A stretch of DNA of 40,088 nt. Source: a virus. A program made the position numbers and the translations under genes. The number at the start of each line of letters is the position of its first letter. The stretch's first letter is position 1. The stretch covers positions 1-40,088 of the IMG/VR virus record IMGVR_UViG_3300031565_000124. One strand, written 5' to 3'. The notes below the pieces were generated by a model. It saw only the letters and a list, made by a program, of their open reading frames with translations. It did not search any database and was not told the origin of the DNA. Positions 1 to 40,088 of the stretch are shown one piece after another.

Positions 1-31
1 CTTTACCACCGATTAACACATAAATTGACAG
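1..31. other. left genome terminus, putative cos half-site
   Basis: The decamer AACACATAAA at 15-24 is followed by TTGACA at 25-30. Its exact reverse complement lies at 40065-40074, and both copies are 14 bases from their window end. Joining the ends would place them in dyad symmetry about the junction, as at a cos cleavage site. The joined ends also bring together cttcaccac and ctttaccac, a 9-base direct repeat with one mismatch. Seen: the symmetry. Inferred: that these are physical phage ends; an arbitrary contig break is the alternative. Confidence 0.55.
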
Positions 32-463
32 AAGAACCTACAGCGCTTATTTATATTATAATATACATTTAATTATTTTTTTCCCTGTAGAGGGTTATTA
101 TTTATTTACACTAACTATATAATTATTTATTTATGTATGTGGGTGTAGGGGTAGTGCTTAATGGGTGGGCTTGTGTATATCATTATGGTTCATATAGTAT
201 AGTATAGTGTATGTAGTATGGGTATGTAGAGTAAGGGCCATAGGAAATAAAAATATATTTAATCCCTATGGCCCCAGGAGCGTAATACAATGTAAAAGAG
301 TGAGATCTTACAAAGTGAAATATGAGAAGCTCCCCTTTGTAAAACCTATATAAAGAATTAAAAGATTAAGAGATTAAGAGATTAAGAGACTATATAGTGG
401 CCTTGTATATGTATATGTATATGCCAAGCATTATAAACATACTGTCCCCCGCTATTTCATTCA
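32..463. other. left-end noncoding region with hairpin and repeats
   Basis: No convincing gene is present. The region holds a 10-bp perfect inverted repeat (GGGCCATAGG at 235-244, CCTATGGCCC at 265-274) around an AT-rich 20-base loop with no U-tract on either side. It also holds three copies of an 8-mer (GATTAAGA, 364-387) and TATATG repeats near 405-423. It lies between the putative cos end and the 3' end of the leftmost minus-strand gene, so the hairpin may end or stabilise that transcript or belong to the packaging region. Confidence 0.5.
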
Positions 464-1387
464 TCACTCTCCAAACTCTACATCAAATTTATCTGCCACA
501 TGCCGCAATTTATTGCGCCCCTCATCCTGTTTATCCAGCACCTCATCATATAAATCCATATCCAAATATTTAAGTATATTGTTTTGTATAAGTTCTACCA
601 AATTTTGAGGTCTCAGTGCGTCCAACTCCCAACAATCAGTACCATATAAATCTATGTATCCTTTACTTCGAGAGTCCTTTAATTTAACCGGACTGGAGGG
701 CACATTCAATTTTTTAATCTGCGGCATTGTTAATGCCAACCATTTCACCTCTGTGAATTTTAAACCAAAAGTTTTTAACCTGTCTCGTATGTCCCGAGCA
801 ATATCTATGCCAGTAGGGTCATGATCTCCCAGGTACAAAATAATAGGGGTAACCCCATCATTCTCGTATTTACTTAGTCTCTGAGAAGATTGCCATAAAG
901 CCGACTGAGACACATTCCCTCTACACGCAAAATATGCACAATTATAGAGATTTGCAGCTTTTCCGATAACCTCCACAAGAGCCTGTTTCTCTACCCAAAC
1001 CTCCACACGATACCGCTGACCTGCCCATTTGTCCAAGCTATAACTGCTCACAACACTGTTTATGATTTGAGGCATAGATTCCCAAATGAAGGGGGTATCC
1101 ACGGACCGTGTACGATCTTCTATACTATACCAATCAATAAGCCCGGCTAATCGGGCCTTGCTTATTATTGCCCCCAGATTCTTGTAATTTTTTTCCATAT
1201 TTTTACTGCCCGTTACCGGATCTATCCAGCTATCAGGAAAGCTGTCTTTAGAAATAAATAGATAATATAATTGTCTCAAAGTCAAATCAAACCCTTCAGC
1301 CCTCATTCCATCAATATATTTCTCCGCATTATTAACAATATTTTTTGTCTCTTCTCTAAACCTGTATTCAATATATTTTATTTTCAT
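464..1387 (-). CDS. Topoisomerase VI subunit A/Spo11-like TOPRIM protein
   Basis: 307 aa. An N-terminal segment contains TLRQLYY (residues 36-42), which resembles the winged-helix region carrying the catalytic tyrosine in Topo VI A/Spo11. The TOPRIM domain follows, with a likely metal-binding Glu near 133 (VEVWVEKQAL) and GDHDPTG with Asp188 and Asp190, matching the DxDPxG signature of this branch. Known: Topo VI A cleaves DNA through the tyrosine and uses TOPRIM-bound Mg2+. Proteins of this length with an AIISKARLAGLIDW-type motif are widespread in phages and bacteria and are uncharacterised. No GHKL ATPase (B subunit) is visible in the window. It is the last gene of the leftmost minus operon. 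Family assignment is firm; activity is unknown. Confidence 0.8.
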   Translation of the reverse strand: MKIKYIEYRFREETKNIVNNAEKYIDGMRAEGFDLTLRQLYYLFISKDSFPDSWIDPVTGSKNMEKNYKNLGAIISKARLAGLIDWYSIEDRTRSVDTPFIWESMPQIINSVVSSYSLDKWAGQRYRVEVWVEKQALVEVIGKAANLYNCAYFACRGNVSQSALWQSSQRLSKYENDGVTPIILYLGDHDPTGIDIARDIRDRLKTFGLKFTEVKWLALTMPQIKKLNVPSSPVKLKDSRSKGYIDLYGTDCWELDALRPQNLVELIQNNILKYLDMDLYDEVLDKQDEGRNKLRHVADKFDVEFGE

Positions 1388-1493
1388 GTCCTTATCCTCT
1401 TGTGTTTTTCCCTCTTATTTTTTTTTTTTTTGGGGTAACTTTCGTCAACCTGCTTCTTTACACTCCCCATTTAATTACTTTTTTTTAATTATA

Positions 1494-1514
1494 TTATCCC
1501 CACTGCTCGGCCAT
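1494..1514 (-). pseudogene. C-terminal remnant of a methyltransferase-like gene (MAEQWG)
   Basis: A six-codon open frame (MAEQWG, stop) follows the gene at 1519-1824. Its DNA at 1500-1517 is identical over 18 bases, in reverse complement, to 13126-13143, which encodes the C-terminal AMAEQW of the plus-strand methyltransferase. This suggests the tail of a second copy of that gene was left here after a deletion. Chance identity is possible but unlikely at this length. Confidence 0.4.
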
Positions 1515-1518
1515 TGCA

Positions 1519-1824
1519 TCACTCCTTATCCTTAAAAATAATATCATTCTTATTGACAAATACTATGTTGTTGTAACTAATAAGTACTTTATAAAAGTTT
1601 ACCCTTTTCCTGTTTTTAAGTTCCGCTGGCTCAAAATCATCATAAAAGGGCGCTGTTCCGGGATTTCCTTTAACATAATCCCCGCTATATTTATAAAATT
1701 CTCCTATGATATACCCTTCACTTTTTTGAGAATACCTATTTTTATATGATGGAACTCTTTTATTGCCTCTGTATTTCATTTTTTTTAATATTCGTGTAAA
1801 GCTCACTTTTTTGTACTCCTCCAT
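1519..1824 (-). CDS. hypothetical basic protein
   Basis: 101 aa, rich in Lys, Arg and Tyr, with a strongly basic N-terminal half and alternating hydrophobic/charged residues near the C-terminus that suggest a small beta-rich domain. The start has a GGAGTGATGTAAT leader with an adequate Shine-Dalgarno. It lies between the methyltransferase and the TOPRIM gene in one minus operon. No family recognised. Basic charge is compatible with nucleic acid binding, but no motif supports it. Confidence 0.6.
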   Translation of the reverse strand: MEEYKKVSFTRILKKMKYRGNKRVPSYKNRYSQKSEGYIIGEFYKYSGDYVKGNPGTAPFYDDFEPAELKNRKRVNFYKVLISYNNIVFVNKNDIIFKDKE

Positions 1825-1855
1825 ATTACATCACTCCTTTAATTATACTATTATT

Positions 1856-2467
1856 TTACGGGTTGGCCTCAAAAAAGGCCCGAGCAAATCCTTGACTGCA
1901 TAAAGATCTCAAATCCGCATCCGTTTTAACACTATCAATAAATGGCTCAAATTCAGGAATACGAAAAACATCATTTTTGTGTAAATATGCCAAAGACGGT
2001 TTGAGTCGATTAGGTCGTATATAGAGTTTATCATTCGTTCGCACATCGGACCAGCCAAAAAACAGTTTTTTTGGTATATTGAATTGGCCCCACAAAGCGG
2101 TTTTCTTTGTCCAGGGGGAACCATATTCCCAGGGCTGATAAAAAAAAACAGGCTTTCCCAGATAACTTTTAAGCGTCCCGTTGGCTGGGTTTTCCAGTAC
2201 CCACCAGACCGGACTGCACTCCTGTATTATCCTTTGACAGTGTTTCACCATGGTCAAATCCGCGTCTGCGTTATGGAGTTGAAAACCCTTAAGGGTTGAA
2301 AATTCCGTACATACCGGATTAGCAATTATGCCGTGTATTTCCAAATCTGCACTATAATTTTCAACACCTATCTCCTGCCCTATCTGTATAACATTATACG
2401 CTTCAGACTTCCGGTAATAAAAAGAATCGCTGCCTATATCCGCACACAAATGCAGTATATTTCTCAT
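1856..2467 (-). CDS. minimal cytosine-C5 DNA methyltransferase-like protein
   Basis: 203 aa, Dcm-like core without a target-recognition domain. The N-terminal LHLCADIGSDSF resembles SAM-binding motif I. ANPVCTEFS (Cys53) stands where motif IV normally reads PPC, and LENPANG (Glu92-Asn93-Pro94) matches the catalytic ENP/ENV motif VI. GSPWTKKTALWG is also typical of these short phage enzymes. Known: the motif IV Cys attacks C6 of cytosine. The Pro-to-Val change before Cys is unusual, so activity needs testing. Its start overlaps the stop of a possible tiny upstream frame (ATGA). A second methyltransferase of equal length lies at 12544-13155. No partner endonuclease is visible. Confidence 0.7.
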   Translation of the reverse strand: MRNILHLCADIGSDSFYYRKSEAYNVIQIGQEIGVENYSADLEIHGIIANPVCTEFSTLKGFQLHNADADLTMVKHCQRIIQECSPVWWVLENPANGTLKSYLGKPVFFYQPWEYGSPWTKKTALWGQFNIPKKLFFGWSDVRTNDKLYIRPNRLKPSLAYLHKNDVFRIPEFEPFIDSVKTDADLRSLCSQGFARAFFEANP

Positions 2468-2529
2468 TCTATCAACTCCAAAACCCCTGTTAATTTTTCC
2501 CTCACCACTTCCAGTCGCTCAGCAGCTAT
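2464..2529 (-). CDS. possible very small gene, non-ATG start
   Basis: An open frame reading roughly IAAERLEVVREKLTGVLELIE ends with TGA overlapping the ATG of the methyltransferase. An AAGGGG element lies about 8 bases before the ATA codon at 2529. The sequence is an amphipathic helix and the ATGA overlap suggests coupling, but there is no standard start (GTG codons at 2508 and 2505 are the nearest alternatives). It may be a remnant. Confidence 0.22.
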   Translation of the reverse strand: MAAERLEVVREKLTGVLELIE

Positions 2530-2542
2530 TTTTAATCCCCTT

Positions 2543-2854
2543 TTATATATAATTTTCTATTTCCCGTTTTATGTATTTTATGGCACTAACCCGCTTACAT
2601 TCTTTATCAAACAGGCGCGCCTGTTCCTCCATATATATTTCAAATGTGATATCTATATCATCGGAGGCACTTTTCAATTTTCTTTGGAAATATGTACATG
2701 CCATAGTGTTGTATTCTTTTACTGTGCCATCCGGATAAGCAATACAGCTTTGCCCGTACGTTGTCTGGTCTCCGGCTGTATGGAAAGAAAAAGGCTTTTT
2801 CAGCCTTTGTGCAAGATCTGTAACAATTTCTCTTTTAGTCCTTCGATTGGTCAT
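2543..2854 (-). CDS. hypothetical protein
   Basis: 103 aa starting MTNRRTKREIV. This ATG is chosen because AGAGGAG lies 9-10 bases upstream; a longer version from 2887 would place that Shine-Dalgarno inside the gene. The N-terminus is very basic, the middle carries GQSCIAYPDGTVKEYNT, and the C-terminal part is helical and charged. No family recognised. It follows the 83-aa gene closely in the same operon. Confidence 0.6.
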   Translation of the reverse strand: MTNRRTKREIVTDLAQRLKKPFSFHTAGDQTTYGQSCIAYPDGTVKEYNTMACTYFQRKLKSASDDIDITFEIYMEEQARLFDKECKRVSAIKYIKREIENYI

Positions 2855-2886
2855 TTTTTTTTTAATCTCCTCTCTTTTTATTACCA

Positions 2887-3138
2887 TTATAGCAGACTCT
2901 TCAAAAAATCAGCCATTTTCTCACCACCGGTTTTTTTGATGAAATCCTCAAGACTGCCGTGAACATCTACGTAATAGCCTAAATGCTCTTCCGCATAATC
3001 AGTAAATTTTATTATGTCTAAATGGAAACAATTCGTTGCCACTGATATTAAATTATCACAGAAATAAATTATTTTTACTCCGTATAAGTTGTTAAACTCT
3101 TTCACTTTCTGTTGGTCCAAATTTTTCATGAATGTCAT
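2887..3138 (-). CDS. hypothetical protein
   Basis: 83 aa, mixed alpha/beta with no recognised motif. GGAGGA stands about 10 bases before the ATG. Its 5' end overlaps the 3' end of the upstream 172-aa gene by 47 bases in another frame, typical of phage accessory genes. Function unknown. Confidence 0.55.
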   Translation of the reverse strand: MTFMKNLDQQKVKEFNNLYGVKIIYFCDNLISVATNCFHLDIIKFTDYAEEHLGYYVDVHGSLEDFIKKTGGEKMADFLKSLL

Positions 3139-3610
3139 TGGGTGTATTCTCCTCCGCAGATTTTTTCAACTCCTCAATTTTGTTGTTTATTCTACTCAGC
3201 TCCTTTTCAAGCCGCTCTTTTTCTTCCAAAAGAGTTTTTAAAATACCCTCTTTGGATTCTTTGGCCTTGTTCGCCGCATCGATTGCCTGTATTGCGGTAT
3301 CATATTCTACAATGCTGATCTCTTTTTCTGTTATTGTTTTTATGACTCCATACCATCGTGTACGCTTTGGATTCCCTCCACAGGAATAGTAATCCGCTCC
3401 GAATTCTACCGGGTCATTGATTTCCAGCCCTTCCACGTCGTAATAATACACGCCGTTGGATTTGTCCTGAAAGTTCCTATGCAGACCGCCTGGCTTGTGT
3501 GGATCCTTCCTTATTACTGCCATCCAATTTTTGCCTCTGCTGTGCCTCTCAAAACAGGGAACCTCCAGGAGGCTTCCAAGTTCTATTTTAAATTTTTCCT
3601 GTTTGCTCAT
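3092..3610 (-). CDS. hypothetical protein with C-terminal coiled coil
   Basis: 172 aa. Residues 1-110 look like a compact beta-rich domain (NGVYYYDVEGLEINDPVEFG, then RTRWYGVIKTI). Residues 111-155 form a Lys/Glu-rich coiled coil (LLEEKERLEKELSRINNKIEELK), suggesting oligomerisation. Its ATG overlaps the stop of the upstream gene (ATGA). The DNA around its start, GAGGTTAAACAAATGAGC, is repeated at the starts at 3879 and 4177, and the N-terminal residues MSKQEKF match MSRQEKF and MSQQEEY there. Function unknown. Confidence 0.65.
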   Translation of the reverse strand: MSKQEKFKIELGSLLEVPCFERHSRGKNWMAVIRKDPHKPGGLHRNFQDKSNGVYYYDVEGLEINDPVEFGADYYSCGGNPKRTRWYGVIKTITEKEISIVEYDTAIQAIDAANKAKESKEGILKTLLEEKERLEKELSRINNKIEELKKSAEENTPNDIHEKFGPTESERV

Positions 3611-3879
3611 TTGTTTAACCTCTTCCCTCCCTTAAGATCCCGGCCTATTAGGCCGAGTGTAAATGCGAGTCTTTCTTTTATGTCCGGAAACAGCTTTTCC
3701 GGCGTATCCAGATCAAACCGTTCAATCATATGCGCCTTAAATCTCAGTACATCTTTTCCATCCTCTAATCCTTCCACAAAAAAACAGTCAAACACATTGT
3801 AAGGGCAAAGGTTGAATAGCTCTGCACTCTCTCTTACTTTACGGCCGAGTTCATTATAGAATTTTTCCTGTCTGCTCAT
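3607..3879 (-). CDS. hypothetical protein, first gene of the left minus operon
   Basis: 90 aa starting MSRQEKFYNELGRKV. It is mostly helical and ends GGKRLNK; the codons of that tail double as the initiation region of the next gene. It is the promoter-proximal gene of the left minus operon, behind a (TTTAATC)n repeat and one arm of the divergent inverted-repeat promoter. AGAGG lies 8-9 bases before the ATG. No family recognised. Confidence 0.6.
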   Translation of the reverse strand: MSRQEKFYNELGRKVRESAELFNLCPYNVFDCFFVEGLEDGKDVLRFKAHMIERFDLDTPEKLFPDIKERLAFTLGLIGRDLKGGKRLNK

Positions 3880-3892
3880 TTGTTTAACCTCT

Positions 3893-3934
3893 TTTAATCT
3901 TTAATCTTTAATCTTTAATCTTTAATCCTTAATC
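3893..3934 (-). repeat. heptanucleotide leader repeat (GATTAAA in sense)
   Basis: Five perfect copies and one variant copy of TTTAATC (GATTAAA in the minus-strand mRNA) lie between the promoter and the Shine-Dalgarno of the 90-aa gene. The mirror-image array upstream of the plus operon has ten copies. The sense strand contains no C and should be unstructured. Confidence 0.85.
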
Positions 3935-3936
3935 CT

Positions 3937-3974
3937 TATATTTATAATATACAAAACCATACAGAAAAGTCAAG
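3937..3974 (-). promoter_or_regulatory. divergent promoter, minus arm
   Basis: This is the exact reverse complement of 4044-4081 over 38 bases. Read on the minus strand it gives TTGACT, 16 bases, then TATATT, a plausible sigma-70-type promoter driving 3879 to 464. The 69 bases between the two arms are almost pure A/G on the plus strand, like an UP element or a regulator site. Confidence 0.65.
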
Positions 3975-4043
3975 GAAAAAAGATAAAAAAAAGGGAAAAA
4001 TGATAAAAAAAATAACATGAAAAAGAAAAAATAAAGAAAAAAG

Positions 4044-4081
4044 CTTGACTTTTCTGTATGGTTTTGTATATTATAAATATA
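4044..4081 (+). promoter_or_regulatory. divergent promoter, plus arm
   Basis: TTGACT at 4045-4050 and TATATT at 4067-4072 with a 16-base spacer; the segment matches the minus arm perfectly. It drives the four-gene plus operon 4177-5046. The TTTTGTAT stretch before the -10 also occurs in the promoter upstream of 12227, suggesting a shared promoter class. Confidence 0.65.
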
Positions 4082-4083
4082 TG

Positions 4084-4153
4084 GATTAAAGATTAAAGAT
4101 TAAAGATTAAAGATTAAAGATTAAAGATTAAAGATTAAAGATTAAAGATTAAA
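4084..4153 (+). repeat. heptanucleotide leader repeat, 10 x GATTAAA
   Basis: Ten perfect copies of GATTAAA fill most of the 5' leader between the plus-arm promoter and the first start codon at 4177. After the array the sequence GGTTAAACAA is itself duplicated (GGTTAAACAAGGTTAAACAA). Confidence 0.9.
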
Positions 4154-4176
4154 AAAGGTTAAACAAGGTTAAACAA

Positions 4177-4245
4177 ATGAGCCAGCAGGAAGAATACAAA
4201 AAACAAATAGACAAAATGAATGTTATAACGGAGTACATTTCATGA
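4177..4245 (+). CDS. 22-aa leader peptide MSQQEEYKKQIDKMNVITEY...
   Basis: A short frame starting in the same GGTTAAACAAATGAGC context as the genes at 3610 and 3879, with a matching N-terminus (MSQQEEY versus MSRQEKF). It ends TGA, overlapping the ATG of the next gene by ATGA. It may be a truncated relative of the two minus genes or a leader whose translation controls the downstream gene. Confidence 0.5.
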   Translation: MSQQEEYKKQIDKMNVITEYIS

Positions 4246-4466
4246 AACTACGAAAAACTGACAATGGTTTTGAGATACTTGATAGTGTTGGAGATTCCTT
4301 GATACTTATAACATCAAAAGGAGAAATGTATTCGGCGATGTGGAAAAGATTAACAATAGGGCAAGAAAATTATATATGGAATTGGGTAAGTAAACAGGTG
4401 TCTATACCCTTTGAGCTTGAGGTATTGATCCCGTTTGACACTAAAAATCCTTTTGGTATAGGATAG
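4242..4466 (+). CDS. hypothetical protein
   Basis: 74 aa with no recognised domain; it reads as a small beta-rich fold (NGFEILDSVGDSLILITSKG). Its ATG overlaps the stop of the 22-aa leader, so translation is probably coupled. A TAACGGAG element lies upstream. Confidence 0.6.
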   Translation: MKLRKTDNGFEILDSVGDSLILITSKGEMYSAMWKRLTIGQENYIWNWVSKQVSIPFELEVLIPFDTKNPFGIG

Positions 4467-4477
4467 GAGGCAGGATA

Positions 4478-4726
4478 ATGAGTATAAATAGAATGAAACA
4501 AGATATTATTAGGGATAAAAAAAAGAGGAAACTTATTTGTGAATTAGCAACTAGGTACTGTAACAAAATAAAAGAACAGGGATCAAAAATATATTATTGG
4601 CCGGTAGACTTCTACTGTCAATTTGAAAATAAAAATTTTCGTGAATTATATGCAATAAGAAAAAAGTGGGATACTCTTGAAAAGATACATAAAAAATATA
4701 GTTGTACAAGTACAAAAGAAGAATAA
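4478..4726 (+). CDS. hypothetical basic protein
   Basis: 82 aa, strongly Lys-rich and helical. GGAGG stands 7 bases before the ATG, one of the best Shine-Dalgarno elements here. No family recognised. It lies between the 74-aa protein and the Cys-rich protein in the same operon. Confidence 0.65.
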   Translation: MSINRMKQDIIRDKKKRKLICELATRYCNKIKEQGSKIYYWPVDFYCQFENKNFRELYAIRKKWDTLEKIHKKYSCTSTKEE

Positions 4727-4728
4727 CA

Positions 4729-5046
4729 ATGGCGCTTGAAAAAGATCTATTAAGAAGCATAAAGGATAACTGCCCGAAACACTGCCGACGATGCAATTTT
4801 ACTTTTATTTCCTGCAAAAGTAAAACATTCGGGTGTCAAAAAACGCAGGAGAAATGTCCGTCTGATCCCCTGGACTGCCCTGTTATGATGGACCTTCCGG
4901 AATTGTGCAGACACTGTGAAACCCTCCTGGCGTGCTGTTTTGACGGCGATGCGGAACTGCCTCCTGATAACGTGTTAAGCAATATATGTCAGGAAGAATT
5001 GAAAAAGTATCGGCGAAAATTGGAAATAGAACAGGGAGACGTATAA
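4729..5046 (+). CDS. Cys-rich, probably zinc-binding protein
   Basis: 105 aa starting MALEKDLLRSIKD. This ATG, two bases after the upstream stop, is preferred over an overlapping start at 4702. About a dozen cysteines are clustered (CPKHCRRC near 15-22, then CQ, CP, CP, CRHC, CC), consistent with one or two zinc-ribbon-like knuckles. The C-terminal third is helical and charged. No named family recognised. It is the last gene of the short plus operon. Confidence 0.65.
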   Translation: MALEKDLLRSIKDNCPKHCRRCNFTFISCKSKTFGCQKTQEKCPSDPLDCPVMMDLPELCRHCETLLACCFDGDAELPPDNVLSNICQEELKKYRRKLEIEQGDV

Positions 5047-5243
5047 ATGGAATATCCTAAACAATGAGAATTGGCTCGTAACTCCCGTTGCGTGAGTCTC
5101 ACCTCATGGGCTTCCATATTCTCTTTCTCCGCCCGCTTTTGAGCTGGCTCCCGAAAGTGTTCATACAGGTCAATTGCTCCCCTGGGTATATCAAGAAGGC
5201 TTAAAAAGAGTACGCCCCTAATATTGCCCAGAAGTACCCGGTT
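4989..5243 (-). pseudogene. possible gene remnant antisense to the operon end
   Basis: An 84-codon open stretch, with no good start at its 5' end, contains a coding-like segment (GAIDLYEHFREPAQKRAEKE). Its 3' part runs antisense into the Cys-rich gene. An internal ATG at 5117 with GGAG about 10 bases upstream could start a 42-aa product. It may be a decayed gene end; support is weak. Confidence 0.25.
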
Positions 5244-5308
5244 TCAAGGAATCTTTTAAAAAAGAGCTAAAAAAAATCAATTTTTATCCGAAGGCCGGAA
5301 AATTGCGA

Positions 5309-5336
5309 ACTCCCCCTATTTCAAAATAGGGGGAGT
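5309..5336. terminator. strong perfect hairpin, probable terminator/RNA end
   Basis: A stem of 12-13 bp (ACTCCCCCTATTT pairing with AAATAGGGGGAGT) with a tiny loop. There is no U-tract on either side, so it is not a canonical intrinsic terminator, but it sits between converging operons. Confidence 0.45.
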
Positions 5337-5511
5337 GCCCACAAAAAAAAGTACCCATGCTCCACACAAACACTTTTCTCCTTACATTATCAAACAATCC
5401 AATACTCGTCAAACCCCTTTTAAGTTATTGAGGCATCCTCCAGTTTATTTATATAGCTTTTGGACTCTTCCCCCGGCAATATATACAAAATCCACAAAAT
5501 AGTATAATTAT

Positions 5512-5543
5512 TTTAGTGTCTTTTTAATATTAAAAACACTAAA
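5512..5543. terminator. AT-rich bidirectional hairpin
   Basis: TTTAGTG (5512-5518) pairs with CACTAAA (5537-5543), enclosing the perfect palindrome TTTTTAATATTAAAAA. A-runs and T-runs flank it, allowing termination in either direction. It lies about 180 bases past the primase-helicase stop. Confidence 0.4.
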
Positions 5544-5722
5544 AAACCTTAATTTGTAATTGTAATTGAAAGACCCCCCTTTTTGAAAGTTTACTAAATT
5601 AAAAAGAAAGAATAGGTAGTGAGAAATAGAAATATAATTCAGAAGGAGTAGAAACGACCCCCATTTTAATTATAATTACAAATTATGCAAAAATAGAGTC
5701 AAATTTTGGGGATATATTGCCT

Positions 5723-7801
5723 TTAATTGAACACTTCTTTACCGGACGTATACATATCCTGTACAATCTGTTTTATTTTCCCGGAGGCGACACTTGCCGT
5801 ATACATTTCTTGATTTCTTATGATTACAAACACTTTAGCATCCCCATTTACCCGGATAGCTTTATCGATTGACTGAGCTCCATATCCTCGAAGTATTTTT
5901 CCTATACGTTTTGCTGTTACAAACTTACTATGCAGGAATTCTGCGGGCAAGTTTTCCATAATATCCCGAATACAAATAATATCCGGCTCAAATAGACCGG
6001 TTTTCAGCTCCAATTCCCCCATAATCCACTGCTCCAAATCTGACTTTGTGTAATCAATAATGTAGTTTTTGGCCCTGGTAGATGCCGGGTTTTCTCCGGG
6101 GTGAAAGTTTTCCAGGTTTCGAGCCAGCAGGAATGTCAAGACTCCCCCGGCGTTGTTTGTGCAGTTATTATAAAAATCTGTATAGTATATTTTATCTTTT
6201 TGTTTGGCCTCCGATTTTATGACATACCAACGTCTGTCTCCTTTTTCCAGCCGCATGGGCACTTCTTCATTGGAGAATGCCAAAATGTTCATGGTATTTC
6301 GTTGGGTATAGGAATCCCGGTACATTTCTCGTATCTCTATTTCATCTTCAGTAATGAAGGGTTTAATGGCGTTGTAAAAATTGGAGTTTCCCTCCTGCTT
6401 AAGTTCATTTATCAGGCAAAAACAGGTATGTTTTGCCCACCCGGTGTATTTATCGGACAGATTTTCATTCTGTGGTGCTCGGGCATTGGAGGGACCAAAC
6501 AATTGCCTGAACAGATGGAACATTATACTCTTTCCAATCCCAAACCCGCCAATAATTAAAATAGCATGCCGGATCTTTACTCCCGGATTCTGTACAGCAT
6601 ACCCCAGCCAGTTTAAAAAATGCTCCCGCTCCTCGGGCTCCATGAGATAATTAAGGTGCTCAATGAACCATTTATGAGGAGATCTATCGGGGGCACACCG
6701 GTCATCCCGCCAGATGTTTACACATCTGTTGTTATCTTTAGTTATCAGTATTTTTTCATTTCCCGGTTCATACATAACCTGCTCAGCGTGTTTAATTAGG
6801 CCGTGCAGATGGGCATAGGTAGCCGGGTTTGCCACATTCGCGATTTCAGAAAATTCCGCGTTGAATGCCTCTTTGTTCCGCTCTTTCTGAGGCTCTTCAT
6901 AATTTATAAAAAAATTCCCCCGATAAACATAGAACCAGGAATTTAATTTAGTTTTTACCAGCTCCTGTCGGGCAAGTTCTTTCTCAATTTCTTCTTTTAA
7001 TTCAGCTCCTTTTTTTCCTTTGGCATATTTGAATGCCAAAGATTTCTTTTTTAGATCTTGGTCATTGTATTCATTTTTGAGGTATTTTCTATTGATTGCC
7101 TGAAACTCTGTAAAAATATCCTTTTCAGAAAACGCCAGTCCATTCATGCGCATTGCTATTTTTACAAGTGCTTCATGGGCTCCATTATGGGCCGTGATAC
7201 CGTCAAACAGCACCTTTTCCCATTTACGAACCCCGGTAAGTATCTTTTTCTTGTCCGCGTGAGCCGTGATAATATCCTTAATATCATAACTGGTATTCCG
7301 CAATTTTTTTATGTCATACAGTTGACCCGCTTTAGCCGGTTTTTGATTTGTTGTTCCCGGCAGCCGCATAAGCCGCGCCGGGTTTTTGATTGCCGGGTCT
7401 GCCTGATAAACTTTTATAAGCAGTTCTTGTGTCGTTCGCCAGGAGCCCAAATCATCTGTAGGATTTATGAACCAATAGACGTGATGCCCAAGGCCGTCTG
7501 CCCGGCTTATAATTGCAGTTGGTTCCAGGGGAAAATATTCCGGCAAAGCACTATCATCAATATCAATAAAAATGGCGTTTACACGCTTAATGTCTTTATC
7601 CAAAGTATTAATGCTGCCGGATGTGTTGGGCATATAGAACACACCATACCCGGAATTATTGTGGTAGTCCACAAATTTGGGGTCCAGCGCACCATATAGA
7701 GGGGCTGTATTTTTCCCCCTGCCGTCCTCCTTTATGGCCTTAAATGTAATATGCTCACCATTAAAAAGAATATTAAGAAATTGCTTTGTGCTGTATGCCA
7801 T
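5723..7801 (-). CDS. AEP-type primase / SF3 helicase fusion (D5-like replication protein)
   Basis: 692 aa. The N-terminal RepB-like primase region carries IFIDIDD (about 77-83, catalytic acidic motif) and HHVYWFINP (about 106-114). The C-terminal helicase has Walker A GGFGIGKS (418-425), Walker B-like FCLINEL (about 461-467) and NILAFSN (about 505-511, motif C with sensor Asn). This is the primase-helicase architecture of D5-like/DUF5906 proteins, combining primer synthesis with fork unwinding. AAAGGAG precedes the ATG. It is the last gene of the minus replication operon; the polymerase lies in the divergent plus operon. Confidence 0.88.
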   Translation of the reverse strand: MAYSTKQFLNILFNGEHITFKAIKEDGRGKNTAPLYGALDPKFVDYHNNSGYGVFYMPNTSGSINTLDKDIKRVNAIFIDIDDSALPEYFPLEPTAIISRADGLGHHVYWFINPTDDLGSWRTTQELLIKVYQADPAIKNPARLMRLPGTTNQKPAKAGQLYDIKKLRNTSYDIKDIITAHADKKKILTGVRKWEKVLFDGITAHNGAHEALVKIAMRMNGLAFSEKDIFTEFQAINRKYLKNEYNDQDLKKKSLAFKYAKGKKGAELKEEIEKELARQELVKTKLNSWFYVYRGNFFINYEEPQKERNKEAFNAEFSEIANVANPATYAHLHGLIKHAEQVMYEPGNEKILITKDNNRCVNIWRDDRCAPDRSPHKWFIEHLNYLMEPEEREHFLNWLGYAVQNPGVKIRHAILIIGGFGIGKSIMFHLFRQLFGPSNARAPQNENLSDKYTGWAKHTCFCLINELKQEGNSNFYNAIKPFITEDEIEIREMYRDSYTQRNTMNILAFSNEEVPMRLEKGDRRWYVIKSEAKQKDKIYYTDFYNNCTNNAGGVLTFLLARNLENFHPGENPASTRAKNYIIDYTKSDLEQWIMGELELKTGLFEPDIICIRDIMENLPAEFLHSKFVTAKRIGKILRGYGAQSIDKAIRVNGDAKVFVIIRNQEMYTASVASGKIKQIVQDMYTSGKEVFN

Positions 7802-7923
7802 TATTTTAGTGCTCCTTTAGATTTTTTAGTATTAAGTAAATTTGAGAGTAAACCGGTAATTTTTAGCAGCACCGCTCAGAATTGGTATTTCAAAAAGAGC
7901 CGGAATTTATATTTTATCATATT

Positions 7924-8082
7924 TTATATCCTGCTTAAAATAAATATCAATAGGCCGCCAAGACCCATAATTATAACCAGACAGATAGATATTAAATACC
8001 ATAGAATTTTTATTTGGTTATCCCGTGTTTTACAATATTTTTGGTAGATCCTGTTTGCTTTTTTAGCCTGTTTTCCGCTCAT
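7924..8082 (-). CDS. small membrane protein, one TM segment
   Basis: 52 aa (MSGKQAKKANRIYQKY...). A basic N-terminal half is followed by a hydrophobic segment around residues 27-49 rich in Leu and Ile. Positive-inside charge predicts a cytoplasmic N-terminus. The initiation region is weak, with no clear Shine-Dalgarno, and a competing 10-codon frame starts 14 bases upstream. It lies just downstream of a 27-nt poly-A tract (sense). It could be a holin-like or exclusion protein. The remaining bases from 7802 to 7923 hold nothing recognisable. Confidence 0.4.
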   Translation of the reverse strand: MSGKQAKKANRIYQKYCKTRDNQIKILWYLISICLVIIMGLGGLLIFILSRI

Positions 8083-8094
8083 TCGTTTTGCTCA

Positions 8095-8121
8095 TTTTTT
8101 TTTTTTTTTTTTTTTTTTTTT
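8095..8121 (-). repeat. 27-nt homopolymer (poly-A in sense)
   Basis: An uninterrupted T27 on the plus strand, read as A27 on the transcribed minus strand. It is preceded by ATGTCC, so the tract encodes nine Lys codons and then TGA at the present length. A tract this long should be unstable in replication and prone to transcriptional slippage. Confidence 0.9.
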
Positions 8122-8203
8122 GGACATAGTATATTCTACAAAAACTGAAAGACGGGCAGAGTTACAAAAATGTCTCTCGGTTTTATCTTTATTCCAAAGT
8201 ATA

Positions 8204-8806
8204 TTATTCATCATTCTTATCAATATTCGGCAACTCCGCCCAATGAGTAATCGGCAGTATTATTTTCGCGGTATAGTTTATATACCACCCCCCTTCCATA
8301 GCAGAATCATACATCCGCATTGCTTTCGTGTACCCGGCGTTTTTAAGTTTTACCAAATAATAGGTATTACACTCTGTAGCTGAATTCTGCGTGGGGGGCA
8401 TTTTGTCTTTTACTGAATATAGGACTATTGAGATTTGTGCTGTCTCTTCTAATATGTCCCAATCCGGCCGGTTTAAAGTTATTAGGAGTTTTTTTATTTT
8501 TAGCAGACTATTATATATGTCCCTGATAAGTATATTATTTAATTTATGTATGGACTCATTGTGCCGGGATAAAAAGTTATCCAGTCCCCAATGAGTGTAC
8601 TTATTTTGTACGCCATAAATAATAGTTACAAATACCCAATCTCCGGATTTTACATCTTTTAGATCTGTTTGATCATATGGATAATTGTTAATATCAATTC
8701 CATTCACTTGCTTAATATAATATTTTAAGTTTTTTAGGTGTAATAAAGGCCTTACAAATATTTTTAATTCTTCACTATCATGTTTTTCGTGCAGTACCGG
8801 TTCCAT
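8204..8806 (-). CDS. hypothetical protein
   Basis: 200 aa, soluble alpha/beta, no recognised motif. GGGGAG precedes its ATG and overlaps the presumed ancestral end of the broken DUF3310 gene upstream. The downstream stretch 8083-8203 holds only the homopolymer. Confidence 0.65.
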   Translation of the reverse strand: MEPVLHEKHDSEELKIFVRPLLHLKNLKYYIKQVNGIDINNYPYDQTDLKDVKSGDWVFVTIIYGVQNKYTHWGLDNFLSRHNESIHKLNNILIRDIYNSLLKIKKLLITLNRPDWDILEETAQISIVLYSVKDKMPPTQNSATECNTYYLVKLKNAGYTKAMRMYDSAMEGGWYINYTAKIILPITHWAELPNIDKNDE

Positions 8807-8810
8807 TATT

Positions 8811-9171
8811 TTACTCCCCTTTCAGTTTCTTAATATATTTCAATATACCTATCCGGGTAAAATTGTGCTTTTATTTAAATCCTCGAATTTTTTACCTGGC
8901 CCAGGCCCAGGTGGTAGGAAAGTTTCCAGGCTTCAAAGGCCGCAAGTACCTCAACCTCACCGGTGATGTAATGGCTCGGGTGGTTTACCGGATCATTTGA
9001 TTGGCCGGTTCCCCTTAAACACCCTATGTGGTTTTTGTTTGTTTCATTATTCATTTTATTCATTTTATTCATTTTATTCATTTTATTCATTTTATTCATT
9101 TTATTCATTTTATTCATTTTATTCATTTTATTCATTTTATTCATTTTATTCATTTTATTCATTTTATTCAT
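8811..9171 (-). pseudogene. broken DUF3310-family gene with (Met-Asn-Lys)n N-terminus
   Basis: The intact frame (8875-9171, 98 aa) begins with 13 Met-Asn-Lys triplets, then a linker, then DPVNHPSHYITGEVEVLAAF, a clear DUF3310 N-terminal half. After LSYHLG, where the family normally continues NAIKYI.RAG, the frame runs into LGQVKNSRI and stops. In the other frames the matching tail pieces remain: GKKFEDLNK at about 8875-8901, then ILKYIKKLKGE ending at 8811. So a deletion and at least one frameshift removed the middle of the domain. DUF3310 proteins are common in phage replication operons and lack a settled function. A truncated product may still be made; assembly error is the other explanation. 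Confidence 0.6.
9055..9171 (-). repeat. 9-nt tandem repeat, 13 x ATGAATAAA (repeated start codons)
   Basis: Thirteen perfect copies, each supplying an in-frame ATG, followed by a fourteenth ATG (ATGAATAAT). The GGA of AAAGGAA lies only 3 bases before the first ATG and 12 before the second, so initiation may favour an internal copy. Changes in copy number keep the frame. Confidence 0.92.
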
Positions 9172-9197
9172 TTTCCTTTATTGTTTTAATTCTTCTA

Positions 9198-9407
9198 TTA
9201 TGTCACTTTTTCTCCTTTCCCTGGGGCCCGAATTGATGCAATATACAAACCTAAACATTTTATACTGCAAAAATCCCGCTCTGCATTGTACGTAAATCGA
9301 CTATTACGCGATTCATCTATGATTGTGAAACATTTAATTGTGATGGATTCGTAAGAATCTTTTATTCGCTTTCTGCAATTGTCGCAGTGATATTTGGAGA
9401 CTATCAT
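9198..9407 (-). CDS. small zinc-finger-like protein
   Basis: 69 aa beginning MIVSKYHCDNCRKRI. The ATG at 9407 is chosen because GGAGGA stands 9 bases upstream, whereas a GTG at 9416 abuts it. Two CxxC pairs (CDNC near 8-11 and CSIKC near 48-52) make a likely zinc knuckle, as in small phage transcription or nucleic-acid-binding proteins. It nearly abuts the 87-aa gene upstream. Confidence 0.65.
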   Translation of the reverse strand: MIVSKYHCDNCRKRIKDSYESITIKCFTIIDESRNSRFTYNAERDFCSIKCLGLYIASIRAPGKGEKVT

Positions 9408-9412
9408 AGAGC

Positions 9413-9676
9413 TCACTCCTCCGGGTCCATTTCTCTTATTATATTTTGTAATGATTTTCTAAGCTCCTTGTCCTCTTTACAAATTATATTATCATAAATG
9501 TTTTTGGCATATGCGCTTGTATCCGCAGCCTGTAAAGCAACCTCTTCAGAAAAACCCCCTTTATTTTTTAGCAGCTCTGCCCAAGCTCTTTTTAATAGTG
9601 CAATACAGTTGCCATACCCATAAATATCAGCATAGTCTTTAATTGCATTTAATGCGGCTTTTTCGCTTATTTCCAT
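9413..9676 (-). CDS. hypothetical helical protein
   Basis: 87 aa, predicted all-helical and acidic at the C-terminus (ends DPEE). Its start carries CAGGAG 8-9 bases before the ATG, and this whole RBS/start segment is duplicated just upstream (9701-9730). No family recognised. Confidence 0.6.
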   Translation of the reverse strand: MEISEKAALNAIKDYADIYGYGNCIALLKRAWAELLKNKGGFSEEVALQAADTSAYAKNIYDNIICKEDKELRKSLQNIIREMDPEE

Positions 9677-9730
9677 ACTATTTACTCTCCTGTTCTATTT
9701 TTCCATACTATTTACTCTCCTGTTCCGTTT
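9671..9730 (-). repeat. 30-bp tandem duplication of an RBS plus start codon, with mini-ORF
   Basis: 9671-9700 and 9701-9730 match at 28 of 30 positions. Each copy carries CAGGAG and ATGGAA in the minus sense. The upstream copy starts a three-codon frame, Met-Glu-Lys-stop (9695-9706), ending just before the second Shine-Dalgarno, which serves the 87-aa gene. Ribosomes may initiate at the first copy, stop and reinitiate. Confidence 0.85.
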
Positions 9731-9754
9731 TTCTATTATATTACCTTTCTTATT

Positions 9755-9955
9755 TTAGTCTGTTATCCTATAGTTTTTAAACCCTTCACCACCATGTATC
9801 TTATTAGTAATTTCAGCTAATTCATCCTCCAACTCATGGCAAGGCATAGTTAGCGCGGCAGCATAATACATTTTTTTTATAGTTTCGCAGGACAATTCTG
9901 CATATTTTTTAGCCGCTTCTTCCCTGGTTAAATTTACACCTGATTTTACGCCCAT
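9755..9955 (-). CDS. hypothetical small helical protein
   Basis: 66 aa (MGVKSGVNLTREEAAKKYAE...), helical, with no known family. It follows the SNF2 helicase stop by 18 bases in the replication operon. AAAGGAT stands before the start. Confidence 0.55.
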   Translation of the reverse strand: MGVKSGVNLTREEAAKKYAELSCETIKKMYYAAALTMPCHELEDELAEITNKIHGGEGFKNYRITD

Positions 9956-9973
9956 ATCCTTTACATCCTTTAG

Positions 9974-11311
9974 TTATTTCAGTTTTTCTATTATATCGCT
10001 TTTTCTCTTTAGCAGTTTTATAATATGGCCGTCTATCCCCCCGGCGAAATAAAAGAATTTTGCGAATACTGTATTTTTCTGTCCTGTTCGGTGCAGCCGC
10101 CCTATAACCTGTTCAACCTCTGCCGGAGTGTAGGGTAATTCCAACAGCATTATTACCTGCCCGGCTGTGAGGTTTATACCCTCCCGGAGTGATCCGATAG
10201 TAGGGATAAATACGTCAATGAGGCCGTCCTGATAATCTCGAACTTTCCCCATTCGCTCTTTGGCCGGTGTGCCCCCGTTTACCATGACGATAATAGCCGT
10301 GTTTTTGAGCTTATTGTTTAGCATATTATACAGCTTTTTCTGTACTTCTCTGTGCCACACGTACACGATAGGTCTATACCCCTGCTCATATGCGTCAATT
10401 ATGGCCGGGATAATAAGGGGCAGTTTACACAATGCCACAAACTGTCTAAGCCTGGCGAATTCCGAAGCGTGCCCTTTTGACATTTTCTGTACATCTATAA
10501 TATCGTTTTCTTCTATATTATGCAGTTTTAAAAATACCTCTTCCTGCACAATAAAAGCTTTCAGGTCTTTTCCGGATAACTTAAGTCTTATATGGGTGTC
10601 AATCCGCTCCGCATCCGGTTTATAATCCCGAGCAATCAGTACCGGGGCAATCAATTTTTTTAACTCCTTTTCATTTCTGATTCCATGACTTTTTGGGGCC
10701 CACCCGGTATGCTCTACATATCCGGAATAGCGATACATGAAGTCCATTTCCTGCATATTGTGTATTGCTTTTGGAGCAATGCGGATTATAATACTGTACA
10801 GGTCCATTACCGTATTTATTATGGGCGTTCCTGTTAGACATAGAATCTTTTGTGTCCTGGCCAGCAGGTGTGTATTTTTATTTTTCCGAGTTCCCAGAAT
10901 CCTTCGACTGCGGTTTGAATTCCAGGTACGGAATGTGTGCGCCTCGTCACACACAATTAAAGAGAAATTTTTTTTAAACAGCTGCTCAAATATTTTATCT
11001 ACAGTAGCCATATTATACGAACAAATGTAAACAGCCGCTTCACCTAATATCTGTTTCCCCGAATCAATAACACATATATCAGACCTTACATTCCAGAGCT
11101 CAAATTCATCCAGCCAGTTGTAGATCAGATAGGCTGGAACTATAAACAGCACCGGGCGGCTGTTTTTGGACTGTGCAAATTTCATTATTGATATAGCCTG
11201 CGCTGTTTTTCCCAGGCCCATTTTATCTGCGAGTACTACCCCCTTATGTCGGGTTAACCCCTGTTTTATAAGGGTTACCCCAATCTCCTGTTCCATGCGT
11301 AATTTAGCCAT
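9974..11311 (-). CDS. SNF2-family (SF2) DNA helicase/translocase
   Basis: 445 aa. Motif I ADKMGLGKT (28-36), motif II DEAH (122-125), motif III LTGTP (159-163) and motif VI QVIGRLHRTGQ (about 401-411) match the SNF2 branch of superfamily 2. The protein is little more than the two RecA-like lobes, as in many phage homologues. Such proteins move along duplex DNA using ATP and are thought to aid replication or recombination. Its start overlaps the stop of the 74-aa gene by 8 bases, and it lies in the operon with DUF2815 and the primase-helicase. Confidence 0.9.
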   Translation of the reverse strand: MAKLRMEQEIGVTLIKQGLTRHKGVVLADKMGLGKTAQAISIMKFAQSKNSRPVLFIVPAYLIYNWLDEFELWNVRSDICVIDSGKQILGEAAVYICSYNMATVDKIFEQLFKKNFSLIVCDEAHTFRTWNSNRSRRILGTRKNKNTHLLARTQKILCLTGTPIINTVMDLYSIIIRIAPKAIHNMQEMDFMYRYSGYVEHTGWAPKSHGIRNEKELKKLIAPVLIARDYKPDAERIDTHIRLKLSGKDLKAFIVQEEVFLKLHNIEENDIIDVQKMSKGHASEFARLRQFVALCKLPLIIPAIIDAYEQGYRPIVYVWHREVQKKLYNMLNNKLKNTAIIVMVNGGTPAKERMGKVRDYQDGLIDVFIPTIGSLREGINLTAGQVIMLLELPYTPAEVEQVIGRLHRTGQKNTVFAKFFYFAGGIDGHIIKLLKRKSDIIEKLK

Positions 11312-11528
11312 TGCTGACCCGGTGCCCTATGTGTTTTCGCACTTTTTCTTTTATCAATGGATCCCGTACCGCAACAAGCAAAAGGGCCCCAAATACTGTA
11401 CTTTTTAAAATAGTTATTCCGTTTATGCTTCTGGTATCATCAATAAAATTTTTTATTTCTTCCTGTTCTTCTGAAGTGAGTACCGCGTAGACTTTGTATT
11501 GATTAGAGTTCAATTTTTCCTCAGTCAT
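11304..11528 (-). CDS. hypothetical protein with hydrophobic segment
   Basis: 74 aa. Residues 40-54 (LKSTVFGALLLVAVR) are hydrophobic but short for a membrane span, and the flanks are charged. AAAGGAG precedes the ATG. Its end overlaps the SNF2 start, suggesting coupled translation. It lies just after a terminator-like hairpin. Function unknown. Confidence 0.55.
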   Translation of the reverse strand: MTEEKLNSNQYKVYAVLTSEEQEEIKNFIDDTRSINGITILKSTVFGALLLVAVRDPLIKEKVRKHIGHRVSNG

Positions 11529-11546
11529 AATTTCTCCTTTAAATAT

Positions 11547-11580
11547 AAAAAAAAATCCGCCGGACTGATAATGCCCGGCG
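11547..11580 (-). terminator. intrinsic terminator after the DUF2815 gene
   Basis: In the minus sense, CGCCGG (11575-11580) pairs with CCGGCG (11558-11563) over an 11-base loop, followed within one base by a run of nine U (11547-11555). This is a textbook intrinsic terminator. Placed between the first gene and the rest of the operon, it would make the ssDNA-binding protein the most abundant product. Confidence 0.75.
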
Positions 11581-11588
11581 AAAGGCGG

Positions 11589-12227
11589 TTATTCTTCATC
11601 AAAAATATCATTTTCATTGACTTTTTCATCCTGGTCAAATTCTTCATCCTCGGGGATGTCCAGTTTCTCAAATGGGTTATTTTCTTCCAGCATACATTCT
11701 TTTACTTTCTGAACCCCTACCAGGGTGAATGACACTCCACTTTTTGGTTTGTCCCATAGATACAGTTGAAGGTTGGCATTTATATAATATCCTGCTTGAA
11801 TCTGCCCGGATATTTTCTCTTTTGGTATGTGTTTATTGTGCTGATCTACAACCACTACCGGGTTGAAATCCTCCCGACGACTGGCTCCAATGACATAATG
11901 TCCGGCATAAACGGCAATAGGCTCTTTTTCTTCATCAACTCGCCGTTTGTTCAGTTTATCTCCGTCTTTCAACAGGGCATTATCATTGTACGGGTCTCCA
12001 GCATCATTCGCCACTTTGAGCACCTGAGCCATTTTGCCTTTTCCCCAAACTGTATTTTTCTGAACACCAGCAGTATAGAAATCTTTGATCTTTTTAATCT
12101 GTTCCTTATCCGTTTTAGGTATTAGGATTTTTATGCTGTATTTGGGATGCTGCCCTTCCTGAAAAGTTTTTGCCTCCGCTAACGTGGGGTAATAGCATTG
12201 TACATTGTTAATCGTAATTGCTGCCAT
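11589..12227 (-). CDS. DUF2815 ssDNA-binding protein
   Basis: 212 aa. The N-terminal MAAITINNVQCYYPTLAEAK, the central YAGHYVIGASRREDFNP, and the acidic C-terminal tail (EDEEFDQDEKVNENDIFDEE) match DUF2815, a phage OB-like ssDNA-binding family usually found beside DUF2800 and a family A polymerase; both are in this window. The acidic tail resembles the partner-binding tail of SSB proteins. It is the first gene after the promoter at 12275-12303, with AAGGAGACA before the ATG. Confidence 0.85.
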   Translation of the reverse strand: MAAITINNVQCYYPTLAEAKTFQEGQHPKYSIKILIPKTDKEQIKKIKDFYTAGVQKNTVWGKGKMAQVLKVANDAGDPYNDNALLKDGDKLNKRRVDEEKEPIAVYAGHYVIGASRREDFNPVVVVDQHNKHIPKEKISGQIQAGYYINANLQLYLWDKPKSGVSFTLVGVQKVKECMLEENNPFEKLDIPEDEEFDQDEKVNENDIFDEE

Positions 12228-12262
12228 AATTGTCTCCTTATTTTAATTTATTATGTATTATA

Positions 12263-12303
12263 TTGTACTGAAAAGTAATACAAAACAGTACAAATATTGT
12301 CAA
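12263..12303 (-). promoter_or_regulatory. promoter for the minus replication operon with overlapping palindromic operator
   Basis: In the minus sense: TTGACA (12298-12303), 17 bases, then TATTAC (12275-12280). A perfect 8-bp inverted repeat, TTGTACTG (12263-12270) and CAGTACAA (12286-12293) with 15 bases between, overlaps the -10 and spacer. This is typical of an operator for a dimeric regulator, but no repressor gene is recognised in the window. Confidence 0.7.
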
Positions 12304-12346
12304 CAACTTTTTTGTGTATTTTTTGTTTATTTTTTTCTTTTTTTTC

Positions 12347-12375
12347 TTGACACTTTTTTCGATAAAGATTATTTT
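12347..12375 (+). promoter_or_regulatory. promoter for the plus replication operon
   Basis: TTGACA (12347-12352), a 17-base spacer and TATTTT (12370-12375). The -35 is perfect and the -10 weaker. It fires into the 15-nt repeat array that leads to the methyltransferase gene. The T-rich stretch 12304-12346 separates it from the divergent promoter. Confidence 0.55.
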
Positions 12376-12526
12376 TAGAATATAGATTTTTAGAATATAG
12401 ATTTTTAGAATATAGATTTTTAGAATATAGATTTTTAGAATATAGATTTTTAGAATATAGATTTTTAGAATATAGATTTTTAGAATATAGATTTATAAAA
12501 TATAGATTTATAAAATATAGATTTTA
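12371..12526 (+). repeat. 15-nt tandem repeat array, about 10 copies
   Basis: Ten copies of a 15-base unit (AGAATATAGATTTTT) at 15-base periodicity from 12377. The last two vary (AAAATATAG) and the array fades into AAGGATATGG before the start at 12544. There are no spacers, so it is not CRISPR. Each unit contains TATAGAT, close to a -10 hexamer. The sense strand has no C. Confidence 0.9.
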
Positions 12527-12543
12527 AGGATATGGTACTATTT

Positions 12544-13155
12544 ATGAGAATTTTAATTGCCTGTGAATTTTCCGGCGTGGTTCGTGACGCATTTATAAAA
12601 AGGGGGCATGATGCAATAAGCTGTGATTTATTGCCTTCGTTAACACCCGGCCCGCATTATCAGGGAGATGTTTTTTGCATAATAGATAAAGGATTTGATA
12701 TGATGATAGCGCATCCACCATGTACGTATTTATGTACAAGTGGTAATAGATGGATGAAGGACAATCCGGAGAGGGCAATCCGGAGAATGAAGGCCATTAA
12801 ATTTTTCATGGGTCTTTATGATCAAAAAAATATTCCTCGGATAGCCATAGAAAATCCGGTAGGTATTATGTCTACACATTTTAGGAAACCGGATCAGTAT
12901 GTGCAACCTTACTTTTTTGGAAAACCGGAGAGTAAAAAAACAGGCTTATGGCTAAAAAACTTACCTTTATTAGAGCCTACAAATATGGTTGAGCCTGTTT
13001 ATATAATAGGTAAGGATGGTAAAAGATATTCACCGACTCATTACCTTTGTATGTGGAGCAGTAAAAAATTTTACAGTAATTCCAGGGAGAATGTACGGTC
13101 TCTAACTCCGATAGAAATGGCTGAAGCAATGGCCGAGCAGTGGTCTGGTTTATAA
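12544..13155 (+). CDS. minimal cytosine-C5 DNA methyltransferase-like protein
   Basis: 203 aa from the ATG at 12544 (MRILIACEFSGVVRDAF), preferred over 12532 because the latter abuts AAGGA. CEFSGVVRDAF resembles SAM motif I, AHPPCTYL carries the motif IV Pro-Pro-Cys (58-60), and AIENPVG (Glu103) is motif VI. KTGLWLKNLP and the C-terminal RSLTPIEMAEAMAEQW are typical of short phage C5 methyltransferases lacking a target-recognition domain. It probably modifies phage DNA, for instance against host restriction. It is the first gene of the plus replication operon, behind the 15-nt array. Unlike the enzyme at 1856-2467, its catalytic motifs look intact. Confidence 0.78.
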   Translation: MRILIACEFSGVVRDAFIKRGHDAISCDLLPSLTPGPHYQGDVFCIIDKGFDMMIAHPPCTYLCTSGNRWMKDNPERAIRRMKAIKFFMGLYDQKNIPRIAIENPVGIMSTHFRKPDQYVQPYFFGKPESKKTGLWLKNLPLLEPTNMVEPVYIIGKDGKRYSPTHYLCMWSSKKFYSNSRENVRSLTPIEMAEAMAEQWSGL

Positions 13156-13316
13156 CTCCTTAACTTTAGTTCGGGCCAGGGGAGGAGCACTTTTGGTGTG
13201 TAGACAAAAAAGGGAATATTATAGACCTCACAAAAAACCAGTGTTCGTCAAGGGGTCTGGGGCGCTATGAAGTTTAAAGCTGAGAAGTAAAGAACCAAAT
13301 AAAAGGAGCGTAAGCG

Positions 13317-14318
13317 ATGCGAGAAATAGGGGCAGAAGAACTTAAGGATATTTTAGAAGCACATAAAAAATGGATCTATGATTTGGTTGGGGGGAGACAG
13401 GCAGATCTTTCTGGGGCAGATCTTTCTGAGGCAGATCTTTCTAAGGCAAATCTTTCTGAGGCAAATCTTTTTAAGACAAATCTTTCTGAGGCAGATCTTT
13501 CTGGGGCAAATCTTTCTGAGGCAAATCTTTCTGAGGCAAATCTTTCTGAGGCAAAGCTTTCTGAGGCGAATCTTTCTGGGGCGAATCTTTTTAAGGCAGA
13601 TCTTTCTGGGGCAAATCTTTCTGAGGCAAATCTTTCTGAGGCAAATCTTTCTAAGGCAGATCTTTCTGAGGCAGATCTTTCTGAGGCAGATCTTTCTGGG
13701 GCGAATCTTTTTAAGGCAGATCTTTCTGGGGCAAATCTTTCTGGGGCAGATCTTTCTGAGGCGAGTCTTTCTGAGGCAGATCTTTCTGAGGCGAATCTTT
13801 CTGAGGCAGATCTTTCTGAGGCAAATCTTTCTGAGGCGAATTTTTTTAAGGCAAATCTTTTTAAGGCAAATCTTTCTGAGGCAGATCTTTCTGAGGCAAA
13901 TCTTTCTGGGGCAAATCTTTCTGAGGCAAAGCTTTCTGAGGCGAATCTTTTTAAGGCAAACCTTTCTAAAGCAAATCTTTCTAAAGCAAATCTTTCTAAA
14001 GCAAATCTTTTTAAGGCAAATCTTTCTGAGGCAAATCTTTCTGAGGCAAATCTTTCTAAGGCAAATCTTTCTGAGGCAAATCTTTCTGAGGCAAATCTAG
14101 CCTCAATTAAAGCTGACGAAAAATATCTGTCCATAATAGGTACAAAGGGTAAAATTATCGTTTTTGGCACTAGGGTATGGATAGGATGCATTGAAAATAC
14201 TATTCAAGGATGGCTTGAAAAAGGTGAAGCCATTGCTGAAGAAAATGACTATTCCAAAAAAGAAATAGAAATGTATAGGAAGTATATTTTATATATTTCT
14301 GAATATATTAAAACATGA
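13317..14318 (+). CDS. pentapeptide-repeat protein
   Basis: 333 aa. A 28-residue helical N-terminus is followed by about 47 pentads of the form A(D/N)L(S/F)x (residues 29-263) and a 70-residue C-terminal domain rich in charged and aromatic residues. Pentapeptide repeats fold as a right-handed quadrilateral beta-helix, and some (MfpA, Qnr) mimic DNA and bind gyrase. Here the pentads are far more regular than usual, with Leu at the centre and Glu, Lys or Gly in the last position. The helix has alternating acidic and basic faces, so DNA mimicry is not obvious. AAAGGAG lies 8 bases before the ATG. It stands between the methyltransferase and nuclease genes; an anti-host-topoisomerase or structural role is speculative. 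Confidence 0.85.
   Translation: MREIGAEELKDILEAHKKWIYDLVGGRQADLSGADLSEADLSKANLSEANLFKTNLSEADLSGANLSEANLSEANLSEAKLSEANLSGANLFKADLSGANLSEANLSEANLSKADLSEADLSEADLSGANLFKADLSGANLSGADLSEASLSEADLSEANLSEADLSEANLSEANFFKANLFKANLSEADLSEANLSGANLSEAKLSEANLFKANLSKANLSKANLSKANLFKANLSEANLSEANLSKANLSEANLSEANLASIKADEKYLSIIGTKGKIIVFGTRVWIGCIENTIQGWLEKGEAIAEENDYSKKEIEMYRKYILYISEYIKT
13401..14105 (+). repeat. 15-nt coding repeat underlying the pentapeptide array
   Basis: Near-identical 15-base units (gcaaatctttctgag and close variants) repeat about 47 times. Conservation extends to silent positions, so the array grew recently by slippage or recombination. It also contains repeated blocks of several pentads. Confidence 0.9.
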
Positions 14319-14382
14319 ATAGACAGTCAAGTAATGAAATAAAAAGCATATCCATTAAAATATACATATATGGGGTGTAATA

Positions 14383-14625
14383 ATGCTGTACGTAACTGAG
14401 TTGAATGAGTACAACAGATTTTTAAAAAGTTTTGGTATTGTGTGTCTGTGGAGTCGGGGTGCAATTCTGCATGAAACTGTATCCGTGACTATAACAGAGT
14501 TAGGGGAAATAATAATACACTGTCAAGACGCGAATATCTATAACGCGTTAAGAAAAAGCTTCTCTTTACACCCTAGTGGGGTATCGGGAACAATTTTAAT
14601 CGGGGAGGTGGAGAAAACCAAATGA
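14383..14625 (+). CDS. hypothetical protein
   Basis: 80 aa, beta-rich (VSVTITELGEIIIHCQD). GGGGTG precedes the start and its stop overlaps the next ATG (ATGA). No family recognised. It lies in the plus replication operon, after a 64-base gap holding no clear feature. Confidence 0.6.
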   Translation: MLYVTELNEYNRFLKSFGIVCLWSRGAILHETVSVTITELGEIIIHCQDANIYNALRKSFSLHPSGVSGTILIGEVEKTK

Positions 14626-14801
14626 TTAAAAAGGAAAAATTAAAGGACCGGCATTGCTGTATATATGCGTATTCATTGCCTGCATTCAGGCATGTTAAAT
14701 ATTGCAGTGTACAGCGTAACGGCAAACCCTGCTTTGCGCTGGTAGGTAATGCTGTTTGTGATTTGAACTATACAGAATTTACAAAGGAGAAGAAAAAGTA
14801 A
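14622..14801 (+). CDS. hypothetical small Cys-containing protein
   Basis: 59 aa (MIKKEKLKDRHCCIYAYSLP...), with five cysteines and basic ends. Its ATG overlaps the upstream stop, GGAGGTGGAG lies about 10 bases before it, and its stop is immediately followed by the ATG of the DUF2800 gene. The tight packing argues that it is real. Function unknown. Confidence 0.6.
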   Translation: MIKKEKLKDRHCCIYAYSLPAFRHVKYCSVQRNGKPCFALVGNAVCDLNYTEFTKEKKK

Positions 14802-15980
14802 ATGAAAATAAAAGCAAGTTCCATATTCCGGTACACCAAGTGTGCCGGGTCGTTCTTTTTAGAGCATATGCTGACAGATCAGATAATCAATATTCACTCT
14901 CCCGCAGCTGCTCGGGGCTCTATGCTCCATAGTATGGGGGAAACACTACTAAAAGAGTGGGTAGCCGGGAAGAGCACCGCAACCCCGACAAGTCTTTTAA
15001 AGGCCCAAGACATGAATCCAAAATCCGGAGAGTTTGATACTTGTAAAAATATTTTAACGGAGTATAAAAAGTATTTTGTCGCGCTGGTAAAAAAGCGCCG
15101 TAAAGAGTTCGGGAATGAAGTATGCTGCAGCATTGAAAAAAAGATTAAAAAGAAAATATATGGAATGGATTGTGTATTTATGGCAGATGCGGCGTTAATA
15201 ACCCCTACCGCTTCCGGACAACATATTGACATAATAGACCTGAAAACCGGTAATTTTGACTACATTGAGAGTGCTCGGGAGCAACTTTTATTCAGTGTGC
15301 ATTTATTGGTACTCGCAACTTATTCGACAAAGTCAACTGTGCCCATAACTTATATGTGGCATATAGCACAGCCCGGGTACTTTGATTCGTCACGGGCGTT
15401 TGTGTCCGAGTTCGGGGAAACATCAGTTGATCAGTCTCGGGGGTGGATACTGGATCTACTGGAAAAACTGAAGGCGGAGAGAAACATTTACTATTTTGGA
15501 GACCACTGCAAATTCTGTCCGGTACTTACTTTGTGCCCGCAAAAAAGAGAGTTTGCAGTTTTCACGGAACAGTTCATGAATAAATATATTGACCGGATAA
15601 CGGAGATAGACGCGGAGCAACTGCAGCATATCTGGATGCAGCGTGAAAGTTTTATAAATTTTCTTGGTGCTGTAGACGCCCATATAAATTTTCTAATGGA
15701 GCATGGAGGGGATTTCCCAAAACTGTATAAAAAACCTGTAAGCGGGCACCGGTTTTGGCTGGATAAAGAGCTCGTCAAAAAAAAACTAAAGCACTTGGGA
15801 GACAGACTGTTTGAACCACAGAAACTGAAAAGCCCGGCACAGGTGGAAATATTAGCCGGTAAACAGAATATAGAAGGGTTATGGGGCAAACCGACAAATT
15901 ATAAAATTGCACTCCGAGACGGCAGAGAAGCCGAAGGGATGTTTAAACCTTTAGATGGGGAGAGTAAAAAAAGTGAATAA
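14802..15980 (+). CDS. DUF2800 PD-(D/E)XK nuclease (Cas4/AddB-like, probable Fe-S)
   Basis: 392 aa. ARGSMLHSMGE (His43, Glu47) matches the early RecB/Cas4 nuclease motif; Asp129 and DLKTG (Asp146, Lys148) complete the PD-(D/E)XK core. Cys14 together with Cys236, Cys239 and Cys245 (CKFCPVLTLCP) reproduces the four-cysteine pattern that binds 4Fe-4S in AddB/Cas4. Known: DUF2800 is a phage nuclease family that travels with DUF2815 and a family A polymerase. A role in processing DNA ends during replication or recombination is inferred. The C-terminal region (260-392) is additional. Confidence 0.85.
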   Translation: MKIKASSIFRYTKCAGSFFLEHMLTDQIINIHSPAAARGSMLHSMGETLLKEWVAGKSTATPTSLLKAQDMNPKSGEFDTCKNILTEYKKYFVALVKKRRKEFGNEVCCSIEKKIKKKIYGMDCVFMADAALITPTASGQHIDIIDLKTGNFDYIESAREQLLFSVHLLVLATYSTKSTVPITYMWHIAQPGYFDSSRAFVSEFGETSVDQSRGWILDLLEKLKAERNIYYFGDHCKFCPVLTLCPQKREFAVFTEQFMNKYIDRITEIDAEQLQHIWMQRESFINFLGAVDAHINFLMEHGGDFPKLYKKPVSGHRFWLDKELVKKKLKHLGDRLFEPQKLKSPAQVEILAGKQNIEGLWGKPTNYKIALRDGREAEGMFKPLDGESKKSE

Positions 15981-16419
15981 GATATTTAAATGGCGGGCAA
16001 AGCTGCAACTTGGTGATCAAGTAAAGGTATTATTGGCTCACAAAGACCGGGACTATGTGCCCGGCCGGAATATCTATACCGGTAAAATAGGTGCAGTGAT
16101 TAGGATTATAGGGCGGCGGAGTAATCAGTTAATTACTGTATTTTTCTTATCAGGAGATTATTTTTGGTTTGAACCGGATGAGTTGGAAAAACAAACTACT
16201 GTTAAATCAGAACACTCAAAAAAATTAAGAGATACTCTCCTTGACCCAGGTCCGAAGGTATGGCCCCGGGATAGATTCTGTATTTCCGAATCCGGTTGCG
16301 GCGGGTGCCCGTCTTGTAAAAATGATGAATGTTCTAAATGTTCCCCCCCTGCCCAATTTGTGGGAATAGCGGGTATTGCCCTACATGTGAAGGGCAAAGA
16401 ACACAATGAAACAATATAA
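15973..16419 (+). CDS. hypothetical protein with SH3-like N-terminus and Cys cluster
   Basis: 148 aa from a GTG at 15973, chosen because GGGGAGAG stands about 7 bases upstream. Residues 8-60 (LQLGDQVKVLLAH...GKIGAVIRII) look like an SH3/KOW-type barrel. Residues 100-120 hold a dense cysteine cluster (CGGCPSCKNDECSKC) that could bind zinc or an Fe-S cluster. It overlaps DUF2800 by 8 bases and the polymerase by 14, so the three are likely co-translated. Not a family I can name. Confidence 0.6.
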   Translation: MNKIFKWRAKLQLGDQVKVLLAHKDRDYVPGRNIYTGKIGAVIRIIGRRSNQLITVFFLSGDYFWFEPDELEKQTTVKSEHSKKLRDTLLDPGPKVWPRDRFCISESGCGGCPSCKNDECSKCSPPAQFVGIAGIALHVKGKEHNETI

Positions 16420-18322
16420 AATCCATATCGACTTTGAAACCCGGTCCCATTTAGATTTAAAAAAATATGGGGCCTGGGAATATTCTAGGCACCCATCTAC
16501 CGGCATTATTTGTATGGGGTATAAAACTGAGGCTATGAAAACAGCTGAGATATGGATCCCGGGGCAGAAATCCCCCCTGGTATTCCTTAAACCGAATGTG
16601 TTGATAATTGCCCAGAATGCCCTTTTTGAGTATGCTATATACGCAAATATTTGTATAGAAAAACATAAATTCCCAAAACGTGTTCTATCTGTAAAGCATT
16701 GGGCCTGTACTCAAAGCATGTCCCTGTCGGTGGGACTCCCGGGAGGGTTAGCAGATTGTGGTAAAGCGCTGAATCTGGACATAACAAAACTGAATACCGG
16801 TAAAGCCTTAATTCAAAAATACTGTCTCCCCATAAAAGACAGGGAAACAAAAGAATTGACTTTCCGGGAAATGACTTTGGAGGATAGGGAGGCAATGTAT
16901 GAATACTGTAGAATGGACGTGGAATCAGCTGCCGCGTGCTATCAAAAAATATATAGACTGCCTAATATAGAACTGGAGCGGGCAATCTATGAGCTGGATC
17001 TGTTTCAGAATATTCAAGGGTTGCCTGTTGATATGGACGCTGTAAAATACATAGCCGGGATTATAGATGAAGCCAAAGCCCAGGCAGAAAAAGAGATGGC
17101 AGAGCTTGGTGTAAATGTTCGCAGCGTTCCCCAAATGAAAAAGCTATTTGCAGACCAGGGAGAATTGCTCCCCAATCTGCAAATTGAAACTGTAGAGGTC
17201 GCCTATAATACTACAAAAAACCCGTTTTTAAAACAAGTGCTTATACTCCGTATGTTCTTGAGTAAAGCATCTGTAAAAAAATATGACGCGCTAATAAATA
17301 GAACCGGCCCGGACAACTATATCCGGTATGCGTTAAAATATTTTGGGGCACATACCGGCCGGTGGAGCGGTAAAGGTTTCCAGCCCCACAATATGCCCAG
17401 GACAAAAACAACTGTGGATATAATAGAAGCAACTATAAAAACTTTTAGCGCGGATGATTCCCGAGAGACCATAATTGAAAAAGCAAAAATTATGCTGCCG
17501 GGAATGATAAAACCGATAAAAGGGTATGTGTTTCTGCTTGGAGACTTTTCCGCAATTGAAGCTATGGCCATAGCCCTGCTGGCCGGAGAAAAGAAACTGA
17601 TTAAACTTTTCAGGGGTGGGGGTGATCCCTATAAATATATGGGCTCGCTGATTTATAAAATCCCCATTTCTAAAATACAAAAAGAGAGTATCGAGCGGCA
17701 GCTCGGAAAACAGGCTGTTTTGGGCTGCGGCTACTCCATGGCGTGGGAACGATTTTTAAACACATGTGCCAAATATGGAATAATCATATCTGAGGAGCTC
17801 GCTCAGCATACGGTTAAAACTTACCGGGAGGCATACCCCAAAATAGTATCTTTTTGGTATGCTCTGGAAGCGGCTTTTAAAAAAGCAAGTGCTACAAAAA
17901 GCAATAGTCCCATAATACAAGTGGGGGAATATATAAAAATGTGGGGTAAAAACTCCTATGTTGCTGTACAGCTTCCCTCCGGCAGGATTTTATATTATCA
18001 TCGGGTAAAGGTTACCCGGAATGACATTACCTATCACAGCTTCTCCCGAAAAACCAAAGTACATATTTATGGGGGTATGATGGCTGAGAATATTACTCAA
18101 GCGATATGTAGAGATTTGCTGGTTAGCTGTATGCTGGAATGCCATACTCAGAACCTTAATCCCTTTTTACATGTTCACGATGAAATTGTATGCAGTGTAG
18201 AAGAGAAAACAGTCGATCGGGACATGGAGAAATTTAAAACTATAATGAACTCTCCCCCTGACTGGTTTAAGGATCTGCCGCTTAAAACGGAAGTGGAAAT
18301 ATGTACCCGGTATCATAAATAA
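16406..18322 (+). CDS. family A DNA polymerase with 3'-5' exonuclease
   Basis: 638 aa. The exonuclease domain has DFETRS (9-14) as Exo I and YCRMD (177-181) as Exo III. The polymerase domain has motif A GDFSAIEA (Asp380), motif B around 431-445 (RQLGKQAVLGCGYSM) and motif C HVHDEIV (His591-Asp592-Glu593). It is shorter than bacterial Pol I, which has an additional 5' nuclease domain, and fits the phage type paired with DUF2800/DUF2815. Motif A reads EAM where the family usually has an Arg after Glu-x, a notable substitution. It is the main replicative polymerase candidate. Confidence 0.93.
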   Translation: MKQYKIHIDFETRSHLDLKKYGAWEYSRHPSTGIICMGYKTEAMKTAEIWIPGQKSPLVFLKPNVLIIAQNALFEYAIYANICIEKHKFPKRVLSVKHWACTQSMSLSVGLPGGLADCGKALNLDITKLNTGKALIQKYCLPIKDRETKELTFREMTLEDREAMYEYCRMDVESAAACYQKIYRLPNIELERAIYELDLFQNIQGLPVDMDAVKYIAGIIDEAKAQAEKEMAELGVNVRSVPQMKKLFADQGELLPNLQIETVEVAYNTTKNPFLKQVLILRMFLSKASVKKYDALINRTGPDNYIRYALKYFGAHTGRWSGKGFQPHNMPRTKTTVDIIEATIKTFSADDSRETIIEKAKIMLPGMIKPIKGYVFLLGDFSAIEAMAIALLAGEKKLIKLFRGGGDPYKYMGSLIYKIPISKIQKESIERQLGKQAVLGCGYSMAWERFLNTCAKYGIIISEELAQHTVKTYREAYPKIVSFWYALEAAFKKASATKSNSPIIQVGEYIKMWGKNSYVAVQLPSGRILYYHRVKVTRNDITYHSFSRKTKVHIYGGMMAENITQAICRDLLVSCMLECHTQNLNPFLHVHDEIVCSVEEKTVDRDMEKFKTIMNSPPDWFKDLPLKTEVEICTRYHK

Positions 18323-18343
18323 AATACTAAAGAGGTAAAAACT

Positions 18344-18880
18344 ATGGATTTAATGTTGGACTTGGAAACTATGGGTACAGAAATGGACGCTGTAATAGTG
18401 CAAATTGGAGCCTGCTATTTTGAGCGCTCTTTCGGGCATATATTAGGGGAGTTCCTTATAAATGTGGATATGAATTCCTGTATTGATTGGGGGCTGTCTA
18501 TATCACCCAGTACAGTATGGTGGTGGAAAAAGCAGAGTAAAGAAGCTCAAGACGCGTTAAAGACACCTGAACCGGTAAAACTGGAAGACGCTGTAGAGGC
18601 CTTCCGCGCTTTTACACAAGAAAATGATAGTGGGCATAACTGCTTTTTGTGGTGCCACCCCAATTTTGACGAGCCCATTTTAAAAAATGCTTTTAATGCC
18701 TGCGGTACAAATTTCCCTTTTAAATATTATGCTGTCCGAGACGTACGAACCGCTGTAGACTTGTCCGGAATTGATATAAGTGAAGTTGTTCAGAATGGCA
18801 CGCATCATAATGCGCTCGATGACTGCAAATATCAGGCTAGGCTGGTTTCGGAGAGTTTCAAAATAATAAATAATAAATAA
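18344..18880 (+). CDS. DEDDh 3'-5' exonuclease (Rv2179c-like)
   Basis: 178 aa. DLETMG (Asp6, Glu8), CHPNFDEPIL (Asp109) and HNALDD (His155, Asp160) give a complete DEDDh set in the pattern of the Rv2179c-like exoribonuclease family often found in phages. It may trim RNA or proofread, since the polymerase has its own exonuclease. AAGAGG precedes the ATG. The 3' end runs into the TAATAAA repeat, which supplies the last codons (NNK) and the stop. Confidence 0.85.
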   Translation: MDLMLDLETMGTEMDAVIVQIGACYFERSFGHILGEFLINVDMNSCIDWGLSISPSTVWWWKKQSKEAQDALKTPEPVKLEDAVEAFRAFTQENDSGHNCFLWCHPNFDEPILKNAFNACGTNFPFKYYAVRDVRTAVDLSGIDISEVVQNGTHHNALDDCKYQARLVSESFKIINNK

Positions 18881-18912
18881 TAAATAATAAATAATAAATA
18901 ATAAATAATAAA
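18864..18912 (+). repeat. heptanucleotide repeat, 7 x TAATAAA
   Basis: Seven perfect copies straddle the stop of the exonuclease and fill the gap before the Shine-Dalgarno (AAGGAG) of the next gene. Each unit carries TAA, so all three frames are closed within the array. Confidence 0.92.
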
Positions 18913-18932
18913 TAGAGTCATAAGGAGAGCAT

Positions 18933-19322
18933 ATGAAAGAGCGTGATATATTAAATGTTATGATAAAACAGGCAAAAAAGGAAGTCACTAACGGATATTA
19001 TATACATAAAGATGGTGATACTTACGGAGGGCATAAAAAGCCCTATGATTTTTATATCGTATACGAAGGCCGCCATTTTGCAGTTGAAGTGAAATTGGCA
19101 GGGGAGGATTTGACCGATTTTCAAAAAGAGAGTTTAAAGGATGTGGAATTTAAAGGGGGTGGATACTCTTTTACTGCATACATACAAAAAAATAAAGATA
19201 TTGTTTTCAAAGTCTTTTCCCGTCCCTTAGTTTTATATAATTTAAAATGGATAAACACTGAAAGGGGGTACGCGGATTTAAAGGAATTGCCGTTTAATCT
19301 TATGGCAATATACTATTATTAA
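18933..19322 (+). CDS. PD-(D/E)XK nuclease, possible RecU-like Holliday junction resolvase
   Basis: 129 aa. PYDFYIVYEGRHFAVEVK carries Asp39, Glu52 and Lys54 of the core, followed by a Gln at 64 in LTDFQKESL, as in RecU and other archaeal/phage resolvase-type nucleases. The size fits. AAGGAG stands 8 bases before the ATG, just after the TAATAAA array. It could resolve branched DNA before packaging. Distinguishing RecU from other small restriction-like folds needs a profile search. Confidence 0.7.
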   Translation: MKERDILNVMIKQAKKEVTNGYYIHKDGDTYGGHKKPYDFYIVYEGRHFAVEVKLAGEDLTDFQKESLKDVEFKGGGYSFTAYIQKNKDIVFKVFSRPLVLYNLKWINTERGYADLKELPFNLMAIYYY

Positions 19323-19339
19323 AAAGGAGAGTTGATAAT

Positions 19340-19525
19340 ATGGACATCATAAAATTAAAAGCTGTTTTAGAAATTTTTTTTCTCAATCATGATTCAAAGC
19401 GGGGTATACCTGCTCTTGTTGCGGTAAAAGAGCTGCTCACCTTTTTAGAAGAAGAGGGGCTTATTATAGTTGAGAGCGAACCCCTGAATTTTATTATAGA
19501 GAACGCAAACACATTACTAAAATAG
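19340..19525 (+). CDS. hypothetical small protein
   Basis: 61 aa, helical, acidic in the middle (LLTFLEEEGLIIVESE). AAAGGAGAG lies ahead of the ATG. It is the last gene of the plus operon, ending 12 bases before the convergent late operon. No clear terminator hairpin was seen in the gap. Confidence 0.55.
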   Translation: MDIIKLKAVLEIFFLNHDSKRGIPALVAVKELLTFLEEEGLIIVESEPLNFIIENANTLLK

Positions 19526-19536
19526 ATTTAATACAT

Positions 19537-19860
19537 TTATTCATCCTTGCATTGGACATAGTCCCGGTAGCGGGGCCCCTCGTAGTCAACCGGGTTTGGT
19601 GCTTTTGTAACCGGGTCTAAGCCAAAATACTCTCTACGGCAGCGTTCCCGCTTGCGGGTTTTTTCCTGCTGCTTCAATGAATTTATACATATTGGAATAG
19701 CAGACGCAGCCAGTTTTTTCTCTTTATCTTTGTACTCAAAATCCATAATGGTAGCCATAATATTGCATTCATCCGGCCAGCCGGGAATTATCTGAGGTTT
19801 GAAAGACTGACACCCCAGGCAAAAAATAATTAAAATCAATCCTGTTATATATTTATTCAT
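19537..19860 (-). CDS. small lipoprotein, candidate outer-membrane spanin subunit
   Basis: 107 aa from the ATG at 19860, which overlaps the upstream stop; a GTG nine bases earlier is possible. A short basic start, hydrophobic stretch and FCLGC give a signal peptidase II site with Cys17 as the lipidated residue. The mature part is charged and carries three more cysteines. It is the last gene of the late operon, behind endolysin and membrane-protein genes, where o-spanins lie. Known: o-spanins tether to the outer membrane and work with an inner-membrane partner. The assignment rests on position and signal. Confidence 0.6.
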   Translation of the reverse strand: MNKYITGLILIIFCLGCQSFKPQIIPGWPDECNIMATIMDFEYKDKEKKLAASAIPICINSLKQQEKTRKRERCRREYFGLDPVTKAPNPVDYEGPRYRDYVQCKDE

Positions 19861-20107
19861 ATCGCACACTTTCCCCCATAGTTTTTTTATATTGAATGCT
19901 AACTCCCGGTTTTATCTCAACTTTACCACCTACATACCCGAAAGAAGTCAGGAGCCATGCGGCAATCAAAAGGATAGTTAAGATCATTAAAATCTCTTTT
20001 AAATTGTACCGCAAACTCCCCATAACAATGCGGGGAATAGTGGGCAGACTCATAAGCCATTTATTTTCGCTTATAAGCTCTTTGGTTTTTTTCTTCTTTA
20101 CCGGCAT
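19853..20107 (-). CDS. small inner-membrane protein, candidate holin or i-spanin
   Basis: 84 aa. The Lys-rich N-terminus (PVKKKKTK) should stay in the cytoplasm. One strong TM segment spans residues 38-58 (KEILMILTILLIAAWLLTSF), leaving about 26 periplasmic residues. This topology suits either a single-TM holin or a short i-spanin; the periplasmic part looks too short for a typical coiled-coil i-spanin. It overlaps the lipoprotein gene by 8 bases. Confidence 0.55.
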   Translation of the reverse strand: MPVKKKKTKELISENKWLMSLPTIPRIVMGSLRYNLKEILMILTILLIAAWLLTSFGYVGGKVEIKPGVSIQYKKTMGESVRYE

Positions 20108-20547
20108 TACACACCTTTCTTAAAATAAAAAGGTATATCCATATCTTTTAAATATATTTCCGGGTTGCACGGGATACCGTTTGACCAAACTTCAAAGTGC
20201 AGGTGCTCCCCGTATTTTTTAGATTCCATATATTCTGTTACCATGGGAAAGCCGATAAATTTATCTTTATGAATAATGGCCTCTTTTATGATGGTATCTG
20301 CCGGTTGGATATGGATAAATTTTAATTTTTTTCCGGACACCATCCCCCGAGCCACAATAGTATAGCCCCATTTTTTTTGATATGTGGTGTGTAATATCTG
20401 CATACCTTCAGGAGCCACAATGGGAAGCGGTTTGGTAGGATTTTCTGTTAAACGGGTTCGCAGATCTATCCCCAGGTGTGGCAGTCTAAATCCTTTACGT
20501 CTCCCGAATCGACTTGTGATTATCTGTTTACTCCTCTTTACAATCAT
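20107..20547 (-). CDS. M23-family peptidase endolysin
   Basis: 146 aa from the ATG at 20547 (MIVKRSKQ), with GGAA about 9 bases upstream; a GTG three codons earlier is also possible. Near the N-terminus HLGID supplies the HxxxD zinc ligands and EHLHFEVW the HxH pair, with FIHIQ at the usual intermediate His; this is a LytM/M23 zinc endopeptidase that cuts peptidoglycan cross-bridges. There is no signal peptide, so it needs a holin. Position next to the spanin-like pair supports a lysis role. Confidence 0.85.
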   Translation of the reverse strand: MIVKRSKQIITSRFGRRKGFRLPHLGIDLRTRLTENPTKPLPIVAPEGMQILHTTYQKKWGYTIVARGMVSGKKLKFIHIQPADTIIKEAIIHKDKFIGFPMVTEYMESKKYGEHLHFEVWSNGIPCNPEIYLKDMDIPFYFKKGV

Positions 20548-20749
20548 TGCTTTCACTTCCCTTACGGTTTTTTACAGTTATTATATTTTCAATTATGAGT
20601 TGTCCCTCAACAAAATCATTATCATTTAAATGCGCGCTGTTTTTATACATTTCTTTGGCAATATCTACAATAGGATAAGCTGATAATTTTTCCATTTCAG
20701 CTTTTATAATCTTTAAACAGACTTGTATCTCTATTTTATTATCGCTCAT
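20528..20749 (-). CDS. hypothetical protein upstream of the lysis genes
   Basis: 73 aa, helical N-terminal part, ends SNDCKEE. Its 3' end overlaps the endolysin start, so the two are likely coupled. CAGGAT precedes the ATG. No family recognised; no TM segment, so it is not a holin. Confidence 0.55.
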   Translation of the reverse strand: MSDNKIEIQVCLKIIKAEMEKLSAYPIVDIAKEMYKNSAHLNDNDFVEGQLIIENIITVKNRKGSESNDCKEE

Positions 20750-20753
20750 TTTA

Positions 20754-21860
20754 TTATCCTGTTATTTTGATATACCCGACACCTCCGGCACCTCCGGGGC
20801 CCCCGGATGAATACCCGCTGACCCCCGTGGACACGCCGCCGCCGCCGCCACCGCCGCCACCGCCATCGGACCCCGCCGAACCGGTACCACCGGGTATTAA
20901 GTGGGAAGATGTCCCGGCACCTCCCCCTCCGCCAAGAAAAGAGGCCCCGTCTCCGCCATTGCCCCCAACTGGGACACTGGGGACTGAAAAAGCCAGTCCA
21001 GGACTGCCCCCAACCCCTGGTATAGTGAAATCAAATCCGGCAGAAGAGACACCCCCGGAACCCCCGGAACCCCCGGAACCCCCGGAAGTCCCGGGAATTC
21101 CCACTGACCCGTTTGCCCCGTTTTGTGCGGATAAATTTGTTGTGCCATCTGAAAAAGTTATATTACCGCCTGGTGTGGTAGAGAGAATAGCGGTCCAGGA
21201 GTCTCCAGCCGGTATGAAAATGGTCTTTGTTCCAAATAAACCATTGCCGCCGCCGCCGCCACCGCCACTTCCATTTACCCCTGACGTGGCAGTCCCCCCG
21301 GCTCCCCCCGCACCCCCTGAAGCCTGACATTCAATCGTGTAGGTTTTTGATATTGGGGATATCCATGTACCGGAAGCGGTTATGAAATTAACATATCGGG
21401 GGGCTAGGTTTGTTATGCTGTTTATGGCTTCTCCGTCCAGTTCAAAAAACGGGGTCAATAAGTTATTTAATGTTACAATAGACCCGGTCGAGTCAAGACA
21501 CCAATTTAAAACCCGGTATCCGCTCCCATTATATCTGGCATTTGTAAGAGCGTCAAAAGTCCCGGAGTCTGTAGAGATTGTGGGGGTTAAATTTAAAGGT
21601 CCGGCACCGTCTAAAGATATAAAATACCGCCCGGGAGTAGACAGGTTAAAAGCCACTGGGGAATTTATGGAATATAATACTCCATTTACATCAACCGGCC
21701 CGGATATTTGCAGTGTTGCTATTGCACCTACCGCAGTTATGACCGTGTTATCCATACCACTTCGAGCCGCTACTATGTTTGTATTTTGAGCCTGATATCC
21801 TGTGCTCACCGCTGCGGGTGTGGATGTCGGATTATTTATGATTTCAGCTTCATTGGCCAT
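20754..21860 (-). CDS. glycine-rich tail fibre / adhesin-like protein
   Basis: 368 aa. Residues 1-170 form a beta-rich attachment part. From about 180 to the end there are long Gly-rich blocks (GGAGGAGG, GGGGGGG, SGGSGGSGG) separated by short hydrophobic strands, ending VGYIKITG. Gly-rich phage adhesins such as T2/S16 gp38 pack as polyglycine type II helices and bind receptors through the loops. It is the most distal tail gene, next to the collar-domain fibre, so it is a likely receptor-binding protein. A TTTTA pentanucleotide repeat lies just ahead of its AAAAGGAG. Confidence 0.75.
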   Translation of the reverse strand: MANEAEIINNPTSTPAAVSTGYQAQNTNIVAARSGMDNTVITAVGAIATLQISGPVDVNGVLYSINSPVAFNLSTPGRYFISLDGAGPLNLTPTISTDSGTFDALTNARYNGSGYRVLNWCLDSTGSIVTLNNLLTPFFELDGEAINSITNLAPRYVNFITASGTWISPISKTYTIECQASGGAGGAGGTATSGVNGSGGGGGGGNGLFGTKTIFIPAGDSWTAILSTTPGGNITFSDGTTNLSAQNGANGSVGIPGTSGGSGGSGGSGGVSSAGFDFTIPGVGGSPGLAFSVPSVPVGGNGGDGASFLGGGGGAGTSSHLIPGGTGSAGSDGGGGGGGGGGVSTGVSGYSSGGPGGAGGVGYIKITG

Positions 21861-21871
21861 CTGTATGCTCC

Positions 21872-21916
21872 TTTTATTTTATTTTATTTTATTTTATTTT
21901 ATTTTATTTTATTTTA
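21872..21916 (-). repeat. pentanucleotide repeat, 9 x TTTTA
   Basis: Nine copies of TTTTA (TAAAA in sense) abut the Shine-Dalgarno of the Gly-rich fibre and contain the stop codon of the upstream collar gene (21909-21911). The sense strand lacks C. Copy-number change would alter the leader, not the reading frame. Confidence 0.9.
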
Positions 21917-22469
21917 TTCTCATTATCCATACTACTGACATGTTAATTGGTCGTGTCTCGCTTCCAGTTCTAGGTGCGCCGTTAACTCCATCTGTGAGGG
22001 GGTCAAAAACCCCCCAACTGATACCATCTCTATATTCACTCGTTACATCCGTATTCGGCCCCGATAACCACCAATCATATACGCCGCCTCCTGGAAAGTA
22101 AACGATAACTTTCATCCGGTGATGATGTCCCTGAAAAGCGTCAGCTTGTTCTGTTCCCGACGTACTCGCACCCCTTAAAAATCTGCCATCCCCGTTTAAA
22201 TCAGGCAATGTCTGTCCGTTCATAGGGCTTTCCGCGTCCGAAATGACGCTGCCGTCACATTCTAAAAAGCTATCGGGTAAAACAGGGACTCCGGTTAAAG
22301 TTTTATGCCATGCAATTATGCTGCCTATAGGGACTGTCCCTGTTACCAGATCCGCTATGGCCTGTACCAGAGCCTTGAAATCCCCCGAACCGTCTCGCCC
22401 GGCAAATCGCTCTGTACCATCCAGCGCACTTTTAGAAATTGTTATTTCATCAATTGTTTTTAATGCCAT
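21909..22469 (-). CDS. tail fibre protein with phage tail collar domain
   Basis: 186 aa. PIGSIIAWHK, then SFLECDGS, LPDLNGDGRFLRGAS and the C-terminal RPINMSVVWIMRIK follow the phage tail-collar (PF07484-type) pattern; FQGHHH provides His residues that bind metal in trimeric fibre tips. The N-terminal 45 residues probably attach to the tail tip. It overlaps the tip gene at its start (ATG at 22469, tip stop at the same base). Confidence 0.85.
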   Translation of the reverse strand: MALKTIDEITISKSALDGTERFAGRDGSGDFKALVQAIADLVTGTVPIGSIIAWHKTLTGVPVLPDSFLECDGSVISDAESPMNGQTLPDLNGDGRFLRGASTSGTEQADAFQGHHHRMKVIVYFPGGGVYDWWLSGPNTDVTSEYRDGISWGVFDPLTDGVNGAPRTGSETRPINMSVVWIMRIK

Positions 22470-24274
22470 TATTTTGTAACTCCAAAGAAATCGCCGTCCA
22501 GTGTTGCAAAATCACCATCGAACGATAAAGTGTCTAATTGCTCTAACCCTTCCATTACTATTACATCCTGTCCCGGGTCCGCTTCTTTTATTACCCAATT
22601 TGTGTAATCAGAAAAATCTCTATTATTTATAATTGCTTCATACTGTAATTTGTCCAATAGGTCCACCGCGAAAGTATCTACACCAACACCAACACTCAAA
22701 GTTTCTCTTATCTCTCCAAATCGATCAAGCAACCTACCTGCAAAGTCTCCCGCACTCTCCTCAGTTAACAAATCAGTCTCGAAAATCGCTGTATAGGATC
22801 GATTAAAAGCTTCGAAAATATCACGTTCTCGGGTATCATCCAAATATATGGTTTCAAAGTTACCGCTATTTTGATTTTTATTGTAGTTTATTTGTGCAGA
22901 TGAACAGTAGTAATCAGAAGCGTCTTTAAAATTTTTGGAGGGCTCCTGTGTTGTAACCCATCCGGGAATAACGTGCTTCCCGTAAAGTTGTCCCCATTGT
23001 CGGATAGTCAATCTACCGTCATTTTTTAGGATTAAAAAAGCAAGATCATTTTTTAATACATCGTTTATCAGATCTTTTGTAGTGCCGCCGGAAAAATAGA
23101 ATCCTACATTAGCGTCAATTCCCAGGTATAGATTAGTTTCGGCTACATCCCAGATACCCTCTACATAGGGCATGTTTTCGTTATCAGCCAGGGCCTTTAT
23201 TACTATCTCTCCAATGGAGTGGTCGGGAAATCCGGTAATATCTGCACTTTTTGCTTCTATGACTTTACCGTCTCCGTCTACGCTTGTTACCCGTACAATT
23301 TTTGTATTTCCATCGAATGAAAAGGTTAAACTCTGCCCCCCATCTGAATACACCGCACTGACGGCAGTTAAATATCCCGGGTCTAGAAATATATAATCTG
23401 CCCATAAAGGAGGATCGGCAGTGTCTTTATCTATTTGTATGGCAGGTACATTATTTAACGGCCCCCATCCAACCGGTATATCTTTATTTACTTCATTATC
23501 CGATAGATTAGGATAAGCAGCTTGTTCAAATTTCTTATTGTACCGTCTGTTCATCAGAAAAAATTGATCTATTCCCACTATTTCAACAGTAGAGAAATTA
23601 ACTATGATATCATAGACAAAGCCGAACCGTATCCGATTACACTCCTCTATGGTTTGGGCATTTTCAGATGTTTTACTTATTTGTATGGGGGTATTAAAAT
23701 AATTTCTTATATTCAGCCCATCATATTTACTATCGGAATTATCTACGGTTATACTAAAACTGTTATATACGAGTACTCCGGACACCACCTCACTCAGTTT
23801 ATTGTTTAAAGCCGGCACCTCCATTCTCGGCTCCACTTTAACAATACCATACAGTATATCGGAAGGGTTATTTGGATCTTTAGGGGATGTCCCAAAAGAA
23901 GCATTTTCGTTAGTGTAAATAGCGGATAAAGCCCGGTAATACTGCCAGGGGTTTAATGATATATTTATATAAACAATATCATTAGCATCATCTATATAGA
24001 ACGAATTTTCCAAAAGCTTCAAATTACCGGGAGAAAAAGTCTCGGTTAAAAAGCTGTTTAGCCGTATTTGTATACCTGTTTTGGTGGGGTTATCAAACCA
24101 ACCCCCCCAAATTATCCAATAATTAGTCGGGTCCGTAACCAGTGGGGCAATAGAAAACACATATATATTATACTGTCTGGAAAATACACTGTCAGCAATA
24201 GCTACTCTGGGGTCGAACTCGGTACGCTCAAAAAGCTCCGCTATGTATTTTACTTCTGTTCGTATTGGGTCCAT
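22469..24274 (-). CDS. tail tip / baseplate hub-like protein
   Basis: 601 aa, beta-rich with many Asp/Asn-Gly turns and no TM segment. It lies after the tape measure and a 226-aa distal tail gene and before the fibres, where lambda has its L-J tip genes. The central part (LAFLILKNDGRLTIRQWGQ) and a C-terminal part repeating FDGDF suggest a hub with a small fibre-docking end. No close named family recognised; tip role is inferred from position and size. Confidence 0.6.
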   Translation of the reverse strand: MDPIRTEVKYIAELFERTEFDPRVAIADSVFSRQYNIYVFSIAPLVTDPTNYWIIWGGWFDNPTKTGIQIRLNSFLTETFSPGNLKLLENSFYIDDANDIVYINISLNPWQYYRALSAIYTNENASFGTSPKDPNNPSDILYGIVKVEPRMEVPALNNKLSEVVSGVLVYNSFSITVDNSDSKYDGLNIRNYFNTPIQISKTSENAQTIEECNRIRFGFVYDIIVNFSTVEIVGIDQFFLMNRRYNKKFEQAAYPNLSDNEVNKDIPVGWGPLNNVPAIQIDKDTADPPLWADYIFLDPGYLTAVSAVYSDGGQSLTFSFDGNTKIVRVTSVDGDGKVIEAKSADITGFPDHSIGEIVIKALADNENMPYVEGIWDVAETNLYLGIDANVGFYFSGGTTKDLINDVLKNDLAFLILKNDGRLTIRQWGQLYGKHVIPGWVTTQEPSKNFKDASDYYCSSAQINYNKNQNSGNFETIYLDDTRERDIFEAFNRSYTAIFETDLLTEESAGDFAGRLLDRFGEIRETLSVGVGVDTFAVDLLDKLQYEAIINNRDFSDYTNWVIKEADPGQDVIVMEGLEQLDTLSFDGDFATLDGDFFGVTK

Positions 24275-24279
24275 TATTT

Positions 24280-24960
24280 TTAAAAACTCTCTCTAAAACT
24301 AAATTGTATGGAATATAAAAATCTATACGTACTTGATTGAAAAAGCTCAAGCGGCTGATCTGTTCGGGCGTAAAAGTGCAGCATGCCTGCGGGCAGCTTG
24401 TGCTGTTCATCTGTAGTATTTATAAAATAAGGAAATCCCCGCATAATCTGCGTATTGTAAGCCGCTAAAATATCATTATACACATCGCTGTCAATTTTAT
24501 ACCGCACATCGGCTTCAAACCGCCGCCCGTAATATCCGCCTTTTCCGGGAATAACCTGCCCGGATAAAGTCTCCCTATTTTCATTTGTAGTATAAAACCC
24601 TATTTCTTTAGTTGGGTTGGTGCCCAAAGTTCTGCATATCCCTATACCCACCCGGCCTATAAAAGTGCCGTTATGAGATACATTAAAATTAGTCCCGGAA
24701 ATCGGAGAATCCAATAAATACAGTCCGTTTTGTTCCGGAGGATTCAATACTATGTCCACTGTCCGAATAACAGCTCCATTGTCAATAATAATTTCCGTAG
24801 CGTCCGTATTCCCCAGCCCCAGACAATCCAGGGTTTGGGAAGTTGTAAAAGCAGCGTCAAACTCAATATCCGCTGCATAAATATCTGAAAGTGCCGGAGA
24901 TTTTACCGCGTCCGGCACTCCACTTGCGAATTGTATTAAGTCATTCAGCAGAATTTTCAT
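24280..24960 (-). CDS. distal tail protein (tip assembly)
   Basis: 226 aa, predicted beta-rich, with GKGGYYGRRFEADVRYKID near the centre and an aromatic C-terminus (YRFLYSIQFSFRESF). Its start overlaps the tape measure stop by 4 bases. The position corresponds to lambda M/L or Dit-type proteins joining tube to tip. Exact family not determined. Confidence 0.55.
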   Translation of the reverse strand: MKILLNDLIQFASGVPDAVKSPALSDIYAADIEFDAAFTTSQTLDCLGLGNTDATEIIIDNGAVIRTVDIVLNPPEQNGLYLLDSPISGTNFNVSHNGTFIGRVGIGICRTLGTNPTKEIGFYTTNENRETLSGQVIPGKGGYYGRRFEADVRYKIDSDVYNDILAAYNTQIMRGFPYFINTTDEQHKLPAGMLHFYARTDQPLELFQSSTYRFLYSIQFSFRESF

Positions 24961-27413
24961 GAGGCGAAAACCCCCCGGCCTATATTATTTGTATTGACAT
25001 TTATCTGTCCGGTGGAGATGCCCCTATTGATAATGCTAAAAAGGGTATTCTCGCCAATTTTAATATTTATACTAGTGGTTTTTTCCTGTCCTTCTCCCCG
25101 AGGGGTAACATTAACAACTTCTCCCGGAGAAGCCTTAAATGCTGCTCCATCATTTCTATTTGTGCGAATGTCAGGTACAGTATAATTGGTCAATCCTGTT
25201 TGAGCAGATGGGATGGGAGTAGATATAATTCTAGCCTGTGCCGCAAGTCCCGCCGCAACTACAGTCGCAGCAGCAATAAAATTGAATGGGTACGGAACAG
25301 TGGCCAGGGCTGAGGTGAATGCCAGAGCCGTATTTATTCCGGCCTGTGCCATTGCCACTGCTTTCATTGCAATAGCCAGCCCCCGGCTTTTTATTCCGGC
25401 ATTGGCGAACGTTGTCTGTAAATCTGCCAGCATACTGCTCACATTTCCGAGTGCCATCTGTCCGAATTTCAACCGGGAATCCAAAAGTTTTCTATTTTCC
25501 GCTTCTATGGCCTGTCTAAGTCCAATTTCTGCCGCCAGTCGCTCTTCCCGGTCCAGATTTTCAATAGACCGTATCCTGGCGAATTGAGATTGTAGAAATT
25601 CAATTCGGGCCTCTCCGTCTTTGGCAGTAGCCTCAGCCATTTTTGCAAAATGAGCCTGTGCGGCCTCTATTTCCAATCCTTGTATGCTTTCATTTGAGAT
25701 AAACATATTGGTGAGCATTTTTTTAAATATTTCCAGTCGGGATTTATCACTGGCTTTTTTCCGGTTGTTTGCCTCTTCAACTGCGATAGCCCCAGCTTTG
25801 GCATTGGCGATCTCTTTCGCGTGAATTTTCTGAGAGACAGCAAACCGCTGCCTGTTCGATTCCCGTATGGCAATCATAAATTTTATATGTCTTTTGGAAG
25901 CTTCTACTACCAACTGCTGGTTTGCAGCCAGTTTTTTAAACTGTGCCCCAATACCGGGAATATCTCCCAGGGCCTTTACCAGGGAATTTACAGCCCCCAA
26001 TACTTTAACTTTTATAGTATCCGTAAATTCCAGCATTTTTATGGTGCCGGATAATGCAAAATCCTCCACCTTGAATTTAACCAGGTCCCAATTTTTAACC
26101 AGCCAGATAAGAGCCGGTATCAAAACTGTAGTTATGACAACCGCAATAGCGCCGATTGGATTGGCGGCGATTGCTTTTGTAATGCCTTTTATGGCAAAGA
26201 TAACTTTAGCGGATGCCAAAGAGGCGGCCCCGCCTGCTATGGAGTAAGCGATAAAAGCCCCTGCCAGTGTCAACAAAGCTGTACCAACAGTACTCATCGC
26301 ATTTTTTAAGTTATTTCCTTCTTTTGCCCATTTTTTAAAGGCAATAACTTGATTGTTGAAAGATGTTAACATGGAATTGGCAACGGGAAGCAGCACCCCT
26401 CCAATCAATCCCGCCACATCCTTAAGCAGCCCCCCGGTAAGTTGCTGCTGATTGGCAAAACTTTTTGACGTTTTAGCTGCATCCCCCAAAGAATAATCAT
26501 AATCCTGCCATGCTTTTACGGTTTGTCCTATTGCATTTTTTGACTGCTTAAGAACTCCTGTTAAAATGGCCTCCTGTTTTTCCAGGTTGTTCATGTCTTT
26601 CCAGGTTTTCTTTAAGGATTTTGCGTAAGATCCCTGATTTATAATGTTTACATTTAAACCAACACCCAGACGACGAAGAGCCGTAAATTGACCGGATAGA
26701 CCGGACTGTATAGCAGCGCTCGCTTCTTCAAATGGGACATTAGAGAAACTGGATAGATCATTTGTCACCCCTACCACCACTTTAGAAAATTTGGCCGCCC
26801 CTTCTGTACTATCCCCAAACCCGGATCTAATATCCTGTACAGTAGTCAAAAACTCCTTTGTATCCTCCGCTCCCCGAGCCACTGCCGCAGAATATGTGTC
26901 TACCCATTCTTGAGTACTTTTACTTATCCCGGTAAATACAACATCAAATTTATTCTGTAATTCACTTGCCGCGCTCCCGGCCTGTATAAGGGTATTTGTG
27001 AACCCAATTACTGCTCGAGCGGAGAAAACAACCAAGCCCGCTCTTAAAACATCACTCATACTTCTGGATTTCTTAGCAGTTTGGTTTATCTCTTTTCCAA
27101 GCCGGTCGTAATCCGTAATTAAACGTTTCAGCTCTTTATCCTGCGGGTCCAACCCCGCTTTTATCAGCCGGGTAATCTCCCGCTGTAAACCGGCATATTC
27201 AGCTTTTGTGGCCGCCGCCGCTCCCTGAGTGGCCCGTACTGCAAGAGCAACCCGGCGGTTTTTGTCGGAGAATTTGTCTATTTGGGCAGAGGTAAAAGAT
27301 TTCTGAAAATTTTCAACTGCCTTTTGGGCAGACTCAGACAATGTTTTAAAAGATTTAAAATCCTTCGCAGCCTGGTCAAAATCAGAGGTATATTTTAACG
27401 CTATTTCAGCCAT
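24957..27413 (-). CDS. tail tape measure protein
   Basis: 818 aa. The N-terminal 130 residues are coiled-coil-like. A conserved TMP domain lies around 190-310 (SGFGDSTEGAAKFSK, AIQSGLSGQFTALRRLG), then hydrophobic segments at about 377-408 and 420-440, long charged helices (540-650) and a glycine/alanine-rich hydrophobic region near 660-735. Length is close to lambda H (853 aa), predicting a tail of similar length (about 0.12 micrometre, inferred). The N-terminus overlaps the T frame by 8 bases, as in the lambda GT-H arrangement. Confidence 0.9.
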   Translation of the reverse strand: MAEIALKYTSDFDQAAKDFKSFKTLSESAQKAVENFQKSFTSAQIDKFSDKNRRVALAVRATQGAAAATKAEYAGLQREITRLIKAGLDPQDKELKRLITDYDRLGKEINQTAKKSRSMSDVLRAGLVVFSARAVIGFTNTLIQAGSAASELQNKFDVVFTGISKSTQEWVDTYSAAVARGAEDTKEFLTTVQDIRSGFGDSTEGAAKFSKVVVGVTNDLSSFSNVPFEEASAAIQSGLSGQFTALRRLGVGLNVNIINQGSYAKSLKKTWKDMNNLEKQEAILTGVLKQSKNAIGQTVKAWQDYDYSLGDAAKTSKSFANQQQLTGGLLKDVAGLIGGVLLPVANSMLTSFNNQVIAFKKWAKEGNNLKNAMSTVGTALLTLAGAFIAYSIAGGAASLASAKVIFAIKGITKAIAANPIGAIAVVITTVLIPALIWLVKNWDLVKFKVEDFALSGTIKMLEFTDTIKVKVLGAVNSLVKALGDIPGIGAQFKKLAANQQLVVEASKRHIKFMIAIRESNRQRFAVSQKIHAKEIANAKAGAIAVEEANNRKKASDKSRLEIFKKMLTNMFISNESIQGLEIEAAQAHFAKMAEATAKDGEARIEFLQSQFARIRSIENLDREERLAAEIGLRQAIEAENRKLLDSRLKFGQMALGNVSSMLADLQTTFANAGIKSRGLAIAMKAVAMAQAGINTALAFTSALATVPYPFNFIAAATVVAAGLAAQARIISTPIPSAQTGLTNYTVPDIRTNRNDGAAFKASPGEVVNVTPRGEGQEKTTSINIKIGENTLFSIINRGISTGQINVNTNNIGRGVFAS

Positions 27414-27762
27414 TAGCCTTTTTTATCTCTCTTGCTTCCAGAAATGAGTTAACCTGCTCATGTGTGCGCGTGAACACTTTTAAAAAATCCAACAGCCATC
27501 GACGTTCGGCTAGTGTGCCCCCGCCATGCGGCAACCCGAAATAATGGAAATCTTCCCAGAGCTGATAATAATAGTAAAACTCTTCCCAGGGTACTGCCTG
27601 TAATCGTAACGGCTCTTTTGTATCCGGGTCAAAGATGGTGAACGGTTTTCCATTTACCGCTTTTTCAATTTCCCGCCGGATCATAAAACCGCCGGGAAGA
27701 TTTTCCACTTTATCCCAGAATGTGCTGTCTGTTTTAAATCCGGAATTATAGCCTAAAAGCAA
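27406..27762 (-). CDS. tail assembly chaperone T part, expressed by -1 frameshift
   Basis: 118 codons from a TTG, but there is no ATG/GTG and no Shine-Dalgarno. The frame stays open upstream to about 27810, overlapping the end of the preceding gene in the -1 frame. This is the lambda G/GT pattern, in which a fraction of ribosomes shift to make a G-T fusion that chaperones the tape measure. The best slip site is a run of five G (27794-27798, codons ATG GGG GAA). The sequence is helical and Tyr/Trp-rich in the middle (WEEFYYYYQLWEDF). Confidence 0.7.
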   Translation of the reverse strand: MLLGYNSGFKTDSTFWDKVENLPGGFMIRREIEKAVNGKPFTIFDPDTKEPLRLQAVPWEEFYYYYQLWEDFHYFGLPHGGGTLAERRWLLDFLKVFTRTHEQVNSFLEAREIKKANG

Positions 27763-27779
27763 TAGTCCAAAAATTGTTT

Positions 27780-28157
27780 TTAGGCTTTGGATTCCCCCAT
27801 AGTTAGATCCTCATTTTCGGGAAAAAGATGTTCCCGTATCTCAACAAAAAGTTTGTCAAGATCCGCATTTGACGACTCAGCCAGTTGAGCCCCTGTTTTT
27901 ATCTGTACGGTCAAGTCTCCAATTTCATCGGAGAGATTTTCAATCCGCTCAACATATGTCAAAACAAGCATATGGTCGTTATGGATCATTTCCAGACCCT
28001 GCCGCTTGTCCATTTTAAAGCCCACAAAACTCTCCCGCTCTATACGTCCGGGGATTTTAGAGAAATGGATTTTAACCTGTTCATTAGCGGGCAATTCACG
28101 GTTCCTATTAAATTTTGGTATGAGTATCATGTCAATTTTTATAGATTTTAATTTCAC
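27780..28157 (-). CDS. tail assembly chaperone G
   Basis: 125 aa from a GTG at 28157 (VKLKSIKIDMILIPKFNRN), with AGAGAG upstream; a longer version from a TTG would overlap the tube gene. It lies between tube and tape measure, is the right size and ends with an acidic tail (FPENEDLTMGESKA). The GGG GAA codons near its end are the likely frameshift site into the T frame. Confidence 0.7.
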   Translation of the reverse strand: MKLKSIKIDMILIPKFNRNRELPANEQVKIHFSKIPGRIERESFVGFKMDKRQGLEMIHNDHMLVLTYVERIENLSDEIGDLTVQIKTGAQLAESSNADLDKLFVEIREHLFPENEDLTMGESKA

Positions 28158-28191
28158 GGTAGAACTCTCTTTCTTTTGTTTTATTTTTTTT

Positions 28192-28878
28192 TTATACAAC
28201 TGCTGCAACAGTTCGTAAATAGATACTTGCCGGACCCTGCCCTTTTGTCCAGCTAAAATCGGCCTTGTCTACATCCTTTAATGCGATGTTAGTAGCCGCA
28301 CTGCTTAGAATGGCCGGAGTTATCAGCCAATTTTCAATTTGTCCTACAACCACTGCATTTTTATTTAGTAGAATCTGTAATAATAAATCCGTATCGTCTT
28401 TGGGTGTTTGGGTGTAGGTGCCTTCACCGTCATCTCCATTTATATCATAAAACTTAACCAGTAAATCTTTTGATACATCTATTATCTCATCTGTGGCTTC
28501 GTCGAATCGAACCATAGTACCGATTGACCCGGATAAACCCGTAAACCCGTCAGGGATACTTGCCATGTAGGGATAATCACAGCTGTCTGTAGTCTCAATC
28601 ACCCCCATTTCCCCGGAGATTTCCACATCAACTTTACAGATTTCTGTTAGTGTAAGGGGCCACACTTCATCACCAGCGGCAAGGGTTATCTGATCCAAGA
28701 TATTTAAAGGGCTTTTAAAAACAGATCCAACTGCCCAATTCGGGACAGCCGGGATCGCCGCTTTAGCCTTTATTTTAAACCATGTATCTATTGCCAGGGC
28801 TCCCGTATCAATCAAAGTGCCTTTAACCGAATTATATAAAATGCTGTCCGCGCCTTTATGTTTTATACTGCTTGCCAT
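28192..28878 (-). CDS. major tail tube protein (lambda V-like)
   Basis: 228 aa, beta-rich, with GALAIDTWFKIKAKAAIP near the N-terminus and a cluster around ISGEMGVIETTDSCDYPYMASIPDG, as expected for a tube protein whose strands form the inner beta-barrel. It lies directly before the G/T chaperones and tape measure. GAGG stands 9 bases ahead of the ATG. A 7-bp hairpin (28911-28926) precedes it. Confidence 0.8.
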   Translation of the reverse strand: MASSIKHKGADSILYNSVKGTLIDTGALAIDTWFKIKAKAAIPAVPNWAVGSVFKSPLNILDQITLAAGDEVWPLTLTEICKVDVEISGEMGVIETTDSCDYPYMASIPDGFTGLSGSIGTMVRFDEATDEIIDVSKDLLVKFYDINGDDGEGTYTQTPKDDTDLLLQILLNKNAVVVGQIENWLITPAILSSAATNIALKDVDKADFSWTKGQGPASIYLRTVAAVV

Positions 28879-28910
28879 TGTTTTATACCTCGCGTATTTT
28901 ATTTACTTTT

Positions 28911-28926
28911 AACAGCGTCCGCTGTT
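28911..28926 (-). promoter_or_regulatory. hairpin upstream of the tail tube gene
   Basis: AACAGCG and CGCTGTT are separated by two bases, giving a 7-bp GC-rich stem in the 60-base gap before the tube gene. There is no U-tract. It may be a processing or stabilising hairpin ahead of a highly expressed gene. Confidence 0.35.
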
Positions 28927-28938
28927 CCCTGTCTATTA

Positions 28939-29106
28939 TCAGCAATTTTTATTACTGCCGTCAGTTTCTTTTTTAGGAGGTTTACAAATCGGCGCTATTT
29001 GAGTTTCTGTAATATGTGGTAACCCCCTATCCTCAACTAAATCCTCTTTTTTGTTTTTCCTGTCCGGATTCAATCGTTTTCCGAGTTTGCATATGGTCTT
29101 TTTCAT
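28939..29106 (-). CDS. hypothetical small basic protein
   Basis: 55 aa from the ATG at 29106 (MKKTICKLGKRLNPDRKNKK), with AAGGAG 10 bases upstream. A longer frame from 29196 would begin inside the preceding gene and has no such signal. Rich in Lys and Pro. It lies between the tail terminator and tube genes; function unknown. Confidence 0.5.
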   Translation of the reverse strand: MKKTICKLGKRLNPDRKNKKEDLVEDRGLPHITETQIAPICKPPKKETDGSNKNC

Positions 29107-29122
29107 ATTCTTTTTCTCCTTT

Positions 29123-29533
29123 TTAATTATCACAGCCGTCTCGCTCTTCAGTCCAGGTAGCATCAATAAAAACAAAATTACCAGTATTGTTTTCAATGGG
29201 CCATGTATCAGCCTGTAGTTCCCATAATAAAATACACCCCAGATTTGCCGGATTATAAGTGCTTAAATAATTTATTAAAACGTCCTGATATCCGGCTGCC
29301 TCTAAATATTCAACCTGATACAGCTGCATTTGAAAAATAACAGATACAATGCTCCCTTCTAATGTATATCGACTGGATTGCTGATATATAAAAAAGCTTA
29401 TTTCTTCAGGGTTGCGGCTGCCGTCTACTTCATAGCGGACAAATTGCGCCAGCCCCGCAGCGGTAAGAAGTGCCGGTAAATCCGCAGATATATCAGCTTT
29501 CAGCTGCAGTAATACAGCTTTTAAGTCCTTCAT
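29123..29533 (-). CDS. tail terminator / tail completion protein (lambda U-like)
   Basis: 136 aa, alpha/beta. It sits between the Z-like gene and the tube gene as lambda U does. PALLTAAG, SFFIYQQ and the C-terminal FVFIDATWTEERDG are compatible with the terminator fold. Its start overlaps the Z-like stop by 4 bases. Confidence 0.6.
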   Translation of the reverse strand: MKDLKAVLLQLKADISADLPALLTAAGLAQFVRYEVDGSRNPEEISFFIYQQSSRYTLEGSIVSVIFQMQLYQVEYLEAAGYQDVLINYLSTYNPANLGCILLWELQADTWPIENNTGNFVFIDATWTEERDGCDN

Positions 29534-29958
29534 TTTATTGTCTTATCTACCGCATCCTGTAAAATCTTTTTATCAAATTCATTGGCCCATCTTTGCAGAT
29601 CCCTGTTCATGATGGCGCGTAATTTTATAGATAATATATTTTTTCCCGGACCTACTACCCGGCCATGCCCATACGTCTTCTTTTCAAAAAGTTTGACAAC
29701 CGGAGAAAATATCTTGCCTACCCTGCCGCCTCTTGTTACTGCATGCCCAACCATACGCCGTCCGGCGGCATTTAGGGAAAAGGCGCTTGTCCCTTTTACA
29801 TTCAATTCCTGCCCGGAAAGAAGCTGTTTTTTGAGCTGTATTTTTCCCTGCGTTCCGATATACCCAAGCAACCGGGCCGAAAATTCCGGGAATTGTCTAC
29901 GCAGATCATTAAACCGTGTAAGCTCACTGAAATCGGCCTTTAATCCTAAACCAGCCAT
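29530..29958 (-). CDS. minor tail protein Z / HK97 gp10-like
   Basis: 142 aa, basic and helical, with the VVKLFEKKTYGHGRVVGPGK segment of Z-type neck proteins. Position between the FII-like connector and the U-like terminator agrees with lambda order (FII-Z-U-V). It overlaps the upstream gene by 13 bases. Confidence 0.65.
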   Translation of the reverse strand: MAGLGLKADFSELTRFNDLRRQFPEFSARLLGYIGTQGKIQLKKQLLSGQELNVKGTSAFSLNAAGRRMVGHAVTRGGRVGKIFSPVVKLFEKKTYGHGRVVGPGKNILSIKLRAIMNRDLQRWANEFDKKILQDAVDKTIK

Positions 29959-30272
29959 AGCACCTGCGGTCCATGCTCATCTTTATCAACATATTCAACA
30001 GTATAACTTTTTCCACTTTCAACCAGGGTTAAAAGTTTTTTGTCATACACATCAAAGTCGGGCACAGCAGAAAGTATAAACCGCCGCTTAATATTTTTCT
30101 GTTTCACATTACCGGAATCTTTATTTTCCGGTAATGCGTTGTCTTCATACCACCCATATAATATACCGCCCACGCCAACCGGGTCAAAAATGGCCTGTTC
30201 TGTGAACGCCCCATTTTCTCCCAATTGTGCGGCTAAGTGTGCATCTTGTATAGTACGGGCGGCTGTAGTCAT
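29946..30272 (-). CDS. head-tail connector (lambda FII-like)
   Basis: 108 aa, mostly beta (RRFILSAVPDFDVYDKKLLT, SYTVEYVDKDEHGPQVLWLV), with a flexible N-terminus as in FII. It follows the major capsid gene by two bases and precedes the Z-like gene, fitting the connector slot. Confidence 0.65.
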   Translation of the reverse strand: MTTAARTIQDAHLAAQLGENGAFTEQAIFDPVGVGGILYGWYEDNALPENKDSGNVKQKNIKRRFILSAVPDFDVYDKKLLTLVESGKSYTVEYVDKDEHGPQVLWLV

Positions 30273-30274
30273 TT

Positions 30275-31372
30275 TTAAAAAGATCCTATAGATCGGGCCG
30301 TGTGATTTTTACTCGCCGGTACAAATGCGTATCGGGCCTGAGACCGGAAAAGTGACTCAATCGGGTCATCAGTTGTAAAAGAATCAAAAACAATATCCCC
30401 CGCAACACGAACTACTTTCTTTGCGTCATTATAAGCATCCACGCCCCGAGTAACAGTATACCGACTTATGCTGTCATCCAGTGAAAACATTACAGCCTCA
30501 GTATCCGGCATATACTTTGCGGCAGTTGCCCCACTGTAAGCCCGAAAAAGTCCCCCAGGTACAAAAGTACATATAGTAAGCATAGTGGATTTTTTAGGCA
30601 GTCTAAACTGCATAACCACTTTTAGCCCCTGGGTATTGAACAGCTCTTGCGGCATCATATCCTGTTTAAGAAGTTGGTTAATTGGGTTAGCTTCAAAATA
30701 TTTTTGAATAGTGGTGTTAGCCTCCAATTTTTCAAGCCAGCTTTCCCCCACTAAAACAACTACATTATCCGCAGTACCGTTTAACGCGCTGTAAGCTTCA
30801 TACATTTCGTTTAGCGCGATAAGGACCGTGGCCCCAACTGCCAAAAAATCATATGTCAAATCCAAAGACGCATCCCGATCAAAATCTATTTCCAGCCCTA
30901 TATCCTGCCCGTTTAGTCCGGTAGGGGAAAATCGTCCTGTTCGGAGAGTTTGAAGAGCCAAAAACCACCGAGTAGTGTAATGAGCTACTGTATGTTGCCG
31001 CACAATATTACTCAATAGTCTGGTCCATCGACTGGAAAAACTTTCTGTACTCTCTCCACCGGCTATTACTGAATCCCTTAAATTTTCGTCAACCGGAGTT
31101 TTTTCCGAAGCTCCGGGAACTTCATATATGTTCCCCAGCCCCGCATCATATGGACGCGTTACCGATTGAGCCCCCCGAGTTCTAAAAGATACTCCATGCG
31201 GCTGATCCACCAGCTCGTCAATAGCAAAGTTTTTACTGTTTGCGTCTATGTCCTGTACCGGGAACAGGAAACGGTCAATCCCCTGTTTTCCCGGCATCAG
31301 TGTAGTAACTATTTCTTCATAGAACTTTTTAGTTCTGCGAGTAAACCGGTCTAATTGGTCTGTTGTTGCCAT
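30275..31372 (-). CDS. major capsid protein (lambda E-type, HK97 fold)
   Basis: 365 aa, near lambda E in length. The N-terminal arm (FTRRTKKFYEEIVTTL), IDANSKNFAIDEL, the segment VVVLVGESWLEKLEANTTIQKYF and the C-terminal DSISRYTVTRGVDAYND region match the phage major capsid protein E family. It follows the decoration gene, with AAGGAG lying ahead of its ATG. High expression is expected. Confidence 0.88.
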   Translation of the reverse strand: MATTDQLDRFTRRTKKFYEEIVTTLMPGKQGIDRFLFPVQDIDANSKNFAIDELVDQPHGVSFRTRGAQSVTRPYDAGLGNIYEVPGASEKTPVDENLRDSVIAGGESTESFSSRWTRLLSNIVRQHTVAHYTTRWFLALQTLRTGRFSPTGLNGQDIGLEIDFDRDASLDLTYDFLAVGATVLIALNEMYEAYSALNGTADNVVVLVGESWLEKLEANTTIQKYFEANPINQLLKQDMMPQELFNTQGLKVVMQFRLPKKSTMLTICTFVPGGLFRAYSGATAAKYMPDTEAVMFSLDDSISRYTVTRGVDAYNDAKKVVRVAGDIVFDSFTTDDPIESLFRSQARYAFVPASKNHTARSIGSF

Positions 31373-31390
31373 TTTATTTTACCTTTCTCC

Positions 31391-32029
31391 TTAAGATTCC
31401 TGCACTTTAAAACCACGCATATTCCAATTAACAATGTCACCAATGGTTATTGCAAGCGATACGCCACTGTCATCTACAATCCCACCTTCCTGCAGCATTC
31501 CCCCCACAAAAATGGTCCCCGTTCCCGGAGCTGCCAACACTCTGGATTCACTCTCCATGAAAAATCCGTCAAGCTGTCCGTCCGTCAAATACGCATATGA
31601 TCCCTCAGTCACTGTAATTGTAAACGAGTCAGGGAGAACAACAGTGAAATCTGTAGCCCCATCGGTTATAGTAAAACGCAAACCGCCTACCGTAAAGGCA
31701 GTAGCTAACCCGGCTCCGGCAGTCATACTCAAATTGCTGTTCATTACATTTCCATTTGGATCAGTAAGTTTAAAAACTCCTCCATTAACAACCGCCGCAA
31801 CCAATTCCAAAATATATACGCCGATTATAAGCGGTACACCGGCCACCTGAGAAACTGCAGTGACGGTTCCATCCCCAACATTGCTTACATCTGCCGTACC
31901 AATAGAGGGAACAGTGAAATCATATTGCAACGGCATTCCAGGATAGTAGGTATCAGCGGCAAGCAGTCCCTGCCGAGTATAGGTATCTCCGGTAACAAAA
32001 CCGGTAGTGTTATAATTCGTTGTTGCCAT
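31391..32029 (-). CDS. head decoration protein (lambda D-like)
   Basis: 212 aa, longer than lambda D (about 110 aa). The N-terminal TGDTYTRQGLLAADTYYPGMPL and C-terminal GGIVDDSGVSLAITIGDIVNW resemble ends of D-type cement proteins. The middle insert (80-150) is a second beta-rich segment. Position between the protease/scaffold and capsid genes is that of lambda D. It would stabilise the expanded capsid. Confidence 0.7.
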   Translation of the reverse strand: MATTNYNTTGFVTGDTYTRQGLLAADTYYPGMPLQYDFTVPSIGTADVSNVGDGTVTAVSQVAGVPLIIGVYILELVAAVVNGGVFKLTDPNGNVMNSNLSMTAGAGLATAFTVGGLRFTITDGATDFTVVLPDSFTITVTEGSYAYLTDGQLDGFFMESESRVLAAPGTGTIFVGGMLQEGGIVDDSGVSLAITIGDIVNWNMRGFKVQES

Positions 32030-33162
32030 TATGCGCGTCCCCCTATTGCCATTTTTGCCAATTTTTCAGACTCCTTGTCATAATCCTCATTACTCAGGCG
32101 GCTGTGGCCTTGAGTTATATCCTGTTCTCCGGGAGTTTGTTTTGCTATCAGGGCCCCAAAATCAACCGGATTATTCTTAACAGTAGTATCTCGAATAGCC
32201 CGCTGTCGCTGCAGTTCCTGCTCTGCGAAATCCCCGCTTGACATATCAGAATTTATGGCCTGTGCCGCTTCTTCAGATATGGTCACCCCCGCATTTATCA
32301 GAATAGAAATTATCCTTTTACGGTCTGTAGAAATGTTCCCCTGCGCTGCCCCTTCAGCCCTTGCTGTCTGGAGGTGTGTATTAAACTCCGTTTGGGCCTC
32401 CGGGTTAGCACCTAAATACGTTTTTAAATCTTTGTCCACGTTGTTTGCCTCCGATGATCTATTATTATCCGATACTTTTACCGGTTTATTCTCTTCTTTA
32501 AAACGTGCAGCTACCTGTAAAAAATTAGTTTTCATATTATCCGGGTTGTCCCGTATTCTGGCAGCGGTTTTTCTAAGCTGTATAGCCAATAAACCGGCAC
32601 TATTCTCTATAGTTGTATTTTCATATTCTGCAATAAAATCATTTTGTACTGTCTCTTCTATAATAATTTCATCCACTTTGTCAACCACATTATCAATTAT
32701 GCCCATATCGGTCAGCTCTTCCCAACCGATGGCCCAGATTTCACCCTGCATTTTACCTAAAAGCTCCTCACATGTACCACTCATTCTTGTCTGGTATGCC
32801 TCTATTATAACATTTTCCAGCTTTTCCATTACATCCGCGCCGGAGCGCAACTCTCCCGCATCCCCACATATACCACACCATGGCCGATGAGCCATAAAAA
32901 CGGAATTTTTAAAAGCTGAGATTTTATCTCCGGACATAATTATATAGGACATCGCGGACATCGCGATACCCATAATTACAAACTCCACCTGTCCGGCATA
33001 ACTTTTAAAAATATTATATATAAGATAAGCCTCGAAAACATCGCCGCCATAACTGTTTACAAGTACCTGCAGTTTCTCTTTTGATTTTAAATCAATTTGG
33101 GTTAATATTTTGTCTGCGGTAATTTCCCATCCTACATCGCCGTTTAAGAATATAGTTTTCAT
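32029..33162 (-). CDS. ClpP-like capsid maturation protease with scaffold domain (lambda C/Nu3-like)
   Basis: 377 aa. The N-terminal 170 residues form a ClpP-type protease: NSYGGDV (36-42), nucleophile Ser69 in GIAMSAMS, and catalytic His92 in FMAHRPW. From about 215 the protein is helical and charged, with a Gln/Glu/Asn-rich end typical of scaffold domains, as in lambda C, whose C-terminus contains Nu3. An internal start producing a separate scaffold is possible; a Met at about residue 200 is a candidate. It overlaps the portal by 4 bases. Confidence 0.88.
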   Translation of the reverse strand: MKTIFLNGDVGWEITADKILTQIDLKSKEKLQVLVNSYGGDVFEAYLIYNIFKSYAGQVEFVIMGIAMSAMSYIIMSGDKISAFKNSVFMAHRPWCGICGDAGELRSGADVMEKLENVIIEAYQTRMSGTCEELLGKMQGEIWAIGWEELTDMGIIDNVVDKVDEIIIEETVQNDFIAEYENTTIENSAGLLAIQLRKTAARIRDNPDNMKTNFLQVAARFKEENKPVKVSDNNRSSEANNVDKDLKTYLGANPEAQTEFNTHLQTARAEGAAQGNISTDRKRIISILINAGVTISEEAAQAINSDMSSGDFAEQELQRQRAIRDTTVKNNPVDFGALIAKQTPGEQDITQGHSRLSNEDYDKESEKLAKMAIGGRA

Positions 33163-34688
33163 TCGTCCTCCTGGTCTCCATTTTCATCAATGCCCTCATT
33201 CGGGCTGTCCCCGGCGTTCTCATCATCCATATTTCCTGCGTCTATCTCACTGCCCTGCGTTTCTGCGGCTATTGCGGCGGCCATATTTTCCGAAGTCCCC
33301 TTAAACCATTCCACCTGCTCCTGGTTCCACTCCTCAATAAAATCAGAAAACTCATTTCCATGTTCAGCGGCCGCGTCACTGCGCAAGATGAAGGCATTTT
33401 GTACGGCTTTTGCTTTGGCCTCTACTTCCTGCGCCGGGTTTATATGCCCGGGAACAGGCCCCAGGTAATTACCTGCAAGCATTGCCTCCTGAATAACAGG
33501 GCTGTTAAAAAATCCCGGTGCCAGCGGCTCAATGAGTCCAGCCAAAAAAAGATATTTGGCCATTTCCCGAGTTACCGGGTGACAGACCTTATTTACATAA
33601 GCATGTCGATTATTCATATACGCTTTTATGAAGTCATTGAAAGCTCCCTTATGGGCAGTATAGCTGGTAGAGTATAAACTTTTTATAACTTCTCCCGGAG
33701 TTCCTGTCTGCATCCCCACCATTTCAATATATGCGTCATTCAAAGCTTTAAAATTTTTCCCCGGAGTTTGGAGTACTGTAAATTCAATCCCCTTATCTCC
33801 ACTGGGATTCCATATTCCCCCCACTGGGAGATCCTGCGGTTTAGTGGAATTGGTGAATTCCGTTTGGGTTTGCCCTGCCATCCCTTTTTGAGCATTTGCC
33901 ATATAGGCGGCTGTTCTGGCGAGCTCTTCGGGATTTTTTGCTCCCGGAGAACTCGCAAAAACTATGGATTCCAGCACCGCTCGGGCAAGTGTTGCGTCCC
34001 ACCATCGACTATTATTTTTTGCGGCTGCTATGATACCATACGCGAGCGGATACCCCCGAAGCTGCCGCGACATAAGCTTCCTAAAAAATTGAATTATATT
34101 CTGGTCCCCATTGGCATCAATAAAATCAACCTTTTTGCCGTTAAGCGATATTCCCTGCCGTCTCAGCAAAACGTCTGTATATATTCCCAGGGTGGTTCCT
34201 TCTTCATCAAACCCTATCTGATCCCCGCCAACCTCTATTAAATCAAAGGGCAGTCCAGGCGGAGGGGTTGCCCGGTCAAACAGTATTAAGGAATCCCCCA
34301 TTATCAAACTGGTACGAAAATTAACACTTTGTTTCTCATACCAGTTTAAAATTTTACTGGTATAGTGGATCAATTTTTGGAACCGCATCCCCCAATCTTT
34401 TGCGGCCTCTTTTGACACTCCCAAAGTGGTGTAATCCGGCTGAGACCGAAAAACCAGCCCCGGACCAACCGCATAATCTGCCTGTTTATCAATAGCCGCT
34501 TTTACCGGCGGGTGTGTGTGGTAAAGTGTAGTAGATCGCTGGGACAAAATTTGATAAGTGTAAGTTAACAGCTCATTGGAATCAGTCCCCATATAATCCC
34601 ATGTATCCAGATCACCAGGCATTTGAGATCCATCCATTTGTCTGCCGGGGGTTAAAATGGAGGCTACTCCGTTTTTAATAATTACCAT
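33159..34688 (-). CDS. portal protein (lambda B-like)
   Basis: 509 aa. TLYHTHPPVKAAIDKQADYAVG near the N-terminus, GVSLNGKK-type wing strands and the stem region NDAYIEMVGMQTGTPGEVIK are characteristic of lambda B-type portals. The C-terminus is very acidic (ENAGDSPNEGIDENGDQEDE). AAAGGAT stands 7 bases before the ATG. It lies between W and the C-like protease in lambda order. Confidence 0.9.
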   Translation of the reverse strand: MVIIKNGVASILTPGRQMDGSQMPGDLDTWDYMGTDSNELLTYTYQILSQRSTTLYHTHPPVKAAIDKQADYAVGPGLVFRSQPDYTTLGVSKEAAKDWGMRFQKLIHYTSKILNWYEKQSVNFRTSLIMGDSLILFDRATPPPGLPFDLIEVGGDQIGFDEEGTTLGIYTDVLLRRQGISLNGKKVDFIDANGDQNIIQFFRKLMSRQLRGYPLAYGIIAAAKNNSRWWDATLARAVLESIVFASSPGAKNPEELARTAAYMANAQKGMAGQTQTEFTNSTKPQDLPVGGIWNPSGDKGIEFTVLQTPGKNFKALNDAYIEMVGMQTGTPGEVIKSLYSTSYTAHKGAFNDFIKAYMNNRHAYVNKVCHPVTREMAKYLFLAGLIEPLAPGFFNSPVIQEAMLAGNYLGPVPGHINPAQEVEAKAKAVQNAFILRSDAAAEHGNEFSDFIEEWNQEQVEWFKGTSENMAAAIAAETQGSEIDAGNMDDENAGDSPNEGIDENGDQEDE

Positions 34689-34744
34689 TTTATATCCTTT
34701 ACATGCATCATTATATCAGTAATTACCCGGAGCCCCTATGCTCA

Positions 34745-34975
34745 TCACCAACCGGCCCGTATAACTACAGCAGATTTATTTTCTAAAAGTGCTATTTCAG
34801 CCTGCAATTCTCTTTTCATACTCCGCAATTCTGCAAGATCGGCTCCAATAAAAATACGGGAAGAGCCGCCACCGGATGCGGTTGTAATAGTATATGACTG
34901 TCCGGCAACAAGTACCGCAGATATTGCGGCAGTTACTTCAGCAAGTTCAATGGTTTTTAATTCCAGCTCCGTCAT
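34745..34975 (-). CDS. head-tail joining protein W-like
   Basis: 76 aa. Two helices flank a beta hairpin (AGQSYTITTASGG...SRIF), with a second helix ADLAELRSMKRELQAEIALLE, the layout of lambda gpW (68 aa). Position directly before the portal matches lambda. Known: gpW enters the capsid vertex after packaging and allows tail attachment. It overlaps the TM gene by 4 bases. Confidence 0.75.
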   Translation of the reverse strand: MTELELKTIELAEVTAAISAVLVAGQSYTITTASGGGSSRIFIGADLAELRSMKRELQAEIALLENKSAVVIRAGW

Positions 34976-35208
34976 TTTCTTAAAGATCCTTCAATAAATT
35001 TAATTTGTTCGGAGTGCCCTTTAAGTTCTTCATCAAACTTCTCGAATCGTACGTTAAATATTTTGTGCTCTTTGCGATTTCCTTTTGCCATGGCGCGGAC
35101 AATGTAGCCAGTAAGACCGCTAATAGTACCAAGCAACACCCCAATGATACCCAACAAAAAATAACATAACTGTATAGCCGTATCGACTCCAAGCCCGGTT
35201 TTAAGCAT
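34972..35208 (-). CDS. small membrane protein with coiled coil
   Basis: 78 aa. A single TM segment spans residues 11-37 (AIQLCYFLLGIIGVLLGTIS), followed by a basic and helical tail (FEKFDEELKGHSEQIKFIEG). GGGGGA stands 9 bases before this ATG, and a competing frame in another register from 35213 has no suitable spacing. Its location between head genes is unusual for lysis; it could be a holin, an early lysis control protein or a superinfection-exclusion protein. Confidence 0.6.
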   Translation of the reverse strand: MLKTGLGVDTAIQLCYFLLGIIGVLLGTISGLTGYIVRAMAKGNRKEHKIFNVRFEKFDEELKGHSEQIKFIEGSLRK

Positions 35209-35228
35209 TTCATATTTCCCCCATCAGT

Positions 35229-35693
35229 TTAGCGCATCCCTACAATACTAATATTAAAATGTTGTACAGCGACAGTACGAAGCTCTACATCTGCAATAAG
35301 CCGAAAATCTAAAACAACGGGAACCACATCAATATTACAGAACCCCACTGCCCCGGCTGCCCCCACGACACCCACAGTCTTTATATCCCGCTCAAAATGT
35401 ACTTTATCCTGCCGTATCCCGTTAGCAAAAATTGAACCATCAATTTTTGTGTCTTTTCCATCCAGAGAAAATGACATATTTACATTAGCTTGATACTGCC
35501 CAATTTTATTTATTGTTATGGTTCCAAGTGCTCCGTTAACAGCCACTTCGCCCCCAATAGCCCCCGAGTGAACGCCGTCCAATATAGTATATTCATCAAC
35601 TGACAATTCTAAAGTATACGAGTCCGCATTTACTATATACAGCTCTCCAAGCTCACCCAATGCGCCCATAGTCATTCCGGATCCTATAATCAT
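35229..35693 (-). CDS. beta-rich partner protein of the second adaptor (C1q/TNF- or head-fibre-like)
   Basis: 154 aa. GQYQANVNMSFSLDGKDTKIDG and a hydrophobic strand pattern resemble jelly-roll (C1q/TNF-like) phage decoration or head-fibre domains. Its ATG overlaps the stop of the 100-aa gene upstream (ATGA), so translation is coupled. It starts MIIG, like the partner of the first pair, but otherwise differs. A virion surface role is inferred. Confidence 0.5.
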   Translation of the reverse strand: MIIGSGMTMGALGELGELYIVNADSYTLELSVDEYTILDGVHSGAIGGEVAVNGALGTITINKIGQYQANVNMSFSLDGKDTKIDGSIFANGIRQDKVHFERDIKTVGVVGAAGAVGFCNIDVVPVVLDFRLIADVELRTVAVQHFNISIVGMR

Positions 35694-35992
35694 ACGGCCA
35701 CTATCAAAATCCCGGTTTCTGTAGTCCCATCCTCTAAAGCCGCTATGACATACACATCTATTTTTTTAAGTGTCTCAATTATTTCCTGCTCGGGGTCTTT
35801 TTGAAACATCCGAATCATTTCAAGCTTCATTGCTGCATATGTAGGGGCAATTTGTCCGGCTAACCGATATGTGGAATAATAAAAAAGGTTCCTTTTATCC
35901 CGCCAATGTTTAGAAATTACACCACCAGCAATGTTACTCGCTGCTTTCACTACTGTTCCCTCTAGTATTTCAGTACGTACCGGATTAGCCAT
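35690..35992 (-). CDS. paralogous small protein A2 (adaptor-like)
   Basis: 100 aa (MANPVRTEILEGTVVKAASN...), about 60 percent identical by eye to the 100-aa gene at 36462-36764 with no gaps. Shared segments include SKHW, LFYYSTYR, MKLEM.RMFQ, IDVY..AALED and ETGIL. It is coupled to the 154-aa gene by an ATGA overlap. Family not recognised. Conservation with coupling to different partners suggests a subunit that anchors or assembles the partner. Confidence 0.65.
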   Translation of the reverse strand: MANPVRTEILEGTVVKAASNIAGGVISKHWRDKRNLFYYSTYRLAGQIAPTYAAMKLEMIRMFQKDPEQEIIETLKKIDVYVIAALEDGTTETGILIVAV

Positions 35993-36015
35993 ATTTAGCC
36001 TCTTAACTTAATCTT

Positions 36016-36465
36016 CTAATTAAAATGTATAACTATTTTAGTAAGTACATTTGTACCCGCAGCTTTACTTTCCAGACAGTGGCCGCATTCTTCAAGGTGG
36101 GCGTCAATTTCCGGTATACCACCCCCTGGAGGAGTCGCATTTAGTATGTTAGCGCGCCCCTTTTGAGTAATGGATATCCGCACCCAGTATCCCCTGGTAG
36201 CTGTGGTGCCATCTTCAATCAGTACCTCTGCTATACCGGAAATTACAATAGGGACCAGTTCCCCATCAGCTATACCACTTTGATAAACAGCCCCGATCAT
36301 GTCCGGTGTATTTGCCGGGGCAACAATATACGAATTATCAACCCCTCCGTTTGTGTTTACGAGCTCACCTTTTATTGAGGGACTGCCTGTATCGTTAAGG
36401 AGATATATTAAATATCCCCCCTCGGGAGTTATTGATATTTTATTCCCCCCATCCCCTATTATCAT
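36016..36465 (-). CDS. capsid-cement-like partner protein of the first adaptor (DUF2190-like?)
   Basis: 149 aa, beta-rich. IGAVYQSGIADGELVPIVISGIAEVLIEDG is reminiscent of DUF2190-type capsid cement proteins, and the C-terminus ends in AAGTNVLTKIVIHFN. Its ATG overlaps the stop of the preceding 100-aa gene (ATGA). It shares only the MIIG start with the partner of the second pair. Cement role is tentative. Confidence 0.5.
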   Translation of the reverse strand: MIIGDGGNKISITPEGGYLIYLLNDTGSPSIKGELVNTNGGVDNSYIVAPANTPDMIGAVYQSGIADGELVPIVISGIAEVLIEDGTTATRGYWVRISITQKGRANILNATPPGGGIPEIDAHLEECGHCLESKAAGTNVLTKIVIHFN

Positions 36466-36764
36466 ACAGACACCATTAAAATTCCGGTTTCCATGAATTG
36501 ATCCTCCAGCGCGGCCATGATATAGACATCAATCTCCGGAATAGATCTTATAGTTGCATACTCAGCGCCGTCTTGAAACATTCTAACCATTTCAAGCTTC
36601 ATTTCTGCCGGAGTAGGAGCAGCTCCTCCGGTTATTCTATAAGTGGAATAATAAAATAAATGGCGCATATCTTTCCAGTGTTTAGAAATACGCCCGGCAA
36701 TCACTTTTGTTGCTGCTTTTATTACTGTTCCCTCGGGTATCTCAATCCGTATCGGATTAGCCAT
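36462..36764 (-). CDS. paralogous small protein A1 (adaptor-like)
   Basis: 100 aa (MANPIRIEIPEGTVIKAATK...). It is the paralogue of the gene at 35690-35992, with equal length and the same coupling to a downstream beta-rich gene. The central LFYYSTYRITGGAAPTPAEM and terminal DVYIMAALED segments are best conserved. GAGGTCAATA precedes the ATG. A promoter-like sequence lies in the 66-base gap after the terminase gene. Confidence 0.65.
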   Translation of the reverse strand: MANPIRIEIPEGTVIKAATKVIAGRISKHWKDMRHLFYYSTYRITGGAAPTPAEMKLEMVRMFQDGAEYATIRSIPEIDVYIMAALEDQFMETGILMVSV

Positions 36765-36796
36765 TATTGACCTCTTAAATAAAATATTTATTAGAT

Positions 36797-36823
36797 GGAA
36801 TACAAATACATAAGAGAAGTCAA
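36797..36823 (-). promoter_or_regulatory. possible internal late promoter
   Basis: In the minus sense, CTTGACTTCTCTTATG and a following TTTGTATTCC strongly resemble the divergent promoter (CTTGACTTTTCTGTATGG...TTTTGTATATT) with a one- to two-base gap. The -10 (TATTCC) is weak. It lies about 35-60 bases before the start of gene A1. Confidence 0.35.
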
Positions 36824-36830
36824 GAACATT

Positions 36831-38720
36831 TTACCGGGCAAATAAAACTTTCCGGTATTCATCCCAGGCATATGGAGTATACTCCGGTATTCCTATATTC
36901 TCCGCAGCCACCCGGGCTAATAGGTATGTGTCTAAAGGCTCATTTCCCTCGTAAATCTTCTTCCATTGCCAATTTCCGGGGGCTACCTCAGTAAATATCT
37001 CCGAAGCAAACCCCCTGAAATAAGACTCAGGCAGATTTTTAGGGAAATGTATTTCTCCCGGAGCCCCTTTAGGCAAATCTATTTTTATAAAAGTCTCATC
37101 TTTCAGCTCATTTACAGCTACATCATAGCGAATTTTCAATAGAGACTCCCGCCACACTCGTTCAGGTTTAACTATAAACCCCTTTAATTTTGGATTCCCT
37201 CGAGCTGCTAATGTTAGTGGGGTGGTAGCTACAAACTCGTAGACTGCATGCTCCGTGACTATATCGGTTTTACGAAATTCCAGGGGGGCGGCCGGGTTAT
37301 ACCCGGAGTCGATCGCAGTCATAGCAATCGGCAAATTTATATTACCCAATTTATATTTTTTAGACCTTAAAAAAATCCGTAAATCCTGCCATACCTTATT
37401 ATTTTTATTATTGGTCTCCCCGTCAAAAGTCACATAATCTATAATCCAAGATTCCATGTCACGGCCCCAGGCTACCACTTTTAATACTACAAAATTTTTA
37501 TGGACATCAGCGCCGCCGGTTATAATCAAACCTCCCGGAGGCACTTCTTTAAAAACATACGGCTCCGCTCTACTCTGTATATTTTTCCAGCTGTCTTTGC
37601 TTAATCGGGTTTCCCAGGGCTCACCCAAAATGTTAATCACAAATTCTTTCCATTTTGTTATCCGCTGCCCGTAATCAGTCTCCGCGAATTGCTGCATAAC
37701 CTGACCCCAGGAAAAGAACATTATAGGAGACATCAAATTTGATAATTGATAAGACCGATATTTCATATTTACCGGGGTAGCTGTAGGGAGCCATGACCCC
37801 CCATTGAGCATGTCCCCTTTTTGATATTCAAATATACTTTCTCGACATGCCCGGCACAAATAATGCACACTATCAGAAATTATTCTTGATACCCCATCCA
37901 TCATTTCAGATCGGGCAGTCAATCCATACTCCCGGCCCATAGCCTTTAGCTGCAGTACCTGCAATTCTCCGCATAAAGGGCATTGACATCTATAGTATCG
38001 CTGGTCCCCTTCCAGAAAATTTACATTTATCCGGCCCATCACATTTGTGGGAGTACTTATTTTAGCAATTTTCAACCCCCTAACAGTGATACCCCGGGCC
38101 GCAAAAATAGCTTCCGGGTCTCCCTGCCCCTTCAGCTCATAAGGGGCTTCTTCCAATTCATCCATCACAATTAGATCCCAAGAAATAGATTTTGCATCCG
38201 CGATGGAATTCCAAGAAGTTATCATAAACCGGCGGCCGCCACTCATTTCTTTGTAAAAGGTGGAATCTGCCAGTTTCCTTTTCATCCGGGTGGAAATAGG
38301 CTTCATACAGTCCTTTAATCCGGACTCATCGATCATGACATCAATGGCCGCACTGGATCGGATGCGGCCGACGTTTTTTGTGGATATAATATATAAAATA
38401 TTATGTAAGCCGTACTTGATTGAGTGCCCTATTACGTTTTCTATGGCTGTAGTCACCAGAGCCTGGGTTCCCTTCATTATGGACACCTGCTGTATGCCGG
38501 AGTCGGGGTGGAAACAGTCCTGTATTTCTACCAAGTGGGGAGCAACTGCATGATCTATCTTACCGGGCAGCTCTGTTTGTCCGGGAGGCAGCCACCTGTT
38601 TTCTTCTGCCCATGTAGATATCAGGGGAATGAAAGAATCTGTTTTCCAGCCTTTAACATATTTAATAATTTCTATTATGGCGTGACTGGTAATCTCATCG
38701 ATGATAGGGTTGGGGCTCAT
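36831..38720 (-). CDS. terminase large subunit, GpA family
   Basis: 629 aa. ATPase: KGTQALVTTA (83-92) in the Walker A position and LIVMDELEEAP (Asp186-Glu187) as Walker B. Zinc ribbon: CQCPLC (about 244-249) and CRAC (288-291), typical of GpA. Nuclease: GGADVHKNFVVLKVVAWG (about 401-418) with Asp404, followed by the acidic residues of the RNase H-like fold. GpA terminases cut cos sites and pump DNA into the head, fitting the cos-like window ends. Confidence 0.93.
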   Translation of the reverse strand: MSPNPIIDEITSHAIIEIIKYVKGWKTDSFIPLISTWAEENRWLPPGQTELPGKIDHAVAPHLVEIQDCFHPDSGIQQVSIMKGTQALVTTAIENVIGHSIKYGLHNILYIISTKNVGRIRSSAAIDVMIDESGLKDCMKPISTRMKRKLADSTFYKEMSGGRRFMITSWNSIADAKSISWDLIVMDELEEAPYELKGQGDPEAIFAARGITVRGLKIAKISTPTNVMGRINVNFLEGDQRYYRCQCPLCGELQVLQLKAMGREYGLTARSEMMDGVSRIISDSVHYLCRACRESIFEYQKGDMLNGGSWLPTATPVNMKYRSYQLSNLMSPIMFFSWGQVMQQFAETDYGQRITKWKEFVINILGEPWETRLSKDSWKNIQSRAEPYVFKEVPPGGLIITGGADVHKNFVVLKVVAWGRDMESWIIDYVTFDGETNNKNNKVWQDLRIFLRSKKYKLGNINLPIAMTAIDSGYNPAAPLEFRKTDIVTEHAVYEFVATTPLTLAARGNPKLKGFIVKPERVWRESLLKIRYDVAVNELKDETFIKIDLPKGAPGEIHFPKNLPESYFRGFASEIFTEVAPGNWQWKKIYEGNEPLDTYLLARVAAENIGIPEYTPYAWDEYRKVLFAR

Positions 38721-38728
38721 CTTTTTTT

Positions 38729-39247
38729 TTATAGTGTGTCTATCATAGTGGTTAAGGCGGCTATTTCTTTAGAGTTGTCCCTCTTGCCGGCATTTTGCTC
38801 TTTTAACAGGTCAGCTCGGAAAACTGCTAAACTTATTATTCTATCTTTATTGGACATAGCTTTTAGTGATATTCCCGACCCTCCTGAAGGGGGTGGAATC
38901 CTTTTAATTGGTGTTGGCCCTTTTAACTCTTCAATATCTGTACCAATTTTATCTATAATCCATTCATAGAATCTATTATTGAATATAAAAAAGGGAGCCC
39001 ATAAAGGCATAATGAGAATGGCCGCACCAGTTTTTATCACCGTGATACTACAATCACATAAAGATTTTAATACCCTTTCTATCCTTTTCTTTGTCTCCAC
39101 TCTATTCACTCTCCATTTACTTTTTATACTTAAAACCTTCATTATTTTTTGAACCCATAACGGGTCTTCATTAATATACCTTTTAGATGGTGGGGCAGGG
39201 GGTACTGATGGGCGGCTATTTTTAGGGGGGTTAGGTGCTTTTCTCAT
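38729..39247 (-). CDS. hypothetical protein with one hydrophobic segment
   Basis: 172 aa from the ATG at 39247 (MRKAPNPPKNSRPSVPPAPP), preferred because GGAGAG lies about 10 bases upstream; earlier starts overlap the small terminase. It has a Pro/Arg-rich N-terminus, one hydrophobic segment at about 68-90 (ITVIKTGAAILIMPLWAPFF) and a charged C-terminal helix. Lying between the two terminase genes is unusual. Function unknown. Confidence 0.6.
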   Translation of the reverse strand: MRKAPNPPKNSRPSVPPAPPSKRYINEDPLWVQKIMKVLSIKSKWRVNRVETKKRIERVLKSLCDCSITVIKTGAAILIMPLWAPFFIFNNRFYEWIIDKIGTDIEELKGPTPIKRIPPPSGGSGISLKAMSNKDRIISLAVFRADLLKEQNAGKRDNSKEIAALTTMIDTL

Positions 39248-39248
39248 T

Positions 39249-39974
39249 CTACTCACTCTCCTTTTTATATTTAAAACCTTCATTTTCCAGATCTTCAATG
39301 AGTGCTACCTGGGCGGCTTTAACAATAGCTTCAAGCTGTTTTACCATATACGCCACTGCCTTCTCAGTTTCCCCGGCTATAAAATAGGCGGATAATTGAG
39401 GGCTTATCTCGTGCGGTCTCCGATACAACTCCCGCATTATTCTGTCCGAATAAGAAAAAAAATGCTTAAGTAGATCTAATGGGGCTAGCCCCTTTTGCTT
39501 TTCCAGGGTATCTATTTTTGCCTGCTTTAATTTCTCTTCTTTTAAATCTGCTTCATATATGGATTTCTTTAAATCTGCCAAAGAAGCCCGCCGGGATAGC
39601 TCTGTTATTTCCGGGTCCGGCTGCGGGGCTCCTCCCGGATTTTGGGGAGGTGGATTTTCATTTTTAGATGCTACCGGCTGGTAACCGTTTTTATGGGGGA
39701 CACCCGAACCGATGGGGGGTAAAGTTCTTGAATATACTTTATCCTTCTTCTTCTTTGCGTCACTATTCTTCTTATTCCGGGGGGCTGTTACCGGAAGCCC
39801 CATAAGTGCCCTATCCCTTCGAGCAATCCAGGCCGGATGTGTGTCATCGATTAAAAATTTACCTTTTTCATCTTTTACAAAAAATTCTGGTAAAGGGGTT
39901 TCACTCTGCCACTTTCCCAGGGCTTGCCGGGATTTGTTTAACTGCCGCGCCGCGTTCGCTTTTGTAATCAACAT
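39249..39974 (-). CDS. terminase small subunit (Nu1-like)
   Basis: 241 aa. The N-terminal NAARQLNKSRQALGKWQSE is a winged-helix DNA-binding motif of the Nu1 type. A Pro/Asn-rich linker (60-130) and a helical C-terminal half, which probably oligomerises and binds the large subunit, follow. It is the rightmost gene, 110 bases from the putative cos end, as in lambda. The ATG has no good Shine-Dalgarno, so start and expression control are less certain. Confidence 0.82.
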   Translation of the reverse strand: MLITKANAARQLNKSRQALGKWQSETPLPEFFVKDEKGKFLIDDTHPAWIARRDRALMGLPVTAPRNKKNSDAKKKKDKVYSRTLPPIGSGVPHKNGYQPVASKNENPPPQNPGGAPQPDPEITELSRRASLADLKKSIYEADLKEEKLKQAKIDTLEKQKGLAPLDLLKHFFSYSDRIMRELYRRPHEISPQLSAYFIAGETEKAVAYMVKQLEAIVKAAQVALIEDLENEGFKYKKESE

Positions 39975-40088
39975 GGCATAAAATCAACAACTCTGATATA
40001 ATTGTCAACTGCTTTTCAATAGCCATATTTAAAAAGTAAACCGGTTGACAAAAAAGTGTCAGATTTTATGTGTTGGGCGCTTCACCAC
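39975..40088. other. right genome terminus, putative cos half-site
   Basis: This leader of the late operon contains TTTATGTGTT at 40065-40074 (the reverse complement of 15-24) and 14 terminal bases. Next to it TGACA-6-TGTCA (40046-40061) forms a small palindrome, and a TTGACA in the minus sense lies at 40003-40008. These are plausible terminase-recognition or promoter elements. A convincing -10 for the late promoter was not found. Confidence 0.5.

Follow-up and report, generated by a model that had tools for sequence, protein, structure and literature searches.

Organisation of the locus

The window analysed here, 40,088 bp in length, spans the whole of the virus record. The record is that of a tailed phage, with genes for a lambda-type portal, a Clp-type protease and a capsid E protein, and its terminase has a relative in Wolbachia phage WO (29%). 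Its replication genes comprise a family A DNA polymerase, for which the nearest phage stands at ~32%, together with a VapE-like primase, an SNF2-type helicase and an ssDNA-binding protein. No close relative was found in IMG/VR, the GTDB genomes or the phage collection: the 172-aa protein of Table 1, the primase and the helicase retrieved no relatives as IMG/VR queries, and the 3-9 kb portion of the window matched nothing in the phage collection. The Topo VI-A-like protein was aligned with 80 loci (best identity 50%), in which the neighbouring, probably early, genes are absent. Rfam and tRNA scans gave no hits. At the two ends of the record (1-40 and 40040-40088), AACACATAAA is located near TTGACA and TGACA, respectively, in opposite orientations; these are perhaps related end or promoter sequences.

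Near 4 kb, two operons face away from one another, and both are probably early (Table 1). The 90-aa protein that opens the left operon has no match in Pfam, PHROG, PADLOC or phage tblastn searches. On the right, a leader peptide could be specified by the 22-codon ORF, with coupling to the ATG at 4242.

Table 1. Features of the divergent locus, in order of position
Feature	Position	Strand	Remarks
Left operon, remainder	464..3138	-	
Topo VI-A-like protein	464-1387	-	Left operon; phrog_6247
DNA methyltransferase-like protein	1856-2467	-	Left operon
172-aa orphan protein, MSKQEKFKIELG...	3092..3610	-	C-terminal coiled coil by weak matches
Start module copy of 172-aa ORF	3605..3620	-	ATGA overlap with 3' end of 90-aa ORF
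90-aa orphan protein, MSRQEKFYNELG...	3607..3879	-	First gene of left operon
Start module GGTTAAACAAATGAGC of 90-aa ORF	3874..3889	-	Exact copy
Left leader array, GATTAAA x6.6	3893..3938	-	Two variant units adjoin promoter
Left promoter arm, CTTGACTTTTCTGTATGGTTTTGTATATTATAAATATA	3937..3974	-	Exact 38-nt copy of 4044-4081; 10/12 sigma-70 match
A-tract purine-rich centre, shared upstream of both promoters	3975..4043	.	69 bp
Right promoter arm, identical to left	4044..4081	+	Exact copy; 10/12 sigma-70 match
Right leader array, GATTAAA	4084..4153	+	10 perfect copies
Doubled AAGGTTAAAC unit	4153..4176	+	Two SD-like AAGG ahead of ATG 4177
Start module copy of 22-codon ORF	4167..4182	+	Exact copy
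22-codon ORF, MSQQEEYKKQIDKMNVITEYIS	4177..4245	+	Stop overlaps ATG at 4242
Right operon, three small orphan ORFs	4242-4466, 4478-4726, 4729-5046 (4242..5046)	+	

Putative twin promoters around a centre of predicted curvature

The same predicted promoter stands in front of both operons, once in each orientation. The outward-facing arms are perfect over 38 nt with 69 nt between them, which bears out the claim of an earlier sequence-only reading that a perfect 38-bp inverted repeat flanks 3975-4043. Together with the heptamer arrays, the likeness reaches 82 nt at 98% (3893-3974 / 4044-4125), and it runs on through the GATTAAA arrays into the Shine-Dalgarno sequence (SD) and the start, the first mirror mismatches being a base just past the 38-mer, another in the second repeat unit and the array copy number. 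Across 1.48 Mb in 106 viral sequences, the window among them, and with thresholds of 24 nt or more for the arms and 20-400 nt for the spacer, these arms form the longest closely spaced perfect inverted repeat, and the sole other case at these thresholds is a runner-up outside the window with 27-nt arms. Within the 40,088-bp record the promoter 30-mer had no second match at up to three mismatches, and 100 shuffles gave none either, while the promoter 24-mer gave 0 matches in IMG/VR and 0 in the GTDB genomes. The mirror arrangement is real and is not a product of chance. An inverted repeat in L019 (7722-7861), considered as a parallel case, was rejected because it does not lie between divergent genes.

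Each arm carries a -35 TTGACT with a -10 of either TATATT (spacing 16) or TATTAT (spacing 18), and the two -35/-10 promoters stand back to back with an operon after each, as is expected of a divergent sigma-70-type pair. The arms would act as sigma-70-type promoters, this promoter type being an assumption for the host. Against this reading, the TTGACT...TATATT match is good without being perfect, and sigma-70-like matches in 20 kb exceed those in shuffles by little (79 vs 64). The promoter family TTGAC-N11..15-TTTGTAT is represented by 4 sites against 0.02 expected, an expectation that is optimistic because the pattern was fitted post hoc and some of the sites were already known. All four are correctly placed and oriented upstream of genes, the two additional ones preceding the ssDNA-binding protein gene (12278-12303(-)) and gene 36764 (36800-36823(-)). 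An exact dyad, TGTACTG-N15-CAGTACA (12264-12292), lies over the -10 region of the promoter-like site that precedes the ssDNA-binding protein gene; it was set aside as a possible operator, there being one exact copy only.

Inverted arms that are perfect over 38 bp and nearly so over 82 bp, with 69 bp between them, are consistent with the earlier suggestion that recombination between them could flip the centre, which would make it an invertible switch. We regard such a switch as highly improbable. In an inverton, the promoter lies between the inverted repeats and its direction changes on inversion; here the promoters sit inside the arms, both facing outwards, and even if inversion occurred it would therefore alter the orientation of the centre only, leaving both operons with the same promoters. 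In addition, no recombinase was present among the 30 proteins scanned with Pfam (part of the ORFs), and intramolecular homologous recombination would have to act across a loop of 69 bp, which is short for it.

The centre itself had been described as purine-only and as a possible regulator site; the first description does not hold and the second found no support. Purines occupy 62 of its 69 positions (90%), the other 7 being pyrimidines (6 T and 1 C), and its predicted curvature (Bolshoy wedge model) is within the top 0.3% of the window's 69-nt stretches. It includes two 20-bp repeats, 94% alike, at 3974-4012 (TRF), which might be read as an operator for a phage repressor or activator governing both promoters. 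We consider this unlikely, since low-complexity A-tract DNA accounts for the repeats, the centre contains no dyad, and no candidate HTH regulator was found among the proteins scanned. A replication origin, with an A-rich unwinding region between iteron-like heptamers and inverted repeats, would agree with AT-rich, curved and repeated DNA within the DNA-metabolism half of the genome. It is nevertheless quite unlikely, as GC skew tracks gene direction throughout, with no separate origin sign at 4 kb, and as the arrays run precisely up to SD/start sites, while others of this kind also precede late genes (21860). Strongly curved A-tract DNA suits a shared curved or UP-type region, and we propose that the centre would serve as an UP-element-like spacer shared by both promoters, which fits better than a switch.

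Repeat leaders and copied start modules

GATTAAA repeats do follow both promoters, as had been noted, but the two arrays are unequal (6.6 vs 10 copies) and the right one adds the doubled AAGGTTAAAC unit. From the likely transcription start, the 5' leaders consist nearly entirely of GAUUAAA repeats. Their predicted folding energies, -2.0 and -0.1 kcal/mol, are weaker than those of 93% and 99% of shuffles, and both leaders are predicted to be essentially unstructured, whereas the start at 3610 is preceded by a predicted hairpin. An unstructured A-rich leader ahead of an SD should favour ribosome loading. Both arrays stop 14-24 nt short of the ATG.

The start module GGTTAAACAAATGAGC is found as an exact 16-nt sequence exactly three times in the record, a count that no shuffle matched, and the recurrence of start and N-terminus at 3610, 3879 and 4177 is thereby confirmed. 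The copies at 3610 and 3879 are alike over ~35 nt of coding sequence (MS[KR]QEKF..ELG), and the copy at 4177 is alike for about 20-25 nt (MSQQEEY) and then diverges, so that identity fades past about 7-12 codons. The copy at 3610 consists of an SD, a start and about 12 codons, with neither promoter nor array. The inverted duplication of promoter, leader and start that had been put forward is thus well supported, but the idea that all of them spread together does not extend to the 3610 copy, which is a start module alone. In IMG/VR, the GGTTAAACAAATGAGC 16-mer is present in 16 contigs, with one copy in each, and this set was judged to be at chance level. A 27-nt poly-T (8095-8121), part of which could be sequencing error, is followed on the minus strand by ATGAGCAAAACGAATGAGC, a weak fourth relative of the start module.

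The 38-bp arms have a sharp boundary 1 base upstream of the -35, and the copy stops inside the first codons, which suggests that template switching produced the inverted duplication. The 3610 copy starts from its SD (AAGAGG), which points to a shorter module having been copied directly, 269 bp away.

Repeat arrays in front of start codons

Over the window as a whole, 7 of the 9 non-coding arrays lie within 30 nt upstream of a start codon against 1.24 expected, and 0 of 20,000 random placements in the gaps reached 7, the start codons having been chosen by the analyst. In the DNA-metabolism half the arrays front genes 3879, 4177, 8082 and 9676, and in the structural half gene 21860, genes 12532 and 18933 being the other two; the AAATAAT array at 18861-18914 ends 19 nt ahead of an ATG. 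Non-coding tandem arrays number 10 in 40 kb here vs 20 in the 1.17 Mb of 80 other phage loci, a density about 15x higher.

Several repeats involve the start itself. A 30-bp tandem duplicate at 9670-9729 takes in a whole RBS+ATGGAAA start, its upstream copy encoding a three-residue peptide (MEK), and ATGAGC is doubled at 8077-8096, as is AAGGTTAAAC at 4153-4176. ATGAATAAA x14 (9047-9174) is in frame at the start of ORF 9171(-) and yields a row of possible start codons (MNKMNK...). Eleven copies of the 15-bp unit ATTTTTAGAATATAG (12371-12533) run into the SD/ATG of gene 12532, and the last of them resembles the start region (ATTTTAAGGATATGG). Elsewhere, about 47 units of a 15-bp array code for a pentapeptide-repeat protein (13317-14318). 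Since repeats cluster at starts and the start is in places itself repeated, the mirror promoters are one case of this genome's unusual repeat activity at gene starts.

It can be hypothesised that this reflects a genome-wide habit of slippage-prone repeats before starts, whose copy number would act as a hypermutable knob on the length of the leader and on expression; the twin promoter would then be one instance combined with one inversion. We hold this to be a serious possibility, although at less than an even chance. The placement and density of the arrays, the start duplications at 9670-9729, 9047-9174 and 8077-8096 and the different GATTAAA copy number of the two arms are all consistent with it, and a precedent exists in the 7-bp repeats of hmw1A, which give less expression with more copies (PMC8262952). 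However, the arrays sit upstream of the SD, and SD-ATG spacing and frame are therefore independent of copy number. The association of GATTAAA arrays with starts is, moreover, weak both in bacteria (21/93 sense vs 12/93 antisense) and in other phage contigs (6/20 vs 4/20). Being weakly tied to starts elsewhere, the motif is not a universal signal, and its candidacy as a universal leader element was abandoned as unsupported in bacteria and weak in other phages; even so, clear start-linked cases are found in L089, L090, L091 and L183. The unrelated viral contigs L090, L091 and L182 carry several GATTAAA-type heptamer arrays each, some directly before starts. That tandem repeats before starts act throughout the genome as evolvable expression dials, with new genes formed as copied promoter-leader-start heads on unrelated bodies, appears doubtful.

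Discussion

Known precedents cover one aspect each of the locus. The Start-Associated Sequences (SAS/ESAS) of Cluster K mycobacteriophages are likewise short conserved RBS sequences before unrelated early-type genes, and may overlap the stop of the preceding gene (PMC3203893). Half of them have inverted repeats upstream, but these form a 17-bp dyad, whereas the inverted repeat described here is the promoter pair (PMC3203893). SAS (GGGATAGGAGCCC, 13-bp type) also occurs 11-19 times per genome and ends ahead of the start codon (PMC3203893), while the present module has 3 copies, a different sequence, and includes the ATG and 7-12 codons. The TAACTGA heptamer arrays of Beggiatoaceae, Cyanobacteria and Bacteroidetes are, like ours, period-7 direct repeats immediately before start codons, for which S1/Csp binding or slippage has been proposed (PMC4679880). 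They belong to cellular genomes, phages going unmentioned in that paper, and usually lack an SD (PMC4679880), whereas here the units are GATTAAA and AAATAAT and an SD lies between array and ATG. Heptanucleotide tandem repeats are also found in the promoter/leader region of hmw1A/hmw2A of Haemophilus influenzae, where expression is set by repeat copy number; these are single bacterial adhesin genes with two promoters and without mirror duplication (PMC8262952), while the copy-number difference here is between two arms of a single assembled sequence. In SIRV2, one promoter-containing sequence precedes unrelated small early viral genes, as here, but this is an archaeal virus with a BRE/TATA promoter (PMC11065993), unlike the sigma-70-type one proposed above. 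Shared start modules may, like the shared promoters of SIRV2, be a mark of early anti-host genes, and an anti-defence role of the genes described here might be guessed by analogy. Among open-licence papers, no phage was found that combines a mirror-copied promoter, a repeat leader and a start; the arrangement is an unusual combination of known kinds of parts.

We propose, as the probable explanation, that an inverted duplication of one expression head now starts two divergent phage operons from the same signal. The head that was copied would comprise a sigma-70-type promoter, the GATTAAA leader, the SD, the ATG and a few initial codons. Both outward promoters would recruit host RNA polymerase, each aided by the curved A-tract centre as UP-element-like DNA, and both mRNAs would open with an unstructured GAUUAAA-repeat leader that ends in the same SD/start. 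This common leader and SD/start would give the two operons matched timing and strength, and the pair would probably be early. The sequence itself shows the duplication, where it is bounded, and the arrays; matched output, early timing, activity of the promoters and the UP function of the centre are inferred from it. Phages usually balance divergent operons with promoters that differ; in this locus a single promoter is duplicated in mirror image, leader and start included. Slippage-adjustable expression is known for bacterial contingency loci, and if repeat leaders do tune expression, this phage would have numerous dials of that sort. Of the leads from this work, the most interesting is that tandem repeats are placed at start codons genome-wide. 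Start modules have also been copied without the rest of the head, as in the 3610 copy, and grafted onto unrelated gene bodies. Recombination of the 3610 copy with the 3879 copy would cleanly delete the 90-aa gene, leaving the 172-aa gene under the promoter.

Follow-up and report, generated by a model that had tools for sequence, protein, structure and literature searches.

A phage contig of 40,088 nt carries many more perfect short tandem arrays, mostly in the short gaps that precede genes, than other phages or shuffled sequence would lead one to expect. We consider it somewhat probable, though far from assured, that these arrays are slippage expansions tolerated in leaders, in intercistronic spacers and in frame within genes. 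A mild dial acting through the length of the leader or the distance from stop to start is plausible. Slippage, we infer, is the cause and tolerance the filter.

Arrays were called with TRF and by direct reading of the whole 40,088-nt stretch (the window). The window comes from a tailed phage, with a gpA-type terminase, a lambda-type portal and a tape measure. Both TRF and direct reading confirmed the seven arrays listed in a preliminary description: cytosine is absent from each in the mRNA sense, and each lies upstream of or over a start codon. Two of them (AAATAAT and TAAAA) also overlap the preceding stop codon. All are A-rich as described, the exception being the unit of 15 nt, with seven T, six A and two G. 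The end of the array is about 10-23 nt from the ATG; the 9-nt array instead begins over the start codon. No Rfam family was matched, and protein-family searches gave no match or a weak one for the small leader genes and for the glycine-rich gene.

Two of the arrays share the unit GATTAAA and are the arms of an 82-nt inverted repeat, 98% identical with the promoter included, and therefore represent one birth, not two. The left cassette (3880..3974, minus strand) contains the promoter TTGACT-16-TATATT, the array (GATTAAA)6.6 (3893-3938, TTTAATC on the top strand) and the RBS AGAGG, and lies upstream of a 90-aa ORF (3607-3879). The right cassette (4044..4176, plus strand) has the same promoter, an array of 10.0 units (4084-4153) and the RBS-spacer element AGGTTAAACA twice. 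By translation, the ATG that follows at 4177 opens an ORF of 22 aa, which overlaps the gene at 4242-4466. In each arm the predicted sigma-70 promoter, a consensus match at 10/12 positions, is directed at an RBS and ATG. The locus was copied as an inverted promoter-array-RBS cassette and later diverged to 6.6 and 10 units. Copy number does change, as had been suggested. The several different units likewise support independent births, but not seven of them.

The 15-nt array (ATTTTTAGAATATAG x10.9, 12371..12533, plus strand, perfect over 12371-12494) makes up nearly the whole predicted 5' UTR of a DNA methyltransferase-like gene (12544-13155, phrog_757). The promoter predicted there by consensus match (TTGACA-17-TATTTT, 12347..12375, plus strand, 10/12) has a -10 hexamer that overlaps the first unit. 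The AAATAAT array (x7.7, 18861..18914, plus strand) encodes the C-terminus and stop of an exonuclease gene (18344-18880) and then fills the spacer up to the RBS (AAGGAG) and the ATG at 18933. Similarly, TAAAA x9.4 (21872..21918, minus strand, TTTTA on the top strand) encodes the last residues and stop of a tail-collar gene (21909-22469) and adjoins the RBS (AAAAGGAG) and ATG (21860) of a glycine-rich gene. The 9-nt array (TTATTCATT x14.2, 9047..9174, minus strand) is coding: read as (ATG AAT AAA)n, it gives the short DUF3310-like product of ORF 8875-9171 a run of Met-Asn-Lys repeats at its N-terminus, and it lies downstream of that gene's own RBS and first ATG. Finally, an A27 tract (8095..8121, minus strand, T27 on the top strand) and the ATGTCC just upstream form a mini-ORF, Met-Ser-(Lys)9-stop, that ends 9 nt before the start of a 52-aa ORF (7924-8082) in the same frame. 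Since the mini-ORF shares the frame of the 52-aa gene from the outset and is closed by TGA, we rejected a role for A27 in switching frame into that gene.

The preliminary list omitted two coding arrays. One consists of about 47 imperfect copies of a 15-nt unit in a pentapeptide-repeat protein (13399..14098, plus strand), and shows that the arrays of this genome are not limited to starts. The other is a C/G-rich 9-nt array (ACCCCCGGA x4.1, 21051..21087, minus strand) inside the glycine-rich gene. Coding units of 9 and 15 nt are in frame, and the 1-, 5- and 7-nt arrays are noncoding or terminated by a stop.

No such array arose in 50 third-order Markov shuffles of the window. Counting strong arrays only, there are eight in the 40-kb window versus fourteen in 2.21 Mb from distantly related phages, a density 32-fold above all phage comparators (Fisher P = 2.6e-9); GC-matched comparators contained one in 556 kb. 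The expected number for the window is therefore 0.07 (GC-matched) or 0.25 (all comparators). Since it includes sites away from starts (13399-14098 and 21051-21087), the excess is genome-wide. The lack of cytosine is milder: leaders that have no array contain 10.5% C, and the joint chance of C-free units at these lengths, judged post hoc, is about 1%. Neither megablast of phages nor single-protein scans found close relatives in which copy numbers could be compared (the best phage polymerase matches are about 32% identical), and a scan of IMG/VR for (ATGAATAAA)4 gave zero matches.

Placement was said to reflect one selective pressure at start codons, which our results do not bear out. Within the window, start-specific placement is weak once noncoding space is considered (P = 0.03-0.09). 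We found GATTAAA arrays at 113 or more bacterial loci in many phyla, including intergenic ones in convergent and antisense settings. Among those in the sense orientation, thirty-eight of sixty-two lie within 20 nt of a stop and twenty-seven run into it; only 6/65 lie within 20 nt of a start. Bacterial GATTAAA arrays are stop-anchored rather than start-anchored, which stands as a separate observation across these phyla. Copy number differs between homologous bacterial loci (82/10/17 and 12/5). Horizontal transfer of the GATTAAA array from three matching phage contigs was rejected, as only the arrays themselves match.

Unrelated phages do carry A-rich, C-free arrays that end at start codons. Their TAAAA arrays often span the stop-to-start gap exactly, and several touch the ATG directly with no RBS between. 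Such arrays occur at short stop-start junctions in six of nine independent families, versus 21% of seeds (P = 0.004). TAAAA arrays favor the sense strand no more strongly than their 2-unit seeds do (45:5), which is enough to reject array-specific selection on orientation. One orthologous junction (L296/L310) retains a perfect array (46/42 nt) in surroundings that are 78-81% identical, and this is hard to expect from a freely decaying neutral repeat unless slippage rehomogenises it. No useful match came from searches for phage records that contain the L293 and L296 TAAAA junctions. One tentative and rather unlikely reading of these junctions is that selection has repeatedly favored A/T-rich expandable arrays reaching exactly from stop to start in unrelated phages. 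Each would be an evolvable spacer tuning translational coupling in few-base steps; orthologous junctions would retain it as its copy number drifts, and the present phage would be an extreme case with several units at once.

Unstructured leaders had been proposed as the effector, and predicted folding does not support this. Array leaders are mostly predicted to be unstructured, with the exception of the 15-nt leader, which folds at the level of shuffled sequence and whose RBS is predicted to be less accessible than that of the median gene. Removing array units from the 5' end leaves predicted RBS accessibility nearly unchanged.

Under the reading we favor, slipped-strand duplication and expansion would generate arrays from A/T-rich seeds in an unusually slippage-prone genome. 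This reading is supported by the genome-wide excess, the in-frame coding units, the two copy numbers of the duplicated cassette, stop anchoring and copy-number differences in bacteria, an orientation bias matching that of the seeds, and RBS access nearly independent of array length. Survival of an array would then depend on a site that tolerates changes of length. Such sites are the 5' UTR from promoter to RBS, the spacer separating a stop codon from the start of the following gene, and the inside of a gene if the unit is divisible by three and stays in frame. As almost every short noncoding gap in a phage precedes a start, arrays would end up at starts. The units TAAAA and AAATAAT (and the bacterial GATTAAA) carry TAA stops in every frame, so an array born at a stop extends the upstream protein by only a few residues; growth out of the stop codon would also spare the RBS next to the ATG. 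Against tolerance, no strong array falls in the window's noncoding DNA at convergent gene ends and at the edges (1264/3299 nt); the frequency of TAAAA arrays at short junctions in unrelated phages and the perfect L296/L310 array also count against it. Copy number would set the leader length or the stop-to-start distance and thus mildly change transcript, reinitiation or translation levels. By analogy with hmw1A such an effect is likely, and the arrays may shift expression of the next gene.

A stronger version of this effect is possible but doubtful: the arrays might be selected expression dials. As hypermutable leaders they would tune or vary the level of the next gene through their copy number, as in hmw1A. 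They would act on transcript level and stability for the 15-nt and GATTAAA arrays and on translational coupling for TAAAA and AAATAAT. The 15-nt array has the anatomy of hmw1A (it overlaps a predicted -10 and forms the 5' UTR; PMC8262952), copy number has diverged between the cassette copies, and the perfect array kept at an orthologous junction in other phages fits as well. Plausible contingency genes follow two of the arrays, namely the glycine-rich gene beside the tail-collar gene (TAAAA) and the methyltransferase-like gene (15-nt). However, the remaining array genes are housekeeping or of no recognised function, predicted RBS access is nearly independent of array length, and the arrays of the window show only a weak preference for starts. 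It is improbable that the arrays raise ribosome capture through multivalent binding of a factor that recognises A/U-rich RNA, such as ribosomal protein S1 or a cold-shock protein, similar to the S1/cold-shock-type binding role MacGregor proposed for TAACTGA heptamers. The leaders are A-rich, C-free, mostly unstructured and just upstream of starts, and in unrelated phages several TAAAA arrays run right up to the ATG without an RBS. Yet most noncoding arrays of the window (A27 excepted) have an RBS before the ATG, which makes S1 capture unnecessary. Nor does this reading fit the shuffle-like folding of the 15-nt leader, units that share no motif except A/T-richness, or bacterial GATTAAA arrays mostly distant from starts.

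Two further explanations appear still less probable. The GATTAAA region (3880-4176) could be an iteron-like replication origin or a repressor-operator array rather than a leader repeat, which we regard as very unlikely. Its GC content is 19%, and two inverted arrays of short direct repeats flank a purine-rich 69-nt core. This is outweighed by the promoter that each arm directs toward its own RBS and ATG, and by a 7-bp period that is out of helix phase and below the usual iteron length; in addition, GATTAAA arrays occur at stop codons in unrelated genomes and the remaining arrays of this genome are of another kind. Least probable of all is an assembly artefact, affecting the copy numbers and perhaps the existence of some arrays. 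Common short-read assemblers have a 127-nt k-mer limit, and the two longest perfect tracts in the window (128 and 124 nt) are close to it, so longer true arrays could be clipped. But tracts of 27-70 nt are well inside one read, an assembler could not invent so many different units, the two cassettes differ in an ordinary manner, and the same units are present in other contigs and isolate genomes.

Several known systems resemble these arrays in part. In Haemophilus influenzae, the copy number of the hmw1A/hmw2A heptamer array lowers expression and varies in patients (PMC8262952). That short array overlaps the promoter -10 and makes up the 5' UTR ahead of the RBS; here the 15-nt and GATTAAA arrays lie over a -10 or between promoter and RBS (with promoters predicted from consensus), and the intercistronic arrays do not. 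The phage differs in having many units in one genome and several intercistronic arrays. The TAACTGA direct repeats of Beggiatoaceae, Cyanobacteria and Bacteroidetes are found at some 170 sites of a single genome, in most cases without an RBS, with longer arrays in some Bacteroidetes (PMC4679880). Like the phage arrays, they are mostly forward and just upstream of starts, some overlapping the end of the upstream ORF. In contrast, each phage unit occupies one site (or an inverted pair), mostly with an RBS, and TAACTGA contains C; no TAACTGA-unit array was among the TRF arrays of the window. The prokaryotic LSSRs (long simple sequence repeats) of Mrazek (2007), as summarized in PMC4679880, have units of 5-11 nt, heptamers being commonest, with coding units in multiples of three and slippage as the proposed origin. 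The phage has runs of 1-11 nt units beyond chance and coding units that are multiples of three; its 15-nt unit is outside the size range. That survey concerned cellular genomes, and phages are not covered in the summary.

The closing claim of the preliminary description, that no such phage system had been described, was too strong. The neuO gene of prophage CUS-3 is switched by a phage-borne heptamer array of variable copy number (PMC13001214), although that array is intragenic and changes the reading frame. No array in the window can do so: the 9-nt array is the only leader array deep in an ORF, nine is divisible by three, and the others are noncoding or end at a stop. Frame-switching phase variation can thus be set aside. 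Borg tandem repeats are perfect A-rich arrays with different units, intergenic or in ORFs as multiples of three, some starting inside gene ends (PMC9879509), and the phage shares their genome-specific excess of many such units. Borgs, however, are huge linear archaeal elements, and the phage is a 40-kb contig with terminase, portal and tape measure. If its arrays are inert, it is a small phage genome with a Borg-like tandem-repeat burden, tractable for the study of slippage-proneness. If they act, small spacer insertions would give a phage a cheap and reversible means of shifting gene-to-gene expression ratios.

The window also contains two young duplications of other kinds, in keeping with a slippage-prone genome. 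One, at a leader, is a 30-nt tandem duplication of an RBS and start codon (9670..9733, minus strand) before ORF 9413-9676, and the other is the paired RBS-spacer element of the right GATTAAA cassette, at about 4154-4173.

All seven short tandem arrays named in the preliminary description were confirmed in place with Tandem Repeats Finder and by direct reading. The phage has tailed-phage gene content (gpA-type terminase, lambda-type portal, family A DNA polymerase, VapE/D5-like primase-helicase, and SNF2-type helicase). We counted perfect runs only, requiring at least 3.5 copies and at least 25 nt for units of 4–20 nt and at least 14 nt for homopolymers. Under this rule the 40,088-nt window, an IMG/VR virus record, contains eight arrays, compared with eleven in 1.26 Mb and three in 0.95 Mb of comparator phage contigs, a 32-fold excess (Fisher P = 2.6e-9). 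The comparators were chosen as polymerase or terminase relatives, but at about 30 per cent amino-acid identity they are distant and thus sample tailed phages in general. GC-matched comparators had one array in 39 contigs (556 kb), and third-order Markov shuffles of the window had none. At 128 and 124 nt, the longest two perfect tracts come close to 127 nt, a common assembler k-mer, so copy numbers may be clipped in the assembly.

Each listed array does lie at a start, as had been described. All five independent noncoding arrays fall in the 1604 of 3299 noncoding nucleotides within 80 nt upstream of a start (P = 0.03, or 0.09 when codirectional and divergent gaps are the reference space), so the window alone is weak evidence for start specificity. 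The AAATAAT (18861–18914) and TAAAA (21872–21918) arrays encode the final codons and stop of the preceding gene and therefore span stop to start. The 9-nt array (9047–9174) is at a start but is coding rather than leader sequence, with ATG AAT AAA (Met-Asn-Lys) repeats preceding a short DUF3310-like stretch. The A27 tract (8095–8121) lies in a minus-strand mini-ORF, ATG TCC (AAA)9 TGA (8093–8128), that stops 9 nt ahead of a 52-aa ORF and in frame with it; if translated, it would yield a poly-lysine leader peptide. Coding arrays at 13399–14098 and 21051–21087 show that repeat growth is not restricted to starts; the first of them, about forty-seven imperfect 15-nt units with consensus AGGCAAATCTTTCTG, lies in the gene of a pentapeptide-repeat protein (13317–14318, plus strand; strong Pfam Pentapeptide match). 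Leaders outside the arrays are 10.5 per cent C; the probability that units of these lengths would all lack C is, in a post hoc estimate, about 1 per cent.

The two GATTAAA arrays (3893–3938 and 4084–4153) are real but were not born separately: they form the two arms of a single inverted duplication (82 nt, 98 per cent identity) that includes the predicted promoter TTGACTTTTCTGTATGGTTTTGTATATTATA. After duplication the arrays measure 6.6 and 10 units, and AGGTTAAACA occurs twice in the right arm. At three starts (3581–3621, 3854–3902, and 4154–4206) a AGGTTAAACAAATGAGC-like element recurs and the encoded N-termini are alike (MSxQE..), which suggests threefold copying of the RBS/start element. 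Weak noncoding arrays of AGATTAAG (×3.4) and TGTATA (×3.3) occur at 353–423, past the stop of ORF 464–1387; AGATTAAG shares GATTAA with the 7-nt arrays.

Other genomes were searched for exact (GATTAAA)4. Only three IMG/VR contigs matched, sharing nothing with the window except the array, and in all three the array ends at an ATG or within about 10 nt of it. In genome_contigs there were at least 113 loci, from Bacteroidota, Chloroflexota, Calditrichota, Bacillota, Gammaproteobacteria, Patescibacteria, and others. Here, the anchor of sense-strand arrays is the stop codon before them. Among the matches listed, with genes outside annotated records called by a simple in-house caller, this stop was at most 20 nt away in 38 of 62 sense arrays (27 running into it) versus 3 of 37 antisense arrays, and the next start was that close in only 6 of 65. 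Copy number differs strongly between homologous bacterial loci: 82.3, 10.3, and 16.6 in Pseudoalteromonas (contigs L217, L259, and L261), where downstream flanks are nearly identical and look like a tRNA gene, and 11.6 versus 4.6 in Shewanella (downstream flanks ~99 per cent identical). One viral contig (L175, 55 per cent GC) has GATTAAA-like arrays at 5898–5946, 6447–6503, 7230–7257, 11753–11805, and 12275–12315, possibly a genome-wide leader repeat.

Exact (TAAAA)7 is present in twenty-two IMG/VR contigs. Where both neighbours are known, thirteen arrays are codirectional sense, two antisense, one convergent, and none divergent, a sense bias no different from that of 10-nt seeds (45:5). Short stop–start junctions, however, hold the arrays in six of nine independent families (our own grouping) versus 21 per cent of 8-nt seeds (P = 0.004). 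A typical junction reads ...ATAAAATAAAATAAAATG, the array coding the upstream protein's end (..IIK or ..IKIK). Two contig pairs, sampled conditional on presence of the array, allow comparison: in L296/L310 both arrays are perfect (46 and 42 nt) amid 78–81 per cent nucleotide identity, and in L293/L307 (73 per cent), where orthology at the junction is less certain, the arrays have 7.4 versus 8.4 units.

Slippage plus tolerance is, by a modest preference, the most likely account of the arrays. A selected dial, in which copy number sets expression of the next gene, ranks second and is rather improbable. When units were trimmed from the 5' end, predicted unpaired probability over −20 to +12 barely shifted (GATTAAA leaders 0.66–0.70, TAAAA 0.63–0.68, AAATAAT 0.56, A27 0.85–0.88), which makes a structural dial unlikely. 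The 15-nt leader (12371–12533) gave 0.32–0.45, under the gene median of 0.54; its unit has more T than A, and its folding matches that of its shuffles (z 0.17), contrary to the A-rich, unstructured leaders first proposed. A dial could instead act through leader length, altering transcript stability or promoter output by analogy with hmw1A of Haemophilus influenzae, or through stop-to-start distance and translational coupling. In hmw1A the array is part of the 5' UTR and overlaps the −10 element of P2 (PMC8262952); two leaders of our phage resemble it in anatomy, but the phage is not a member of that system. Binding sites for S1/Csp rank third and are quite unlikely.

Among other known repeats, those of Borgs are genome-specific, perfect, A-rich, many-unit, and in frame within ORFs (PMC9879509); our phage is similar in repeat burden and unit diversity but is not a Borg. 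Prophage CUS-3 carries a heptamer switch inside the neuO ORF (PMC13001214). TAACTGA heptamers in Beggiatoaceae cluster directly upstream of starts, some over upstream ORF ends (PMC4679880). A rotation of this unit, AACTGAT ×7, occurs in viral contig L290 (2582–2632), about 40 bases from AAATAAT ×11.

Elsewhere in the window, the 676-nt convergent noncoding gap (5047–5722) had neither array nor Rfam match. A 30-nt tandem duplication (9670–9733, minus strand) contains an RBS and ATG, thus placing a short upstream start (Met-Glu-Lys-stop) before the real start of ORF 9413–9676. The phage also carries two phrog_757 (DNA methyltransferase) paralogues, at 1856–2467 (minus) and 12544–13155 (plus).
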